A stretch of 64,000 bases of DNA from Mangrovivirga cuniculi (GTDB taxonomy: Bacteria > Bacteroidota > Bacteroidia > Cytophagales > Cyclobacteriaceae): positions 4,404,001 to 4,468,000 of the forward strand of contig NZ_CP028923.1 of the NCBI RefSeq assembly GCF_005166025.1. Reading direction: 5' to 3'. Below are positions 1 to 64,000 of this stretch, piece by piece. The notes under the pieces were generated by a model. That model was not told the origin of the DNA, did not search any database, and worked only from the letters and a program-made list of their open reading frames with translations. The position numbers were made by a program, and so were the translations under genes. Each line of letters begins with the position of its first letter. Within the stretch, counting starts at the first letter, position 1.

Positions 1-1379
1 TGAGATGTGGTGTTCTTATTTACCACCCAATATGGGTTATTCCAAAATCCTGAACCATATTCCAGTTGAGATCCGTCCGGAGCTTCATAGGTAGTCCAGG
101 GAGATATATCCAGATCTACTCCGGTATATAGTGCCTGCCACATAAATGATTGTTGCGTCTGGCCTGCCGGTGGTAGATTATCCGAAGATGTAGCCGTGTA
201 ATTTATTGAAAAATCAGACCTGAAATTATTGGCTAGTTTAGCTCCTGCTCTGACAGAAACTGTATTTCTGTTTAGGTCGGTGTTTGGAACGATTCCTTCA
301 GAATTAGCATTTGTAAATGACAATCTATAGTTGAGATCCTTATCACCTCCCTGAATAGCAATATTATTATTTAACGTTCTCCCTGTTTGAAGAAACTGTT
401 TTAAAAATTGGTCTTTTGCTGTTAATGCAACAGAATCAGGTTGACCTTCCCATTCGTTATTCGGGTTCCTGACCAATTGACCCATAAATTCCGGACCCCA
501 ACCGATAAATCCTTCAGGATTGTAAACTCCCCGGCTACCTACAGCATAGGTTTCCTGAAAATCCGGATATTTTAAAACATTCTCCCACGTTACGCTGGAA
601 TTTACCGTTACAGCCATCTTTTTTCCAGCCCCGGCACCCGACTTGGTTGTGATTAGAATAACTCCATTTGCCGCCCGAGAACCATAAAGAGCTGCTGCAG
701 AAGGCCCCTTGAGCACGTTCATGCTTTCAATATCGTCGGGATTTATATCAATACCGGTATTACTGAAAGAAACTCCTGACCGTAGATCTGCACCTTCACC
801 TTGTCTTTGAGTATTGTCTATCGGGATCCCGTCAATGACGAATAAAGGTTGATTTCCGTTAGTGAGTGAGGTAGGCCCACGAACAACAATTCTACTGGCA
901 CCTCCAAGAGAACCGGTAGCCTGGTTGATCTGAACTCCTGCCACTTTTCCTTGTAAACCGGTTAATAAATTTGGATTGGCAGTTTTAGTTATCTCTTCGT
1001 TTTTAAGAGTTTGGGTCGCATATCCCAACGCCCTGGATTGACGTTCAATACCCACTCCGGTCACTACAACTTCATCAAGAGTCTGGACCTGAGGCTCTAA
1101 GGCAACATCGATTGTCGATCTTGCTCCTACTACTTCCTCCTGAGATTTCATTCCGATAAAAGAAAATACCAGAACAGATTCGCTTCCAGGTACGCTTAGA
1201 CTATACTGTCCGTCCAGGTCGGTTGTTGTTCCCGTACCGGTACCTTTGATAACAATATTTACACCCGGGATTGCTTCGCCGGTATCATCATCAATAACTT
1301 TTCCTGTTACCACCCGTTCCTGGGCATAGCCAGGTAAGAATGCTAACAATACAATTAGCAATACGTAAATTTTTTTCAT
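1..1379 (-). CDS. SusC/RagA family TonB-dependent outer-membrane receptor, 5' part (runs off the window)
   Basis: The reading frame starts at the ATG at 1379 and stays open for 459 codons to the window edge, so only the N-terminal half is present. It has a signal peptide ending near LPGYAQ, a carboxypeptidase-regulatory-like (CarbopepD_reg_2) domain at about residues 25-100, and a TonB plug domain from about residue 110 containing DEVVVTGVG, LFVIDGIPI, VLKGPSAAALYGSRAANGVI and ITTKSG, all SusC/RagA signatures. The family imports large nutrients, usually glycans or peptides, across the outer membrane with a SusD lipoprotein partner. The partner would lie downstream, outside the window. The kinase/regulator pair just upstream on the same strand may control it; this is inference from position only. 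Confidence 0.95.
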   Translation of the reverse strand, partial: MKKIYVLLIVLLAFLPGYAQERVVTGKVIDDDTGEAIPGVNIVIKGTGTGTTTDLDGQYSLSVPGSESVLVFSFIGMKSQEEVVGARSTIDVALEPQVQTLDEVVVTGVGIERQSRALGYATQTLKNEEITKTANPNLLTGLQGKVAGVQINQATGSLGGASRIVVRGPTSLTNGNQPLFVIDGIPIDNTQRQGEGADLRSGVSFSNTGIDINPDDIESMNVLKGPSAAALYGSRAANGVILITTKSGAGAGKKMAVTVNSSVTWENVLKYPDFQETYAVGSRGVYNPEGFIGWGPEFMGQLVRNPNNEWEGQPDSVALTAKDQFLKQFLQTGRTLNNNIAIQGGDKDLNYRLSFTNANSEGIVPNTDLNRNTVSVRAGAKLANNFRSDFSINYTATSSDNLPPAGQTQQSFMWQALYTGVDLDISPWTTYEAPDGSQLEYGSGFWNNPYWVVNKNTTS

Positions 1380-1565
1380 AAAGAATGGTTTTAGTTTTAC
1401 TTTTTTCCCGATTGAAGAGCGTAATTCAAAAATTTTAAACAACTCCTCATACCAGTAAAACTGACCATTGTATTGCTAATTTCTTTCACCCATTCTGCCC
1501 GCTTCTTTTTACTAAAAAATAACCCTTTTTGGGGGAAAGATGAGTTTAGATATAATTATTATTAC

Positions 1566-2189
1566 TCAAATCAGGTGATCTTTCCTTGCTTTTGAAATCG
1601 CCTCTGATTTTGAATTAACATTTAGTTTGACGTAAATATTTTTAATGTGAGACCGAGCGGTTTCTTTTGATATAAACAACTCTTCGGATATTTGGGTATA
1701 ACTTTTTCCTTCGGCGATAAGCTTTAAAACATCCGTTTCTCGTGAAGATAGTGGTGAATTTGGATTAATATGAAAATTTTGAATAACCATTCTGGCAATT
1801 TGAGAACTCATGGGAGAACCTCCCCGAACTAATTCTTCCAGGGCACTTATGATCTCCAGGTAGTTTGCATTTTTAATAATATAACCTACTGCTCCTGCTT
1901 TTAATCCTTCAAAAACCAGATCGGAATCTTCATACACAGTAACTATCACACATTCTGTTTTAGGACTTTTTTCTTTTATGTGCTTGATAGCTTCAATCCC
2001 ATTCATCCCGGGTAATTCAAGATCTACCATCGCAATATCAGGATTTACTTTTTTTACATCTTTTAATGCCTTCTCAGCATCCGGGTATGTGTTTTGAACA
2101 AAAAATTTATCCGATCCATTTATTATAACTTCAAAACTTTCCCTTAAATCTTGCTGATCCTCGATGATTATGATTTTCTTTTTAAACAT
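1566..2189 (-). CDS. NarL/LuxR-family DNA-binding response regulator
   Basis: This 207-residue protein has an N-terminal receiver domain (residues 5-120) and a C-terminal LuxR-type helix-turn-helix (about 143-205). The acidic pocket is IIIIEDQQD, the phospho-acceptor is Asp56 in MVDLELPG, and the conserved Lys lies in IIKNA. The output domain shows LSSRETDVLKLIAEG and the recognition helix region ISKETARSHIKNIY. Its start codon overlaps the end of the upstream sensor kinase by 8 bp, so the two are translationally coupled and form a two-component system. The kinase should phosphorylate Asp56 and the dimer then bind DNA. The nearest downstream candidate target is the susC-like gene starting at 1379. 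Confidence 0.93.
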   Translation of the reverse strand: MFKKKIIIIEDQQDLRESFEVIINGSDKFFVQNTYPDAEKALKDVKKVNPDIAMVDLELPGMNGIEAIKHIKEKSPKTECVIVTVYEDSDLVFEGLKAGAVGYIIKNANYLEIISALEELVRGGSPMSSQIARMVIQNFHINPNSPLSSRETDVLKLIAEGKSYTQISEELFISKETARSHIKNIYVKLNVNSKSEAISKARKDHLI

Positions 2190-5160
2190 CCTGTTCTTTG
2201 TTTATCCTGATATCTATTTTAGTTCCCTGACCTTTCTGACTATCAATGTTAAAGTTAAATCCGGATCTTTCGGCTCTCTGGTGCATATTTTTTAATCCAT
2301 TATGGCCATTTATTCCAGGGGAATCAAACCCTTCACCATCATCATGAATTATTATATCTGCATACTCTTTGCCATTAATATTTACTTCCAGAGATACATT
2401 TTCGGCTTCTGCATGTTTATAAATATTAGTCAGGGCTTCTTTAATAATAAGGCTCAGATCTCTGCTTGCTTTTGGATTTAAAAGGATATGACTGGCATCT
2501 GAGTTTTTATTTAATCTAACACTTGTATTTGTTCTATCATAAAGTCTGTCTGAAAAGTCTTTTATATGGAAAAATATTTCCTCCAGATTATTATTACCTT
2601 TTTTCAAGGACCATAATAAATCTTTTGTAGAAACAAACAACTCCTGTGCTGATCGCTCAATCTTATTTACCACCGGGATTTGATCAGGTGAAAGGCCTTT
2701 CATTTTCAATACCCCGGAAAAGTTTATGATCTTGGCAAGGTGATTTCCCATTTCATCATGAAAGTCTATGGCCATATCCTTCCGCAGTTCATCCTGAGCC
2801 TCCTGTCTAATTCTGTTTTCTTCCAGTGCCTTATGCATATTTGATTTTGATTTCAACCACATGAAATAAACTATTATTATTACAGGAGCTAAAAGAGCCA
2901 TTATTCTGAATAAATCAGTCATGTAAAATGGAGTAGTGATAGTAAAGTCTATTTCTGTAGGTATAATTTCATCATCAGACTGTAGCGGGTGTCTCCAAAC
3001 TTTAAAAGTATAGTCTCCCGGAGGTAATTGCTTATATACTGCAGCACGATATGAAGTTGGTTCTGTAGGTTCGGGGTCATACCCAACTAATTGATAAACA
3101 AATCTGGTGTTCAACTTTTCAAATTCTGCTGTATTAAATATAATTTTAATACTATTATGGCTGTAAGGAAATTCCAGTTCTTTATTTTTGCCTGATAAGC
3201 CAAATAATGACTTGTTATAAACAGACTCATTAATGGTTAAAGATGATAAGTATTCAATCACTACAGGATTAGGCTTTGTACGATTCAATTTCATTTTTAT
3301 ATGCTTTGGAACTGAAATTGTTCCGGCAATCGTACTCACCCATACCTTTTCTTCAAGCTCAATTATCCCATTGAGAAAAGTCTCTGCTCCGCCTATTTTT
3401 TCTACGTCTCTTAACTGAAATATACTAAAAGTAGAATCTCTAAAACTTATAATATCAGTACCCAGACTGCTACCTACCCATAGTTCTTCATCAATCATTT
3501 TTAAAAAATAAATATATGAAGAAGAAAGACCGTTATTATCAGTTATATAATTCTCTTTTTCTCCTGTCTCAATGTTGTAAATAATCAATCCATATTGAGC
3601 AAACCCTATAGCTATCGTATGATCATCAATCTTTTCAAGAGATGTTACAGGCATATCTAAAAATTTCCTGTCAAGGTCTATTTCTGTTATCTCATTGTTT
3701 GAATATATCCCCAACCCTTTTTCGGTACCAATTACTAATTGGTTTTGCATTGGGAGTAATGACCATATTGTATTACTTGGTAAGCCATCATCTTCTGTGA
3801 AATTAATAATTGAGTTCCCTTCCTTTATAAAAAGCCCTTTTCCATAGGACCCAAAGTATATTTTACTTTTATCTACAGAATGAGACATCGATATAATTGG
3901 TTCACGAAGATATTTAACAGGAACCGGTTTCCGTGTCTTTTTATTAACCTTCATTAATCCCCCAAATGAACTTACTAATAGGTCATCACCCAAATCGAGA
4001 AAACATCGAATCTCATTATATCTGTTTTCTTCAAATCTTATAGAATCCCGGATATACCCCTTTTCATCATAGATAAAAATTCCGGTGCTGACCCCGCCGG
4101 CCCAGACCTCCTCACCATTTCTTGCAAACCCAAAATATCCCGGCATTCCATAGGTCGGGTCTTCAATTGGCTGGATTTTCGGAAGACTTATTTCATAAAT
4201 CCCATTGAATCCTCCTATCCATAGATTTTTATCGGTTACCAGACTGCGCCTGCCAGGAAAGGAAAGATGTTTTTCTATGACTTCAAAATCCTTTTCCCCT
4301 AACTTTAATTGGTATAAACCTTTCGAAAAACTAAACCACCAATATCCTTTAAAATAATTTATACAGTAAGCATGATCTTCAAAGGGTATATTTCTCTCAA
4401 CAGGAGTTTGAAAATTTTTATCATAAAAAATGATTTGATTTTTGATTTTAACCAGCCATTTTGACTTTTCTCTGTGAACACTATAAAAATATACCGGCTT
4501 ATCAATATCAAACTTTTCTGATATGGGCATTTCTTCTTCCAGGGTTAATCTACCATCTGTATCAAGAATCTGATAGTAATTATGGCCGGCAAAAACATGA
4601 AATGTATTATTTGTCTGATATACCTTATAATTTTTTCGATTTACACTATCCAGTATAAGATTATCATAGGGCCTGAGATCTGTTTTTGATATAGAATGAA
4701 TACTTCCATTTCTTGAAAAAGTAATGACACTATTATCAGTTTCATATAGATGAACAACGGCATCATCTGTTAAATTAACCAGAGTATCCATTTTTTTATA
4801 TTCTGAAGTTTCAGTCACAAGACTTAGAGAATTCAGAGAAGCAACCCACATGCCTTGATCTTTGACCGGTAAAATATCAGATATAAAAGTATACTTTAAT
4901 GAATCAGATAATGGAGTCAGCTCCTGTCCATCCCACCTGTAAACACCTCCTCCCTGAGTCCCAACCCAGATAAAACCATGCTGATCTGGTTTTAAAGATG
5001 AAATTTGACTATTGGAAAGTCCATATGAATAGTCTATATGATTGAGTTTGAAATTTTGGCCATGGATATCTAAGGTGTTAAAAAAATATATTAAAAACAC
5101 AGTCAGTAGTCCAATTTGAAAACTACTAAATTGTAACACCCCTTTATATTTAATCTTCAT
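2182..5160 (-). CDS. Two-component-regulator-propeller sensor histidine kinase (HisKA_3 type)
   Basis: This 992-residue protein has a signal peptide or anchor (to about residue 34), a long periplasmic beta-propeller region with repeated Reg_prop motifs (SNSQISSLKPDQHGFIWVGT, GLPSNTIWSLLPM, GLSSSYIYFLKM), and a Y_Y_Y-like domain at about 690-765. One transmembrane helix near 770-795 (IMALLAPVIIIVYFMWL) leads to a cytoplasmic kinase core. The phospho-acceptor is His801 in DFHDEMGNHLAK, the HisKA_3 motif that pairs with LuxR-type regulators. The ATPase domain has its N box near Asn912 (KEALTNIYKHA) and HDDGEGF near 940. It overlaps the response regulator by 8 bp. The ligand is unknown; propeller kinases of this kind often sense glycan or envelope signals. 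Confidence 0.93.
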   Translation of the reverse strand: MKIKYKGVLQFSSFQIGLLTVFLIYFFNTLDIHGQNFKLNHIDYSYGLSNSQISSLKPDQHGFIWVGTQGGGVYRWDGQELTPLSDSLKYTFISDILPVKDQGMWVASLNSLSLVTETSEYKKMDTLVNLTDDAVVHLYETDNSVITFSRNGSIHSISKTDLRPYDNLILDSVNRKNYKVYQTNNTFHVFAGHNYYQILDTDGRLTLEEEMPISEKFDIDKPVYFYSVHREKSKWLVKIKNQIIFYDKNFQTPVERNIPFEDHAYCINYFKGYWWFSFSKGLYQLKLGEKDFEVIEKHLSFPGRRSLVTDKNLWIGGFNGIYEISLPKIQPIEDPTYGMPGYFGFARNGEEVWAGGVSTGIFIYDEKGYIRDSIRFEENRYNEIRCFLDLGDDLLVSSFGGLMKVNKKTRKPVPVKYLREPIISMSHSVDKSKIYFGSYGKGLFIKEGNSIINFTEDDGLPSNTIWSLLPMQNQLVIGTEKGLGIYSNNEITEIDLDRKFLDMPVTSLEKIDDHTIAIGFAQYGLIIYNIETGEKENYITDNNGLSSSYIYFLKMIDEELWVGSSLGTDIISFRDSTFSIFQLRDVEKIGGAETFLNGIIELEEKVWVSTIAGTISVPKHIKMKLNRTKPNPVVIEYLSSLTINESVYNKSLFGLSGKNKELEFPYSHNSIKIIFNTAEFEKLNTRFVYQLVGYDPEPTEPTSYRAAVYKQLPPGDYTFKVWRHPLQSDDEIIPTEIDFTITTPFYMTDLFRIMALLAPVIIIVYFMWLKSKSNMHKALEENRIRQEAQDELRKDMAIDFHDEMGNHLAKIINFSGVLKMKGLSPDQIPVVNKIERSAQELFVSTKDLLWSLKKGNNNLEEIFFHIKDFSDRLYDRTNTSVRLNKNSDASHILLNPKASRDLSLIIKEALTNIYKHAEAENVSLEVNINGKEYADIIIHDDGEGFDSPGINGHNGLKNMHQRAERSGFNFNIDSQKGQGTKIDIRINKEQDV

Positions 5161-5338
5161 TCCGGGCAGAAGGTTCTATTTTAAATTAGCGTTAAAATAA
5201 TTACTAATTATATCTACTTCAATCCCTCAATACGGGGGAATTTCAAAAAACATCAGTAAAACAACCTTAGAATAACATATCTAAAGCTTATAATATCCAC
5301 ATCATATATTTAAAATAGTGGCAACCAGCTAATTAATA

Positions 5339-5956
5339 TCACTCATGTGAGAACACCATACTAAGAGCAGTTTTATAGCTTTCGGTAATCTGAAGAATAT
5401 TTTGATCCGGGCTGAAACTATGATCAGGAAATATCCCATCGAAAGAAATATCCTCAAATTTTTGTAAATCTTCAGCATTTTCAATTCCCGCTAGAAATAA
5501 CGTCCGGGTATTGATCTCACTTAGCTTTTTAATCTCACTTTCACTTAATTCATTAATATTAATTATACAGAAGTCAGATTCGTATTCATTACTCCAGGTA
5601 ACATCGTCTTCTGACGAACATTGAATTCCTAAAATAAAATCTCCTGACAACTCTTTTGCAATTTCATCGATATTCTCAGGTATTTTCGTGAAAAATACTC
5701 CATCGACATGGGCTTCATTTAATATGCTCCAGTGATCAATAACTATTAAAGGAACATCGAATTTACCTGCTTCACTATTAACCTCATTAATCAATTTATG
5801 TGGACTATCTGTTATTTTTTGTGTATTGTATAAGCCAACTACATCAACACCACCTATAAGCGCTGATTTTATACTTTGCAGTAAAGAATTTTTTTCAGTG
5901 CTCGCGTCAAATGACAGTATCAATCCACCTGTAATATCAAAATAAGATTCTTTCAT
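5339..5956 (-). CDS. Degenerate thiamine-phosphate-synthase-like (ThiE/TenI-type) barrel protein
   Basis: This is a 205-residue soluble protein without a signal peptide. The order of motifs resembles a ThiE/TenI TIM barrel: ALIGGVDVVGLYN (usual ALxGGVDxVQLR), VPLIVIDHWSILNEAHVDGVFF (usual LIINDRVDLALxxGADGVHL), then ILGIQCSSEDD and SDFCII, and finally an IENAEDLQKF segment. The substrate-contacting residues are largely lost: the Q-R-K triad is replaced by G-L-Y, the active-site ND by ID, and the C-terminal GGI loop is absent. It is therefore probably not an active thiamine-phosphate synthase and may be a paralogue with another role. It stands alone, downstream of no thiamine gene, with 178 bp of spacer before the kinase promoter region. 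Confidence 0.5.
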   Translation of the reverse strand: MKESYFDITGGLILSFDASTEKNSLLQSIKSALIGGVDVVGLYNTQKITDSPHKLINEVNSEAGKFDVPLIVIDHWSILNEAHVDGVFFTKIPENIDEIAKELSGDFILGIQCSSEDDVTWSNEYESDFCIININELSESEIKKLSEINTRTLFLAGIENAEDLQKFEDISFDGIFPDHSFSPDQNILQITESYKTALSMVFSHE

Positions 5957-6178
5957 AGTTACCTAATATACGTATCTTAAAATTATTTTGTAAATATTGC
6001 CCAACAAACCTTACAGCAGTCTTCGTGATATAAAAAGACGAAAAATATCAGAATTGGTTATTTAAAATAAGAATATTAATAAAATTCCTATAAATAATTT
6101 AGTAATATTGACCTGAAGAGCTATTTTATACTTACCTGTTTGCAGGTAAATCGTACATCGCATTTAACCGGTTGAAAA

Positions 6179-7407
6179 ATGAAAATCGTTAGTCAATTAA
6201 TATTAATTCTATTCCCGATATTGATTAGTGCTCAATATCCTGAATCAGGAATAAAAATAAGAACTATAACAGCGGGTATAAATCTGGAAGATATTAACGA
6301 TACTGAATCAATTGATAAAGCAGTTGAATTTCTCAACAGAGCCAGAGAAAAATATACCGTTGCAGGCTACGAAGTTCAAACTATAAGAATTGCTACTCAA
6401 AATTTTCATTTGTATGCTGAGCCCACTATCGCAGCCAATATTATTTATTTAAAGAAAATTGATGCCCTTGCAAAAAAATATAATGTCGAAATTTCGATCG
6501 GGCAGATATTACCTCCTGATACTTACAGCCAGGAAGCTTCTTTGCTAGCAATTAAAATTATAAATAATACAGAACGGATTAATTTTAGTATTCCAATTTC
6601 ATCAAAGGAATCTGGTGTAATGCCAAAGTCCATACAGGCAGCAGCAGAGACAATTATGGCAATCGCTCAAAATTCTGAACGAGGAATTGGAAATTTCAGG
6701 TTTACCGCATCTGCCAATGTTCCTCCCGGAACACCATTTTTCCCAGCGGCTTATCATGAAGGTGAAAATAACTTCAGTATAGGATTGGAGTCTCCAAATG
6801 CCCTGAAAAAATCACTGACCAAAGGATGGTTTGACGAACGATCAAAGGAAATATTAAAAAATGATCTGGACAGCCTTTTTAAACCCATTGAAAATGTTGC
6901 CATTGATATAGATGAAACATTCGATGGCTACAAATATCATGGAATTGATACCTCTCCGGCACCAGGGCTTGACGCAAGTATCGGTGATGCTATTGAAGAA
7001 CTCAGTGGATCTCCTTTTGGTGAACCGTCAACCTTAAGAGCTTGCTCTATGATCACCGATGTATTAAAATCTATTGATGTAAAAAATGTGGATACTCAGG
7101 ACTTATGCTGCCTGTTTTAGAAGATAAAACATTGGCAAAAAGAGCAATGGAAGGAAGATATGATGTACACGAATTGTTATTATATTCAGCAGTGTCCGGA
7201 ACGGGATTGGATGTTATTCCATTACCGGGCAACATTCCAATGCAAAAAATCACAGGCTTACTCAATGATATTGCAGCTCTGTCATTAAAATATGAAGATA
7301 AAGCGCTCTCAGCAAGACTATTTTTAATCCCTGGTAAAGAAAAAGGATACTATTTCTATTCTGACAACCCCTATTTAACGGGGTGTACAATTATGAATTT
7401 AGATTAA
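6179..7407 (+). pseudogene. Exported DUF711 (UPF0210-like) protein, split by a frameshift
   Basis: The first frame (6179-7120) encodes a signal peptide (to about residue 19, ISAQ) and a DUF711 protein beginning KIRTITAGINLEDIN. The second frame (7105-7407) carries the conserved C-terminal block MLPVLEDKTLAKRA and SAVSGTGLDVIPLPGN. At the A6 run 7081-7086 a shift of -1 joins them as VKKCGYSGLMLPVLED, which is the family's expected sequence. The restored product would be about 409 residues. The zero-phase sequence there is gtA-AAA-AAT, a slippery heptamer, but an assembly deletion of one A is simpler. DUF711 has no assigned reaction; the export signal is unusual for the family, which is normally cytoplasmic. 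Its stop overlaps the convergent TetR gene's stop. Confidence 0.75.
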
Positions 7408-8033
7408 TTTTCTGATTGAATATAGACTTTACTGAATCCCTCTTTGCCTTTTTTTGTGAGATAAGGCCTGATTATGCTAAAAAATAATTGCATATAATAT
7501 TCAACCTTGTCTTCTTCTTTACCCGAATAGAACACTTCCGCATCAGATATCCATGAATTGCTTACCATAAGCATTGAGTGAATCAACATTTCCCTCTGCT
7601 TGTCACTTGTGAATTCAATCATATATCCATTTTCTTTCAGGAATTCTGCTAAGACAATTAAAATATTTCTACGATCGTTATTTTGCTGTATAGCATGATT
7701 TTTTATGTGATCAAAATGACGGATAACTTTTGTTATTCCCAGATAAATAAATTTGTACTTATACATAACAGAAAAAAGTACTTTTAGCCTGTCCAGTACA
7801 AAATCAAAATTCATAACCTCCTCACGGATCAGATTAAATTCTTTATCAACCTCTTCCTGCATTTTAAGGTACAATTCCAGGACTATATCATCTTTCTTAG
7901 GAAAGTGATAACATAGGTTACCATAGCTGATTCCCATATTTTCAGCAATAGTCTTAGAAGAAACTGAACTTATTCCCTTTTGGTTGAACAAGACAAGAGA
8001 AGTTTCTAATATTTTATTGCGGGTTTCAGACAT
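7404..8033 (-). CDS. TetR/AcrR-family transcriptional regulator
   Basis: This 209-residue protein has a TetR N-terminal domain at residues 5-50 (RNKILETSLVLFNQKGISSV, then TIAENMGISYGNLCYHFPKKDDI), giving the typical helix-turn-helix followed by YHFPKK. The C-terminal ligand domain resembles the TetR_C region of Bacteroidota regulators. It is transcribed away from a transglutaminase-like gene. The 99-bp gap between them holds two near-identical palindromes (8050-8067 and 8092-8109) that are the obvious operators for both genes. It probably represses both promoters and is released by an unknown small ligand. Confidence 0.9.
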   Translation of the reverse strand: MSETRNKILETSLVLFNQKGISSVSSKTIAENMGISYGNLCYHFPKKDDIVLELYLKMQEEVDKEFNLIREEVMNFDFVLDRLKVLFSVMYKYKFIYLGITKVIRHFDHIKNHAIQQNNDRRNILIVLAEFLKENGYMIEFTSDKQREMLIHSMLMVSNSWISDAEVFYSGKEEDKVEYYMQLFFSIIRPYLTKKGKEGFSKVYIQSEN

Positions 8034-8049
8034 ACAATTCAGTTATTTT

Positions 8050-8067
8050 TTAGGCATTTTTGCCTAA
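8050..8067. promoter_or_regulatory. Palindromic operator 1 between tetR-like gene and transglutaminase-like gene
   Basis: The site reads TTAGGCA-TTTT-TGCCTAA, a perfect 7-bp inverted repeat with a 4-bp spacer. A near copy lies 42 bp away centre to centre. It sits 17 bp upstream of the TetR-type start codon, the usual place for autorepression. Confidence 0.7.
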
Positions 8068-8091
8068 TATATAAATTTTTAATTATATTCG

Positions 8092-8109
8092 TTAGGCATT
8101 AAGGCCTAA
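8092..8109. promoter_or_regulatory. Palindromic operator 2 between tetR-like gene and transglutaminase-like gene
   Basis: The site reads TTAGGC-ATTAAG-GCCTAA, with the same half-sites as operator 1 and 18 bp overall. It lies 24 bp upstream of the transglutaminase-like start and directly follows a promoter-like TATATTCG box (8085-8092), so a bound repressor would cover the transcription start. Confidence 0.7.
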
Positions 8110-8132
8110 TCAGAGATAAAAACAACGCTTTT

Positions 8133-8786
8133 ATGGCATCAAATGAGCTATCTAAATACCTAAAACCAGGGATTTACATCGATTCCGATCATCCTGCTAT
8201 AACTAATTATATTGAAAAGCATACTGCAGGTATACCTGGCATAAAAAACAAAATAACTACACTATTTTATGCCGTCAGAGATGAATTCAGATATGATCCA
8301 TATCAGCTTGATTTTTCGAAAGAAGCAATTAAAGCAAGTCATCTTACCACTCGAAATTATGGTTATTGTATAGAAAAAAGCAACTTGTTCACAGCCTGTG
8401 CGCGTGCCATGGGAATTCCGGCCAGGATGGGGTTTGCTAATGTTCGCAATCATATCGGAACCGAAAAACTTGAAAAAATTTTAAAAACCAATTTACTGGT
8501 ATTTCACGGATATTCTGAAATTTACCTGGAGGATAAATGGTTAAAGGTAACCCCGGTTTTTAACAAAGAGTTATGTGACAAACTTCATGTCGAACCATTA
8601 GATTTTGATGCCACAGGAGATGCAATCTTTCAGCAATACAATAAAAAGGGTAGTAAATTCATGGAATACCTTCATAATTATGGAACATTTGAAGATATCC
8701 CGTATGATTTATTATTAAGCGAGTTAGCCAGGCATTATCCTCATTTAAAGGAAGAAATAATCAACAGAACTGAATTGATTCTCTAA
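8133..8786 (+). CDS. Transglutaminase-like cysteine protease/peptidase-fold protein
   Basis: This 217-residue cytoplasmic protein belongs to the transglutaminase-like superfamily. The nucleophile region is NYGYCIEKSNLFTACARAMG with Cys79, followed by GIPARMGFANVRNH, and the His region is LVFHGYSEIYL with His125, then KWLKVTPVFN and a conserved FDATGDAIFQQYNKKG tail. These match a family of small bacterial transglutaminase-domain proteins whose substrate is unknown. It is divergent from a TetR-type regulator and shares an intergenic region with two operators, so it is probably inducible by the regulator's ligand. It is followed by 115 bp without a gene. Confidence 0.8.
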   Translation: MASNELSKYLKPGIYIDSDHPAITNYIEKHTAGIPGIKNKITTLFYAVRDEFRYDPYQLDFSKEAIKASHLTTRNYGYCIEKSNLFTACARAMGIPARMGFANVRNHIGTEKLEKILKTNLLVFHGYSEIYLEDKWLKVTPVFNKELCDKLHVEPLDFDATGDAIFQQYNKKGSKFMEYLHNYGTFEDIPYDLLLSELARHYPHLKEEIINRTELIL

Positions 8787-8901
8787 CAATAAGCTGAATT
8801 ATTAATCCTTTTCACTAACTTAAATAACCTCGGGTAGTACTCATTAAAAGTATTATCTGCTTTTTATTACGATCTGAATTTAGTTCATAAAGCTTAGTGA
8901 A

Positions 8902-9726
8902 ATGAAAACTTACCTCTACTTACTTCTTTTCCTGATATTTATTTCGTGTGAAGAAAAATCAGAACCAGAAAAGTCAATTCAAATAGAAACATCCAAATCC
9001 ACCAGCTTTATAGAGGGAAAAAAAATTATTGATCTTACTCATGACTTTTCAGAAAAGACTATTTTCTGGGTTACTGCTAAAGAATTCGAACTACAAGAAG
9101 TTGCTAAAGGGATGACAGACCAGGGCTATTACTATAGTGCTAATAATTTTTGTATGGCTGAACATGGAGGTACACATATCGATGCACCGATCCATTTTGC
9201 AAAGGGTAAAAATACAGTATCTGAGATCCCGCTAGAAAGCCTGATCGGAAATAGCATTAAAGTGGATGTATCAGAAAAAGCTTTATCTGACCCCGATTAT
9301 TTAATTACGATCGATGATTTTAAAAATTGGGAAAATAAAAATGGTGAGATCCCTGAAGGAAGCATTATTCTTTTGCACACCGGATATTCTCAATTCTACC
9401 CTGATCCGGAAAAATACCTTGGCACCTCAGAAAGAGGATCTCAGGCTGTTAAAAAGCTACATTTTCCCGGCCTTTCAACTGAAGCTGCCTCCTGGCTTGT
9501 TGAAAACAGAAACATTAAAGCGATTGGTATTGATACACCAAGTATAGACTATGGCCAATCGGAATTATTTAAGGCCCATGTAATACTACTTGAAGAAAAC
9601 ATTCCAGTATTCGAAAATGTATCCCGGACTGATGAACTCCCAGCTAATAATTTTCAAATTATAGCACTTCCAATGAAAATAAAAGGAGGAAGTGGGGGAC
9701 CATTGAGGATAATAGCCCTTATTTAG
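8902..9726 (+). CDS. Cyclase-family (kynurenine formamidase-like) lipoprotein
   Basis: This 274-residue protein begins with a lipoprotein signal peptide (LFLIFISC, lipidated Cys16), so it is predicted to be anchored in the envelope. From about residue 40 it matches the metal-dependent cyclase/amidohydrolase family: KIIDLTHDFSEKTIFW, the metal-binding HGGTHIDAPIHF near residue 90, GSIILLHTGYSQFY, and AIGIDTPSIDYG. Related enzymes hydrolyse N-formylkynurenine or isatin. The lipoprotein form is common in Bacteroidota and its substrate is not known. It stands alone, with short untranslated gaps on both sides. Confidence 0.85.
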   Translation: MKTYLYLLLFLIFISCEEKSEPEKSIQIETSKSTSFIEGKKIIDLTHDFSEKTIFWVTAKEFELQEVAKGMTDQGYYYSANNFCMAEHGGTHIDAPIHFAKGKNTVSEIPLESLIGNSIKVDVSEKALSDPDYLITIDDFKNWENKNGEIPEGSIILLHTGYSQFYPDPEKYLGTSERGSQAVKKLHFPGLSTEAASWLVENRNIKAIGIDTPSIDYGQSELFKAHVILLEENIPVFENVSRTDELPANNFQIIALPMKIKGGSGGPLRIIALI

Positions 9727-9802
9727 CTGTTTATTAAGGAGATATTCTAGCGTAGTTCCTATTTTTTTAAGAACTTATAATAGGTCACCAATAAACCCTA
9801 TT

Positions 9803-11607
9803 ATGAAAGTTCCTGTATTTTCCAGCCTTATATTTCTTGTTGCGATTTTCATCATTCCGTCGAGTTTTGCACAGGATGCAAATAAAAAAACCTATTGCAA
9901 TCCTATAGATATTGATTATTCCTATATGTCGCATTATCGGGCCAGAACTGATGTTTCTTATCGTTCGGGAGCCGATCCGGCGATAGTAAATTTCAAAGGA
10001 AAGTATTACCTGTTTGTGACTCGTTCTCATGGTTATTGGGTTTCTGAGGATATGAGCTCCTGGAAATTTATCAAACCGGTAGCCTGGTATTTCAAAGGTT
10101 CTAATGCCCCAGCTGCAGCTGTGTATAAAGATAAGATTATCGTTTATGGTGATCCTTCAGGTCGAGGTCCGGTAATAGAAACTGCAACTCCCGAGATTGG
10201 TGACTGGAAAACGAATTACGCAGTGCTTAATCCTCCGGGAGGAATACAGGACCCCTGCCTTTTTGTGGACGATGATGGAAAAGTTTATTTGTATGAAGAA
10301 TCATCTAATAAATGGCCAATTCGAGGGGTTGAACTTGATCCTGACAATTACTTTGTCCCGATGGGTAAAGAAACAGATCTGTTTAATCTTGACCCGGACA
10401 AACATGGCTGGGAAAGATTTGGCCAGGACCACAAGTCAGATATTGATCCATATATAGAAGGGCCATGGATGATGAAACACGGTGATACCTATTATCTTGA
10501 GTACGGTGCGCCTGGCACCCAATGGAATGTGTATGCAGATGGCGTCTATACCAGTAAAAATCCTTTAGGTCCTTTTGAATACGCTCCCTACAATCCTATT
10601 TCATATAAGCCGGGAGGATTTCTTAAGGGATCCGGACACGGTAGTACTGTGAGAGATAACAATGGAAATTACTGGCATTTCGCGACTATGGCCATATCAG
10701 TAAATTATAAATTCGAACGTCGAATCGGGATGTATCCGGCAGGATTTGAATCAAATGGCCAAATGTATGTAAATACTGCATATGGTGATTATCCTCACTA
10801 TCTTCCGGACACCAAAGTTGAAAGCCACAAGAACCGATTTACCGGATGGATGCTTTTATCTTACAACAAGCCTGTACAAACTAATTCACCATTAGTAAAA
10901 AAGATATTCATGTCGTTGATGAAAGTAGTTCAGGCTACATGCTGGAACAAATCACTGATTTTAATATCAAAAGAATAAACGATGAGGAAATCAGGTCATA
11001 CTGGGTATCCGAATCAAATCATGATTCTATTTATGTGACTTTAGACCTTAAAAATAAAATGATTATTAAGGCAGTGCAGATAAACTTCCAGGACTTTAAC
11101 AGTAAAATTTTTGGTCGACCGGACACTTTAAAGCATCAATTCACTATTAAAACATCAATAGATGGCAAAAACTGGACGACTGCAGCAGACTATTCAAACA
11201 ACCAAAAAGATATGCCTCATGCTTATATAGAATTAAACCAACCTGTAGAAGCCCGCTATGTAAAATATGACCATATCTATTGCACTAATGAATATCTTTC
11301 CATCTCAGAGTTCAGGGTTTTTGGAAAAGGACAAAAAAAGGCTCCGAAAACACCAAAGAACTTTAATATTGTCAGGCAGGATGATCGGAGAAATGCAGAC
11401 CTAACCTGGGATCCTGTTAAAGGAGCTATGGGATATGTTATCTATTGGGGTATAGAACCTGATAAATTAAATCTCTCGGTTTTGATGTATGATGAAAATA
11501 ATTATGAACTAAGAGCATTAAATACAGATCAGGAATACTACTACCAGGTAGAAGCATTTAGTGAAAATGGTATATCTGAAAGGACAGACATAAAGCATAC
11601 GAAGTGA
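9803..11607 (+). pseudogene. Secreted family 43 glycoside hydrolase with F5/8C and Fn3 domains, split by a frameshift
   Basis: The first frame (9803-10978) has a signal peptide (SSFAQ) and a five-bladed GH43-type propeller with the likely acid pair Asp in GADPAIV and GGIQDPCLFVDDDG and Glu in YIEGPWMM. The second frame (10939-11607) continues with an F5/8-type C (discoidin-like) module (AVQINFQDF, EARYVKYDHIYC, ISEFRVFG) and an Fn3 domain (DLTWDPVKGAMGYVIYWG). At the A6 run 10897-10902 (phase gtA-AAA-AAG), a -1 shift joins them as VKKDIHVVDESSSGYMLEQ, giving about 601 residues. The family cleaves arabinose- or xylose-containing or galactan chains; the precise substrate cannot be read from sequence. 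Confidence 0.8.
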
Positions 11608-11736
11608 AAATATTGAACTCCAGGTAACCGAATCGGCTTAAAATTGAATTTCAGGAAATAAAAGTCAACTAATTAGGATAAAACATAAACCATTGTTTAT
11701 TAGTAATACTATCAGTGTAACTCACTAAATAATGCT

Positions 11737-12273
11737 ATGATTTTCAACTTTATAATATTTCCTATTCTTATGTCTTTTACAATTGAGGTTTTCGATTTCA
11801 ACAAAAATTCTGATATCAGCGGATGGAAAATTGTGAATGACAATGTAATGGGTGGAGTATCTAACAGTCAGTTTTATTTAAATGATTCAGGTCATGGAGT
11901 ATTTATAGGTCAGGTATCACTAGAAAATAATGGTGGGTTTTGCTCCGTCAGACATAGTTTTGACCTCAATGAAATAAACGAATCTTCATCCATAATCATA
12001 AAGGTTAAAGGTGATGGTAAGAGATATCAATTAAGGGTCAAAGAATCCAGCAGGAACCCGGAGTCATATATCCATTATTTTAATACGAGTAAAAAATGGG
12101 AGGTTATCGAAATCTCTTTAGACCAGCTAATACCCTGGTATAGAGGAAACAAACTAGACCGCCCAAATTTCAATGGAGATCAAATTCAGGAAATCGGGTT
12201 TCTTATAGGTAATAAAAAGGAAGAGGATTTTAAATTAATGATCGATAATATCACTATAAAGTCAGAAAAATAA
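11737..12273 (+). CDS. CIA30-family (complex I intermediate-associated protein 30) domain protein
   Basis: This 178-residue protein is almost entirely one CIA30-type galactose-binding-like fold. Diagnostic segments are FDFNKNSDISGWKIVNDNVMGGVS near residue 20-43, GGFCSVRHSFDL, IIIKVKGDGKRYQLRVKES, and the C-terminal IQEIGFLIGNKKEEDFKLMIDNI. Bacterial members are common and are not tied to respiratory complex I; many may bind flavin or carbohydrate, but that is not established here. The first 18 residues are hydrophobic and could be a weak signal sequence. It is flanked by gaps of 129 and 90 bp. Confidence 0.85.
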   Translation: MIFNFIIFPILMSFTIEVFDFNKNSDISGWKIVNDNVMGGVSNSQFYLNDSGHGVFIGQVSLENNGGFCSVRHSFDLNEINESSSIIIKVKGDGKRYQLRVKESSRNPESYIHYFNTSKKWEVIEISLDQLIPWYRGNKLDRPNFNGDQIQEIGFLIGNKKEEDFKLMIDNITIKSEK

Positions 12274-12363
12274 TCAGGTAATTAGCTCTTAAACTTATTG
12301 TAGATTAAAAAAAATAATCTTATTTTTAATCATTCTAAATAAAGTCAACCAAACACAATACAA

Positions 12364-13041
12364 ATGAGAGCGTTATTTTTTATTCCTTTCTTTTTTATTT
12401 ACACTTCATTAGATGCTTTTGAACTAAATACAACTATCTCTGAAACAATATTATCAAGTGATACAACAGATTATGGATCATTAACCAAAAAAGAAAAGCG
12501 TAAATGGCGAATTGATAATTACACTAGCGATCTGTTTTTTAATATCTCACTTCCTCATCTTAATCAATTTAGAATAAAGCCGGATGGTTCCGGTTTGAGT
12601 GAATCCGGTTACTTTGGTTTTGCTTTTGGTTTTGATTATTACTATAATAAAAATCGATTTATAAATATTACCGGAGGGACGATCACCAATTTCATTTTAC
12701 CTATTCCAATTCCAATTTATGCTCCGACAAATGATAATGAAATAAACTCTAAATATGTTTATTTAACCCATAATCATAAGATCAAAAGAAACAAATTAGG
12801 ATATGGAATTGTGTACGCCAATTATTCCTTAGACCCAAAGGATAATTATGATTCACAACCTGTTTCAATTTACCGTTCCAATGCCCTTGGAATAGTTGGG
12901 ACATATCACTTACAACTTGGAAGAGCATTCCATATGGGTTTAATATACAGACCAACCTTTATTTCATTAGGTAATAGCGAATCAAATTACGAACATTCAC
13001 TAAGCCTTGAGTTTGCCTGGAAGATCAGAATGCTCAAATAA
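12364..13041 (+). CDS. Exported protein of unknown function, probable outer-membrane barrel
   Basis: This is a 225-residue protein with a hydrophobic signal sequence (FFIPFFFIYTSLDAFE). I do not recognise the family. The mature part alternates aromatic and polar residues in short strands, with the end FIFLGNSESNYEHSLSLEFAWKIR-like stretch being typical of small beta-barrels (alternation followed by a C-terminal aromatic residue region). There is a charged linker (TKKEKRKWRIDNY) near residue 45. It lies between CIA30 and CocE genes with separate spacers, so no operon is evident. Confidence 0.5.
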   Translation: MRALFFIPFFFIYTSLDAFELNTTISETILSSDTTDYGSLTKKEKRKWRIDNYTSDLFFNISLPHLNQFRIKPDGSGLSESGYFGFAFGFDYYYNKNRFINITGGTITNFILPIPIPIYAPTNDNEINSKYVYLTHNHKIKRNKLGYGIVYANYSLDPKDNYDSQPVSIYRSNALGIVGTYHLQLGRAFHMGLIYRPTFISLGNSESNYEHSLSLEFAWKIRMLK

Positions 13042-13060
13042 CCCGGGTCAATCTATCGAT

Positions 13061-13091
13061 TTGTAATAATGGGGATTAATTTCTTATCTTA
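13061..13091 (+). promoter_or_regulatory. Candidate Bacteroidota-type promoter for the CocE/NonD hydrolase gene
   Basis: A TTG at 13061-13063 is followed after 20 bases by TATCTTAA (13084-13091), a six-of-eight match to the TAnnTTTG box. It lies 22 bases upstream of the start codon at 13114. This is a motif match only. Confidence 0.3.
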
Positions 13092-13113
13092 ATGATATAC
13101 AAATACTTCCCCT

Positions 13114-15012
13114 ATGAAAAGATCTTTTATTCTCGGATTAATTTCTCTGTTATTTCTTATTCCTGTTAATATTCTGGCTCAGGATGCCAGGATTCTATCA
13201 AAATTAGAAGAAATAGCTATAATAGATCAAAAAGTCATGATGCCTATGAGAGATGGTGTCAGACTGGCAACTGATATTTACAGGCCAAAGACTGATCAAC
13301 AGGTACCTATTATATTTTCGAGGACACCATATAATTTTAACACCTATCGCGATGGTAAATTAAGCACAAGAACACTTCAACGAGCCTATGAAGCTGTTAG
13401 CCGTGGTTACGCTTATGTAGTACAGAATGAACGTGGACGCTTTTTTTCAGAGGGAGAATGGGATATCCTTGGAGTCCCTTTAACCGATGGTTATGATGCA
13501 TTTAGCTGGTTAGCAGATCAGGAATGGAGTAATGGTAAAATAGGAACATTAGGGTGTTCAAGTACAGCTGAATGGCAAATGGCAGTCGCTGCTTTAGATC
13601 ACCCTTCACATGCTGCGATGGTACCCCAGGGATTTGGAGCTGGAGTTGGGCAAGTAGGTGACTTTTATGAACAGGGAAACTGGTACCGCGGAGGAGCTGA
13701 ACAAATGTTATTCTTTTCATGGTTGTACCATACTCAACACGATGAAATGGCCCCGAAACTTCCTGAAGACATTAGTCAGGAAGACCTGCAAAGAATTCAG
13801 AGGTTCTATGATATGGCTCCTGAATACCCACCGGTAGACTGGTCTAAGGGACTTCAACATCTTCCTATTCAGGATATAATTAAAAATGTTGATGGACCGA
13901 TTGGAGTATTCGAGAAAATGGTGAGGAGAAAACCAAATGATCCCGAATGGTATAGAGGAGGCCTATACCATGATGACATGGGCTTTGGTGTTCCAAGCTT
14001 TTGGTTCGCCTCCTGGTATGATGTATCGATCAGTCCAAATCTCGCTTTATTTAATCACGTAAGAAACAATATAGAAGATCCTCAGATTGCAGAAAACCAG
14101 TACCTGGTTATTGCTCCAACCCTCCATTGTGCATATAAACGAGCCACAGAAAATACAATTGTAGGAGAGAGAAATGTTGGTGATGCAAGACTAAATTATG
14201 ACGAACTTGTATATAGTTGGTTTGATGTCTGGTTGAAAGGGGAATCAAAAGAATTTCTTGACACCCTTCCCAGAATAAAATATTATACAATGGGCAGCAA
14301 CGAGTGGAATACGGCTGAAGTCTGGCCTCCGGAATCATCTGAAATGACTACCTTATTTCTTTCTAGCGATGGCAAGGCTAATAGTCTGTACGGTGATGGT
14401 ACACTACTAAAATCTGCACCATCTAAAGACAAGCCTGATTCGTATACCTATGATCCAATGAACCCTGTACCGTCTTATGGTGGAAATGTATGTTGCACCG
14501 GCAATGCTGTAAAAGGCGGAGCATTTGACCAACAAGTGATGGAAACCAGAAATGATATTCTGGTTTATACTACACCTCCACTGGAGGAAGGGGTAGAAAT
14601 CACCGGCTTTATTGAATCAACCTTATATTTATCTTCCGATGTAAAGGATACTGATCTTACTATAAAGATTATAGACGTTTATCCTGATGGTACAGCATAC
14701 AATCTTGATGAGACAATTCAACGGGTCAGATACAGAGAAGGGTATGAAAAGGAAGTATTTATGGAAAAAGGAAAAGTTTATGAAGTTGAACTGACACCAA
14801 TGTCAACGAGTAATTATTTTAAAAAAGGCCATCGGATTAGAATTGAAGTTTCCAGTAGTAATTTCCCGCGTTTTGCGAGAAATTTAAATACGGGAGGTGA
14901 TAATTTTAATGAATCTGATGGGATTGTGGCTAATAATACTATTCACCATTCCAAAAAATATCCTTCACAAATAAAAGTACCTGTACTCGGTAAATTAAAT
15001 TTTGAAAAGTAA
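13114..15012 (+). CDS. CocE/NonD family hydrolase (X-Pro dipeptidyl-peptidase S15-like), exported
   Basis: This 632-residue protein has a signal peptide (to about residue 23, NILAQ), an alpha/beta-hydrolase core and a C-terminal jelly-roll domain, the standard architecture. The nucleophile is Ser149 in [12 protein letters not shown], preceded by the [16 protein letters not shown] block that is conserved in CocE/NonD enzymes. The acid is probably in [12 protein letters not shown] and the His in [10 protein letters not shown]. The C-terminal part has [18 protein letters not shown] and [24 protein letters not shown]. Such enzymes hydrolyse acyl esters or X-Pro dipeptides; here the location is periplasmic or extracellular. 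An MsrA-like gene follows one base after the stop, so the two are probably co-transcribed. Confidence 0.9.
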
Positions 15013-15013
15013 A

Positions 15014-15523
15014 ATGAATATAGGACTGGGTGGAGGATGCCATTGGTGTACAGAAGGCATATTTCAATCTTTAAAGGGAGTTACTAAAGTTGATCAGGGG
15101 TGGATTTCCGGCGAAATTCCTCATGAAAACTATTCAGAAGCTATTTTGATTGAATTTGATGAAAATATAATTTCGCTTGATACCATCATTGAAATCCACC
15201 TTTTAACACATTCTAGTGAAGCTGCGCATTCCTTCAGGAATAAATATCGATCTGCAATTTACTTTTTTGATGAAGAGCAATTTCAGTCTGTAACACATAT
15301 ACTTATAAAGCTATCTGAAAAATTTAAAAAGAAATTCATAACCCGTGCCATAAGGTTTAAAGACTTCAAACTAAACAAAGCAGATCAATTAGATTATTTT
15401 TATACCCGACCGGAAGCTCCTTTTTGTGAAACATATATTATTCCTAAAATAAAAATGTTAATTAATTCACATAGTGATGTGATTAATACCAAAGCATTAA
15501 ATGTGATTGACAATTATTGTTAA
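15014..15523 (+). CDS. MsrA-like peptide-methionine sulfoxide reductase paralogue
   Basis: This protein has 169 residues when started at the ATG at 15014, directly after the previous stop; an earlier TTG at 15002 would overlap that gene and is less likely. The motif GGGCHWCTEGIF (Cys9 catalytic, Cys12) corresponds to MsrA's GGCFWC, with His replacing Phe. SEAAHSFRNKYRSAIYFFD matches MsrA's DPTxxNRQGNDxGxQYRSxIY. The usual DPT and QGND residues are changed, so activity on methionine sulfoxide is uncertain. It lacks a signal peptide, although its neighbour is exported. It may act as a cytoplasmic reductase or have diverged. Confidence 0.75.
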   Translation: MNIGLGGGCHWCTEGIFQSLKGVTKVDQGWISGEIPHENYSEAILIEFDENIISLDTIIEIHLLTHSSEAAHSFRNKYRSAIYFFDEEQFQSVTHILIKLSEKFKKKFITRAIRFKDFKLNKADQLDYFYTRPEAPFCETYIIPKIKMLINSHSDVINTKALNVIDNYC

Positions 15524-15536
15524 ACTATTATATTTG
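15507..15536 (+). promoter_or_regulatory. Strong Bacteroidota-type promoter upstream of the 15566 gene
   Basis: A TTG at 15507-15509 and a perfect TAnnTTTG box (TATATTTG, 15529-15536) are separated by 19 bases, the canonical spacing for Bacteroidota housekeeping sigma. The start codon follows 29 bases later at 15566. The upstream element overlaps the end of the MsrA-like gene. Confidence 0.6.
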
Positions 15537-15565
15537 TCCTTATTTTTTAAAATCAACTATCAAAC

Positions 15566-16738
15566 ATGCTATCAAGGGATTTATTAATTGTTTTTGTTTT
15601 ACTATTCGTATGCTTTAACACTAAAGGTCAGTTAAGATCTGGTTATATAATCACAAATTCAGGGGAAAAGGTCGCATGTCAGATAATAAACAGAGACTGG
15701 ACTTATTGTCCTGAGCAAATTAAAATTAAAGTGTCTGATTCTGAGGTAAAGGTTTTTGAAGCGAAAGATGTAAAAGAAATTGGGATTGACAGTTCGATAA
15801 TATATATCAGTAGACAAGTCAAAATTGATCTTTCATCATCAAATACTAAAAGTTTATCAAACTCCAGAAACCCTGATTTTATTGAAAAAACGGTATTTTT
15901 AAAGGTTTTAATATCTGGAAAAGCCTCATTATATAATTATCGAAAACCCAACCTGGACAAGTTCTTTTTCTCTCATAATGAAAAAGAAATAAAACCATTA
16001 ATTTATAAAAAGTACAATGTCAGGATGACAATTAAAGAGAATAACTATTTTAAGCAGCAACTAAAACAAACATTTAGTGATGAAGAAAAGGTGAAAATCA
16101 ATTTTGATAAACTCGATTACACACAAAAAGATCTGGAAGATATATTTATAAAATATAATTCAATTTCAGCTCCTGACCAAATGCAATATATTCAAGAGAG
16201 AAAACCCTGGACTTATAATCTAACTGTAAGAACAGGTATGAGGTATGTTACTACTAATATTAGGAACAACCAATACTTTAATGAAGATCTAAAGTCCAGA
16301 ATTTCATTCAGAATTGGGGCAGAATTACAGGTTACACCTTCATTCTGGCATAGGAGATGGTCATTAACTCTTGAGCCTACTTATAGCCATTTTAAAACGG
16401 TTGCAGCGTCAGAAGATCGAAGTATTTCTTTAAAATATAGTGTTCTTGAATTCCCTGTATTAATCAGGTATAAAATGTGGAAGAATAAACACTCAAATCT
16501 TTATATAAATGCAGGATTAGGCACTGATTTTAAATACAATACCAATCTAACTTTCGGAGCCACTAATGAAATGGACATAACTATTGCTCCGTATTTTATC
16601 GGTGGTTTAGGTTATTCACATAAAAAATTCTCTTCAGAGTTGAGAATTAGTTCAAGCAAAAACATTCTTGCCTCCTATACATATTGGGAAACTAAGTTAA
16701 ATATTACTGAGTTTGTTATAGGCTATAAAATTTTATAA
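15566..16738 (+). CDS. Exported protein with C-terminal outer-membrane beta-barrel domain
   Basis: This 390-residue protein has a signal peptide (VCFNTKGQ). The N-terminal 200 residues form a domain starting RSGYIITNSGEKVACQIINRDW, which resembles domains found ahead of PorT-like barrels in Bacteroidota. From about residue 215 the sequence becomes a run of amphipathic strands (TYNLTVRTGMRYVTT, GAELQVTPSFWHRRWSLTLEPTY, YINAGLGTDF) typical of OmpA/PorT-type barrels. The function is unknown. The next gene begins immediately after its stop codon (16739) and encodes a lipoprotein, so they form a two-gene operon driven by the promoter at 15507-15536. Confidence 0.65.
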   Translation: MLSRDLLIVFVLLFVCFNTKGQLRSGYIITNSGEKVACQIINRDWTYCPEQIKIKVSDSEVKVFEAKDVKEIGIDSSIIYISRQVKIDLSSSNTKSLSNSRNPDFIEKTVFLKVLISGKASLYNYRKPNLDKFFFSHNEKEIKPLIYKKYNVRMTIKENNYFKQQLKQTFSDEEKVKINFDKLDYTQKDLEDIFIKYNSISAPDQMQYIQERKPWTYNLTVRTGMRYVTTNIRNNQYFNEDLKSRISFRIGAELQVTPSFWHRRWSLTLEPTYSHFKTVAASEDRSISLKYSVLEFPVLIRYKMWKNKHSNLYINAGLGTDFKYNTNLTFGATNEMDITIAPYFIGGLGYSHKKFSSELRISSSKNILASYTYWETKLNITEFVIGYKIL

Positions 16739-17467
16739 ATGAAATACCTGGTCGTTCTTACATCATTTATATTTTTTTCATCTTGCAATTATCAAGATAA
16801 TACTTCAGAAGTGAAAGCTGCCGGAAGTTTGAAAAATATTATGATAAAAGGAGATCTTACCCCTCAATTGAATAGCGACTCATTAACAATTTCGGATAAT
16901 TTTTTTGGATTGGGACCTGCTGAAAATATGAAAGGTGAGTTAATGATAATTGATGGGAATATTTATAAATCAATTATAACAAATGATGACAAAGTAGAAG
17001 TTGGGCAAATTAAAAGTTTTTCAGCACCTTTTTTTGTTTATGGTTTCTTTGATAACTGGGAACCTGTTTCACCTCCAAAATCAAATGAAATAACTGACAA
17101 GGTTATTGAATCTTATTTGAATCAAATCTCTAAAAATAAAGACTTGGAAACTTTTAGTTTTAAAATTCAGACTAAAGTAAAAAAGGCAAAAATACATGTC
17201 TTAAACTATCAGCAAAAATCCAATCAAAATCCATCAAAAACGACTATCCACAACGACAATCGGTATTTTGATTTGATTGACAAGGAAGTGTTCATTTTAG
17301 GTTTCTATTCTAACAAACATCATGGAATATTTACACACAAAAACAGTAATATTCACATGCATTTAATTACAAAAGACAAGGAAATGATGGGGCATTTGGA
17401 CGAAATTGTGATTGATCAGAATAGTGAAATAACGTTTTTTCACTCAAAAAAAGAAGATCACGATTAA
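16739..17467 (+). CDS. Lipoprotein of unknown function
   Basis: This 242-residue protein has a short lipoprotein signal peptide (FIFFSSC, Cys16). I do not recognise the family. The mature part is hydrophilic with isolated strands and a C-terminal His-rich region (NKHHGIFTHKNSNIHMHLITKDKEMMGHLDE), which could bind metal; this resembles acetolactate-decarboxylase-like folds, but I cannot confirm it. Its start codon follows directly on the preceding beta-barrel gene's stop, so the two proteins are probably made together and may interact in the outer membrane. Confidence 0.6.
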   Translation: MKYLVVLTSFIFFSSCNYQDNTSEVKAAGSLKNIMIKGDLTPQLNSDSLTISDNFFGLGPAENMKGELMIIDGNIYKSIITNDDKVEVGQIKSFSAPFFVYGFFDNWEPVSPPKSNEITDKVIESYLNQISKNKDLETFSFKIQTKVKKAKIHVLNYQQKSNQNPSKTTIHNDNRYFDLIDKEVFILGFYSNKHHGIFTHKNSNIHMHLITKDKEMMGHLDEIVIDQNSEITFFHSKKEDHD

Positions 17468-17489
17468 TATCCTGGAGTTGCTAAACTTA

Positions 17490-18803
17490 TTATTCAACCA
17501 GATCCTGCAGAATCACAAAACTATTGATCGAATTATTATCCATTTTGATGGTGCCTGTTAAGTAATATTGATTACTTTCTTTTACTACTTCAAAATCCAG
17601 ATAGCTCAGATCTTTAAATAAGTTTTTACGAACCGGCAGGTCGACCGAATCAGACCATGAATCAAAATCTATATCCAGATCAAAAAAATTATTATTTGCA
17701 TTAAATCTCTCCATTTGCATCTCTGGCATATTACTAACATGGATAGTATCTGAAAAAGGTTCAAGGGGATCTAGTCCCAGGAGTGGGAATAAATCATATT
17801 CATCTTCTTCATCAACTAAGGTTGTATCAACTTGACCATCTGAAATCATCCTTACCTGGATTGCCGGCATTAATGATGTGTTTTCAGAGGATGAAAATTC
17901 ATTACTCATAACAGCGGGTTTTGTGTTTGTTTTATAATCTGATACCTCAATAGTTCCTCCAACTCTTATATCAATATCATGAATATTTTTTTCAAAGAGA
18001 CTATTTAACGCTACAGCATCATCATTCCCCATAACCTCACCGGTTATATGAGTTAATAATTTCCTGATACTTCCTTTTTTTCTTTGACCGACATCCCTTA
18101 TTGTACTAAAAGCTTCAGCTGTAGCACGTGAAATGACGGTGCCTTTCCACGTAATTTCGCCATTGTTAAAGTTAATCTCATGATGCTCATTTTCTCCAAA
18201 AATCAACAAATCAGAATTAAATCTTTTAATTGCCTGCAATTTCGAATCATCATTAAGATTCATATACTCCACATCAAACATTTCTGCTGCTGAAGGGCCT
18301 CTCACCTGGTTTTGTACGTGATAGGCAATTATAAATCTTTTATTCTTGAGTGCTGCTTGTAAAGTTCCGTCTTCTGATACCCCGGACAAAACTCCTTCAT
18401 ATGGAATCAGGGTATCCGCTTTAATTAATTTTTTAACAAATACTGAGGCTTTATCATGATCTTCATAAGGGAGGTTCATGTAATAAGAACCCGGGTATTT
18501 TTCTAATGAAAAAATAAATACATTCCCGGGCAGTAATATCCCGTGATCAGATAGTTGATCTTGCAAGCTATCAGGATCATCACTGCTTAAATAGTATTTA
18601 GGATGTAAAACTGCATTTAATGTTACCTTACGGAAAATCTTGTCTGTATTCAACCTTATAATAACTCCTGCGTCCTTCGCAATAGCAGTTTCAAAAGACT
18701 TAATTCTTCTAAAATCGAATAACAGTTTAACGCATAATACCAATACAATCAATACTAATACTACAAGAGAGACAAACCTTAGTATGTTTCTCTTCACTAT
18801 CAC
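17490..18803 (-). CDS. Membrane-anchored protein of unknown function
   Basis: This 437-residue protein has one N-terminal membrane helix (about residues 9-30, FVSLVVLVLIVLVLCVKLLF) and a large periplasmic part. I do not recognise the family. Visible features are an internal strand-rich region (IIRLNTDKIFRKVTLNAVLHPKYYL, DIDIRVGGTIEVSDYKTN) and a long acidic stretch (LVDEEDEYDLFPLLGLDPL) followed by DLDIDFDSWSDSVDLPV. It is divergent from the HAD gene and converges with the preceding lipoprotein gene, with a gap of 22 bp. No operon partner is evident. Confidence 0.6.
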   Translation of the reverse strand: MIVKRNILRFVSLVVLVLIVLVLCVKLLFDFRRIKSFETAIAKDAGVIIRLNTDKIFRKVTLNAVLHPKYYLSSDDPDSLQDQLSDHGILLPGNVFIFSLEKYPGSYYMNLPYEDHDKASVFVKKLIKADTLIPYEGVLSGVSEDGTLQAALKNKRFIIAYHVQNQVRGPSAAEMFDVEYMNLNDDSKLQAIKRFNSDLLIFGENEHHEINFNNGEITWKGTVISRATAEAFSTIRDVGQRKKGSIRKLLTHITGEVMGNDDAVALNSLFEKNIHDIDIRVGGTIEVSDYKTNTKPAVMSNEFSSSENTSLMPAIQVRMISDGQVDTTLVDEEDEYDLFPLLGLDPLEPFSDTIHVSNMPEMQMERFNANNNFFDLDIDFDSWSDSVDLPVRKNLFKDLSYLDFEVVKESNQYYLTGTIKMDNNSINSFVILQDLVE

Positions 18804-18897
18804 AATTGAAATTTAAAGTGCTGATTAATCATTATTTGAATTTTAATATAACAAATAAGTTCAATAAATTATATATATAATCAAATTATGTAATTAA

Positions 18898-19569
18898 ATG
18901 AATATTAAACTGGCCTTCGATATTTATGGTACAATAATAAATACTTCAGGCATAAAGGATGTATTAAAAAATCACACCGGTTCTAAAACTAAAGATTTTA
19001 TAGGGTTATGGCGAACAAAACAATTGGAATATTCATTTAGAAGGGCTGCAATGGACCTTTATGTTAATTTTGACACAGTTACTGATCAGGCATTACAATT
19101 TACTTGCGACGAATTAGATGTCAGCTTGAATGAATATCAAAGGGCCCAAATAATCGATTCATATAGATCATTACCAAAATTTGATGATACTGACGATTCC
19201 TTACAAAACTTAAAGAATAAAGGGTTTTCCATAAATGCATTTTCGAATGGAAGTATGCAAAGTTTAAAAGCTTTGTTTAAAAATAATTCCCTCGACAAAA
19301 TATTTGAAAAATCTATTAGCCTTGAAAATAAACAAGTTTTTAAACCTTCACGGTCAGCGTACTATTACTTATTAAATGAATTGAATGCCGAAGCTCAGGA
19401 AGTGTGTCTGATTTCCGGAAATCCTTTTGACATAATTGGAGCAGCTAATTGCGGAATTAAAACAATCTGGTTAAATAGAAAAGCATCAACTTTCGATCCA
19501 TGGGAGATAAAACCCGACTACACGGTAAAATCCTTAAATGAAATTATTAAAGTATTGGGTCAGGAATAA
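18898..19569 (+). CDS. Haloacid dehalogenase type II-like HAD hydrolase
   Basis: This 223-residue protein carries the HAD motifs in order. Motif I is LAFDIYGTIINT with nucleophile Asp8, motif II is INAFSNGS near residue 115, motif III is the Lys in VFKPSRSAYYYL, and motif IV is CLISGNPFDIIGAANCG near 190. DIYGT and SGNPFDIIGA match haloacid dehalogenase type II rather than phosphatase subfamilies. L-2-haloacid dehalogenase activity is possible but many homologues have unknown substrates. It has no signal peptide and stands alone. Confidence 0.85.
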   Translation: MNIKLAFDIYGTIINTSGIKDVLKNHTGSKTKDFIGLWRTKQLEYSFRRAAMDLYVNFDTVTDQALQFTCDELDVSLNEYQRAQIIDSYRSLPKFDDTDDSLQNLKNKGFSINAFSNGSMQSLKALFKNNSLDKIFEKSISLENKQVFKPSRSAYYYLLNELNAEAQEVCLISGNPFDIIGAANCGIKTIWLNRKASTFDPWEIKPDYTVKSLNEIIKVLGQE

Positions 19570-19627
19570 AAGAATTCAGATTTAACCTAATAAAACTTTA
19601 ATATTCATCGATAAATTAAAATATGTT

Positions 19628-20044
19628 ATGGCTGAACTTAAAACCAAACCAACCAATCAATCAATAGAAGAATTTATTGACTCTATAGACCACAACAAAA
19701 GAAAAGAGGACAGTAAAGTTCTTTTAGAAATCATGAAGGAGCAAACAGGACTAGAACCTAAAATATGGGGAGAGAATATTATCGGATTTGGAGAATACCA
19801 CTATAAATATGACAGCGGCAGAGAAGGAGATTGGTTTATGACCGGTTTTTCTCCCAGAAAACAAAATATGAGTATTTACATTATGACAGGTTTCAGTAAA
19901 TATCAGGATCTTCTGGAAAAATTAGGTAAGCATCGAACCGGTTCTTCCTGCCTTTATATAAATAAACTGGAAGATATAGATATTCAGGTACTTACTAAGC
20001 TGATTTCTGAGTCGTTTAAAGCCATGAAGAAAAGATATCATTAA
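19628..20044 (+). CDS. DUF1801 domain protein
   Basis: This 138-residue soluble protein has the DUF1801 (YdhG-like) fold. Recognisable blocks are TNQSIEEFIDSIDHNKRKEDS at the N-terminus, LEPKIWGENIIGFGEYHYKYDSGREGDWFMTGFSPRKQNMSIYI in the centre, and LLEKLGKHRTGSSCLYINKLEDID near the C-terminus. The length is normal for the family. The biochemical function is not established. It lies 58 bp after the HAD gene on the same strand and could be co-transcribed with it. Confidence 0.85.
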   Translation: MAELKTKPTNQSIEEFIDSIDHNKRKEDSKVLLEIMKEQTGLEPKIWGENIIGFGEYHYKYDSGREGDWFMTGFSPRKQNMSIYIMTGFSKYQDLLEKLGKHRTGSSCLYINKLEDIDIQVLTKLISESFKAMKKRYH

Positions 20045-20212
20045 TTCTACAAATCCATTTTATTAAAATTTTATTCCGCAAAAAAGTATAACATCAAAAT
20101 AAAAAAATGGTTTGACATTGAAAAAAGGACGAAATTAACTGTTTCATTACATACTTACAGCTATGTAATTTAATTTTTTGCATATTTATTCTGTGTTTAA
20201 ACTTTTTAATAT

Positions 20213-20638
20213 ATGGAAATCAAAGAAATTCAAGCAACACAACTAATTAATGAAGACAATATACTTTTTAAAGAACCATTCGTTACTGCCTATTTTTCCA
20301 AAGAACTAAATATTGTTGGGGTAGTCTGGCATGGGTTTCTTAAGACTGAAAATTATACCAGTACATTTGATCGATTAATTGAATTTGCTGAAAACAACAA
20401 AGTAATTGGATTCTATTCGGATATTAGAGACCAGGGGGTCGTTTCGATTGAAGCAAGAAAATATTTCGAGTCCACAATTTCGCCAAAAGCAAAAGAGTTA
20501 GGAATTGATAAAACAGGAATCGTTTCAGATAGTTCTCCTTTCAAAAAATATTATTTAAATACGGTTATTAAAATGACGGGCAGACCTGCAAAGATCTTTT
20601 CTGACCCCGATAAAGCAATAAATTTCATTTTAGATTAA
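20213..20638 (+). CDS. STAS/SpoIIAA-like small cytoplasmic protein
   Basis: This 141-residue protein has no signal peptide or membrane helix. The pattern of strands (FVTAYFSKELNIVGVVWHGF), a long helix and the central NNKVIGFYSDIRDQGVVS segment resembles the SpoIIAA-like/STAS-fold families seen in Bacteroidota. The end FSDPDKAINFILD is also typical of this group. The assignment is by fold-like pattern only. A strong hairpin terminator follows directly after the stop codon. Confidence 0.55.
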   Translation: MEIKEIQATQLINEDNILFKEPFVTAYFSKELNIVGVVWHGFLKTENYTSTFDRLIEFAENNKVIGFYSDIRDQGVVSIEARKYFESTISPKAKELGIDKTGIVSDSSPFKKYYLNTVIKMTGRPAKIFSDPDKAINFILD

Positions 20639-20650
20639 CGGTTTAATGAA

Positions 20651-20686
20651 AAAGGCCACTTTTGTTAAAAGCGGCCTTTTATTTTT
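20651..20686. terminator. Bidirectional rho-independent terminator
   Basis: The stem AAAGGCC-ACTTTT pairs with AAAAG-GGCCTTT around a short loop and is followed by a T-rich tract, and preceded by A-rich sequence on the other strand. It separates the convergent genes ending at 20638 (+) and 20703 (-), so it can end both transcripts. Confidence 0.75.
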
Positions 20687-20702
20687 CTTATGCCTATAAA
20701 AC

Positions 20703-22667
20703 TTAAATCGTCTTTTTCATTACCAGTACAATCTTATTAAAATCAGCAGCTGCATTGATTACTTTTCTATACTTTGCAAACTTACTTGCAGGATAATATA
20801 TTTGATTATAGATCTCGTCTATTGTAATTATAAGCTTTCTGCCTTCGATAGTATATTTTGATTCGAATAAATAAATATCTTTTCCTGAACCATTTTTAGT
20901 AATCTCCTTAATATTCAAATCACTAAGATTTTCAATTTTAAACCCTTCGGGAATCGTCACCTCTACAGTTCTCTTATACCCCCTGTTATAAGCATTCACG
21001 ATCTCCATCTTTCGCTCTGATTCCTGGTATAATTCTGATTGTTGTCCGATCAATTCTCCAGCTTTAAATAAGATCGTATTTCCTGCCAGTTCTATAAAAT
21101 GGGAAGAAGTGACTTCTCCCTTTATTATCAACGGCTCGTGCCATTTAGACCACTCCAGATCTAGTTGAGCAAATTCTTTAGATTTAAATTCTGCATCAGG
21201 TGATATGAATTTAATGAGGTCTTCTAATATTTCATTTTTCTGCTTTTCTTCTATAAAAGGAATAACAGACTTTATCATACTTGGAGTATATCCTTTAAAG
21301 GAGCGAGTAACAGAAATTAAATTCTTTTCAACATTTTCATCAAAAGACACATTAATCTCCAGGTTGTCAAAGTTTTTAGTATAATCATGAGCAGGAATTT
21401 CTCTGACTTCGACTATTGGGATTATCATATCCCTGACAACTTTTCTTCTAATGAACAGACCGTTATTTGCAGAAAACTCTGAAGGAATCAAGCCGATACG
21501 ATATTCTGACTTATCCGGGGCAATAAAATCTTCGGATTCCGGAAAGTAGATTAAATAATCAACTAAATATAAATATGATTCAAAGTCCCCGTCAAACTTA
21601 ACATCGTTTCGATTATTGGTAAAGACTATTTCATGCTCAATCCCTAGCGATTCAACTGCATTTACTAAAAAACGAAAAATTCCAAAATCCGTCGTGACTT
21701 TATTATCAATAATTGTCCCTATGTTAGATGATGCTCCACTATTATTTTCTACAAAAAATTCCTTCTTGGCAGCATCTTCAATTTTAGCTATCTTTTCATG
21801 ATCAGAAAGGCCATCAACACCAAGTTTTTTAATCCATTTTTCAAGATCCTTTAGCTCTCTCTTTTCAATCGCATATGTTTGCTTTGAAATTTTATTACTT
21901 ATTTCTTCCCATGAAAAAATTTTAGACCGTCCGGAATAAAGGTTATAAGTAAGCTTAAATTCAACTCTTGGTCTGTATTCATTTATGGTAGCAAAACTTT
22001 CTTTTTCAAGTGATGGAACTTCATTTACCTCCGCTTTTAAAATGGTAAATTCAGGATCTTCCTCATCACTTTCAATTTTTTCAAGTTCAGGAAACCCTCC
22101 GTAAGATTTAAATTCAAAGACAAGGTTTGATGGTGTTGCAAAAGTAAAGCTGGCATGCTTTACTTTGGCCATGCCTTGTAAATAATCGCGGCTAAAGAAT
22201 TTCGGTTCCCTTTTAATAGTATAGTAATATTCAATCTCACTACCTACTTCAGCGCCTTCAATAGCAAATATTCTATAGCCCCGGCCTGCTTCCTCATCAT
22301 TGACTTCCTTAATATTATTTTTATCCAGCTTAATAATCTTCCCATTTCTCTGAATTGCCCGTGCATGAATTTCCACAAGATCAGCCTCTCCATCCATAGA
22401 AATGTAAATTCGGTTATTTTCATTAAGGGCTTCATCATTGTTAACTCGTATAATTTTATGCAGCGTTTGATAAAGGAAAAGCTCTTTATTTTCATATACA
22501 TATTCATATTGGATGTGGTTCTTCAAAAGGTAAACCCCTTCTTCTTCCTCCTCCTGAGAAAGTTTATAAGGTTTTCTTGACTCTTGCCAGTCATATCCAA
22601 TTGGTCTTTGAGCTAATACTGATAATGATAAAAGAAATAATATTGCTAAAGTTGAAAAAATTTTCAT
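20703..22667 (-). CDS. DUF3857/transglutaminase-like exported protein with lost catalytic residues
   Basis: This 654-residue protein has a signal peptide (LSVLAQ), a DUF3857 domain at about residues 45-210, a transglutaminase-like region (about 290-385) and a C-terminal DUF2569/3858-like strand domain. Where the family has the nucleophile (GDCKD) it has TTDFGIFRFLV (about 325-335), and where the His lies (NH) it has ESYLYLVDYLIYF. It is therefore probably not an enzyme. It is directly downstream (5 bp) of a paralogue with an intact triad, suggesting a partner or chaperone-like role. The bidirectional terminator at 20651-20686 ends the operon. Confidence 0.85.
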   Translation of the reverse strand: MKIFSTLAILFLLSLSVLAQRPIGYDWQESRKPYKLSQEEEEEGVYLLKNHIQYEYVYENKELFLYQTLHKIIRVNNDEALNENNRIYISMDGEADLVEIHARAIQRNGKIIKLDKNNIKEVNDEEAGRGYRIFAIEGAEVGSEIEYYYTIKREPKFFSRDYLQGMAKVKHASFTFATPSNLVFEFKSYGGFPELEKIESDEEDPEFTILKAEVNEVPSLEKESFATINEYRPRVEFKLTYNLYSGRSKIFSWEEISNKISKQTYAIEKRELKDLEKWIKKLGVDGLSDHEKIAKIEDAAKKEFFVENNSGASSNIGTIIDNKVTTDFGIFRFLVNAVESLGIEHEIVFTNNRNDVKFDGDFESYLYLVDYLIYFPESEDFIAPDKSEYRIGLIPSEFSANNGLFIRRKVVRDMIIPIVEVREIPAHDYTKNFDNLEINVSFDENVEKNLISVTRSFKGYTPSMIKSVIPFIEEKQKNEILEDLIKFISPDAEFKSKEFAQLDLEWSKWHEPLIIKGEVTSSHFIELAGNTILFKAGELIGQQSELYQESERKMEIVNAYNRGYKRTVEVTIPEGFKIENLSDLNIKEITKNGSGKDIYLFESKYTIEGRKLIITIDEIYNQIYYPASKFAKYRKVINAAADFNKIVLVMKKTI

Positions 22668-22671
22668 TTCA

Positions 22672-24609
22672 TTATTTTTTACTTAAAACTATTGCTTCCC
22701 GATAAGCTTTATTTAAAGCTTTTACAGCTGTGTTATGTGCATCAAAATCTTCCGGATAAAGAGTCAGGTATTTCACTTCCAATGTCTTATCCATAATTAT
22801 CTCGCCATTCTTTTCGCTATATGCTATGGTAAAAGCCAGAACGTCATTTTCAAAGGTTAAATTCTCAGGTAAATATGTGAGTTCATATCCCTCAGGCTTT
22901 TCTAAAATCGTAACTATCTTATTGGTATATCTGAATCTGTTTTCATACGGTAATTCCCGGTCTTCTTCAAAAATGAAATTGTTCATAGCCCGGTCCAGAT
23001 TTAGATTAATATAAATATCATCATTAATGTTTCTGTAGTAATCTGCCAGATTGAATGAATAATCTACTTCTATTGGTAAGTCTCGATTATATAAATTAGC
23101 TATATCATATTCTTCAATCAGAAACTTATTATTCCCTTTTGCTAATAAATAATTCAAGTAATCACTTACACTTTTTTCATCAGACTGAATGAGATTAAAC
23201 GCATTGTATAATTTAGCATAACCAGATAAACTCACATTACCTTTGCCCAGAATAGTTGATTCATCCAGTTTTATTCTGATCGTGTCATTCATGACGTTTT
23301 TTTCATAGCCGATTTTAGGGACTTCCACAATCTCAAATCCATCATCCGTTTTAATTAAAGTTTCTTTTCCCTGGATCATCGATGAAGGCAAAGGAAATGG
23401 CAAATATTGCGCTGTAGCATCAAGAAAATAATAATCATCACCATTCTTATATGTTGCTATCATATGATTATCCACCATGGTTGTAGGTAGCTCAGAGTAT
23501 TTGTATGGAATTGATCGAGTTCCAACCCATGTAAAATGAGCTTTAACTCCAGCATGGTGTAACATATTAACAATAATACTCGCCATATCTTTGCAGTCTC
23601 CATACCTTTTTTCACAAACGTATGAACCGGAATGTGGTATAAAACCTCTCATACCATCCTCAAAAGCGATATATTTTATATTATCCTGTACCCAGTAATA
23701 AATCTTCCTTACTTTTTCTATTTCACTATCATCTTCAGAAATCAGCTCGTCAACGACCTCTTGAATTTTTGGATCATTTTGAGTGGCCAGGTCGCCAACA
23801 AAATCGCTATACCACGCAAACAAATCCTCAAGATCATCTAATACTTGATGCTTTTCCCCTTTGCTGTCTACAAATGATTTAATTCTGAAAACGATATGTG
23901 GAGCGTAATATGAAATTCCTTGTGAGCTCGATTCGGTTTCCCACTTTTGAATCTCTCTGGATTCGAAAATATAGCGAGTTCGATCACCTTTTAACTTTTC
24001 TTCTGAAACCTGAATATCAAAATCATCAAAATTAAATCTTGATATCTCTATGTCTATTTCATCATCAACAGTAACTGAAAAACGTGCGTGATCCACTGGC
24101 ATACCGCTTTGAAAGAAAAACTTATCGCCAAACCTTGGTTCTTCGTAAATCTCCGTATATGATAAAACGGATTGGGCATTTTGTTCTATTCCGGGAAAAA
24201 CAAAATTTATCGTTTTAAAATCATCGTAAAAAAAGTCAGAGTTTTTGTTAAAAGATTCTTTAAAGCTCTCAACCTTTGCCTTTTTATATTTTCTTCCTGA
24301 TGGAACCAGAGAATATGCTTCTATGTCTTTTAATTCATAAAAAGAACTACTATAAATTCTATCCTTAGCAAATTGAGAAACCTGGTTACCCAGATAAAAA
24401 GTGTTCTCAAAATTTTTCTTTTCTACAAATAGCGAATCACCTTTTACTGAAATATCAATGTCCGCAAAGTATTTCAAAAATATAACCTGTGACTCAGGAT
24501 ATACTTCTTTTAACCTGGAGATCTCCTCCTCATCAATTTTTTGAGCTGAAATGCTATTTGCAAAAAAAACTAATATTGATATCGCTAGATATACATTAAA
24601 AAATCTCAT
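22672..24609 (-). CDS. DUF3857/transglutaminase exported protein, intact catalytic triad
   Basis: This 645-residue paralogue of the next gene has a signal peptide (NSISAQ), DUF3857 (about residues 65-230) and a transglutaminase core with Cys339 in RYGDCKDMAS, His382 in VDNHMIATY and Asp397 in YFLDAT. The C-terminal part resembles DUF3858. Bacterial transglutaminase-like proteins of this class are thought to act as peptidases or amidases in the envelope; the substrate is unknown. It lies between the TPR-MORN gene (13-bp gap) and the inactive paralogue (4-bp gap) in one operon. Confidence 0.9.
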   Translation of the reverse strand: MRFFNVYLAISILVFFANSISAQKIDEEEISRLKEVYPESQVIFLKYFADIDISVKGDSLFVEKKNFENTFYLGNQVSQFAKDRIYSSSFYELKDIEAYSLVPSGRKYKKAKVESFKESFNKNSDFFYDDFKTINFVFPGIEQNAQSVLSYTEIYEEPRFGDKFFFQSGMPVDHARFSVTVDDEIDIEISRFNFDDFDIQVSEEKLKGDRTRYIFESREIQKWETESSSQGISYYAPHIVFRIKSFVDSKGEKHQVLDDLEDLFAWYSDFVGDLATQNDPKIQEVVDELISEDDSEIEKVRKIYYWVQDNIKYIAFEDGMRGFIPHSGSYVCEKRYGDCKDMASIIVNMLHHAGVKAHFTWVGTRSIPYKYSELPTTMVDNHMIATYKNGDDYYFLDATAQYLPFPLPSSMIQGKETLIKTDDGFEIVEVPKIGYEKNVMNDTIRIKLDESTILGKGNVSLSGYAKLYNAFNLIQSDEKSVSDYLNYLLAKGNNKFLIEEYDIANLYNRDLPIEVDYSFNLADYYRNINDDIYINLNLDRAMNNFIFEEDRELPYENRFRYTNKIVTILEKPEGYELTYLPENLTFENDVLAFTIAYSEKNGEIIMDKTLEVKYLTLYPEDFDAHNTAVKALNKAYREAIVLSKK

Positions 24610-24622
24610 CTATTAAAAAGTT

Positions 24623-27001
24623 TTATTGAACTAATTCCCCCTTTGGTGTATAGTATTCCGGGCTATCGATCAAACTACCGTAGTGATATTTATAAACTGC
24701 TTTAATCTGCCCATTACTATAATAATATGTCTCTTGACCATGTTTAAAACCATCTTTGTAGGTCACTGAGTACCTAAGAGAACCATCACTATAGTACTCT
24801 TTATCCTCACCTATCTGCACCCCTTTGTCAAATTCTCTTTTAATTTCAATTTGGCCGTTAGCATAATAATACTCCAGGTCACCATCTAGCTCGCCATTAA
24901 TAAAGGTTTGTTTACAAGATAAATTTCCATTTGCGAAGTAAGCAACTAAGCTGTCATTCCCATTATTTAACGAAAACCAATCAGTGTATTCACCATTTTT
25001 TTTCAGGTAGCGATAGCTTGCGGGGATATCCTCATTAAACATTTTTTCCATTTGAAGCTCACCGCTAGCAGAAAAATACTTAACTACTCCTTGAGTAAGA
25101 TTATCTCTATAAGGATAGATTCGATCTATTTCGCCGTTTGAATGATAATATGTAACAGTTCCATTCAAATCACCTCTTTGAAATTCTCTCTCTACATATA
25201 AATTCCCGTCAATGTCAAAAAATTGCCATTTACCCTGAAATTTTCCATTTACATATTTTCCTGATTCTCTCTTTTTCCCGTTAGCATGATATTCTTTATA
25301 ATCACCCCAAATCTTTCCGTACTTAACAGGAAAATGCCTTTTCACCTTTCCATTTTCGTGATATAATATCACATCTTCGACATATTCCCCACCTCGAAGA
25401 GTCGTTGTTCTCGAAACATTACCGTTGTTGTAAACTGAATTAATCTTTCCACTACCCAGATCAAGTAATTGTTTTTGATAAAGATTTCCTTCAGCATCAT
25501 ATTTTTCTATGGTGGTTAATAAACCATTTGAATAATGCTCAACTGACCTCAGCCTACCCTTATAATCATAATCTTTCGATTCGCCATTTAATTTCCCATT
25601 GAGAAAATATTTCTCAGATTCAATGGTACCATCAGGGTAATACTCCTTCCACAATTGTTGTTGAACATCCTCTAAAAACCATCCCTCTAGTTTGATATTA
25701 CCATTTTCAAAGTATTCTTTATAAAGGCCATCTGTAACTCCATCAGAATATATAACTTCAACTTTTACGTTGCCATTTGGATGGTAGTCATAAGCAAGTC
25801 CATGCTTTTTACCTTTCCTGTAATTTGTCAGACTTGAAAGATATCCTGCTTTGCTATAGGTTTTAAATTCACCCGATTTTAGACCGTTTTTAATTCTACC
25901 TTCCTCAAATCTAAAACTATCAGGATAAAATGATCTGTATTCATATGAAGCCTTACCCTCAGGACTTGATGATAATACTTCACCTTCCTGATTATAATAA
26001 ATATATGAAGTCAGTTTTTCTCCATCGAGAGTATATTCTGTATGCTTATTTCCTTTTTTGTCATAGCTTATTATTTTATTAAGCTCTCCTTCTTCATTAT
26101 AAAATTCCTCTTCTTCAAGTTCTCCTTCACTGTAATATTCCTTCCAGACACCTACTCTTTTGTCTTCTTTAAATTCACCCTCATTAGATAATGTGCCATT
26201 AAAATGTCTCCATTCCCAATGTCCTTCAGCTTTACCTCCGACATATTGACCTTTTTCATATACTTTCCCGTTGATGAAAATATCTTCATAAAGACCATCT
26301 CTCTCGCCTTCTGAAAAATTGATTTTTTGATATAATGAACCATCATTAAAATAGTAAGTGAATTTCCCATCTAGCTCACCTTCTTTGTAAGTATATTCAT
26401 AATATTTTTCCCCAGTGACATAATATCCTCTACCTGGCCCATCCTCTCTTCCTGCTGTATATGAGATCTCCTCCTTTAAATAACCTGAAGGGTAAAAGAT
26501 CTTTAGCTTACCATCCAGTTCGCCATTTTTGAAAACCACTTCATTTTTAACCTTACCATTTTCATAATAGAATTTTGCGGGTCCATGACGCTGGCCTTCT
26601 TCATTATATGATTCGATTTTCATTAATTGGCCATCAGGATAATAATATGTCCATTTACCTACCTTCTCTCCATCATTATTAAAGTTACCTATTGCATTGA
26701 GTTGTTGATTAGAATAGTAATATTCCCATGGACCAACCGGATCCTCATTTGAATTTTCGTTGCCAATAGCATTAAGAGAATTATTATCAAAAAACCATGA
26801 AGAATAAACATCTTCTTTCCCGTTAACAATGGCTTTCCTGTACATTCTGAGTTTGGAAAGCTCATCGTACGCGAAAGCATAAAATTCCTTTGTAAAATCT
26901 TTGTTCTTTTTAAGGTATTTTTTTACATCCTTAATATCAGTAGAGGCTAGCAGTGTATAAATAAATGGCTCAGAAAACTCTCTTTTTGAACAAAAGTATA
27001 A
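24623..27001 (-). CDS. YwqK/MORN-repeat region of a TPR-MORN protein (C-terminal part)
   Basis: The frame is open from 27001 to the stop at 24623; the first Met is at 26845, giving 740 residues from there. It consists almost wholly of about 30 repeats of roughly 22-24 residues of the toxin-antitoxin YwqK type (examples: GPWEYYYSNQQLNAIG, VGKWTYYYPDGQL, HGPAKFYYENGKVKNEV, GLYKEYFENGNIKLEG, GKWQFFDIDGNLYVER, HGQETYYYSNGQIKA). These form beta-solenoid-like surfaces. Another 52 codons in frame upstream (SEPFIYTLLASTDIKD, KKNKDFTKEFYAFAYDE) join it to the preceding TPR gene by a one-base shift, so the intact protein is probably about 1073 residues. It is exported with the DUF3857 proteins and may scaffold or bind their substrate. 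Confidence 0.85.
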   Translation of the reverse strand, partial: LYFCSKREFSEPFIYTLLASTDIKDVKKYLKKNKDFTKEFYAFAYDELSKLRMYRKAIVNGKEDVYSSWFFDNNSLNAIGNENSNEDPVGPWEYYYSNQQLNAIGNFNNDGEKVGKWTYYYPDGQLMKIESYNEEGQRHGPAKFYYENGKVKNEVVFKNGELDGKLKIFYPSGYLKEEISYTAGREDGPGRGYYVTGEKYYEYTYKEGELDGKFTYYFNDGSLYQKINFSEGERDGLYEDIFINGKVYEKGQYVGGKAEGHWEWRHFNGTLSNEGEFKEDKRVGVWKEYYSEGELEEEEFYNEEGELNKIISYDKKGNKHTEYTLDGEKLTSYIYYNQEGEVLSSSPEGKASYEYRSFYPDSFRFEEGRIKNGLKSGEFKTYSKAGYLSSLTNYRKGKKHGLAYDYHPNGNVKVEVIYSDGVTDGLYKEYFENGNIKLEGWFLEDVQQQLWKEYYPDGTIESEKYFLNGKLNGESKDYDYKGRLRSVEHYSNGLLTTIEKYDAEGNLYQKQLLDLGSGKINSVYNNGNVSRTTTLRGGEYVEDVILYHENGKVKRHFPVKYGKIWGDYKEYHANGKKRESGKYVNGKFQGKWQFFDIDGNLYVEREFQRGDLNGTVTYYHSNGEIDRIYPYRDNLTQGVVKYFSASGELQMEKMFNEDIPASYRYLKKNGEYTDWFSLNNGNDSLVAYFANGNLSCKQTFINGELDGDLEYYYANGQIEIKREFDKGVQIGEDKEYYSDGSLRYSVTYKDGFKHGQETYYYSNGQIKAVYKYHYGSLIDSPEYYTPKGELVQ

Positions 27002-27843
27002 AAGGGCACATAAAAATCCATCCAGAAATCTCCGGTCCCCTTTTTATATTCAAGCATTTCAAGAATTAGTTCAGATTGTTGAACCACTGGCGCTTCTACT
27101 TTTATATTTGATTTAAAGTCATCTTTCAGTGCAGCCCTCGAATTAATTATTAGGTCTAATTCTTTAAAAGCGGAGTTATCTAATTTATAATCTATTTCTC
27201 CATACTCATCGGCATTGCCTAATAAAATATTGTTAAGGATTACCAATATCTGATTGTTCCCCGGATTAATAGCCAAATACGTACCAAATGATAAGAATGC
27301 CTTAGTAGACATCTGCCTTTTGACTGCGATTTCACCTAGATAGAGATGCGAATTTGAATGAAAAGGATTTATATAAAGAGCTTCCTGAAAATTTTTAATC
27401 GCCTCTTCATAGTTTTCCTGATGATAAAGTGTAACACCAAGATTATAATGTAAGCTTGCATGATAGGGGAATTCTTCTAACCCTTTTTTATAATAAAAAA
27501 TTGCCGAATCAGCATTACCATTTTCATCAAAAGCTGTACCTATTAGATTAAAAGCCATCGCCTTATTTTCAGTCCCTTTCTTTAAGATGGATTTAATCAG
27601 AGTTATACTCTCTTTGTATTTTTCTAAGGCTACAAGCGAATTTGCTTTTTCAATTAAAGCTGTATAATAAGTAGTGTCTCCAGGATTAACCTGCTCAAAA
27701 AGGCTAATAGCCTCTTCATATTTTTCTTCGTCATGCAATTGGATTCCAGCCTCAATCAAACTATCTCCATTGATTAATTTAACCTGAGCATTGATAAAAA
27801 CATTTACAAAAACGAATGCTGATAAAACAAAAAATCGAAACAT
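26947..27843 (-). CDS. Exported TPR protein, N-terminal part of the TPR-MORN protein
   Basis: Started at the ATG at 27843 this is 298 residues, with a signal peptide (NVFINAQ) and about five tetratricopeptide repeats (IEAGIQLHDEEKYEEAISLFEQ, KGLEEFPYHASLHYNLGVTLYHQ, ALYINPFHSNSHLYLGEIAV). An earlier Met (27888) adds 15 residues before the signal sequence and is not supported. The frame ends oddly after WMDFYVPFYTFVQ. At the T4 run on the coding strand (plus-strand A4, 27000-27003), adding one T continues as VPFLYFCSKREFSEPF, entering the MORN-repeat frame. The gene is divergent from the YwbE gene. Confidence 0.8.
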   Translation of the reverse strand: MFRFFVLSAFVFVNVFINAQVKLINGDSLIEAGIQLHDEEKYEEAISLFEQVNPGDTTYYTALIEKANSLVALEKYKESITLIKSILKKGTENKAMAFNLIGTAFDENGNADSAIFYYKKGLEEFPYHASLHYNLGVTLYHQENYEEAIKNFQEALYINPFHSNSHLYLGEIAVKRQMSTKAFLSFGTYLAINPGNNQILVILNNILLGNADEYGEIDYKLDNSAFKELDLIINSRAALKDDFKSNIKVEAPVVQQSELILEMLEYKKGTGDFWMDFYVPFYTFVQKESFLSHLFIHC

Positions 27844-28051
27844 AGTTAATAATATTTTTTCGAAAAAAATGACTCTAAAATAATACAATTTTGATATTGA
27901 TATGAAAAAATGTAAGAATACAATTAAGAATCAAAAATTAATTAACCCCAAGAATGTGAAGTTCAAACTATAAGAGGTTTAATGGTTTATTTAAGGTTAT
28001 CTTTAATTGTAAGTTTTTATCTATTTATAAATAAGCAACCAAAGAATTATT

Positions 28052-28264
28052 ATGGAAGACAATGAAAAACAGGATCTTAATATTGGTAAAGCCAGAAAAA
28101 ATCTTCATCTCGGCCAGACAGTACTGGTTGTTCAAAAGCATCATCAAAGATCGGGTGAGTTAACCGAGGGGGTAATTAAGAAATTTCTGACTAAGTCTAA
28201 TAGCCACCCTTGGGGAATAAAAGTAATGTTAGAAGATGGAACAGTAGGAAGGGTAAAAAAATAG
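28052..28264 (+). CDS. YwbE-family protein (DUF2196)
   Basis: This 70-residue protein is a YwbE/DUF2196 member. The motif pattern NIGKARKNLHLGQTVLVVQKHHQRSGELTEGVIKKFLT and HPWGIKVMLEDGTVGRVKK aligns along the whole family length. The family is widespread, small and basic, and is proposed to bind RNA or DNA, but no function is established. It is followed by 181 bp and then by the baeRF-type gene, which may be an unrelated transcript. Confidence 0.85.
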   Translation: MEDNEKQDLNIGKARKNLHLGQTVLVVQKHHQRSGELTEGVIKKFLTKSNSHPWGIKVMLEDGTVGRVKK

Positions 28265-28445
28265 TTAAATAAGCTTCTTAATTTGATTCGTCTTGTAGAA
28301 ATTATTCTACAAATAATCCTACTTTAAATCCACAAATTAATATCGTCATTAATTAAAAGTTGCGACCAGGTATTGATAGTGGCCATGGCATGATTTTTTC
28401 ATTTAAAATAGAACAGTTATTATCCAACGAAATTTTTAAATAGCC

Positions 28446-29617
28446 ATGGAAATATTCAAAACAAAAGACTTTGAAAGACTTTCGGATGTACATAAACCAT
28501 TTTGTGTAAGTATTTACATTCCAACCCATAGAATAAGCACACCGGGTCAGGAAATGGATGAAGATAGAATAGAATTAAAGAATCAATTACAAGATGCCAG
28601 AGATCAATTGATCATACACGGCATGAAAGAAAGTGAAGCTGAACCATATCTTGAGCCGATTTCTAAATTATTAGATAATAATGAATTCTGGAATTATCAA
28701 TCTGATGGCCTTGCCATTTTTTACAATGGTAAAGAGGTAGAAACCTTTCACATTCCAATTGAATTTAAAAGTTATGCATATGTAAGTGAAAGATATTATT
28801 TATTACCACTAGCAGGAATGCTTCATGATTCTAGTACTCATTTTATTCTCGAACTTTCATTAGATCATGTGAAACTTTATGAGGCGACCAGATATACTAT
28901 TGCTGAAGTAGGCATCAGTCATTTAGTACCTACTCAACTAGAAGATGCTGTAGGTTACGATTATGAACAAAAACAGCTCGGAAGAAGATCTAACCAGGGA
29001 GAAACAGGAGATGCTGAAGGACTGTATCACGGGCATGGTTCAGGAAATGAAACAGAAAAAAAGAAGAGGCATTTAAATATTTCAGACAGATCAATGAAGG
29101 TCTTATGAAATTATTAAATGATGAAGATAAACCAATGATAGTCGCCTGTGTAGACTACTTATATCCTATTTACAGAGATGCCAACGATTATCAGTATTTA
29201 ATGAATGAACATATTGAAGGTAATTTCTGCGATGAAGATTTATTAACCTTGAAGGAAAAAGCCTGGAATGTGATGAAGCCACAGGTCGAATCGACTCGTG
29301 CGAGTGCAAAAGAAAAATATAAAGCTCAATTAAATGAAGGAAAATCCGCTCCTTCACCCGAAACCGTGATACCGGCTTCCATGGCAGGAAGAACTGAAAC
29401 CTTGTTTGTCAAAAAAGATTCTCACTTGTGGGGTAAGTATAAATTAAAAGAACATTCTATTGAAATTAATCAGGTCAGAAAAGTAGGCGATGCCGATCTC
29501 CTTAATCTGGCAGCAATAGAAACAATTAAGCATAACGGTAAAGTGTATGTAATCAATGAAGACGAGATGCCGGATAATACAAGCGTAGTAAATGGAGTTT
29601 TCAGATACGCCAGATAA
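28446..29617 (+). pseudogene. baeRF-type (bacterial eRF1-like) protein, split by a frameshift
   Basis: The first frame (28446-29108) and the second (29105-29617) together make one protein of about 390 residues. The N-terminal part contains PFCVSIYIPTHRISTPGQEM and LAIFYNGKEVETFHIP, characteristic of bacterial aeRF1-related (baeRF) proteins. The C-terminal part has MIVACVDYLYPIYRDAN and ends with NTSVVNGVFRYAR. The break is at the A7 run 29056-29062 (phase gaA-AAA-AAG). A -1 shift gives EKKEEAFKYFRQINEGLMK. The families are inferred to act on ribosomes; a role in stalling or hibernation is a hypothesis, not shown here. Confidence 0.75.
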
Positions 29618-29640
29618 TACTTATTAAATACATTTAAAAA

Positions 29641-29666
29641 AGCTGACTTTTCCGTCAGCTTTTTTA
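29641..29666 (+). terminator. Rho-independent terminator after the baeRF-type gene
   Basis: AGCTGAC (29641-29647) pairs with GTCAGCT (29654-29660) around a six-base loop. It is flanked by A6 and T6 tracts, allowing termination on either strand, and lies 24 bases after the stop at 29617. Confidence 0.75.
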
Positions 29667-29812
29667 AATATCAATACTTTTAGAAACTCATTTTCAGCCA
29701 TTTGATACGCCATTTTTTAACGACCACCAATTATTGAATTATTTTGCTATTGGATTGAATATTTCGTATTTTATATGAAAGATTCTACTTATAAAAACCC
29801 AAATAACCAGCC

Positions 29813-30787
29813 ATGATACGATATATAGTCCTATTACTAATAATTGCTTCAGTCAGTGTTTCTGGGCAAATTCAAAAGCTCAACCTGGCTTCAGATGTAT
29901 ACCCACCTTTCACAAATACCTCAAACAAAACCTCAGTGGCACTAGATCTTGTTTCTACTGCTTTAAGAAGAGCAGATATTCAATCAAATTCCAGCATTTT
30001 ACCTTTTGGGCGGGTTATGACCGGAATAGAAGCAAATGTCTTTGACGGCAGTGCAGCACTGTGGAAAACAAAAGAAAGACAAGAGTACTTAATCTATTCA
30101 GAACCCTATCTGGAAAATCAATTGATTCTTGTTGGCTTATCCGGAACAGACGTAAACAAAGGATCTATTGATGAACTTGAAGGAATGACTGTTGGAATAG
30201 TAAGGAATTACGCTTATGGGAATGACCTGTTCAACCGGGATAATATTCACCTGGTTTATGGAGCTGATGATCAGGCAAATTTAAATAAATTGATCGCTGG
30301 TGAAATAGATGTTATGCTGGTAGATAAATTACTCATCGAGTATATGTTACAAATCCACCTGAATGAAGTTAAAGAAAAGCTGGCAATTTCTTCTTCCCCG
30401 ATAATTGTTAAACCTTTATATTTGGCTTTGCAAAAAGACTTGCCTTATGCCTCTGAAATAATTGATTCATTTAACAGAGAGATCAAAAATATGATTTCTG
30501 ACGGAACCTATAACAGGATTCTTAACCTTAATTGGATTAGTGCCGATATTGATGGAGATGGAGCAGCTGAATTAGTTCTAAATGGGGACAAAGCAGGCAT
30601 ATCAGAACCGTTAAGTGCATATAGTGTTTTTTCATCTACTAATATGGCTGAAAACAGAAACTATGTTATAGACGACAAGGAATATAAAAATTGGAATAGC
30701 ATACCTCAGAAATACAAACAAAAATCAAGAGTTCAGAGTTCAACTGACCCTGAAAATCCAGGGCTAATAATTAAGCTACAACGATAA
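29813..30787 (+). CDS. Orphan amino-acid-type solute-binding protein (SBP_bac_3) with C-terminal calcium-loop-like motif
   Basis: This 324-residue protein has a signal peptide (SVSVSGQ) and a type II periplasmic-binding fold at about residues 24-240. Diagnostic segments are KLNLASDVYPPFTN, LPFGRVMTGIEANVFDGSAALW, RQEYLIYSEPYLENQLILVGL and LNKLIAGEIDVMLVDKLLIEYML. At about residue 245 it adds DIDGDGAAELVLNG, a calcium-loop-like sequence seen in FG-GAP and dockerin-type domains. No transporter permease or ATPase is adjacent. It may therefore act as a sensor or scavenging protein rather than a transporter subunit. It ends convergently 31 bp from a sensor kinase gene, which is on the other strand. 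Confidence 0.75.
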   Translation: MIRYIVLLLIIASVSVSGQIQKLNLASDVYPPFTNTSNKTSVALDLVSTALRRADIQSNSSILPFGRVMTGIEANVFDGSAALWKTKERQEYLIYSEPYLENQLILVGLSGTDVNKGSIDELEGMTVGIVRNYAYGNDLFNRDNIHLVYGADDQANLNKLIAGEIDVMLVDKLLIEYMLQIHLNEVKEKLAISSSPIIVKPLYLALQKDLPYASEIIDSFNREIKNMISDGTYNRILNLNWISADIDGDGAAELVLNGDKAGISEPLSAYSVFSSTNMAENRNYVIDDKEYKNWNSIPQKYKQKSRVQSSTDPENPGLIIKLQR

Positions 30788-30807
30788 ATATCACTTATTA
30801 ATAAATA

Positions 30808-30847
30808 ACGCCCTTGAATTAATTTGATTTGAGGGTGTCTTTTTTTA
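30808..30847 (+). terminator. Rho-independent terminator after the solute-binding protein gene
   Basis: ACGCCCT (30808-30814) pairs with AGGGTGT (30832-30838), including one G-T pair, and is followed by CTTTTTTTAC. It overlaps the last codons of the convergent kinase gene. Confidence 0.45.
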
Positions 30848-33800
30848 CTTTTTTATAAAGAGGGAATACTATTTGAATTTCAGTCCCAACATCAAGCTTG
30901 CTTTTCAAACTAATTTCACCATTCATTGCCTCAACCTGAACCTTTGTCATATAAAGGCCAATTCCCTTTCCCTCATGAACATCATTAAACCGTTGGAATA
31001 GCCTGAACAACTTATCTTTAGCATACCTCATATCAATGCCGATTCCATTATCCACAAATTTCAACTTTACTGTATCTGAATCTCCGGTAATATAAATTTG
31101 TATCTGGTTGTCATGCCTGTCAGATTTTTTGTACTTAATGCTATTGTAGATAATATTATAAAATATGCTCTGTAAATAAGCTCTGACTCCTGCTATTTTA
31201 TAGTCTTCTTCAATATTTAACTTTAAGGATATATTGTTATTTTCTAATCTGCCTTGTAAATCATTTAAGACATTCTTAAGAGTATCCTCAACACTTAACA
31301 CATCAAATTGTTGTTTGTCTTCTTTCAGGTCAATGATTTTTGTTAAATCTGTAACAATTGAATTTAACTTATCTATACTTTGCCTGATCCGGCTGATTAT
31401 TTCCTCCTGATCTTTCAGTGGTTGTTCACTATTTAAAAGTGTTAATAGTCCCTGAATACTAGCGATAGGGCCTTTGAGATTATGACTTGATATATAGCTA
31501 AATTGCTCCATTTGAATATTTTGTCTTTGCAAGGCAACATTCTTTTTATTCAAATCATCTGTCCTTTCTCTAACCCTGTCTTCGAGGGTACGCTTTAATT
31601 CTAAAAGCTCTTTCCGTTGTTCATTTAACTCTTTATTCTGTGCAGACAAGAGCTCACTTTGAGCCTCCATCTCCTCATTCTTAGCGACGATAGCAATATT
31701 TTGTTCATTAATTTTTTTAGTTCTTTTCTTAATGGCTTCTTCAAGCGAGCGAGCCCTTTCCTTAAGTCTGAAATTACGATACTTACTATAAACTACTATT
31801 AATATTATTAATATTGCTACCAATAGTAATTGAAACCATAACTTTTGTATTAACGGAGATTTTATGGTAAATGGAAATGATATTTCTTCTTCCTTCCAGA
31901 CGCCATTAGCACCTGTGCTATTAATGTATAAAGTATAATCGCCTGATTCAAGATTTGATAAAACAAGCTCATTATTCTTTCCCAAATTAATATAAGGGTC
32001 ATTTTCATTTAACCTATACCTGTACCGTAATCCTGAAGGAGAATTAAACGAAATAGCATTAAATTGAATACTTATATTTCGTTGATCCGAATCTAAGACG
32101 AAATTTTCTCCACCCCATACCGAATCAGGAACTACTTGCTGATTTACAAGGACTTTATTAATAAAAAGCTTAGATCCGTCAGCACCATTGATTAGTTCTT
32201 CCGGATCAAAATAACTTATACCCTTAACTCCTCCAAACACCAACCTTCCATCTGGTAATTTCAAGAACGATCCTGTATTAAATTCATTACTTTGAATTCC
32301 ATAGTCAATAGAAAAATGTAATATTTGTTCTTCCGACCTTAAATAAGCTATAATACCATTATTAGAAGAAAACCAGAGGTTATTTTTCTCATCTTCCAGA
32401 ATTCCATAGATAGTCTGGTTAGGAAGATTCTCATTTAATTTAAAAGGAGTAAAAGTATCGTTTTCCTCTTGATAAATGTATAAACCCTGGCTCCAGGTGC
32501 CAAGCCATAAAATACCTTTAGAATCTCTGTAAATATCTTTAATCTGAAATACTAGTTCATTCTTAGCTCCTGAATAGCGTTTAATAACCTTTAAATCTTT
32601 ATTGAACTTAATTATACCTTCATCACCACCCAGCCAAATTATGCTATCCTCAATAAACCCACATAAAATTTGCTCTGTTACAGAAAGTACATCCAGGTTT
32701 TCAAATTCACCGGTATTACAATCATAGGTTTTTAGCCTGGAGTTTTCATCACCCGTAAAGAGCAATAATTTATCTCCCTCAAGCCTTTTAAAATTAACTA
32801 TATAAAAATCCTCTAATAATCGCTCATTTACGTTGTCATTTCCATCAAAACCAATAAGACCACGATCAGTAGCTGCAATCATCCTTCCATTAATTGATTC
32901 GATCTTGTAAATTCTTCCTGCATTTTCATCACTTAAATCGATAGACCTAAGCTTTTTATAAGGATAATCCGAGATGTCATATACATCGATTATATTCATT
33001 AAGCCTATGTATAACAGGCTATCTTTATAATGGAAGCCAGATACGTACGGACTACTTAATGCATTGGGATTATACGGATTATGTAAAATTGTATTTATAT
33101 CGGACAGGCTATTATGATACCTATTTAATCCAAAGCCATTTGTTCCAATCCATACAGTACCATCTCTACTAACTGTTGCTTTAGTAAGGCTATTACTTGA
33201 AAGAGACCCGGGATCAAAATCATCGTGTTGAATTCTTTTTAAGTAATTAAAATTTCTATCAATGATTTCAACACCCTGCCCGGTAACCCATATTCTTTCC
33301 TGGTGATCAACAACTATATCCATCCGGATAGTTTTTAACTTTTGAGCTAATGCCATTGAATCCAGGACAACAAAATTTCTATCTAGTTTATATAAATAAC
33401 TTTCGTCCGCAGTGTATATATACTTATTACCTATAAATGAAGCTTTAATAAAGTCAAACCTGGAAGGATTAATATCATCAAGCTTTCCTTCTTTATATAA
33501 AGAAAGACCCTTATTTGAAGAAATCAATATTGCCCCATCATCAAATGATTCCAAAGAATATGTCCTGACATCTTCCAACCCATCGATGACTTCCCATTTT
33601 TTACTATTTATATGAAAAACAAAAACACCTCGATGTGTGCCGATAAATACTTTACCATCTGAAACAGCTATTTCTTCAGTTTTGACAAAGTCCTGATTCA
33701 GATTATCTGGATAAAAATTAAAAAACTGAGTTCTTTCAGCATTTAAATAGCTGATCCCAACAGGAGTCGCTACCCATACCCTGTCCTTTTCATCAATTGC

Positions 33801-34055
33801 CAATGACCATCCACAACTATTTGCTATCGTATTTGGATCAGATTTTTTATTTCTGAATATTTCGAAATTCTCACCATCAAATCTATTGATACCATCCCTG
33901 GTTGCAATCCACATGTAACCATATTTATCCTGGGCAAAATCATGAACTGCCGACTGGCTTAATCCATCATTAACTGAAATTTGATTGAATTTAACCTGAG
34001 CAAATAATCCAAAATGTAAAAATAAAAATACAGACGATACGAATAACTTGTACAT
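30819..34055 (-). CDS. Two-component-regulator-propeller sensor histidine kinase (HisKA type), no receiver domain
   Basis: This 1078-residue protein has a signal peptide (LHFGLFAQ), a periplasmic propeller of Reg_prop repeats (DGLSQSAVHDFAQDKYGYMWIATRDG, DSKGILWLGTWSQGLYIY, DEKNNLWFSSNNGI), a Y_Y_Y domain (about 670-735), one membrane helix near 745-765 and a long coiled coil. The kinase core has His858 in YISSHNLKGPIAS, the N box at Asn971 (YNIIYNSIKYK), and DNGIGID near 1002. Unlike many hybrid propeller kinases it ends at the ATPase domain (with no receiver or AraC domain). No response regulator is adjacent, so the partner lies elsewhere. Confidence 0.93.
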   Translation of the reverse strand: MYKLFVSSVFLFLHFGLFAQVKFNQISVNDGLSQSAVHDFAQDKYGYMWIATRDGINRFDGENFEIFRNKKSDPNTIANSCGWSLAIDEKDRVWVATPVGISYLNAERTQFFNFYPDNLNQDFVKTEEIAVSDGKVFIGTHRGVFVFHINSKKWEVIDGLEDVRTYSLESFDDGAILISSNKGLSLYKEGKLDDINPSRFDFIKASFIGNKYIYTADESYLYKLDRNFVVLDSMALAQKLKTIRMDIVVDHQERIWVTGQGVEIIDRNFNYLKRIQHDDFDPGSLSSNSLTKATVSRDGTVWIGTNGFGLNRYHNSLSDINTILHNPYNPNALSSPYVSGFHYKDSLLYIGLMNIIDVYDISDYPYKKLRSIDLSDENAGRIYKIESINGRMIAATDRGLIGFDGNDNVNERLLEDFYIVNFKRLEGDKLLLFTGDENSRLKTYDCNTGEFENLDVLSVTEQILCGFIEDSIIWLGGDEGIIKFNKDLKVIKRYSGAKNELVFQIKDIYRDSKGILWLGTWSQGLYIYQEENDTFTPFKLNENLPNQTIYGILEDEKNNLWFSSNNGIIAYLRSEEQILHFSIDYGIQSNEFNTGSFLKLPDGRLVFGGVKGISYFDPEELINGADGSKLFINKVLVNQQVVPDSVWGGENFVLDSDQRNISIQFNAISFNSPSGLRYRYRLNENDPYINLGKNNELVLSNLESGDYTLYINSTGANGVWKEEEISFPFTIKSPLIQKLWFQLLLVAILIILIVVYSKYRNFRLKERARSLEEAIKKRTKKINEQNIAIVAKNEEMEAQSELLSAQNKELNEQRKELLELKRTLEDRVRERTDDLNKKNVALQRQNIQMEQFSYISSHNLKGPIASIQGLLTLLNSEQPLKDQEEIISRIRQSIDKLNSIVTDLTKIIDLKEDKQQFDVLSVEDTLKNVLNDLQGRLENNNISLKLNIEEDYKIAGVRAYLQSIFYNIIYNSIKYKKSDRHDNQIQIYITGDSDTVKLKFVDNGIGIDMRYAKDKLFRLFQRFNDVHEGKGIGLYMTKVQVEAMNGEISLKSKLDVGTEIQIVFPLYKKVKKDTLKSN

Positions 34056-34145
34056 AAATTCCCTTTAAGAGATTAATGCTTGAAGGAATATTTAAAATAA
34101 AATATTTATCAATTTATCAAAAAGTATTTCAAAAGTATATAAAAA

Positions 34146-34167
34146 AATAAAAAAGCCCCGAAGGGGC
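34146..34167 (-). terminator. Rho-independent terminator downstream of the lipoprotein gene
   Basis: GCCCC (34155-34159) pairs with GGGGC (34163-34167) around GAA. On the minus strand it is followed by a T-rich tract, so it terminates the minus-strand lipoprotein transcript. The plus strand has only A-rich flank on that side. Confidence 0.7.
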
Positions 34168-34195
34168 ACACTCTCTAGGTAAAAGATGAAATCTG

Positions 34196-34633
34196 TTATT
34201 TATACTCTGTTAGATAAAATTCAAAATCACCAAAACCTCCTTGCAATTTCCCATTAGAAGGTTGCGGGATATTAAATCGGATAGTAAGGGTGTTATTCTC
34301 TACATTGGTTTCCATAACGGTCCCATCTACATGCCTTACAACCTCCTCAAAATTCTGATCGGTAAAATTCCATGTGTCAATTGCTGCAGGAAATGCATAA
34401 TGACCATTAGTTACATAATAAACTTTATCTCCTCCTGCATCGGAAAATCTAATCGAAAATTCGGAATAATCGTAAGAAATATCCTGGCTGTTAACCATCA
34501 CATATCCATCTGCCCCTAATGACCAGGTTTTACTTAGATTGTTGACTTGAACTTCTTCTTTACCCGGCTCATCATCTTTACATCCACTCAGAAGTGCAAA
34601 TGAAATAAATATTGCTAAATAAAATCTTTTCAT
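34196..34633 (-). CDS. Small lipoprotein of unknown function
   Basis: This 145-residue protein has a lipoprotein signal peptide (FALLSGC, Cys18) followed by an acidic DDEPGKEEVQ linker. The mature part has the pattern LSKTWSLGADGYVMVNSQDISYDYSEFSIRFSD, a Trp followed by strands that recall lipocalin-like proteins of Bacteroidota. I cannot name the family. It is directly downstream of the large S8 protease, separated by a hairpin (34649-34672). It could be a secretion or inhibition partner, but this is inference from position. Confidence 0.6.
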   Translation of the reverse strand: MKRFYLAIFISFALLSGCKDDEPGKEEVQVNNLSKTWSLGADGYVMVNSQDISYDYSEFSIRFSDAGGDKVYYVTNGHYAFPAAIDTWNFTDQNFEEVVRHVDGTVMETNVENNTLTIRFNIPQPSNGKLQGGFGDFEFYLTEYK

Positions 34634-34648
34634 AATATTGTTTTTATA

Positions 34649-34672
34649 GACAAGAGGCCGAAACCTCTTGTC
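34649..34672 (-). other. Intercistronic inverted repeat between the S8 protease and lipoprotein genes
   Basis: GACAAGAGG (34649-34657) and CCTCTTGTC (34664-34672) form a perfect 9-bp stem with a six-base loop. There is no T tract, so termination is partial at best; it may process or dampen the downstream lipoprotein message. Confidence 0.45.
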
Positions 34673-34683
34673 ATATTTAATTT

Positions 34684-37600
34684 TTATTCTTTAATGATTT
34701 TAGATGTAACAGAATCCCTTTCACCATTAATTTCTATCAGGTAAATACCTCCTTCAAGACCAGAGATATTCACTCCTGTCCCATTTACAGACATCTCAAC
34801 CTTTTCAGACATGTGGATTTTCCCGTCAACTCCGTAAATAGTTAACTGGTAATCTCCTGATTCAGGAACCTTTACATTTACTATATCTCTAACCGGGTTA
34901 GGATAAATATTAAAACCACTATTTAACAGGTCATCAGTTCCAAGAATATAATCTACAGTAACTACGAAGCTTGTGAACACTTCTTCTTGGATCATCCCAT
35001 CTGTCGCATAAATTGTGATACTTGTTTGTCCCGGAGCTTTTGGAATAAATTCAAAAGTATTACCAGTAATGGCTACATCAACCATATCAGGTTGATCAAC
35101 AACGACATTGTAATACAGTGCATCATTATCAGCATCAGTAAATATTGTAGTCCCATCGATCAGGTAATTTACACCTCCAATAGATAAGTTGAAGTCTTCA
35201 ACATCTGTAACAACCGGAGCCCTGTTCACATTCATAACATTCATTTCAACAGGGAAGTGAGAAACTCTTCCCCCTTCATCTGTAGCTGTAATGCTCATGT
35301 TGTACATTCCTGCTGAGAAATAATCAGCAACGTAAGAGATATATGCAATTCCATCAAGCTCTTCTATAGTCATACCTGTAGGAGCATTTTCAAGACCAAA
35401 CCCGAACGTTTCTCCTTCAAGATCAGTAGCCGTAACTGTAAACCCAATAGAATCTGTTTCATGGATTTCATAATAATGTTCACCTTCACCAAACACAGGA
35501 GCCTGATTCATGTGCATTGAAACCTGAACAGTTTCATTCGGATTGTATGGATCATTTGAAGAGATAATTACATTCGCAATCACATCTGCAACATCCATGT
35601 TTTGAGCAGTTACATCAATATCAATTGTACCAGTTTCACCAGCAGCAACAGACCCGGTAGATGTAATTGTCAACCATCCTGTTTCGTTGTAAGTCTCTTC
35701 ATGAGCTTGTACGAACCATCCTTGTTCTGCGAATGCAGGAGAGTCTTGCATATCATACCAGAAACCACCACTTTGATACATAAACGTATTAGGCTGGTAT
35801 CCTGTGGTATTTGTACCTTGAGGATATGCTACACCAAATGGGTATCTAATAGAAACATAAAATGTCTCATAAGGATACATTTTAACCACTTCATTAAGAG
35901 GAATTGTTACTAACCCCTGGAAGTTTGTTTCGGCCTCATGGATATACTCTGTTTCAGCAACTTTAACTGCATCATAAATATCCTTTCCCGCAAAAATCTC
36001 AACTACCAATCTGGTACTTGTATTATTTTCTGCAGAAATATAGGTAGATACGTGAGAAAGGTTAAATCCTTCTGCCCCGGAATGAAACTTCGTAGAAGAT
36101 TTAAATGTAGAGGTTTCACCAAATCCGACAAATGTAACCGGAGTTTCATCGCCATACTTTAGGTCTCTATTAAAGTTCGCCTGGGTAGCTGTCGCTGATA
36201 TATCAGCGCTTTGTGTCGCACTAAGTTCTCCTTTTATCTCACTTGAAGCTGACTGCATTTGAGAAGCCATTGAAATACCTTTTCTGATGTAGTCATATTC
36301 AATTGTATAAGTTAATTCGTTCTGGCCTTCAGTGTTATTTAAATTGATCACATCGGAACCAGTGAATGAATTATCATTAGCTTCATAATGGAAAGCATCG
36401 TTATCGATCTCCAATACAGAAGGAAGGAATACGTTAGCATAAACAGGAACCTTCACTTCTGTAGCCAGACCTAGATCAATTGCTACCGTATCAATCGCTT
36501 CGTAAGTTTCTAACCTTGTATCAAGCGTAACTCTGAACTTTTGTTCTTCATTAGGTGCAAGATTTAACGTGATTGCACCTTCGGCAGGAATCAGATTCTC
36601 CTGACATCCAAAGAATGAACAGAACTCCTGAACCATGTATAAAGAATAATCAGTTCCCTCTAACAATTCAGCAGTATTTACTGTAAGCTGATCAGTTCCT
36701 GAGTTTTTCAAAACAAAATCAAAATCATGAGTTATCGGGTTACCATTTGGAAGTGCTTCTGCAACGATATCTCCGAAATACAGGCTATCAATTACACTAA
36801 TCTCTCCCTGACCATTAACTGTAAGTTTTGCAGGAATAAACGTGTTTAGTTCTCCTGGCACGTTTGACTGAATCTGAATATCAGCATTATAAACTCCACC
36901 GTTTGTTTGCGTAGCATCGATAGTCATTGGAAGATCTACAGTTGAACCAGCAGCCAGTCTGCGCTTGTTCGCAGGTGAGAAGATAATTGCCATTTCATCT
37001 TCAAGGAAGAAGTCATAACTCATTACCTGAACACCGTCAGTTCCATCTTCATTCTCTACACCAACAACAGCCTCATATGCCCTAGATCTGGTGCCGAAGT
37101 TATATTGGTATTTGATATTACCGTTCTTGTAAATAATCGCCTGAACGCTGAATGGCATTCCTGTGAATCCTCTGTCTACAAGATTTGCAAACTCAATGAT
37201 CACATATTCGTCATACTCTTTATAGAATACCCCACTAATTTCTTTGTCAGCCTCTGTAACAACTCCATAATACCCGTTACCCCAGAATGGAGCAATAGCA
37301 TTGTTTACCAGACCAGTATCAGGAATAGTAGCCGGTCCACTAGTCGGACCTTCCATTACAAGGTCAGTATAATCATCAAATGATATAACACCGTTTGAAT
37401 GAATATAAATCGAGTCGTACACTTGACCATAGAACTTAAATTCAAATGGAAGTGCTTTTATATGCCATTCAGAAAATCCTCCCTGGTCAAGTTGCTCACC
37501 GCCAGTCTGAACGATCTCTTCCCAGTTATAATTAACTGAACCATCATCAAGAGTTGTCTTGAATATATAAGTGTGTTCTTTTAACTGAGTTGCTGTAGTT

Positions 37601-40600
37601 GCCACAGTCTCATCATCAAAATAAGCCCACTCAGTACCTGAAGTTGTAAATTCAAGTTCAGCTTCACCGGTGTTCTCAATTGTAATTGTATGAGGAGTAG
37701 TTTCTCCAAAATTCAATGTATAGTCAATCGGATCAGAAGTTACTGAAAGCGCCGGAGCCGGCCCAACTTCGATCGAAAGATCAAGAGTTTTCTCTGATCC
37801 GTCAGCAAAAGTGATCGTAATCTGGTCTGTAAATGTCCCCTGAGTTACTCCATTATGAGAAGCAGACAGGAAGAAGATCGTTTTAGCCTGAAGATCAACA
37901 GGTAATGCATCATGTGCAAGTTCAAATGCACCAGTTGATGAACTAATTCCAGTGATCTGGGCCGTCTTTGTACCTACGTTCTCCACTTCAAAGATTCTTC
38001 CTACAGAATCTCCCTGGAAAATAGACCCAAAATCATAAGCTGATTCCGCTAATTGTACATCAGCAACACCACCTGCATTAACATTGATATTCGCAGTATA
38101 TGCAGAAAGCGGGTTTGACGGGTCATTTGATGCAACTACTAATCTCTGGTACCAAATTCCTTCTACGAGGTCAGAAGAATTAACATCAAAATTAATAGTT
38201 TGTGATTCTCCAACCGGAACAACACCATGAGTCATTGAGACGTTTTCGATCGCATCCACACCAGGTGAATAGATCTTGATCGAAGAACCATTTGTCAATC
38301 CAGCATCAGGAGTTTCAGTATAACTTGATTTATCATAGATCACAAAACCAAATTCCTTGTCTGGATCTTCAAGACCTACTTCGACAGTTTTGTAGAATGC
38401 TAATGAAGGCACGGTTTTGTAATTATGAACAATATCACCATTGTTATAAATAATTGTCTGGAAAGTAAATGTTGAAGATGCTGAAGCTGCAACTCTTACA
38501 TTTTCATATTGAATAATGATCTTTCCTGACTTCTTCTGAACATAGATATCTCCACCATATTCTAATCTAAGATTACGATTAAGCGCAGAAATCGCTACAT
38601 TCTGAAATTTATTCCCCGGACTCATCGCGTTTCCGGCCCATCCCATTTCATTATTTGTTGTCAATACACCATATTGAGTCAGATAAAGCTTCTCATAAAC
38701 ATGTTCGAAATAAGGGAACTGGAAACCAAGGTCAAGTTCAAGCAATGACCCGTTTTGATCTCTCCAGAAAGCAGTGACATTTTCACCTGTCTGAGAAATA
38801 TCTTCCCACTGATAAGTATGAGTGGCACCACCATCATTAGTATTTTCCCAGAAGTAACCAAAAGCACTTCCTTTTACAGGAACCTGAATCACATCCTCCT
38901 GAGTTACTAATCTCGGGAAGTAGAATTGTAGTGGATAGTTTCCATTATTTACAATATCAAAACTTCCTGACTGCACATCACCGATAGCCATCGTGAAATC
39001 ACTGCTGGCCGGGTTATATGCTATCTCAGAAGGCTGAGTTCCAACGCCAGACACATTTATTGTATGTGTATTACCGTTATAATCTACTAATTCGATCTTT
39101 CCTGAAATATTTCCCGCAGCAGATGGAGTAAATGTTACAGTAAGCACATCACTATCAAGTGCCTTAACAGAATACGGGATTCCTGCTTTATTAGCTCCAA
39201 GATCAAAATCAGCATTAGTTGTCACACAGCTTGCATCATTAAATCTGAATACTCCAAGACCTGAATTTTCTAATGGTATCTCTAAAGTTGTTGGTACACC
39301 AACAAATGAGCTTCCGAAATCAACAAGCTGGCTTGATGAAAGAACAGGTTGATGATCTTTTACGTTAATTGTAAAATCAACGTCGGCAATTCTTTGATTG
39401 TCATCATTGCTGTAGAATACTGCTGATGCATAGTAAGTACCATTAATCAAGCTTGTTCCGTTTGCATCTACAGTGATTGCTTCCTGAGATAAACCTGGTG
39501 TAACACCCTCAGCCTGAGACAAAGTAAGGTACTCATGAATTGGCTGAACAGTTGATTGTAATTCCTGTCTCCACACCCATCGGTCATCATCAATTGCCTC
39601 AGCAAGCGGTACCCATGTTTCACCAACATCAAAACTCATAAAGCAGTTATCAGAATCTGTAGGATTTGTTTCAATGCCTATACCTAGTGGGTATTTAACA
39701 CCAGCCGGCATATGGAAAACCACCCAGAAAGTTTCTCCCTGTTCAAAGAACAATTGATAATCCAGAGTAACGATCTTATCACGACCACCTTCTCCAAAGT
39801 TTCCGGTAAACTCCTGAGCAAGAACCAGATTTTTCTTATCTATAGCTTCTCCCTGGTAGATCTCAAGAATTCCTTCCGGGAACTGAGTTCGGTCAAGATT
39901 CATAAACTGAGATATTCTTGTCAGGTTAAACCCTTCCGGATCATCTACAGTATATTTCATTGCTGCGGAGTTTGGAATAGAAGTGTCTTCTTCACCGATT
40001 ATGTAAATCGGGCTGTTTCCAATCCCTGTTCTCCAGTATTTATTTTCCCAGTCGTTATTGTAATCAGAAGTTTCAGTATTTGATTCTCCTTCTGTTACAC
40101 CTGATACCTCAAGTTTCTCAACTCCTTTAAGCGATGACGTTGAAGCAACCGGATAATTTAAACTGGTTGTGGAAAGTCTGTAAGCTCTTGTCTGACGAAT
40201 TTTGGCATTCCATTTCAATGCGCCCTCTGCGTTATTTATAACGTTGAAAGTTTCTGAAGTCAGATGTGAATTCGTATTGTCAAGGCTGATGTTAAAATTG
40301 GTAACATCAAAGGCGATCTCCGGTGCATCCGTTGTGGTTGCGGTGATCACCTCTGACATGTTACCTTTATTACCCCACCTATCAAATCCGCTAATCGCGA
40401 AATAATATCTTGTCTCCGGAATAAGCTCCTCAATTATCTTTGATAAAGCTACACCCGGTGCATTTTTATCCGTAATAACAACTGTTTCATGCCCGTTCTT
40501 CTGAGCCACATTCATGCTGTCATTGCTGTAATAGATTTCATATCCAAATACAGTTTCATCATCCTGATCTCCTACTGAGGTCCAGTTTAATTCAACAAAA

Positions 40601-42144
40601 TCCTGAGCAATATTTGTAACGACAAAATCATTGATGATATCAGGACCAATTCCTTCATTCTTCTTTACAGCTAGTGCTGCATCTATGTATCCAGCTCCAA
40701 GTAAACCATCGTACTGCTCATCATTATACTGATATACATCCTTTACTGCCGTAATAAGCGCTGTCCAAAGGTCATCATTGGTATAATTTGATCCGCCGTT
40801 GGCAGAAAGTACCAAACCAGCTATACCTGAAACATGCGGACATGCCATTGAAGTACCCTGGAAGAATCCGTATGTATTATTCGGTAGCGTACTTAAAATA
40901 CCCCCCTTATTTCCGTAAAGTTCAGACTGATCTCCTCCGGGAGCAGCGATATCCACCCACGGTGCATAGTTTGAATAATATGCCTTTTTATTAGCCGGTC
41001 CTAATGAGGCAACAGCCATTACCTTTTCATAAGCCTCAGGATAGTAAACATCATTTCGATTGTAGTTTGCTGCTGCAAAGATCACTATACCACCTTTCAT
41101 CGGGCTTCCGGCATAATTACCTGCCTCAGCGATGAAATAATCGATCGCATCAAGCACTGCCTGCTCATATACTCCCGGTTGTGTAAATGTCCACGAGTTT
41201 TGAGAAATAACAGCACCATTGTCAGCAGCATATACAAATGACTGGGCCATATCTCCTCCTACAGCTCTAAGTCCCATCAGGCGAACACCATCACCGGAAC
41301 CAGAACCACCGGCAACACCAGAAACACCGATGCCATTATTATTTACTGCACCTACTGTCCCGGCAACGTGAGTACCATGATCTTCAGCTTCGATATTTCC
41401 GGAGTTGTTGACGAAATCATATCCATGAATATCGTCAACATAACCATTAAAATCGTCATCTACTCCGGGCTCCCCATTCAACTCTGCTTCGTTAATCCAC
41501 ATATTGGCAGCAAGGTCTTCGTGATCAACATCTACTCCGGCATCATGGATAGATATGATCACATTATTGCTTCCTTTTGTCGTATTCCAGGCTTCAAATA
41601 AATTAACATCTGCCTCCGGAATACCATTATTTGATCCATCATTTTCGTAATGCCACTGATCTGAAAGTCCGGGGTCATTTACAGGTGCAGTATTGTTCTG
41701 ATCTGAAAGCTCAACCACAGTTGCCCCTGATGGATCGATAAATGACTTTGCATAAACCGGTTCTGCTTCAACGATTTCTGCAATGTTTTCAAATGAATTT
41801 ACCGAATTAAGAACACTGGCATTTTCATCTATGATAACTTCATACCATAAATGAAGACCATGTCTTCTATGTGCTTCTTCTTTTCCTTTTTTTGGAATAA
41901 ACATAGGCCTGATATCTATTGCCCTGTATTGTGAAGCAACAGCATCAAATCCTGACAGTCCGATTTGGACTATTCCATCTGCAGTGCGAGAAACATTCAT
42001 ATTAGTTACCGAAGCTTCCATGCCCGGTTTAAACTTTATATGAACCTTCCCCTGCTTTACCTGAGCAATACCACTCATTACACTAAAGCATAACAGCAAT
42101 AGCGCTAAAAAATGGCATCTCTTAAATTGTAAACGTTTAATCAT
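34684..42144 (-). CDS. Giant secreted S8 (subtilisin-like) serine protease with T9SS sorting domain
   Basis: This 2486-residue protein has a signal peptide (SVMSGIAQ), a fervidolysin-like propeptide region (to about 160), and a subtilase domain with Asp201 (IHDAGVD), His256 (EDHGTHVAG), Asn360 (AAAN, oxyanion) and Ser432 (QGTSMACPHVSG). After it come an Fn3 domain (about 505-605), strand-rich domains with the choice-of-anchor/ASH-type motif (LVDFGSSFVGVPTTLEIPLENSG), and two repeated modules around YQWEDISQTG and YNWEEIVQTG, each followed by an FPYFEHVYE/FEFKFYGQVYD-type segment. A cadherin-like region precedes the C-terminal T9SS signal (GFNIYPNPVRDIVNVKVP ... GIYLIEING). It is secreted to the surface or medium and degrades protein. 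A small ORF lies just upstream. Confidence 0.93.
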   Translation of the reverse strand: MIKRLQFKRCHFLALLLLCFSVMSGIAQVKQGKVHIKFKPGMEASVTNMNVSRTADGIVQIGLSGFDAVASQYRAIDIRPMFIPKKGKEEAHRRHGLHLWYEVIIDENASVLNSVNSFENIAEIVEAEPVYAKSFIDPSGATVVELSDQNNTAPVNDPGLSDQWHYENDGSNNGIPEADVNLFEAWNTTKGSNNVIISIHDAGVDVDHEDLAANMWINEAELNGEPGVDDDFNGYVDDIHGYDFVNNSGNIEAEDHGTHVAGTVGAVNNNGIGVSGVAGGSGSGDGVRLMGLRAVGGDMAQSFVYAADNGAVISQNSWTFTQPGVYEQAVLDAIDYFIAEAGNYAGSPMKGGIVIFAAANYNRNDVYYPEAYEKVMAVASLGPANKKAYYSNYAPWVDIAAPGGDQSELYGNKGGILSTLPNNTYGFFQGTSMACPHVSGIAGLVLSANGGSNYTNDDLWTALITAVKDVYQYNDEQYDGLLGAGYIDAALAVKKNEGIGPDIINDFVVTNIAQDFVELNWTSVGDQDDETVFGYEIYYSNDSMNVAQKNGHETVVITDKNAPGVALSKIIEELIPETRYYFAISGFDRWGNKGNMSEVITATTTDAPEIAFDVTNFNISLDNTNSHLTSETFNVINNAEGALKWNAKIRQTRAYRLSTTSLNYPVASTSSLKGVEKLEVSGVTEGESNTETSDYNNDWENKYWRTGIGNSPIYIIGEEDTSIPNSAAMKYTVDDPEGFNLTRISQFMNLDRTQFPEGILEIYQGEAIDKKNLVLAQEFTGNFGEGGRDKIVTLDYQLFFEQGETFWVVFHMPAGVKYPLGIGIETNPTDSDNCFMSFDVGETWVPLAEAIDDDRWVWRQELQSTVQPIHEYLTLSQAEGVTPGLSQEAITVDANGTSLINGTYYASAVFYSNDDNQRIADVDFTINVKDHQPVLSSSQLVDFGSSFVGVPTTLEIPLENSGLGVFRFNDASCVTTNADFDLGANKAGIPYSVKALDSDVLTVTFTPSAAGNISGKIELVDYNGNTHTINVSGVGTQPSEIAYNPASSDFTMAIGDVQSGSFDIVNNGNYPLQFYFPRLVTQEDVIQVPVKGSAFGYFWENTNDGGATHTYQWEDISQTGENVTAFWRDQNGSLLELDLGFQFPYFEHVYEKLYLTQYGVLTTNNEMGWAGNAMSPGNKFQNVAISALNRNLRLEYGGDIYVQKKSGKIIIQYENVRVAASASSTFTFQTIIYNNGDIVHNYKTVPSLAFYKTVEVGLEDPDKEFGFVIYDKSSYTETPDAGLTNGSSIKIYSPGVDAIENVSMTHGVVPVGESQTINFDVNSSDLVEGIWYQRLVVASNDPSNPLSAYTANINVNAGGVADVQLAESAYDFGSIFQGDSVGRIFEVENVGTKTAQITGISSSTGAFELAHDALPVDLQAKTIFFLSASHNGVTQGTFTDQITITFADGSEKTLDLSIEVGPAPALSVTSDPIDYTLNFGETTPHTITIENTGEAELEFTTSGTEWAYFDDETVATTATQLKEHTYIFKTTLDDGSVNYNWEEIVQTGGEQLDQGGFSEWHIKALPFEFKFYGQVYDSIYIHSNGVISFDDYTDLVMEGPTSGPATIPDTGLVNNAIAPFWGNGYYGVVTEADKEISGVFYKEYDEYVIIEFANLVDRGFTGMPFSVQAIIYKNGNIKYQYNFGTRSRAYEAVVGVENEDGTDGVQVMSYDFFLEDEMAIIFSPANKRRLAAGSTVDLPMTIDATQTNGGVYNADIQIQSNVPGELNTFIPAKLTVNGQGEISVIDSLYFGDIVAEALPNGNPITHDFDFVLKNSGTDQLTVNTAELLEGTDYSLYMVQEFCSFFGCQENLIPAEGAITLNLAPNEEQKFRVTLDTRLETYEAIDTVAIDLGLATEVKVPVYANVFLPSVLEIDNDAFHYEANDNSFTGSDVINLNNTEGQNELTYTIEYDYIRKGISMASQMQSASSEIKGELSATQSADISATATQANFNRDLKYGDETPVTFVGFGETSTFKSSTKFHSGAEGFNLSHVSTYISAENNTSTRLVVEIFAGKDIYDAVKVAETEYIHEAETNFQGLVTIPLNEVVKMYPYETFYVSIRYPFGVAYPQGTNTTGYQPNTFMYQSGGFWYDMQDSPAFAEQGWFVQAHEETYNETGWLTITSTGSVAAGETGTIDIDVTAQNMDVADVIANVIISSNDPYNPNETVQVSMHMNQAPVFGEGEHYYEIHETDSIGFTVTATDLEGETFGFGLENAPTGMTIEELDGIAYISYVADYFSAGMYNMSITATDEGGRVSHFPVEMNVMNVNRAPVVTDVEDFNLSIGGVNYLIDGTTIFTDADNDALYYNVVVDQPDMVDVAITGNTFEFIPKAPGQTSITIYATDGMIQEEVFTSFVVTVDYILGTDDLLNSGFNIYPNPVRDIVNVKVPESGDYQLTIYGVDGKIHMSEKVEMSVNGTGVNISGLEGGIYLIEINGERDSVTSKIIKE

Positions 42145-42162
42145 AAAATGGTTGGTTTAGGT

Positions 42163-42312
42163 TTATTTATTACCACTATTTAATTTTTTCATTAGTTTGA
42201 TCAGTGCTTGCTGACGACTCTTGTTTTCTTCCTGAATCGCATCGAGCAATTTCTCTTCGGGAGTTTCATTATTATCCCCGGAATTCTTCTTCCTGCCTTC
42301 GCTTTTACTCAT
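42163..42312 (-). CDS. Small highly charged protein (49 residues), unknown function
   Basis: An ATG at 42312 opens a 49-codon frame ending at TAA (42163-42165), reading MSKSEGRKKNSGDNNETPEE and continuing to QALIKLMKKLNSGNK. It is rich in Lys, Glu and Asn with a helical C-terminus. It sits 18 bp upstream of the S8 protease start at 42144 and on the same strand, so it may be translated from the same transcript. Coding status is judged only from the clean frame, position and composition. Confidence 0.5.
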   Translation of the reverse strand: MSKSEGRKKNSGDNNETPEEKLLDAIQEENKSRQQALIKLMKKLNSGNK

Positions 42313-42614
42313 AATTGATTATTCATTTAATCCATTATGCTAACTTATTAATAAAGACAAGAGACTCTTTAATAAACTCACTACACATCGATGCTACAAT
42401 GAAAAAAAAAGCACTGCACAAATACTGCACAAACCGTATTAAAATTAGCTATAAATAACTTTAAATGATGTTTTAAGCACAACATCAATAATTATGAAAT
42501 GAAAAAGAGAGATGAGTAAAAAGAACTGAAAAGCATCAAGGATCCAGGCGGACCCCCATCTCAAAACAACCAAATCAATACTTAAAATAATACAATTTGA
42601 AAAGGTTGTTTCAA
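42313..42614. other. Intergenic stretch with a tandem repeat and probable promoter region
   Basis: About 300 bases lie between the regulator gene's 3' end and the small ORF. It holds no gene I can support. An 11-bp unit, ACTGCACAAAT, is repeated in tandem (42413-42423 and 42424-42433, the second ending one base short), about 100 bp upstream of the small ORF start. It is a plausible regulator-binding site for the protease operon. Confidence 0.5.
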
Positions 42615-44284
42615 TTAAATGGTTGACAAAAAATCCACGAGATTGACTTCAGAGTTGGTTAATCCGAATTTCTTTCTTAACCTGGTTCTTGCTACATCAA
42701 TACTACGAATTGACTGACCTGTTAAGGATGAAATTTCTTTGCTTGTCATATTTAATTTAAGAAAAGCACATAGCTTTCTTTCGTTGGGGGTAAGATCAGG
42801 ATATTTAGATTCGAGTGAATTATAAAAATCCTGATGCACTTCGGTAAACCTTAACTCAAATTCTTTCCATGAATCTTCATTCAAAGCAACACCAAGATTT
42901 TTTATGACTTTTCGGACGATCGGTTTATTTTCTGATTTAAGATTTTTAATGAGTTTCTTTAATTCTTGAATCACATCATCGATCAACTCATTCTTTTGAA
43001 GAGATATAAAAGCTTGGTAGACATTTCCTTTGTCTTGTGTTCAAGTTCCAGACTAAGATTTTTCTTTTCCAGCTTCCACGATTTTTGCCTCAATTCAAGA
43101 GTTTCGGCTTTTAACCGGGCGGCTTTAACCCGGTGACGCTGAAAAAGAGTCAACAGAATTAAAATCAAGATCAACGCTATTAGAGCACCTAAAATGAGGT
43201 ACATCCTAAATTCTCTGCGCTTCTGTTCAGCTTCTGACTTTAGTTGCTCCTTATCATATTGGTATTGACTTTCAATTTTGGCCAGCTCTGACACCCTCCG
43301 TTCATTATAAAGACTATCATTTAACAGTTTATACTCCTTAAAATGATCCAATGCCATTTCAGGTTGGCCAATCGATTCATAAACTTTTGCTAATCCTTCC
43401 TTGGAGTCAACATGTTCTTTTAAACTACCGACTTTCTTAGCAGCATCAATACTTTGATTAAAATACATTATAGCTGAATCAGGCTTTCCAGACTTAAAAT
43501 AGAAAAAACCCAGATTTCTATATGATTGAGCCAGACTTTTATATCCTTTTAATCTTTTCCTGATTTGTAGTGCTGAATTCAAATTTTCAAAAGCCCTGTC
43601 AAAATCTCCCTGGTATAAATTAGTATTTCCAATATTATTTAGGATCATGGAAATTAGTGGCTCGCTATTTACAGCCCGGGCATGCACGAGTGCCTTATCA
43701 TAATAGTCGAGCATCAGCGTAGTATCACCACGATTGCCATATATATTAGCTAGATTGTTATTTATATTGGCAAGAAAAATCAGTTTTCTTGGGAATCCGT
43801 CCGCCATTTTTTCATCGGCTTCCTTTATTACTTCAATAGCTTTTTGATAATAGCCTTCCGCTTTATCAAAAGATGACTGCCGGTCGTGAACTGTACCAAT
43901 ATTGACTAAAAAAGTGGCTTCATAAACCGGATTCTGCATTTTTTCTGCATATCGCAGCCCTTCGATAAGATTTTCTATGGATTTATCATATAATCCTTTC
44001 TGATTGTAAGCTGTACCAAGCAAATCGTAAATTCTGGCTTTCAGGGAATCATTTGCATTTTCAGAGATATCAAGTGCAGTCTGACCATACATGATCGAAG
44101 TATCCAGACTCGTTGACTGATAACTAACTCCCAAATATATAAGAGTATTTATCCTTTCATCCGTTGAAATATCAGAAGATAAAACCGATCGTAAGCTATC
44201 AATCTTTTCTTTTGAATCTCCCTGGGCAAGAGATAAAAAGTATGAATAGAATAAACAAATATATAGAAATGCATGTTTCCCCAT
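42615..44284 (-). pseudogene. TPR-HTH (LuxR-like) transcriptional regulator, split by a frameshift
   Basis: The first frame (44284-42983) encodes a signal or anchor segment, about six tetratricopeptide repeats, a membrane helix (YLILGALIALILILILLTL, about 350-370) and a coiled coil. The second (42986-42615) encodes a LuxR-like helix-turn-helix (TPNERKLCAFLKLNMTSKEI, SIRSIDVARTRLRKKFGL). At the A4 run on the coding strand (plus 42994-42997) a -1 shift gives LYLFKKNELIDDVIQ, the expected continuous protein of about 556 residues. Such proteins link an extracytoplasmic TPR domain to a cytoplasmic DNA-binding end. It faces the TonB receptor gene across 85 bp and lies upstream of the S8 protease locus; either may be a target. 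Confidence 0.8.
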
Positions 44285-44369
44285 ATAATCTCAATAATAG
44301 GAAATTTTTCTTTCATTTGTTTTTTTAAGCTGTGATTAAAAAGTAACAAATCAATTCATAACTTAGATT

Positions 44370-46418
44370 GTGATTAAAAACATTCAAATCAAAACTATTT
44401 ACCTGCTTTTTGCCCAGTTACTATTCTGCACTGCTTATAGTCAGAAGAACAACCCGGATACGTTATCAACTTTAGAATTAAAGCAGGTAACAATATCCTC
44501 CACAAGGATAAAAAGTATTGCAACTGATGTTCCTGTTTCAGTATCAACTATTCGTCCACCACAAATTTATAACCAGCAACTTAGCGTAAAAGAGGTGATC
44601 GAAGGAACTCCCGGCGTATTCATTTTAAATGATAATAATTTTGCCCAGGATGTAAGAATTTCAATTCGTGGGTTTGGTTCAAGAGCTGCATTTGGTATAA
44701 GAGGAGTAAAAATTGTTCTTGACGGAATTCCTGAATCAACTCCTGACGGACAAGGACAAATTGATAATATTGACCCGGGATTTCTGGGTTCGACAGAAAT
44801 TATCAGGAGTCCGGTTTCGGGATTATATGGGAATGCATCCGGTGGAGTGATATCCTTCGAAACTAAAGAAGTAGAAGAGTCTTACTCTGAGATCAGATTG
44901 TCAGCTGGCTCATTTGGATTTCAAAAATATCAGGCTACTTCAGGAATAAAGAAAAATGATTTGAGTAATGTGGCATTTCTATCACATACACGGTTAAGAG
45001 GATATAGAAACCACAATAATTTTTATACTACTCTTTTCAATAATAAGCTCACCTATAATCCAGACGAAAAAAATGAAATAAATATCCTTCTCAATTACAA
45101 TTACAGCCCGGAAGCACAAGATCCTGGAGGACTAACTTTAGATGAGGTAAATTCTGACAGAAATCAAGCCAGAGCACTGAATTTTGTACAAAATACCGGA
45201 GAATCAGTAGAACAAGGAAGAGTAGGCCTTTCATATTCCCGAGAAATAGAAAAGAACCAATCCATGGAATTGACTGGGTTTTATACATTTCGGGAGTTTT
45301 ATGGCCGGATACCTTTTGCTATCATTGATCTCAAAAGAGATTTTTATGGCTTCAATGGTTCATATACTTATAGTATTAATGAGAAAGCGCTGATAAAAAC
45401 AGGTTTTGACCTTGAATTTCAAAATGATTGTCGGCAAAATTTCACAAATGAAGAAGGTGTTGAAGGCTCTATAATCATCGACCAGGATGAAAAATTTTAT
45501 AATTCAGGATTCTTTTTAATATCGGAGTTCAGCCCTTTAAAACGCCTCAATATTTTATTAAACCTCAGATATGATCTGATCAAAATCGAAGGAGGAGACA
45601 ATTACCTGATAGATGGAGATGATTCAGGTGACAGATCATTTGACAGGTTAAACCCATTGATCGGGTTAAATTACTCTCTTTCAAAAGCCCTTTCAATATT
45701 TTCAAGCTTTAGCACCGGCTTCGAAACTCCTTCCCTCAATGAATTATCAAGTAATCCATCCGGCATGGGTGGGTTCAATAATAATCTTGACCCACAATCT
45801 GCTGTAAATTTTGAATCGGGAATAAAAGGCAGAGCATGGAATAAGGTAATATATTCTATTTCCCTATTCAGGATCGAAACAGAAAACGAATTGATCCCCT
45901 ATCAAATAGAAGAGTTCCCCGATAGGGAATTTTATGAAAATGCCGGCTCCACTATAAGAAACGGGTTAGAAATTGGTATCGACCTCGTAATAAATGATCA
46001 GTTTAATGGTAAACTTAACTATACATATTCTGACTTTAAATTTGATCAGTTTGTTACTGATGAAAACAATTTTAATAACAATCAAATTCCCGGTATACCC
46101 CAAAATCTTTTCTATTCACAATTAAATTATTCAGCTAATTCTGGTCTCAAGTTATCTGCAGAGTTTCAAATAATTGGCGAAATGTATGCTGAAAACACAA
46201 ATTCTGTAAAGGTAGATAACTTTTCAGTGCTAAATATCATGGGAAGCCATACTCTAAGTTTTGATAAATGGGAATTAAATCCTTTCCTCGGGATCAATAA
46301 TCTTTTGAACACTGAATATTTCAGTAATATCAGAATCAACGCTTTTGGAGGTAGATTTTATGAACCTGCTCCAAAAATCAACTTTTACGGGGGTGTTAGA
46401 ATCAAACTAAATCATTAA
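44370..46418 (+). CDS. TonB-dependent receptor (siderophore/vitamin-type)
   Basis: This 682-residue protein has a signal peptide (FCTAYSQ), a TonB box region (LELKQVTISSTR), a plug domain (about residues 50-160: VSVSTIRPPQI, VKEVIEGTPGVFIL, DVRISIRGFGSRAAFGIRGVK, EIIRSPVSGLYGNASGGVI), and a barrel with the YFSNIRINAFGGRFYEPAP end characteristic of siderophore/cobalamin-type receptors. It lacks the SusC-type N-terminal domain, so it probably imports a small chelate. It diverges from the TPR-HTH regulator. The lva-like operon begins 128 bp downstream on the same strand. Confidence 0.92.
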   Translation: MIKNIQIKTIYLLFAQLLFCTAYSQKNNPDTLSTLELKQVTISSTRIKSIATDVPVSVSTIRPPQIYNQQLSVKEVIEGTPGVFILNDNNFAQDVRISIRGFGSRAAFGIRGVKIVLDGIPESTPDGQGQIDNIDPGFLGSTEIIRSPVSGLYGNASGGVISFETKEVEESYSEIRLSAGSFGFQKYQATSGIKKNDLSNVAFLSHTRLRGYRNHNNFYTTLFNNKLTYNPDEKNEINILLNYNYSPEAQDPGGLTLDEVNSDRNQARALNFVQNTGESVEQGRVGLSYSREIEKNQSMELTGFYTFREFYGRIPFAIIDLKRDFYGFNGSYTYSINEKALIKTGFDLEFQNDCRQNFTNEEGVEGSIIIDQDEKFYNSGFFLISEFSPLKRLNILLNLRYDLIKIEGGDNYLIDGDDSGDRSFDRLNPLIGLNYSLSKALSIFSSFSTGFETPSLNELSSNPSGMGGFNNNLDPQSAVNFESGIKGRAWNKVIYSISLFRIETENELIPYQIEEFPDREFYENAGSTIRNGLEIGIDLVINDQFNGKLNYTYSDFKFDQFVTDENNFNNNQIPGIPQNLFYSQLNYSANSGLKLSAEFQIIGEMYAENTNSVKVDNFSVLNIMGSHTLSFDKWELNPFLGINNLLNTEYFSNIRINAFGGRFYEPAPKINFYGGVRIKLNH

Positions 46419-46546
46419 CAATATATCAGGACCTGGTAATCAATAGCTAATAATTAAATCCTCTTGTATAAAAATAAACTTAAATATCACCTGGCTTTAT
46501 TAATTGAATTTCTATTTATAACTTATAAGCTACCAAACTAAATAAC

Positions 46547-47313
46547 ATGGAAAATCAACCTCAATTTGATCTAAAAGGAAAAACTGCAATTGTGACTGGC
46601 GCAAGCAAAGGAATTGGTCGTGCTATAGCCGAATCATTAGCTAAAAATGGCGCTAACGTAGTTGTTTCCAGCAGGAAACAGGAAGCTGTAGATGAAGTCG
46701 CTGAAAATATAGTTAAAGCAGGTGCTAATGCCATTGGCATAGCAGCACACGTTGGCACTAGTGACGACGTCCATAAACTAATCAACCAAACACTCGAAAA
46801 ATATAATTCAATAGATATTATTGTAAACAATGCAGCAATAAACCCAACCTATGGACCAATCCAGGATTCTACTGAAGATGTTTTGATAAAGTAATGAAGG
46901 TAAACGTTTATGGACCAATGGAATTAGCAAAACTGGCATATCCGTCGATGAAAGAAAACGGTGGTGGGTCAATTATTAATATCGCTAGTATTGAAGGAAA
47001 AACGCCTAGTACAGGTCTTGGTTTGTACAGTGTTTCTAAAGCAGCCATGATTTCTATGACTAAAGTTCTTGCCAGGGAATGGGGAAGAGATAATATTCGT
47101 GCCAATGTTATCCTGCCTGGATTAGTGCAAACAAAATTCAGTCAGGCATTAATAAATGACGAAAAAACTTTAAAAGGAGTCATGTATAAACAGGCATTAA
47201 GCAAGTTAGCCGAACCCGATGACATCTCCGGCCTGGCATTATTCCTGGCATCTGAAGCATCATCATTTTGTACCGGAGCTGAATTTACGGCAGATGGTGG
47301 CTTTACTATTTAA
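46547..47313 (+). pseudogene. Short-chain dehydrogenase/reductase (lvaD-like), split by a frameshift
   Basis: The first frame (46547-46894) has the nucleotide-binding motif TAIVTGASKGIGRAIAESLA and NNAAINPTYGP. The second (46894-47313) has the catalytic triad region, Ser in INIASIEG and Tyr-Lys in YSVSKAAM, followed by RANVILPGLVQTKF and TGAEFTADGGFTI. A missing T in the run 46881-46884 accounts for the break: with five T the frame reads DVFDKVMKVNVYGPM and gives a normal 255-residue SDR. It is the first gene of an SDR-ACAD-kinase operon and resembles LvaD, which reduces 4-oxo-acyl-CoA to 4-hydroxyacyl-CoA. The substrate is inferred from context. Confidence 0.82.
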
Positions 47314-47322
47314 TAGAAATAA

Positions 47323-48527
47323 ATGATAGAAATATATTCATCTGAGAGGTTGAAAAAAATCCTTCCGAAAGTTCAATCTTTTGTCAATGACGAATTATTA
47401 CCGATTGAAAACAAGTTATTGACTACATCATTTTTTGAATTAGAACCTATTCTCCAGGAAAAACGAAATATTGCAAAAGAAATGGGGATATGGGCTCCCT
47501 ACTTACCCGAAGAAGAAGGAGGAAGTGGACTTTCACTTACAGAATTTGCCCAGGTCAGTGAAATTCTCGCCTGGACTCTTTATGGCCATTATTGCCTTAA
47601 TTGCCAGGCTCCTGATGTTGGTAATATCGAATTATTATCAGATCATGGAACAAATGAACAAAAAGAAAAATTCCTTAAGCCTCTTATAAACGGAAATATC
47701 AGGAGTTGTTTTTCAATGACGGAGCCTGATAATGCAGGATCAAATCCGGTAATCATGGATACTCGTGCCGAAAAAATAACGATAAGTATATCATAAATGG
47801 CAAAAAATGGTTCACCACCGGCGCTGATGGCGCATCTTTTGCAATAGTAATGGCAATAACTGACCCCGGGGCAGGTAACTATCAAAAGGCAAGCATGATC
47901 ATAGTTCCGACAAATAATCCCGGTTTTAAGAGAGTCAGAAACACACCTATTATGGGAGAATCGGGTCAAGGGCATGATAGTCATTCTGAGATCAATTATG
48001 ACAATTGCAAAGTACCGGTTGAAAATATCATCGGAAAAGAAGGAGAAGGATTTTACCTGGCACAGCAACGACTAGGTCCGGGAAGGGTTCATCATTGCAT
48101 GCGATGGATCGGCACCGCTGAAAGAGCACTCGATATGATGTGTAAAAGAGCTGCCGGAAGATCTCTGGGAGCAGATACTTTACTGGCACACAAACAAACA
48201 GTCCAGAACTGGATCGCTGAAAGCAGGGCCTCAATCGATGCATGCAGGCTAATGGTTTTAAATGCAGCTCACATGCTTGAAACCGTCGGATCAAAAACTG
48301 CCCGAAATGATATATCAGCGATTAAATTCTATGTCGCTAACATGCTTCAGGAAGTTTTGGATAAAGCAATACAGGTACATGGGGCATACGGTCTCACCGA
48401 TGACTGCATTCTATCTCACTGGTACAGACATGAACGAGCTGCCCGCATTTATGATGGGCCCGATGAGGTCCACAAATCATCACTGGCAAGACAAATTTTA
48501 AAAAATTACGGAGTTAATAAGAAATAA
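47323..48527 (+). pseudogene. Acyl-CoA dehydrogenase family protein (ACAD11/LvaC-like), split by a frameshift
   Basis: The first frame (47323-47796) has the N-terminal ACAD region (GIWAPYLPEEEGGSGLSLTEFAQV, CFSMTEPDNAGSNP). The second (47850-48527) has MAITDPGAGNYQKASMIIVP, GEGFYLAQQRLGPGRVHHCMRW and HGAYGLTDDCILSHWYRHERAARIYDGPDEVH. A single missing A in the run 47771-47776 explains the split: restored, the link reads AEKNNDKYIINGKKWFTTGADG, giving about 401 residues. RHERAARIYDGPDEVH is characteristic of the ACAD10/11 and LvaC clade, which acts on phosphorylated 4-hydroxyacyl-CoA. It lies 10 bp after the SDR and 1 bp before the kinase. Confidence 0.85.
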
Positions 48528-48528
48528 A

Positions 48529-49590
48529 ATGAGCAACTCAATAGATCAACCAACTTCATTGAAAAGTGATAAAGTATCCTTTGATAATCTTCAAAAATAT
48601 TTAAAGGACACATTAAACATACCCGGCACAGTAGAGGTGAAACAATTTCCAAGTGGTTTTTCCAATCTTACTTACCTTATCAAAACAGAAAATAAAGAAT
48701 TTGTGCTACGGAGACCACCTGTTGGAGCTAATATAAAGTCAGCTCACGATATGAGCAGGGAGTATAAAGTCCTCTCATTATTAAAACCTGTTTATGATAA
48801 AATTCCTGATCCAATTGCTTATTGTGATGATGAAAATATAATCGGAGCTCCTTTTTATTTAATGGAAAGAGTCAAAGGTATTATATTAAGGCAGAAGCCA
48901 CCGGAGGGTATTGATTTAAATGCAGAATTAATGAAGAAGCTTTCTACAAAAACTGTGGATCTTCTTGCTGAACTACATACCATTCCATTAGAAGATGAAC
49001 TTAAAAACTTCGGTAAGCCTGAAGGATATGTACAAAGGCAGGTAGAGGGCTGGATTAAGCGTTACTATAAGGCTGAAACTGACAAAATTGAAGCAATTGA
49101 CGACGTTGTAAAGTGGCTGCAAAATAATATGCCCGATGATCTTGCAGGTACATTTATACACAATGACTTTAAATATGATAACCTGGTATTAAATCCGGAT
49201 AATCTCACAAATGTCTTAGCTGTGCTGGATTGGGAGATGGCCACAGTAGGAAATCCGTTAATGGACCTTGGAACTACATTAGGATACTGGACAGAAATTA
49301 ATGATCCTGATGCGATGAAGTATAATTTAACCTGGATACCCGGTAATTTAAACAGACAGGAATTTGCAGAAAGGTATGCTGAAAAATCAGGTCAAAACAT
49401 TAATAATATTTTATTTTATTATGTTTTTGGTCTTTTTAAGATCGGTGTAATCGTACAACAGATCTATAAAAGATATACTCTTGGCCATACAAAGGATGAG
49501 CGTTTCGCTGCTCTTCCATATGTTTTAAAAGGCTGCACTGATATGGCTACCCGGGCGATAGATCAGAATAAGATTAGTAGTTTATACTAA
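48529..49590 (+). CDS. APH-family phosphotransferase (ACAD10/11-kinase or LvaA-like)
   Basis: This 353-residue protein is an aminoglycoside-phosphotransferase-fold kinase. The nucleotide-binding loop is FPSGFSNLTYLIKTENKEFVLRRPP, the catalytic motif is FIHNDFKYDNLVLNP (Asp and Asn of HxDxxxxN), and the metal-binding motif is VLDWEMATVGNPLMDLG. The sequence from SGFSN to RRPP with VGANIKSAHDMSREYKVLSLL resembles the kinase half of ACAD10/11 and LvaA, which phosphorylate the 4-hydroxyl of acyl-CoA before elimination by the ACAD. It starts 1 bp after the ACAD stop. No LvaB-like small protein was found next to it. Confidence 0.87.
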   Translation: MSNSIDQPTSLKSDKVSFDNLQKYLKDTLNIPGTVEVKQFPSGFSNLTYLIKTENKEFVLRRPPVGANIKSAHDMSREYKVLSLLKPVYDKIPDPIAYCDDENIIGAPFYLMERVKGIILRQKPPEGIDLNAELMKKLSTKTVDLLAELHTIPLEDELKNFGKPEGYVQRQVEGWIKRYYKAETDKIEAIDDVVKWLQNNMPDDLAGTFIHNDFKYDNLVLNPDNLTNVLAVLDWEMATVGNPLMDLGTTLGYWTEINDPDAMKYNLTWIPGNLNRQEFAERYAEKSGQNINNILFYYVFGLFKIGVIVQQIYKRYTLGHTKDERFAALPYVLKGCTDMATRAIDQNKISSLY

Positions 49591-49610
49591 GTTAGAATTT
49601 AACTTAATTC

Positions 49611-49618
49611 TATATTTG
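49611..49618 (+). promoter_or_regulatory. Promoter-like TATATTTG box upstream of the YihY gene
   Basis: TATATTTG is a perfect TAnnTTTG match, 13 bases upstream of the start at 49632, implying a very short leader. No good upstream TTG was found at the usual distance. Confidence 0.4.
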
Positions 49619-49631
49619 AGTAAATTAACCT

Positions 49632-50585
49632 ATGGCTGAAAAATTCAAACTAAAAGATATTTTCAAGTTACTCAAACTGACATATCACGAATGGATGAAA
49701 GATGATGCTTTCGCCAAAGCCGCGGCTGTAGCTTATTATGCAGTCTTCGCACTACCCGGTTTTCTTTTATTGATACTTTACTTTACAGGCTTATTTATTG
49801 AAGAAGAAACGATAACTGGAGAAATCACTGCTCAGATATCCAGTATGATAGGTCCAAAAGCTGCTAAAACTATAGAAACTATTCTAATGAAATCGAAGCT
49901 TGAAGATCAATCTTTTTCCGGAGCTGCAATCAGTATCGGTTCATTATTATTTGGTGCAACCGGACTATTTTTTCAATTACAAAAATCATTAAACAGTATC
50001 TGGGAAGTTGAGAAAAAACCCGAAGCAGGCATATTAAGGATGCTTCTGGACAGAGCTACATCTTTAGGGATTATCATTATTGTGGGTATTTTAATGTTGA
50101 TATCATTAGTACTATCCGCAACAATCAGTATTCTGTCAGACTGGCTTTCGGATACCTTTGGTTCAGATCTTATGTTTTTTACTGTTTCAGGTGAATTTCT
50201 GCTTTCCTTGTTTATACTAACATTACTCTTTGCTACAATTTTCAAAGTTCTTCCGGATGTCGAAATAAGATGGAAAACTGTCTGGATAGGAGCAATTATA
50301 ACTGCATTACTTTTCTCTCTTGGAAAATGGTTGATAGCATTATATATCAGTAATGTAAACCCTGATTCTAATTTTGGTGCTGGAGGAGCTATAATACTTT
50401 TCTTACTGTGGGTCTCCTATTCCTGCCTGATTATATTCTTTGGAGCTGAGTTTACACAGGTCTTCTCGGAAAATTATGGGTATAAATTTAAACCTTCCGA
50501 ACATGCTCAGCGAACCGCTGAATATAAACTGAGAAATCATCATAAATATGAAGATATTAACATAGCACAGAAAGATCAAAAATAA
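49632..50585 (+). CDS. YihY/BrkB-family inner membrane protein
   Basis: This 317-residue integral membrane protein has six predicted helices and the family signature near the N-terminus: AAAVAYYAVFALPGFLLLILYF. Later blocks are GAAISIGSLLFGATGLFFQLQKSLNSIWEVE, ILTLLFATIFKVLPDVEIRWKTVWIGAIITALLFSLGKW and the C-terminal SNFGAGGAIILFLLWVSYSCLIIFFGAEFTQVF. These are diagnostic for YihY/BrkB proteins, once misannotated as RNase BN; their function is unsettled. It is preceded by its own promoter-like box, so it is likely a separate transcript from the lva-like operon. Confidence 0.92.
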   Translation: MAEKFKLKDIFKLLKLTYHEWMKDDAFAKAAAVAYYAVFALPGFLLLILYFTGLFIEEETITGEITAQISSMIGPKAAKTIETILMKSKLEDQSFSGAAISIGSLLFGATGLFFQLQKSLNSIWEVEKKPEAGILRMLLDRATSLGIIIIVGILMLISLVLSATISILSDWLSDTFGSDLMFFTVSGEFLLSLFILTLLFATIFKVLPDVEIRWKTVWIGAIITALLFSLGKWLIALYISNVNPDSNFGAGGAIILFLLWVSYSCLIIFFGAEFTQVFSENYGYKFKPSEHAQRTAEYKLRNHHKYEDINIAQKDQK

Positions 50586-51108
50586 ATGAAGTGCTTTTAT
50601 TGATATCAAAATTTTAAATTTTAAATCCGTCGTAAATACTTCACAATTACAATTAAAAAAATTGTTACTATTATTAGCCATCATGTGTGCTGCAATTGCA
50701 CTACAACCACCCTTCCAGCAATGTAAATAATAGTTTTTATACTTATCTAGTTCATCAATCTATTCTCTGATATCATTTCCCATGATTGAATTGGCAAGGA
50801 GCCTTTGGTAATATTCTGATTCTGTTTTGACATCAGGAACGATACTACCACTAACATTTTAAAGCTCTTTCACCAATTCCAGGGGGAGGCAAAATTGGTA
50901 TATAGAGCCATTGTTGATTTGAAATCTATTCCCTCAATAATATAAAATACTTATTAAATCAATTAATAGAAAAACCTCACCATAATAAGCTTTAATAGTT
51001 ATTAACTACACTATAATTCTAACACCACTTTATTTATAATATTTATTTCAACAACATACTTTATTAAATATTTTATTATATTAGATTAATGAATAATATT
51101 TTTAATTA
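50586..51108. other. Intergenic stretch (523 bases), mostly non-coding
   Basis: This stretch between the YihY gene and the GxGYxYP-like gene is AT-rich. Apart from the minus-strand remnant at 50760-50936 I see no gene, RNA or mobile element. The last 150 bases are especially AT-rich and would be the promoter region of the gene at 51109. Confidence 0.5.
50760..50936 (-). pseudogene. Possible remnant of a degraded exported or peptidase gene
   Basis: On the minus strand one frame reads GNRFQINNGSIYQFCLPLEL, a TAA stop (50859-50861), then NVSGSIVPDVKTESEYYQRL and LANSIMGNDIRE before a final stop at 50760-50762. The composition is protein-like, and GSIVPDV with the preceding LPLEL resembles the end of S41-type C-terminal peptidases. 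A stop lies immediately upstream and the rest of the gene is missing. This could be a decayed gene end or chance. Confidence 0.3.
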
Positions 51109-53151
51109 ATGAAGCAAATAATACTCCTTATACTTATCACCTGGTTCTCTTTAAATATTCATTCACAAACGCATTATGTATTTGATGGCACAGGAAAACC
51201 ACGAAGTGAAAAATTAGCAGCAATGACTGTAGCAGGCCTGGTTAACAGAGATGAACCTAAATTATTTCTGAAAAATGTATTTGAAACCTGGAGCTATAAT
51301 CAAACAGATGAAAAGTGGATAGAAATTTTTGAACAAAATGAAGGTGTTTCCTTTGAGGAGTTAACCAAAATTCAAGATTTATTTACAGTTTTCGAAAATC
51401 AGATAAACGGGGGAATATTTTATAACGATACAGAATGGTACTCTAATTTTCCCGGCCAAAGTATTTTGTGGCAGGGAGAATTCGCTGCAATGCTAGGCGG
51501 ATTATCAAATAGAATTCCGGTACCACTAGATAAAGCTGCTAACTGGGGTTTTCAAGTTGACAATGAGGTTATCTTAACAGGAGTTGAAGGTAATAATTTT
51601 GTTATGAATCCTGACCTTACTCTTAAAAAGTGGCCATGGAATGATTCTACACTTGATGACCGGTATATGTCACTTTTAAATTGGGGGATTGATAACATTC
51701 TTCCTCTTTGCAATCGAAAAAGCTTTTTCATCAGGGAGATAACGGATTGGGCTATTTCACAAAAAATGTTTCAGGTAGATATTGCCGGGGATGTTGCCGG
51801 GTCACCTGATTTCTATACCTTACCAGAAAATAAAGCAGAATTACTTGAACGATTATTTTCGCATTTTAAGTCCAATAACCCGAATAAATTATTTAATATT
51901 TATGGCTGGATGCAACCAGAGCCTCTTGTTCAGTGGTTCTCTATGAATGGTGCAACCTTTCATGAATCGATGCAGGCAAATTTATCCTGGTTTCACTCAT
52001 TTCCTGCCCCTCAGGCTCCAGAAAGAGCGTCACTTGTCGACCCACAAGATCTAACGCTGCAAAAAAAATACTATATTTTATTTATCAGTTCGGAAGGAGA
52101 TGCGGGGAACTGGAATACTGGTTTTCAGGCTGGTGCCTGGCATTCACCGCAACGTGGAAAGTTACCAATTGGCTGGGGATTCAACCTTCATTTTTTTGAG
52201 ACATTTCCCTATCTTGGATATTATTATAATTCAACCGCTACTGAAAATGATGGATTTATATCTGTCATTTCTCCTCTAGGCTATACTTATGGTGATGTTC
52301 TTCCTGAGAACACACTTGAACATGCAAAATCATTATCTGCCAGCAGAGTTGGTGAATTCAATATCAAAACTGCATATGCGTATAAACATTATAACGGACA
52401 GGGGGAATCTGATTACAGGGGATTCACTATTTCGAACAGCTACAAGGTTACCAAAATGGTTGATTTTTATGGTGCATCAAATATCGAAACAACATTTTTT
52501 TTCGAACCTCAATATCCCAGCCAGACTGCTTACGACCGTGATGTGACAACCATTTTCAATCATGTAAATGACAATACATTTTATGGCAACATAACAAATC
52601 TGAATGCTAAAGCTGAAGAAATCTTAAGCAGATTGAAACAACGGGAACCTCCTTATTTTTATCTTGCAGGATATCAACGGTTGGTTAGCGAAAACCCGGG
52701 ATATACTGGAAATGCAGATGTGTCATTAACCGAGCTAAAACGAGTTATTGAACTTATAAAGGCAGACCCTAAAATAGGAGATGCTATAGAAGTAGTAACT
52801 CCTGAAAAATTCAATATTCTATTAAACGCAAATCTTGGTAAAATCAATATCCCTACTGATCCCACAGATTTTATTTTATCCTCAGAATCTGAAACTCTTT
52901 TTTCTAATCTGGATATAATTAATAGAAAGAATACTCTTGAGATAATATATGCTTCAAATACTCAGGTTACCGATGATATAATCATTTATTCTGTTGATGG
53001 CAAAACTATTTATCCAACAGCGAAATTCACTTCTCCCGAAAGTCGTGTTACTAGTATACAGATTTCTACAACGTTATTATCAAAGGGTGTATATATATTG
53101 AAAATCCCAACAAATAAAGGTATCGTTAGTGAAAAGTTCATTAAGCAATAA
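51109..53151 (+). CDS. GxGYxYP-like putative glycoside hydrolase with T9SS sorting domain
   Basis: This 680-residue protein has a signal peptide (FSLNIHSQ) and matches GxGYxYP-family proteins: RSEKLAAMTVAGLVNRDEPKLFL near the start, and SSEGDAGNWNTGFQAGAWHSPQRGKLPIGWGFNLHFFETFPYLGYYY in the centre. The signature Gly-x-Gly-Tyr-x-Tyr-Pro is altered to PLGYTYGD, so it is a divergent member. The C-terminus (about 595-680) is a T9SS sorting domain (YSVDGKTIYPTAKF, GVYILKIPTNKGIVSEKFIKQ). It is expected on the cell surface or outside; the glycan target is unknown. Confidence 0.82.
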   Translation: MKQIILLILITWFSLNIHSQTHYVFDGTGKPRSEKLAAMTVAGLVNRDEPKLFLKNVFETWSYNQTDEKWIEIFEQNEGVSFEELTKIQDLFTVFENQINGGIFYNDTEWYSNFPGQSILWQGEFAAMLGGLSNRIPVPLDKAANWGFQVDNEVILTGVEGNNFVMNPDLTLKKWPWNDSTLDDRYMSLLNWGIDNILPLCNRKSFFIREITDWAISQKMFQVDIAGDVAGSPDFYTLPENKAELLERLFSHFKSNNPNKLFNIYGWMQPEPLVQWFSMNGATFHESMQANLSWFHSFPAPQAPERASLVDPQDLTLQKKYYILFISSEGDAGNWNTGFQAGAWHSPQRGKLPIGWGFNLHFFETFPYLGYYYNSTATENDGFISVISPLGYTYGDVLPENTLEHAKSLSASRVGEFNIKTAYAYKHYNGQGESDYRGFTISNSYKVTKMVDFYGASNIETTFFFEPQYPSQTAYDRDVTTIFNHVNDNTFYGNITNLNAKAEEILSRLKQREPPYFYLAGYQRLVSENPGYTGNADVSLTELKRVIELIKADPKIGDAIEVVTPEKFNILLNANLGKINIPTDPTDFILSSESETLFSNLDIINRKNTLEIIYASNTQVTDDIIIYSVDGKTIYPTAKFTSPESRVTSIQISTTLLSKGVYILKIPTNKGIVSEKFIKQ

Positions 53152-53316
53152 ACTATAGAAGTTGGCTCTTATTTCAGTTACACCGATGAAATAGGTTACA
53201 TATCAAAATTTCAATATACAGTTATTGGAATAGAAAGCAGCTCTATATTTAATCGGAGACTATAATCAATCGAGTTTTATTAGTAATTTAAATAACAAAA
53301 CACTCCGATTGATACA

Positions 53317-54557
53317 ATGAAATACAAATTAACATCGATCACCTTTCTCCTAATAATTATAATCCTATCCTGCTCCAGGGAAAAAGAAAGTAGTGATCAG
53401 CTATTGTCAGACTCTACAAAAGTAAATGCGACATACACCTACCTATCTGATGATGGCATGTATCTGTATGAACTAAATACCCTCAAAGGAGAAAAAAAGA
53501 TAAAGTGATTTTAGTTGAGCGGAATTTTGGTAAAAAGTATTCCCTGAATAAATCTCAATCAGCAAATGGCATTGAATACAGAAGTGATGAGGGGCACCGA
53601 TTTTTAACTTTGGGTGATGAGTTTATCTTTTATCAGGTAAACGAAAAATTATCTTCTGGAAAATTGGTCAAGACAAATCCTGAAGTGGTCAGAAACCCCA
53701 AAAACACAATATATGGCACCTACGTTAGTACGGGTTATCAAAATAAATCTAAAGGAAATGATTGGGTAGCAATTACACTTACCCCAATAAAAGAAAATAA
53801 AATAATGATGTCAGTCAGATCCAGAGCAGACCGAAAAAAGCCAACCTGTACATTTGATGGCCAGTTGGAAATTACTGGGCGCAATCAGCTTAAATTATAT
53901 GAAGATGGGCTTGATGTCACAATCAAAGTTGATGGAGATAGCTTAACAATACTCCCTCAAAATAAAAAATCAGCAGATCGACTCCACTTTTATTGTAGTG
54001 GCGGGGCCTCCTTAAGCGGAGATTATAGTAAAATAGAAGGAAAAGCTGATTCAAGCCAGATTGACAAGACCCAATTCAGCAAATTTCTCAATTATGGTGA
54101 CTATGCTTATTCCGTTACTTTAAAAAATGATACTCTAAGAGTTTTTCCTCTTGGTATTGAATTAAATGAAATGTTTGAAATACATATTCGGGGAGACATT
54201 AAAAAAGCTGAAGTTGGGGATTTAAATAAAGACGGATATCCGGAATTGATTGTAGTTGAAGTGACCAGGAAAACAAATAATTTTAAAAAAATTCACGGGT
54301 ATTCGATCAATAACGGTAAGTCTTTTAGTATGACTGGTGAACTTCCGGACATTACTGATGTCGATTCAATTTCTTACGGTTATCAGGGTGAAGATGAATT
54401 TTCGATAGTTGAAAATTCATTAGTGAGAAGATTCCCAGTTTACCAGGAAAACAATGAGGGATATAATCCGACCGGGTTGATGAGGCAGATACAATATAAA
54501 CTTGTTGATGGCGAGGCGTTACGACAATTTAAAATCGATAAGGTTGTAGAATATTAA
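53317..54557 (+). pseudogene. Lipoprotein with FG-GAP-like motif, split by a frameshift
   Basis: The first frame (53317-53508) has a lipoprotein signal peptide (LIIIILSC) and a short mature part. The second (53505-54557) continues with ILVERNFGKKYSLNKSQSAN, a strand-rich region (GTYVSTGYQNKSKGNDWVAI) and AEVGDLNKDGYPELIVVEV, a calcium-loop motif of the FG-GAP type. At the A7 run 53492-53498 (phase gaA-AAA-AAG) a -1 shift joins them as KGEKKDKVILVERNFG, about 413 residues. I do not recognise a family beyond this. A strong terminator follows directly after the stop. Confidence 0.75.
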
Positions 54558-54561
54558 AAAA

Positions 54562-54586
54562 GGGCAGTTTTTACAAACTGCCCTTT
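54562..54586. terminator. Bidirectional rho-independent terminator
   Basis: GGGCAGTTT (54562-54570) and AAACTGCCC (54575-54583) form a perfect 9-bp stem around TTAC. It has an A6 tract on the left and TTT on the right. It separates the lipoprotein gene ending at 54557 from the minus-strand CsbD gene ending at 54607. Confidence 0.78.
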
Positions 54587-54606
54587 CAATTATACTTTAC
54601 GTGAAA

Positions 54607-54798
54607 TTAAATATTATCTATAAAGTCTTTGACTTCTTCTTTGGTCTTACCGGTTTTTTCCTGAATACGGCCTAGAAGTTGTTCTTCTTTACCTTCTTCA
54701 TAAACCAGTTCGTCATCGGTAAGCTCACCATATTCTTCTTTCAACTTACCTCTTACTTTATTCCAGTTTCCTTTAATTTTATCTTCAGTAGCACCCAT
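54607..54798 (-). CDS. CsbD-family stress protein
   Basis: This 63-residue protein has the CsbD signature IKGNWNKVRGKLKEEYGELTDDELVYEEGKEEQLLGRIQEKTGKT over nearly its whole length. CsbD proteins are small, hydrophilic and abundant under general stress in many bacteria; their mechanism is unknown. It is 54 bp from the DJ-1/PfpI gene on the same strand, and both are stress-associated, so they may be co-transcribed and co-regulated. Confidence 0.93.
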   Translation of the reverse strand: MGATEDKIKGNWNKVRGKLKEEYGELTDDELVYEEGKEEQLLGRIQEKTGKTKEEVKDFIDNI

Positions 54799-54852
54799 AA
54801 TATTTTTATTTTTTTAATTTAAAATCGATTAATTACAATAAACTATTCAAGA

Positions 54853-55416
54853 TTAAATAGTCTTCTGTCTTTCGTGTTTTCCTTCTGCAAATTCTTCAAT
54901 CATCTTATCTATAAAAGCAGGTATATCATCAGGATTTCTACTTGTAGTTAATCCCTGATCTACTACTACTTCTTTATCAACCCATCTGGCTCCTGCATTT
55001 TTTATGTCAGATTTTAATGATGGATAAGATGTCATCTCACGGCCTGTTAATGCACCTGTTTCAATCATTAGCTGTGGAGCATGGCAAATTGCAGCAATTG
55101 GTTTTCCTTTTTCAAAGAATCCTCCCACAAACTCAACAGCCTCATCGTTCATTCTCAAGCTATCGGGATTCATTACTCCACCCGGTAACATCAGGCAATT
55201 ATAGTCATCTGAGTTCACCTCGTTAAGATTTTTGTCAACATCGTACTCACGACTCCAATGGTCATGATCCCACGACTTGACTTTTTTTCCTTTTGGTGCT
55301 ATTACTTCTACATCTGCACCCGAATTCATTAAAGCCTCCATAGGTTTAGTAAATTCAACTTCTTCGAATCCATCTGTTAATAGCACAGCTACTTTTTTAT
55401 TATTTAAAGTTTGCAT
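54853..55416 (-). CDS. DJ-1/PfpI-family protein (type 1 glutamine amidotransferase-like)
   Basis: This 187-residue protein has the DJ-1/PfpI fold: KKVAVLLTDGFEEVEFTKPMEAL at the N-terminus with Glu19, then NCLMLPGG, and the nucleophile elbow AAICHAPQLMIETG with Cys111 and His112. VDQGLTTSRNPDDIPAFIDKMIEEF near the end matches PfpI/YhbO-like members. Family members act as glyoxalases, deglycases or proteases under stress; the reaction is debated. It sits directly upstream of the CsbD gene in a stress pair. Confidence 0.93.
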   Translation of the reverse strand: MQTLNNKKVAVLLTDGFEEVEFTKPMEALMNSGADVEVIAPKGKKVKSWDHDHWSREYDVDKNLNEVNSDDYNCLMLPGGVMNPDSLRMNDEAVEFVGGFFEKGKPIAAICHAPQLMIETGALTGREMTSYPSLKSDIKNAGARWVDKEVVVDQGLTTSRNPDDIPAFIDKMIEEFAEGKHERQKTI

Positions 55417-55681
55417 ATCGATATTTTTTTAATTCGTTAATTCTTTATCAATAAGAATGGAAAAACCATGCCACATTATCAGATTTAAATGTATTTATTG
55501 GGTAAAAAGTGTCGGAATATTATTATAAAGTTCTATAACTTGTTTTTAAAAGGAAATACTAATAATTTATCTATCAAGTTATATAGTTATTCCTTACAGG
55601 GTAGGTTGATTGAGTCTAAACTGTGGATTGAATTGCACAAAAAGAGTGCGTTTAAACAACACTTATATAAAATGTAAGAAT

Positions 55682-56611
55682 ATGGAAATTAAATTAGATA
55701 ACGCATTAACTGTGATAACTAATAAATTAAGCTCATGGTTGGAGGCATTAATTGACCTGATACCAAATATGGTGTTGTCACTTATCATTTTAGTCCTGTT
55801 CATCTTCCTGGCAAAAATGGGTGGTAAACTATTTGATAAGATATTCAGAAAAACTTCAACCAATGAAGTATTGAGAAATCTGTTTTCAACTATTTTATAC
55901 TATACCATAATAGGTTTTGGGCTCTTTATAATTCTTGGTGTTCTGGGTCTGGAAAAAGCATTAACATCTGCACTGGCCGGAGTAGGTATCATTGGTCTGG
56001 CCCTTGGATTTGCCTTTCAGGATATTGCAGCCAATTTCGTATCCGGCATTATTCTGGCTTTCAGAAGACCCTTTCAAGTAGGAGAGGTAGTTGAAATTAA
56101 AGATATCATGGGTAGAATTCAACGTACTAACCTCAGAGTAACTGTTGTTGAAACATTCCAGGGACAGGAAGTTTATATACCCAATAAGGATGTTCTTCAA
56201 TCCAGCATATATAATTATAGTATTCTCGGAAAAAGACGTGTTGACCTGGCCGTGGGAATATCATATGGAGATGATTTGCAGAAAGTAGAAAATCTGGTCA
56301 GTGATGCCATATCAAATATGGAAGGAGTTATTGATCAGGATAATATGATCTTTGATTATTATGAATTCGGTTCTTCATCGATAAATTTTTATATCCGTTT
56401 CTGGGTAAAATATCCGGATCAGCCAGGTTTTTTATCAATGAGACACAAAGCAGTTAAGTTAATTAAGAAAACTTTTGATGAAAATAATATTACTATACCA
56501 TTCCCAATCAGAACACTCGACTTTGGAATAAAAGGAGGTCAAAAACTGTCAGAGATGCCAATTTCAATAACCAGAGGGTCAGAAAACGGGGAATCAAACG
56601 GAGAGAGTTAA
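55682..56611 (+). CDS. MscS-family small-conductance mechanosensitive channel
   Basis: From the ATG at 55682 this is 309 residues. The TTG at 55610 would add 24 residues of low quality and is not supported. It has three membrane helices, the pore-lining TM3 (ALTSALAGVGIIGLALGFAFQDIAANFVSGI) with the Ala/Gly packing pattern, and the beta domain FRRPFQVGEVVEIKDIMGRIQRTNLRVTVVETFQGQEVYIPNKDVL. The channel releases solutes during osmotic downshock. Its stop is one base from the convergent MlaD-like gene's stop; a short inverted repeat (56603-56620) spans both stops. Confidence 0.93.
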   Translation: MEIKLDNALTVITNKLSSWLEALIDLIPNMVLSLIILVLFIFLAKMGGKLFDKIFRKTSTNEVLRNLFSTILYYTIIGFGLFIILGVLGLEKALTSALAGVGIIGLALGFAFQDIAANFVSGIILAFRRPFQVGEVVEIKDIMGRIQRTNLRVTVVETFQGQEVYIPNKDVLQSSIYNYSILGKRRVDLAVGISYGDDLQKVENLVSDAISNMEGVIDQDNMIFDYYEFGSSSINFYIRFWVKYPDQPGFLSMRHKAVKLIKKTFDENNITIPFPIRTLDFGIKGGQKLSEMPISITRGSENGESNGES

Positions 56612-56620
56612 ACTACTCTC
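56603..56620. terminator. Weak hairpin at the convergent stop codons
   Basis: GAGAGT (56603-56608) and ACTCTC (56615-56620) form a 6-bp inverted repeat around the stop codons of the MscS gene (ending 56611) and the MlaD-like gene (ending 56613). It lacks a T tract; it is weak and may act only as a mild bidirectional barrier. Confidence 0.3.
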
Positions 56621-57572
56621 CCCTATCCGGATTATTTTTATTCTTGTCGAATAAATTTAATATCCAGCTTTCATTAATTATATCAATAGTTCTTTCAAGC
56701 TCAACGGTTCTTTGCTTCGCTTCGATGATAGTTTTATTCAGGTTTTCAGCCATGGTTGTATCATTAACCAACATAGCTGCTGCTCCTTCACCCTCGTTCA
56801 TTTTCTTACTAAATTCTGAAAGGTTTTTTAGTGTGAGATTCAGTTTATAGGTAGCCTGGCTCAAAGAATCCATCATTTTATCAACATCTTTACTCATCGA
56901 CTCATCATAAACTAATTTACCCAGCGTACCTTCACCATCAGATATTTTAGTAACCACATCTTCAGCTCCACGGCTTACGTTATGAAGATTACCTGCTACT
57001 AATTGCATTTCAGTAATAATTGATTCGATCCTGTCTTCAGAAGTAGTATCAGTAAGAAGCTTGCCTGCAAGACCTTTCCCTTCCAGCAGATCTTCACTGA
57101 TTTTTGCCAGGTTGGCAGTAAATTTTTCCAGATTCTTGCTATTCTCCATTACACTTTCCATAATAGCCTCAACTTTCACTGGTTCTTTTGTAGATAATCT
57201 GTCTCCATCTTCAATATTATCTCCTTTTGCTGATCCAGGAGATATACTAACGAGTTTATTACCCATCAATCCTTCACTTCCTATTTGAGCAATAGCATCT
57301 TTAGTAATAAATTTTGCCTGTTCCTCGTCAATTCTCATTGTCAGGCATACTGTGGAATCATCAATTATATTTATCTCTTCAACTGACCCTACGTGAATAC
57401 CCACAAATTGAACAGCACTCCCTTTTTGAATACCTGCCGCATTTGAGAAACAGGCATTAACTTTCAAGCTTGAACTGAATAAATTTTCCCTGGCACCGAC
57501 AAAATATAATCCGAGGATCAAAATCATCACTCCAAGAAAAACAAACAATCCTAATTTAACTTTATCCTTCAT
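56613..57572 (-). CDS. MlaD/MCE-family lipid-binding protein
   Basis: This 319-residue protein has one N-terminal membrane helix (LGLFVFLGVMILILGLYFVGA) and one MCE domain (about residues 33-115: CFSNAAGIQKGSAVQFVGIHVGSVEEI, TKDAIAQIGSEGLMGNKLVSISPGSA). It then has a long helical tail with repeats such as LEGKGLAGKLLTDTTSEDRI, SDGEGTLGKLVYDESMSKDV and NEGEGAAAMLVNDTTMAENL. This is the periplasmic subunit of an ABC lipid transporter between the membranes. It overlaps the ATPase gene by 11 bp and is the last gene of the MCE operon. Confidence 0.93.
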   Translation of the reverse strand: MKDKVKLGLFVFLGVMILILGLYFVGARENLFSSSLKVNACFSNAAGIQKGSAVQFVGIHVGSVEEINIIDDSTVCLTMRIDEEQAKFITKDAIAQIGSEGLMGNKLVSISPGSAKGDNIEDGDRLSTKEPVKVEAIMESVMENSKNLEKFTANLAKISEDLLEGKGLAGKLLTDTTSEDRIESIITEMQLVAGNLHNVSRGAEDVVTKISDGEGTLGKLVYDESMSKDVDKMMDSLSQATYKLNLTLKNLSEFSKKMNEGEGAAAMLVNDTTMAENLNKTIIEAKQRTVELERTIDIINESWILNLFDKNKNNPDRGE

Positions 57573-58326
57573 TTTTTTGTTTTTTATCAGCCATCGTAAA
57601 GTAGGCTCTTATTTTTTTATCATCGTGATTTTTAAGCTCATCAAAAGATCCCTCGGCTAAAATCCCACCTTCTGCAAGAATGATTACTCTGTCAGAAGTT
57701 AGCTCAACACATGAAACATCATGGGTTATAATAATTGAAGAAATATCGTATTCCTCTCTCATCTTTAAAATTAACTCACTAATCTCACCGGAAGTAATCA
57801 TATCCAATCCAGTAGTTGGCTCATCATAAAGCATTATTTTGGGGCGCATGATCAACGTTCGGGCCAATGCTATTCGCTTTTTCATACCTCCTGATAACTC
57901 TGAGGGATACTTGGATTTTGATTCTATCAGTCCAACATTTTCAAGGGTTTCATCAACAAGGTCTGCTATCTCCGATTCAGATGGTTTATTAGGATGTCGG
58001 CGGAGTGGAAATTTCATATTCCGCTCAACTGTCATCGAATCATACAATGCACCACCCTGAAATAAATATCCTACCTGACGCCTGACCTCATCAATTTCAT
58101 CATCATCCATATCCAGTACATTTTCACCCAGTACATTGAGCGTTCCTGAGTCTGGAATTATCAGCCCCACAAGGCTTTTAATCAAAACGGATTTTCCAGT
58201 TCCGGATCGTCCCATAATAGACAGATTCTCAAGTTCTTTTAAATTAAAACTGATATCCTTAATTACGGTATTATTGCCAAATGATTTCTTAATATTTTCA
58301 GCTTGTACAACTAAATTATCATCCAT
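57562..58326 (-). CDS. MlaF-like ABC transporter ATP-binding protein
   Basis: This 254-residue ATPase has Walker A SIMGRSGTGKSVLIKS, the Q loop in GYLFQGGALYD, the signature LSGGMKKRIALARTLI, Walker B MLYDEPTTGLD and the switch IITHDVS. FQGGALYDSMTVERNMKFPL and the MlaF-type overall length fit the phospholipid importer/exporter group. It works with the MlaE-like permease (2-bp gap upstream) and the MCE protein (11-bp overlap downstream) as a lipid-trafficking ABC system. Confidence 0.94.
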   Translation of the reverse strand: MDDNLVVQAENIKKSFGNNTVIKDISFNLKELENLSIMGRSGTGKSVLIKSLVGLIIPDSGTLNVLGENVLDMDDDEIDEVRRQVGYLFQGGALYDSMTVERNMKFPLRRHPNKPSESEIADLVDETLENVGLIESKSKYPSELSGGMKKRIALARTLIMRPKIMLYDEPTTGLDMITSGEISELILKMREEYDISSIIITHDVSCVELTSDRVIILAEGGILAEGSFDELKNHDDKKIRAYFTMADKKQKNEG

Positions 58327-58328
58327 GT

Positions 58329-59120
58329 TTAATTAAATAAAAAGTTAACAATCTGAACCATTATCAAATCAATAAGAAATATCAGAAACGATGATATTAC
58401 CACCGACATATTTGCCGCTTTACCAACGCCCTTTGTTCCTGTGTCTGCGTAAAAACCCTGATAACATGCTACCATACCAATGCCAAAACCAAATACAAAT
58501 GATTTGAATATTGATGGAATAATATCTTTAAAATCGAGAGAAGAAAGAACCTGGTTTAAATATAAACTCATTGTAATATCTTTTTCTCTACTTAATGCGA
58601 AGTAAGAACCCATAAACGAGATGAAGTCTGTATACAACACCAATAATGGCACTGCTATTGAAGTAGCTATAACTCTTGTGACGACTAAATAGTTTATCGG
58701 TTTTGTACCAGATACCTGCATTGCATCAATTTGTTCTGTCACTTTCATTGACCCCAGTTCTGCGCCAATTCCAGAACCGACTTTACCGGCAAATATCAAT
58801 GCGGTAATCAAAGGTCCTATTTCTCTTACGATTGAAATTGAAATCATTGTGGGGATCCAGGCTGTTGCTCCCAGTGAAGCCATAGTCGGATATGACTGCA
58901 TAGTAAAAACAGTACCGACAATAAATGCAGTAACACCTATTAGTGGAAATGATTTATATCCTAATGAAAAAGTCTGATTTATTATTTCCTTCCACTCAAA
59001 TGGGGGAGTAAATAAAAATCTGAAAAACCTCCCTGTAAAGTGTACAATCTGACCAACTTTATCAAAAAAATCTCCCAGTGCTACATATACGCTTTTCTTA
59101 AATGAGAAGGGTACCTTCAT
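58329..59120 (-). CDS. MlaE-like ABC transporter permease
   Basis: Started at the ATG at 59120 this is 263 residues. The longer frame from 59153 begins inside a terminator hairpin and is not favoured. It has the MlaE/permease signature: GVTAFIVGTVFTMQSYPTMASLGATAWIPTMISISIVREIGPLITALIFAGKVGSGIGAELGSMKVTEQIDAMQVSG and later FGFGIGMVACYQGFYADTGTKGVGKAAN. It heads the minus-strand MlaE-MlaF-MlaD operon and forms the membrane channel for lipid transfer. Confidence 0.94.
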   Translation of the reverse strand: MKVPFSFKKSVYVALGDFFDKVGQIVHFTGRFFRFLFTPPFEWKEIINQTFSLGYKSFPLIGVTAFIVGTVFTMQSYPTMASLGATAWIPTMISISIVREIGPLITALIFAGKVGSGIGAELGSMKVTEQIDAMQVSGTKPINYLVVTRVIATSIAVPLLVLYTDFISFMGSYFALSREKDITMSLYLNQVLSSLDFKDIIPSIFKSFVFGFGIGMVACYQGFYADTGTKGVGKAANMSVVISSFLIFLIDLIMVQIVNFLFN

Positions 59121-59145
59121 AAATTTTTTTTGTGAACAATTTGAA

Positions 59146-59174
59146 GAAGCCAAATGATGCGATCATTTGGCTTC
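59146..59174 (-). terminator. Long perfect hairpin, terminator for the DUF1206 operon
   Basis: GAAGCCAAATGAT (59146-59158) and ATCATTTGGCTTC (59162-59174) form a 13-bp perfect stem with a GCG loop. It is followed on the minus strand by a T-containing tract. It lies 43 bp after the 79-residue gene's stop and 26 bp before the favoured MlaE start. Confidence 0.65.
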
Positions 59175-59217
59175 AAATAACTGTTTAGAATCATCGCTGA
59201 TAATTTACGATGAATAA

Positions 59218-59457
59218 TTAACTTTCCTTTAAAGAATACATATTTTTACGATATAGCAGTTTAGCCAATCCTCCAAGTGCAGAGATTCCGACAGTCCAGA
59301 TTATGGCTTGAGTAGCATCTATACCACTTTTTTCAGGATTATCAGGCAATTTCTCACCATATATCTTTTTATAACCATATTTTAATCCAGCTTTAACTCC
59401 GTAACTTACTAAAAATGCTCCAGCTGTATATAAGATCTCATTTTTTGTGATTTTCAT
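59218..59457 (-). CDS. Small membrane protein of unknown function
   Basis: This 79-residue protein has two hydrophobic segments (ILYTAGAFLVSYGVKAGLKYG and ATQAIIWTVGISALGGLAKLLY), joined by a charged loop, with a positively charged end. I do not recognise a named family; DUF4235-like proteins of this size share the two-helix layout. It lies 10 bp after the DUF1206 gene and is probably its operon partner, both ended by the hairpin at 59146-59174. Confidence 0.65.
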   Translation of the reverse strand: MKITKNEILYTAGAFLVSYGVKAGLKYGYKKIYGEKLPDNPEKSGIDATQAIIWTVGISALGGLAKLLYRKNMYSLKES

Positions 59458-59467
59458 AAACTTTTAT

Positions 59468-60259
59468 TTAAACGGTTGCCATTTTTCTGTATCGAGCTTT
59501 TAAAAACATAAACACACCATATGCAAATAATCCTATAGCAACGATAACCAGTAAAAAGGAACCAAATTCATTTTGAATAAATTGAAATGCATCTTTTGTT
59601 CCGCCTGCTTGTGAGGAGCTTGCTGTAATAGCTGCACGGAGTGTCATATAACCAACAATCCCGATAACGACTCCTCTTGCTGTATATCCGATCTTTCCGG
59701 ATTTTATCATTAGCTCTCTGGCCTTTTGATCCAAACCGGCTTCTTTAACTTTCTTTTTAAACTTATCCGAAAAAGCTCTGTACCACTGATAAATAGCCTT
59801 ACCGAAAAAAACCAATGCAAGAGCTCCTACCAAATACTGACCGAATGATTGATCCAGTAATTTTGCTACCACAGTTTCTTTCGTAGAGCCTCCTCCTCCG
59901 GAAGATCCAGACCCCATCAAAATTTCCATAGCACTAAATGCCAGGAAACCATAAAATAAACCACTTAAAAAATATCCGGTTCTTTGAGCCAGACCTTTGG
60001 CATCTGTCCCTTTATTTTCAGGATCGTCAAAAGCCTGATACATTCTCCAGAAGACATAACCTAACAATCCTAAAACTGTTATTCCTAATAATATCTGACC
60101 AAAAGTCATACTTGCTATTGACTCAAGTGCTCCTGATGACCCGGTCTTTTTTCCTCCGGCTCCAATGACTGCCATTGTAGTTAGTACTCCAATGAGACAG
60201 TAAACAAAACCTTTAGTGGCGATTCCAAATCTGGCTAATTTCTCTTTTTTATCATCCAT
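59468..60259 (-). CDS. DUF1206 domain membrane protein
   Basis: This 263-residue protein has six predicted membrane helices in three repeated pairs, the DUF1206 layout. Each repeat carries a Gly-rich pair such as RFGIATKGFVYCLIGVLTTMAVIGA, AQRTGYFLSGLFYGFLAFSAMEIL and GKIGYTARGVVIGIVGYMTLRAAI. The RxGxxxxGxVY-type start of each repeat is diagnostic. The function is unknown. It heads a two-gene minus-strand operon with the 79-residue membrane protein. Confidence 0.92.
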   Translation of the reverse strand: MDDKKEKLARFGIATKGFVYCLIGVLTTMAVIGAGGKKTGSSGALESIASMTFGQILLGITVLGLLGYVFWRMYQAFDDPENKGTDAKGLAQRTGYFLSGLFYGFLAFSAMEILMGSGSSGGGGSTKETVVAKLLDQSFGQYLVGALALVFFGKAIYQWYRAFSDKFKKKVKEAGLDQKARELMIKSGKIGYTARGVVIGIVGYMTLRAAITASSSQAGGTKDAFQFIQNEFGSFLLVIVAIGLFAYGVFMFLKARYRKMATV

Positions 60260-60471
60260 GGTTTATAATTGTTAGCTGTTATTTTCAACCCTTATCAGGA
60301 TTTAATGCATTTTATTATGCAAAAACCCTGCACACCCTAAAAACATGAGATTATGAAGTTATTACTTAAATTTAAATGAAACGTTGTAGAGTAAATTCCC
60401 CGATTTTTGTAGACAAAAATTGTAAAACACACTGAATTCGAACTTCGCTTGGATATAAATGTTAAATACAT

Positions 60472-60840
60472 GTGATATATTATTCTAAAAACAGGAGATG
60501 GATTCTGTCTTTACTCTGGATAGTACTCTGTCTTATGTATGTTATACAGATTTCTAAATTATTGAACAAAGATGAGGAATCCGGAAGTCTAATAGTTATA
60601 CCTCAATATATAATTATTATAAAAATCCTCTGCGCTGCTTCTTCTTTTCTTATTGCTTTTATGCTATTCACCAAAGTGAAATATATTACAAAACTTATAT
60701 TAATAGTTTTAACCCTACTACTGCTTACAATCACATTTGACATTTATTCTTATGGTGTTTTTATGTTTGTTTTATCAGGAGAAAATTTAATAATGCTCAT
60801 TTTATTGATTATTACATTTTTCATGAAAGACTCATATTAA
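60472..60840 (+). CDS. Small four-helix membrane protein of unknown function
   Basis: This 122-residue protein is started by GTG at 60472; no better ATG exists upstream in frame. Four hydrophobic segments are visible (WILSLLWIVLCLMYVIQI, YIIIIKILCAASSFLIAFMLF, LILIVLTLLLLTITFDIY, LIMLILLIITFFM), with little else. I do not recognise a family. It begins a run of plus-strand genes of unknown function. Confidence 0.5.
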   Translation: MIYYSKNRRWILSLLWIVLCLMYVIQISKLLNKDEESGSLIVIPQYIIIIKILCAASSFLIAFMLFTKVKYITKLILIVLTLLLLTITFDIYSYGVFMFVLSGENLIMLILLIITFFMKDSY

Positions 60841-60953
60841 TTTCATCCAAAGCTTTTTTAAATCAGCACCAGGCCATCTATCAAAAAAAGACCAAATCTT
60901 TTCTTTCGAAAATACAGGCATGTTATTTTTATAGATATTAAAAGTTTTTATAT

Positions 60954-61964
60954 ATGAACTTAATTTATAGCCAATTAAGAAACATTAAAGTTACGATCCC
61001 TTTTCTTCTACTTATTGCCGTAATAATTATCGGCACAAACGTTGATTTAGCCGTAGCAGATTCAATTATTTCCCAGGCAATAATATTTGATCTTTTAATT
61101 ACAATCCCATTAGTATATTACCTCTCCATTCGCGAAACCAAAATACCCTTAACAACTCTAATTCCTCTTTTAATAGTGTGCACAGCCATTGGTTTCGCAA
61201 TAATCCCTGAAAAAAATCAATATTATCTACAGGCTTTTAAGACATATGCTTTACCTCTATTCGAAATAGCTATTATTTCCTACTTCATTTATAAAGTAAG
61301 GAAGGCGATCCTCCAGTTAAATAAAAACAAATCCAATAACCCGGATTTTTATGATGCCCTGATAAAAACCTGTAAAGAGATAATTCCGGCTCCTTTGGTT
61401 AAACCATTTGCTGCAGAAGTAGCCATATTCTATTATGGCTTTTTTAAATGGAAATCTCCTCGATTAAAATCAAACCAGTTTTCGTTTCATAAGTCCAGTG
61501 GATCGATTGCCCTTTTATCAATCCTTATTTTATTAATTGTAGCGGAAACATTTATAATACATATTTTACTAGTTAGGTGGAGTGTAGTATTCGCCTGGAT
61601 TTTATCAGCTTTAAGTGTATATAGTGGAATACAAATTTTTGGTCTGATAAAATCTATTCCACAACGCCCATGTTATATAGATGACGAAAAAATTATACTT
61701 AGGTATGGCGTATTCAATGAAGCGAAAATACACTTTGCAAATATTGAGTCGATCGAAATCAGCAATAAAGATCTGCCCGAGGATAAAATGACCAAAAACT
61801 TTTCTGTTTTAGGTAAATTAGAAAGTCATAATATAATTATTCATCTCAAAAAAGAGGATAGCTTTAGTAGCTTTTACGGTCTTAAAGTTAGATATAAAAG
61901 CCTGGGCATTTTTATTGATCAAAAACAGGAATTTGTAACTATGGTTAAGAATAATTTGAGCTGA
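60954..61964 (+). CDS. Membrane protein of unknown function with C-terminal soluble domain
   Basis: This 336-residue protein has about five N-terminal membrane helices (residues 10-115 and 180-225) and a C-terminal soluble part (about 245-336). The soluble end (CYIDDEKIILRYGVFNEAKIHFANIESIEISNKDL) resembles a PH-like strand domain of bacterial membrane proteins, by pattern only. Segments such as FAAEVAIFYYGFFKWKSP near 155 are distinctive but not familiar to me. It is 58 bp upstream of the nitrilase-family gene and possibly co-transcribed. Confidence 0.5.
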   Translation: MNLIYSQLRNIKVTIPFLLLIAVIIIGTNVDLAVADSIISQAIIFDLLITIPLVYYLSIRETKIPLTTLIPLLIVCTAIGFAIIPEKNQYYLQAFKTYALPLFEIAIISYFIYKVRKAILQLNKNKSNNPDFYDALIKTCKEIIPAPLVKPFAAEVAIFYYGFFKWKSPRLKSNQFSFHKSSGSIALLSILILLIVAETFIIHILLVRWSVVFAWILSALSVYSGIQIFGLIKSIPQRPCYIDDEKIILRYGVFNEAKIHFANIESIEISNKDLPEDKMTKNFSVLGKLESHNIIIHLKKEDSFSSFYGLKVRYKSLGIFIDQKQEFVTMVKNNLS

Positions 61965-62022
61965 TAATCATATTGAGTCACATAATACTGACCATATAAA
62001 TAACTGGTTAAAACATATTTAG

Positions 62023-62937
62023 ATGAATATCAAAATAGCAACAAGTCAATTCCCCGTTAGCGCTGACATTTCACAAAACAAAGAACACATAATCAGTCAA
62101 ATAAGGGAGGCTTCAGAAAAAGGGTGCGATATAATCCATTTTCCTGAAAACGCGCTTTCAGGATATCCGGGAACTGATTTTGAGAATTTTAAAACCTACA
62201 ACTGGATCCTCTTAAAAAATTCAACCCAGGAAATAATAGAAACTACAAAAGAATTGGGAATCTGGGTAATTCTTGGCTCTTCTCACCCTTTAAATTCCAC
62301 TGAAAAACCTCATAATAGTCTTTATATTATTAATGATTCCGGGGAAATTGTTGATAGATATGATAAAATGTTTGTTGCAGGCACTAATAAATTTGATGAA
62401 GAATTAGCCCACTTTACTCCCGGCGACCATTTCACAACTTTTGAGGTAAATGAAATTAAATGTGGTGTTCTAATTTGCCATGATTATAGATATCCTGAGT
62501 TATATCGCAAATTAAAACTGATGGGTGTAGAAATAGTATTTCATTCATTCTATGCAGGAAACTTTTCAAAGGAAAAATTAAAAGAAATTCAAACCCCTAT
62601 CGATAAGAACTTATGGCCATTAAATCATGGCACTACCTATCCTGAAATCACTATGCCTGCAACTATGATATCGTATGCCGCAAATAATTATGTTTACATT
62701 AGTGCAAGTAACACCTCTGCTCCTGAATCTTGCTGGTCTTCTTTTATGGTGAGACCCGATGGAGTTATTACAGGAAGATTAAATAAGCATGAAAAAAATA
62801 TTCTCATTACCGAAATAGATACGTCAAACGAATATTACGACTCTACAAAATATTGGAGAGAAAGATCTATAAATGGTCAATTTCATAGTGGAGACCTGAT
62901 AAGCGATCCCAAGTCAAAAGATCGCAAATCTTTGTGA
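62023..62937 (+). CDS. Carbon-nitrogen hydrolase (nitrilase superfamily)
   Basis: This 304-residue cytoplasmic enzyme has the nitrilase triad: Glu42 in IHFPENALSGYPG, Lys115 in DRYDKMFVAG and Cys152 in CGVLICHDYRYPELYR. ALSGYPGTDFEN and the C-terminal AANNYVYISASNTSAPESCW are consistent with amide or carbamoyl hydrolases. The family cleaves nitriles, amides or N-carbamoyl groups, here with no clear substrate. The neighbours on both sides are membrane proteins of unknown role, so context gives no pathway. Confidence 0.9.
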   Translation: MNIKIATSQFPVSADISQNKEHIISQIREASEKGCDIIHFPENALSGYPGTDFENFKTYNWILLKNSTQEIIETTKELGIWVILGSSHPLNSTEKPHNSLYIINDSGEIVDRYDKMFVAGTNKFDEELAHFTPGDHFTTFEVNEIKCGVLICHDYRYPELYRKLKLMGVEIVFHSFYAGNFSKEKLKEIQTPIDKNLWPLNHGTTYPEITMPATMISYAANNYVYISASNTSAPESCWSSFMVRPDGVITGRLNKHEKNILITEIDTSNEYYDSTKYWRERSINGQFHSGDLISDPKSKDRKSL

Positions 62938-63024
62938 TTTACCTTAGGTAGGGATTTTTATTTTAATCCGGTTAGCTGTATTTTTATTTCTTTATTTTCA
63001 GCCAGTTACCATATTTATAATTTC

Positions 63025-63609
63025 ATGGAAAAAGTTAAATACACTTTATTCGATTTTTTTGGTTTCGTTTTACCAGGATCTTTTTTACTGTTTTCAGCTA
63101 CCATAATTCTAAATGGTAACGTTAAAAGCATTCAGGATTTAATCACGCCATTTAATAATATCTCTTTATCGGCATTTACAATTGGATTAATTGCAGCTTA
63201 CCTGGTAGGAAATGGGGTACATAATCTCGGATATTGGGTACATACAAAAATTGGATTAAAGTATTGGCAAATACCCAAATCTTACTTACAACCTAAATTG
63301 GCACCGGCCAAAATGGATGCATTGATCAGGGAGTTCAGCCCGAGAAACGCTGACACACTCGATCTTTGGAATGCTCTAAGAGCTATGTCTCATAATTTAT
63401 CTCTTGGTTTTCTATTTTTTGGATGCACAGGCATTTTGAAATTAATTGAGAATTCTAACTATTGGCTTGAATGGACTGCTATAAGTATAATCTCTTTAAT
63501 ATTTTCTGTTCAATGCCTTAAAAGAGCTTTCTTTTATCATGTTTGGTATCATCGGGACAGAAAAGCTGTATTCGAAGCTTTAAGACTATCGGAAAAAGTA
63601 AACAACTAA
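63025..63609 (+). CDS. Membrane protein of unknown function
   Basis: This 194-residue protein has four membrane helices (FGFVLPGSFLLFSATIIL, LSAFTIGLIAAYLVGNGVHNLGYWV, LSLGFLFFGCTGILKLI, WTAISIISLIFSVQCLKRAFFY). GNGVHNLGYWVHTKIGLKYW and FYHVWYHRDRKAVFEAL are distinctive, but I do not know the family. The next gene, a family 2 glycosyltransferase, starts just after its stop, so it may be linked to surface polysaccharide assembly, by position only. Confidence 0.5.
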   Translation: MEKVKYTLFDFFGFVLPGSFLLFSATIILNGNVKSIQDLITPFNNISLSAFTIGLIAAYLVGNGVHNLGYWVHTKIGLKYWQIPKSYLQPKLAPAKMDALIREFSPRNADTLDLWNALRAMSHNLSLGFLFFGCTGILKLIENSNYWLEWTAISIISLIFSVQCLKRAFFYHVWYHRDRKAVFEALRLSEKVNN

Positions 63610-63611
63610 TT

Positions 63612-64000
63612 TTGGATGATCTGATCTCCATATTAATGCCGGCGAAAAATGCTGGTAAATTCCTGACGGAATCCATTGAAAGCATTATTAGGCAATCTGA
63701 GAAAAAATGGGAACTAATTATTGTAAATGATCACTCAACAGATAATTCCTCCTCGGTTATTGAGAAATATGTAAAGGAAGACTCGAGAATCAAATCCTTT
63801 ATGAATAGGGGAAATGGAATTATTTCAGCCCTTCGAACAGCCTATCAACATTCAACTGGAAATTTAATTCATAGAATGGATGCCGATGATATAATGGCTG
63901 ACAATAAATTATTTGAATTAAAAAGGGAACTTTTAAGATCGGGAAAAGGTCATGTTATAACCTCAATGGTAAAATACTTTTCCGAAAACAAGGTATCGGA
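63612..64000 (+). CDS. Family 2 glycosyltransferase, 5' part (runs off the window)
   Basis: A TTG at 63612, or an ATG at 63636 in the same frame, opens a frame continuing to the window edge. It reads ISILMPAKNAGKFLTESIES, IIVNDHSTDNSSSVIEKYV and HRMDADDIMADNKLFEL, the GT-A nucleotide-sugar signature with the DxD-type motif in MDADD. Only about 130 residues are present. It transfers a sugar to an acceptor on the cytoplasmic side, probably in surface-glycan assembly. Confidence 0.85.
   Translation, partial: MDDLISILMPAKNAGKFLTESIESIIRQSEKKWELIIVNDHSTDNSSSVIEKYVKEDSRIKSFMNRGNGIISALRTAYQHSTGNLIHRMDADDIMADNKLFELKRELLRSGKGHVITSMVKYFSENKVS

Follow-up and report, generated by a model that had tools for sequence, protein, structure and literature searches.

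Consensus errors very probably account for the frameshifted genes in the deposited genome of Mangrovivirga cuniculi R1DC9

In the deposited genome of Mangrovivirga cuniculi R1DC9 eight genes within a stretch of 64,000 nucleotides (the window) are each split by a −1 frameshift at or beside an A or T run, and breaks of the same sign recur elsewhere in the genome. Judging from the sequence, these breaks are almost certainly consensus errors of the deposited assembly, i.e. a sequencing artefact of a known kind and not biology. The biological interest of this finding is low; its use lies in the warning it provides on the R1DC9 type-strain genome. By extrapolation the deposit may contain several hundred split genes, such that inferences about gene absence or gene loss are unsafe until the strain is resequenced.

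The deposit (G000) is a single contig of 4,661,901 bp, the length also given in the accessible text of PMC8489838, and the window corresponds to G000:C1:4404001-4468000. According to the same text R1DC9 was sequenced with PacBio RS II and assembled with HGAP.3, i.e. from long reads only. No other method is named there, short-read correction is not mentioned, and a word look-up in the main text returned zero occurrences of "coverage" and "polish". For comparison we used a same-genus relative (G001), in which most of the window is present with conserved gene order and a DNA identity of approximately 69-82% per block. A second relative (G002) was included for gene checks. Intactness was judged from the relatives' own open reading frames (ORFs), and no base was re-inserted into the deposit.

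The first-pass annotation of this DNA had claimed eight genes broken by −1 shifts. All eight breaks were found, each of the genes being one uninterrupted ORF in the syntenic G001. The DUF711 gene (window positions 6179..7407, + strand) is split into pieces 6179-7120 and 7105-7407 with the break at the A6 run 7081-7086. It has 409 aa in G001, and its pieces match PF05167 separately, at profile positions 7-306 and 322-401. The gene with GH43, F5/8C and fn3 domains (9803..11607, +; 599 aa in G001, whose protein provided these assignments) is broken at the A6 run 10897-10902 into pieces 9803-10978 and 10939-11607, of which the downstream one carries the F5/8C and fn3 domains. The baeRF family gene (28446..29617, +; 390 aa in G001) is broken at the A7 run 29056-29062, and both of its pieces (28446-29108 and 29105-29617) match baeRF families. 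On the − strand, the TPR regulator gene (42615..44284; 556 aa in G001, where TPR was found in the protein) falls into pieces 42983-44284 and 42615-42986 at the T4 run 42994-42997. Also on this strand lies the TPR-MORN gene (24623..27888; 1088 aa in G001, where the protein contains TPR and MORN_2), with pieces 26947-27888 and 24623-26845 plus an upstream frame. Frame comparison with the G001 protein places its break at approximately 26980-26987 (T5 on the + strand), some 15-20 bases away from the 27000-27003 proposed in the first pass; the other seven run positions were right as written.

The next two genes are on the + strand. The short-chain dehydrogenase (SDR) gene (46547..47313; 255 aa in G001) is broken at the T4 run 46881-46884, and its pieces 46547-46894 and 46894-47313 match opposite ends of PF00106/PF13561. 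As for DUF711 and baeRF, its two pieces correspond to consecutive stretches of the same Pfam families. The acyl-CoA dehydrogenase (ACAD) gene (47323..48527; 420 aa in G001 including a short 5' extension) is broken at the A6 run 47771-47776. PF02771 and PF00441, the N- and C-terminal domains, are found on separate pieces (47323-47796 and 47850-48527). Among the best 80 of 442 confirmed loci, the G001 species included, the SDR halves adjoin in 28 and form a single frame in all 28, while both ACAD halves occur in 58 loci and form a single frame in 55. In the three exceptions (L026, L040 and L056) a stop or frame change lies between the ACAD halves, possibly due to errors or to the pairing of paralogues. 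The last of the eight genes is a lipoprotein-like gene (53315..54557, +, start approximate and taken from the alignment; 412 aa in G001) with the break at the A7 run 53492-53498 and a C-terminal piece at 53505-54557. A Pfam search with the G001 protein and the deposited pieces gave no match for it, and the earlier label "FG-GAP lipoprotein" thus has no Pfam match behind it. Likewise, no HTH family was listed for the protein previously called TPR-HTH. At several window sites the extra base of G001, as placed by the aligner, differs in kind from the run. The base loss may therefore sit beside the run rather than within it at these sites, the divergence between the two genomes being too high to settle its place.

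To see how far the pattern extends we compared five regions of the deposit with their G001 counterparts: a main region of 364 kb that includes the window (257 kb aligned) and four regions of 120, 40, 20 and 20 kb (116, 38, 10 and 19 kb aligned). In total this amounted to 382 gene rows with 134,880 codons, i.e. 404.6 kb of aligned coding DNA, of which 53.9 kb lay within the window. A shift was counted as strict if both of its flanks comprised 25 or more aligned codons and had a residue identity of 60% or higher. Owing to short or weak flanks, five phase changes were dropped before counting: two of −1 (4333610 and 4355956) and three of +1 (4446312, 4451313 and 916636). Two of the latter, at window positions 42312 (4446312) and 47313 (4451313), are in the window, whose 43 aligned gene rows contained no strict shift beyond the eight. 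A further window phase change at 55652, listed at first, disappeared once longer flanks were used.

Strict shifts were overwhelmingly of one sign, with 33 of −1 versus 3 of +1 (sign test p = 2e-7), as expected for long-read indel errors. The 33 events fell in 33 different genes and in four of the five regions: 22 in the main region (8 of them in the window), 8 in the 120 kb region, 2 in the 40 kb region and 1 in the 20 kb region C13. No strict break was found in the other 20 kb region, C6. The pattern is real in the window but is also found elsewhere in the genome. Overall this corresponds to approximately one break per 12 kb of aligned coding DNA. The rate was one per 6.7 kb in the window versus one per 14 kb elsewhere, a difference that was not significant (p = 0.06). 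Extrapolated to the genome with nine tenths taken as coding, roughly 340 genes would be broken, a figure that is an extrapolation and not a count. The completeness figure for R1DC9 is 99.98%, which means that marker counts are blind to this damage.

For two of the three strict +1 shifts there is a simpler explanation. Downstream of the shift at 4269741 an intact ORF of 250 aa is present in the deposit, and the one at 931517 falls within an ORF of 88 aa, probably a spurious one. The third, at 4505064, is the only one without such an explanation. It is close to the N-terminus in a divergent lipoprotein-like gene, and the deposited frame of this gene starts just past the shift. The reverse comparison, starting from ORFs of the deposit (231 + 114 + 34 + 7 + 17 rows), gave 12 phase changes, of which 3 were new. 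Those at 4242641 (+1) and 4565449 (−1) failed the strict test; the one at 4502883 (+1) did pass, yet its position precedes the mapped G001 start codon by 20 bp.

Among the genes broken in the regional scan were rpoC, rpsC, aroA, uvrC, ilvC and a MetX-aspartokinase-homoserine dehydrogenase fusion. Whole-genome family searches showed that rpoC, rpsC, ilvC and aroA are the only copies in the deposit, and G001 and G002 both have all four intact. Where both relatives have one rpoC frame of 1438 aa, the deposit has two, of 1158 and 304 aa, and this search gave no second rpoC match in the deposit. In the split rpsC 71 of 71 and 165 of 165 residues on either side of the break are identical to G001. 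For the aroA family the only other match, at 3702762, falls far short of the cut-off, and both relatives have an equivalent of it. As the deposit contains another gene for homoserine dehydrogenase, the break in the fusion gene is less telling. The breaks are indifferent to gene function, indispensable genes included, as expected for long-read indel errors. Three essential families searched blind to the outcome (S9, rpoB and dnaE) showed no break, which, like the lack of a strict break in C6, counts against consensus errors. RNA polymerase beta' and ribosomal protein S3 are each essential to bacterial life. Barring an unknown rescue mechanism, the DNA of the living strain can therefore not match the deposit at rpoC and rpsC, and both gene decay and phase variation fail as explanations for these breaks.

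A rival explanation is gene decay. If the strain were losing genes through small deletions at runs, the breaks would be true pseudogenes. Such deletions are a common kind of mutation, and some of the broken genes, e.g. GH43 and TonB-dependent receptors, are dispensable in principle. Decaying genes are expected to be dispensable and under relaxed selection, which does not describe the broken set. The 33 broken genes had a median dN/dS of 0.042 with respect to G001, compared to 0.041 for 338 others (p = 0.92); this lack of relaxed selection is again what long-read indel errors predict. Identity was slightly lower after the breaks (89%) than before them (92%), a point against consensus errors. 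Aligned in-frame stops were found in 18 of the 382 rows for the deposit and in 17 rows for G001 in the reverse comparison. Eleven of the 18 rows are covered to at least 92% by one open frame, i.e. they are artefacts of gap placement, and four more are short (88-149 aa). Only three rows belong to the 33 broken genes, and in two of these the stop lies 2-3 bp from the break itself. The third, the gene broken at 4548344, has two stops at a distance of 68-71 bp from its break, which speaks in favour of decay. Altogether nonsense changes do not stand out and the broken genes do not look decaying. With each of the 33 events in a different gene and the only copies of rpoC, rpsC, ilvC and aroA broken, true pseudogenes are a most improbable general explanation and in practice excluded for rpoC and rpsC. 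Given the +1 shift at 4505064 and the extra stops in the 4548344 gene, some of the 33 breaks may still be real mutations. The preference of the first-pass annotation for long-read deletion errors over gene decay is borne out by the sequencing method, by the one-signed and run-linked breaks elsewhere in the genome, by the splitting of single-copy rpoC, rpsC, ilvC and aroA, and by normal selection.

The association with runs was quantified by counting breaks within 3 bases of a run of at least 4, using random deletions as the null. Of the 33 strict −1 events, 29 were at runs of at least 4 (null 23%, p = 7e-15) and 19 at runs of at least 5 (null 9%), a homopolymer association of the kind expected for long-read indel errors. 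Four events were away from any run of at least 4, which counts against consensus errors. While the eight window breaks are all at A or T runs, as originally described, this does not extend to the rest of the genome: A or T runs account for 21 of the 29 run-linked events, and the remaining 8, all outside the window, are at runs of G or C. Per run, G/C was in fact affected more often than A/T (8 of 29 events versus 722 of 8,995 runs; odds ratio 4.4, p = 0.002).

This diversity bears on the idea that the DNA is as deposited and that ribosomal frameshifting or transcriptional slippage at the runs yields full-length proteins. Runs of A are a classic slippery sequence, and five of the eight window breaks are at runs of 6-7 A in genes with conserved downstream halves. 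Rescue by slippage would, however, need a common kind of run, and the runs at the 33 sites vary in base (A, T, G, C) and in length (2 to 7), with no shared slippery motif of sufficient length among them, so slippage does not fit. Moreover, the eight window genes are in one frame in G001, and two runs of 8 A, starting at 9018 and 52061, lie inside unbroken window genes, in line with the long A runs in intact genes noted in the first pass. PMC6260861, as far as its accessible text goes, reports that slippage by bacterial RNA polymerase requires a run of 7 T or more, and a longer one in the case of A. We consider this explanation highly unlikely.

Slipped-strand phase variation, with the sequenced culture caught in "off" states, would agree with the observed runs and single-base changes. 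Phase-variable runs are typically longer than the 2-7 bases seen here, and an "off" state of rpoC or rpsC would be lethal, such that this explanation has very little probability. It is more improbable still that the deposited run lengths are correct and that some unknown general recoding lets the cell cope with hundreds of −1 frameshifts, rpoC and rpsC included.

Consensus errors would have arisen as follows. Either the PacBio RS II reads or the HGAP.3 consensus would have lost a base at or beside a homopolymer, leaving a −1 shift in the deposit while the genes are intact in the living strain. We infer that the missing base was absent from the reads and not from the DNA, and that thin coverage or a lack of short-read polishing may have let the errors through.

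Published experience with long reads, as far as the accessible parts of the papers go, agrees with this in kind. Long-read errors are described as mainly homopolymer indels that split genes in the Kastor paper (PMC12007338), where, including the Watson and Warr analysis cited there, short-run indels and frameshift-split genes likewise affect many genes and completeness scores likewise understate the damage. Its detailed error profile, with deletions that peak after runs of four to five, is for nanopore data, whereas R1DC9 was obtained with PacBio RS II and HGAP.3. For PacBio, PMC5797582 describes one assembly as error-free and another with a single-base homopolymer deletion in chromosome and plasmid, i.e. 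the same kind of error at a far lower frequency, which makes one break per 12 kb a high rate. In an RS II assembly with HGAP 1.0 (PMC4223829) 88 indels were found, mostly insertions. This is opposite in sign to the deletions in R1DC9 and counts against consensus errors as their cause. Given the difference between these two papers, both the sign and the high rate would be features of the R1DC9 data set and not of the platform in general. PMC4853030 advises careful examination of frameshifts at long homopolymers in such assemblies; the PacBio frameshifts described there are at runs of nine G, while the runs in R1DC9 are shorter. Residual-error figures for assemblies of this type were looked for in the literature, and no paper was found.

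Two statements in the accessible text of PMC8489838 differ from the deposit. The G+C content is given as 63.1 mol% in the abstract and as 36.1 mol% in the genome section. In 4-kb steps the window has a G+C content of 32-40%, and the abstract value looks like a slip. Furthermore, gldK is stated to be absent. A GldK gene above the family cut-off is present at G000:C1:655727-656701 (L160) as one open frame of 362 aa. We considered whether the stated absence could be a product of the frame breaks and rejected this, gldK being present and unbroken. A weaker GldK-family match at G000:C1:1156467-1157497 is split into frames of 263 and 134 aa compared to 365 aa in G001, and represents another −1 break far from the window that is not at a long run.
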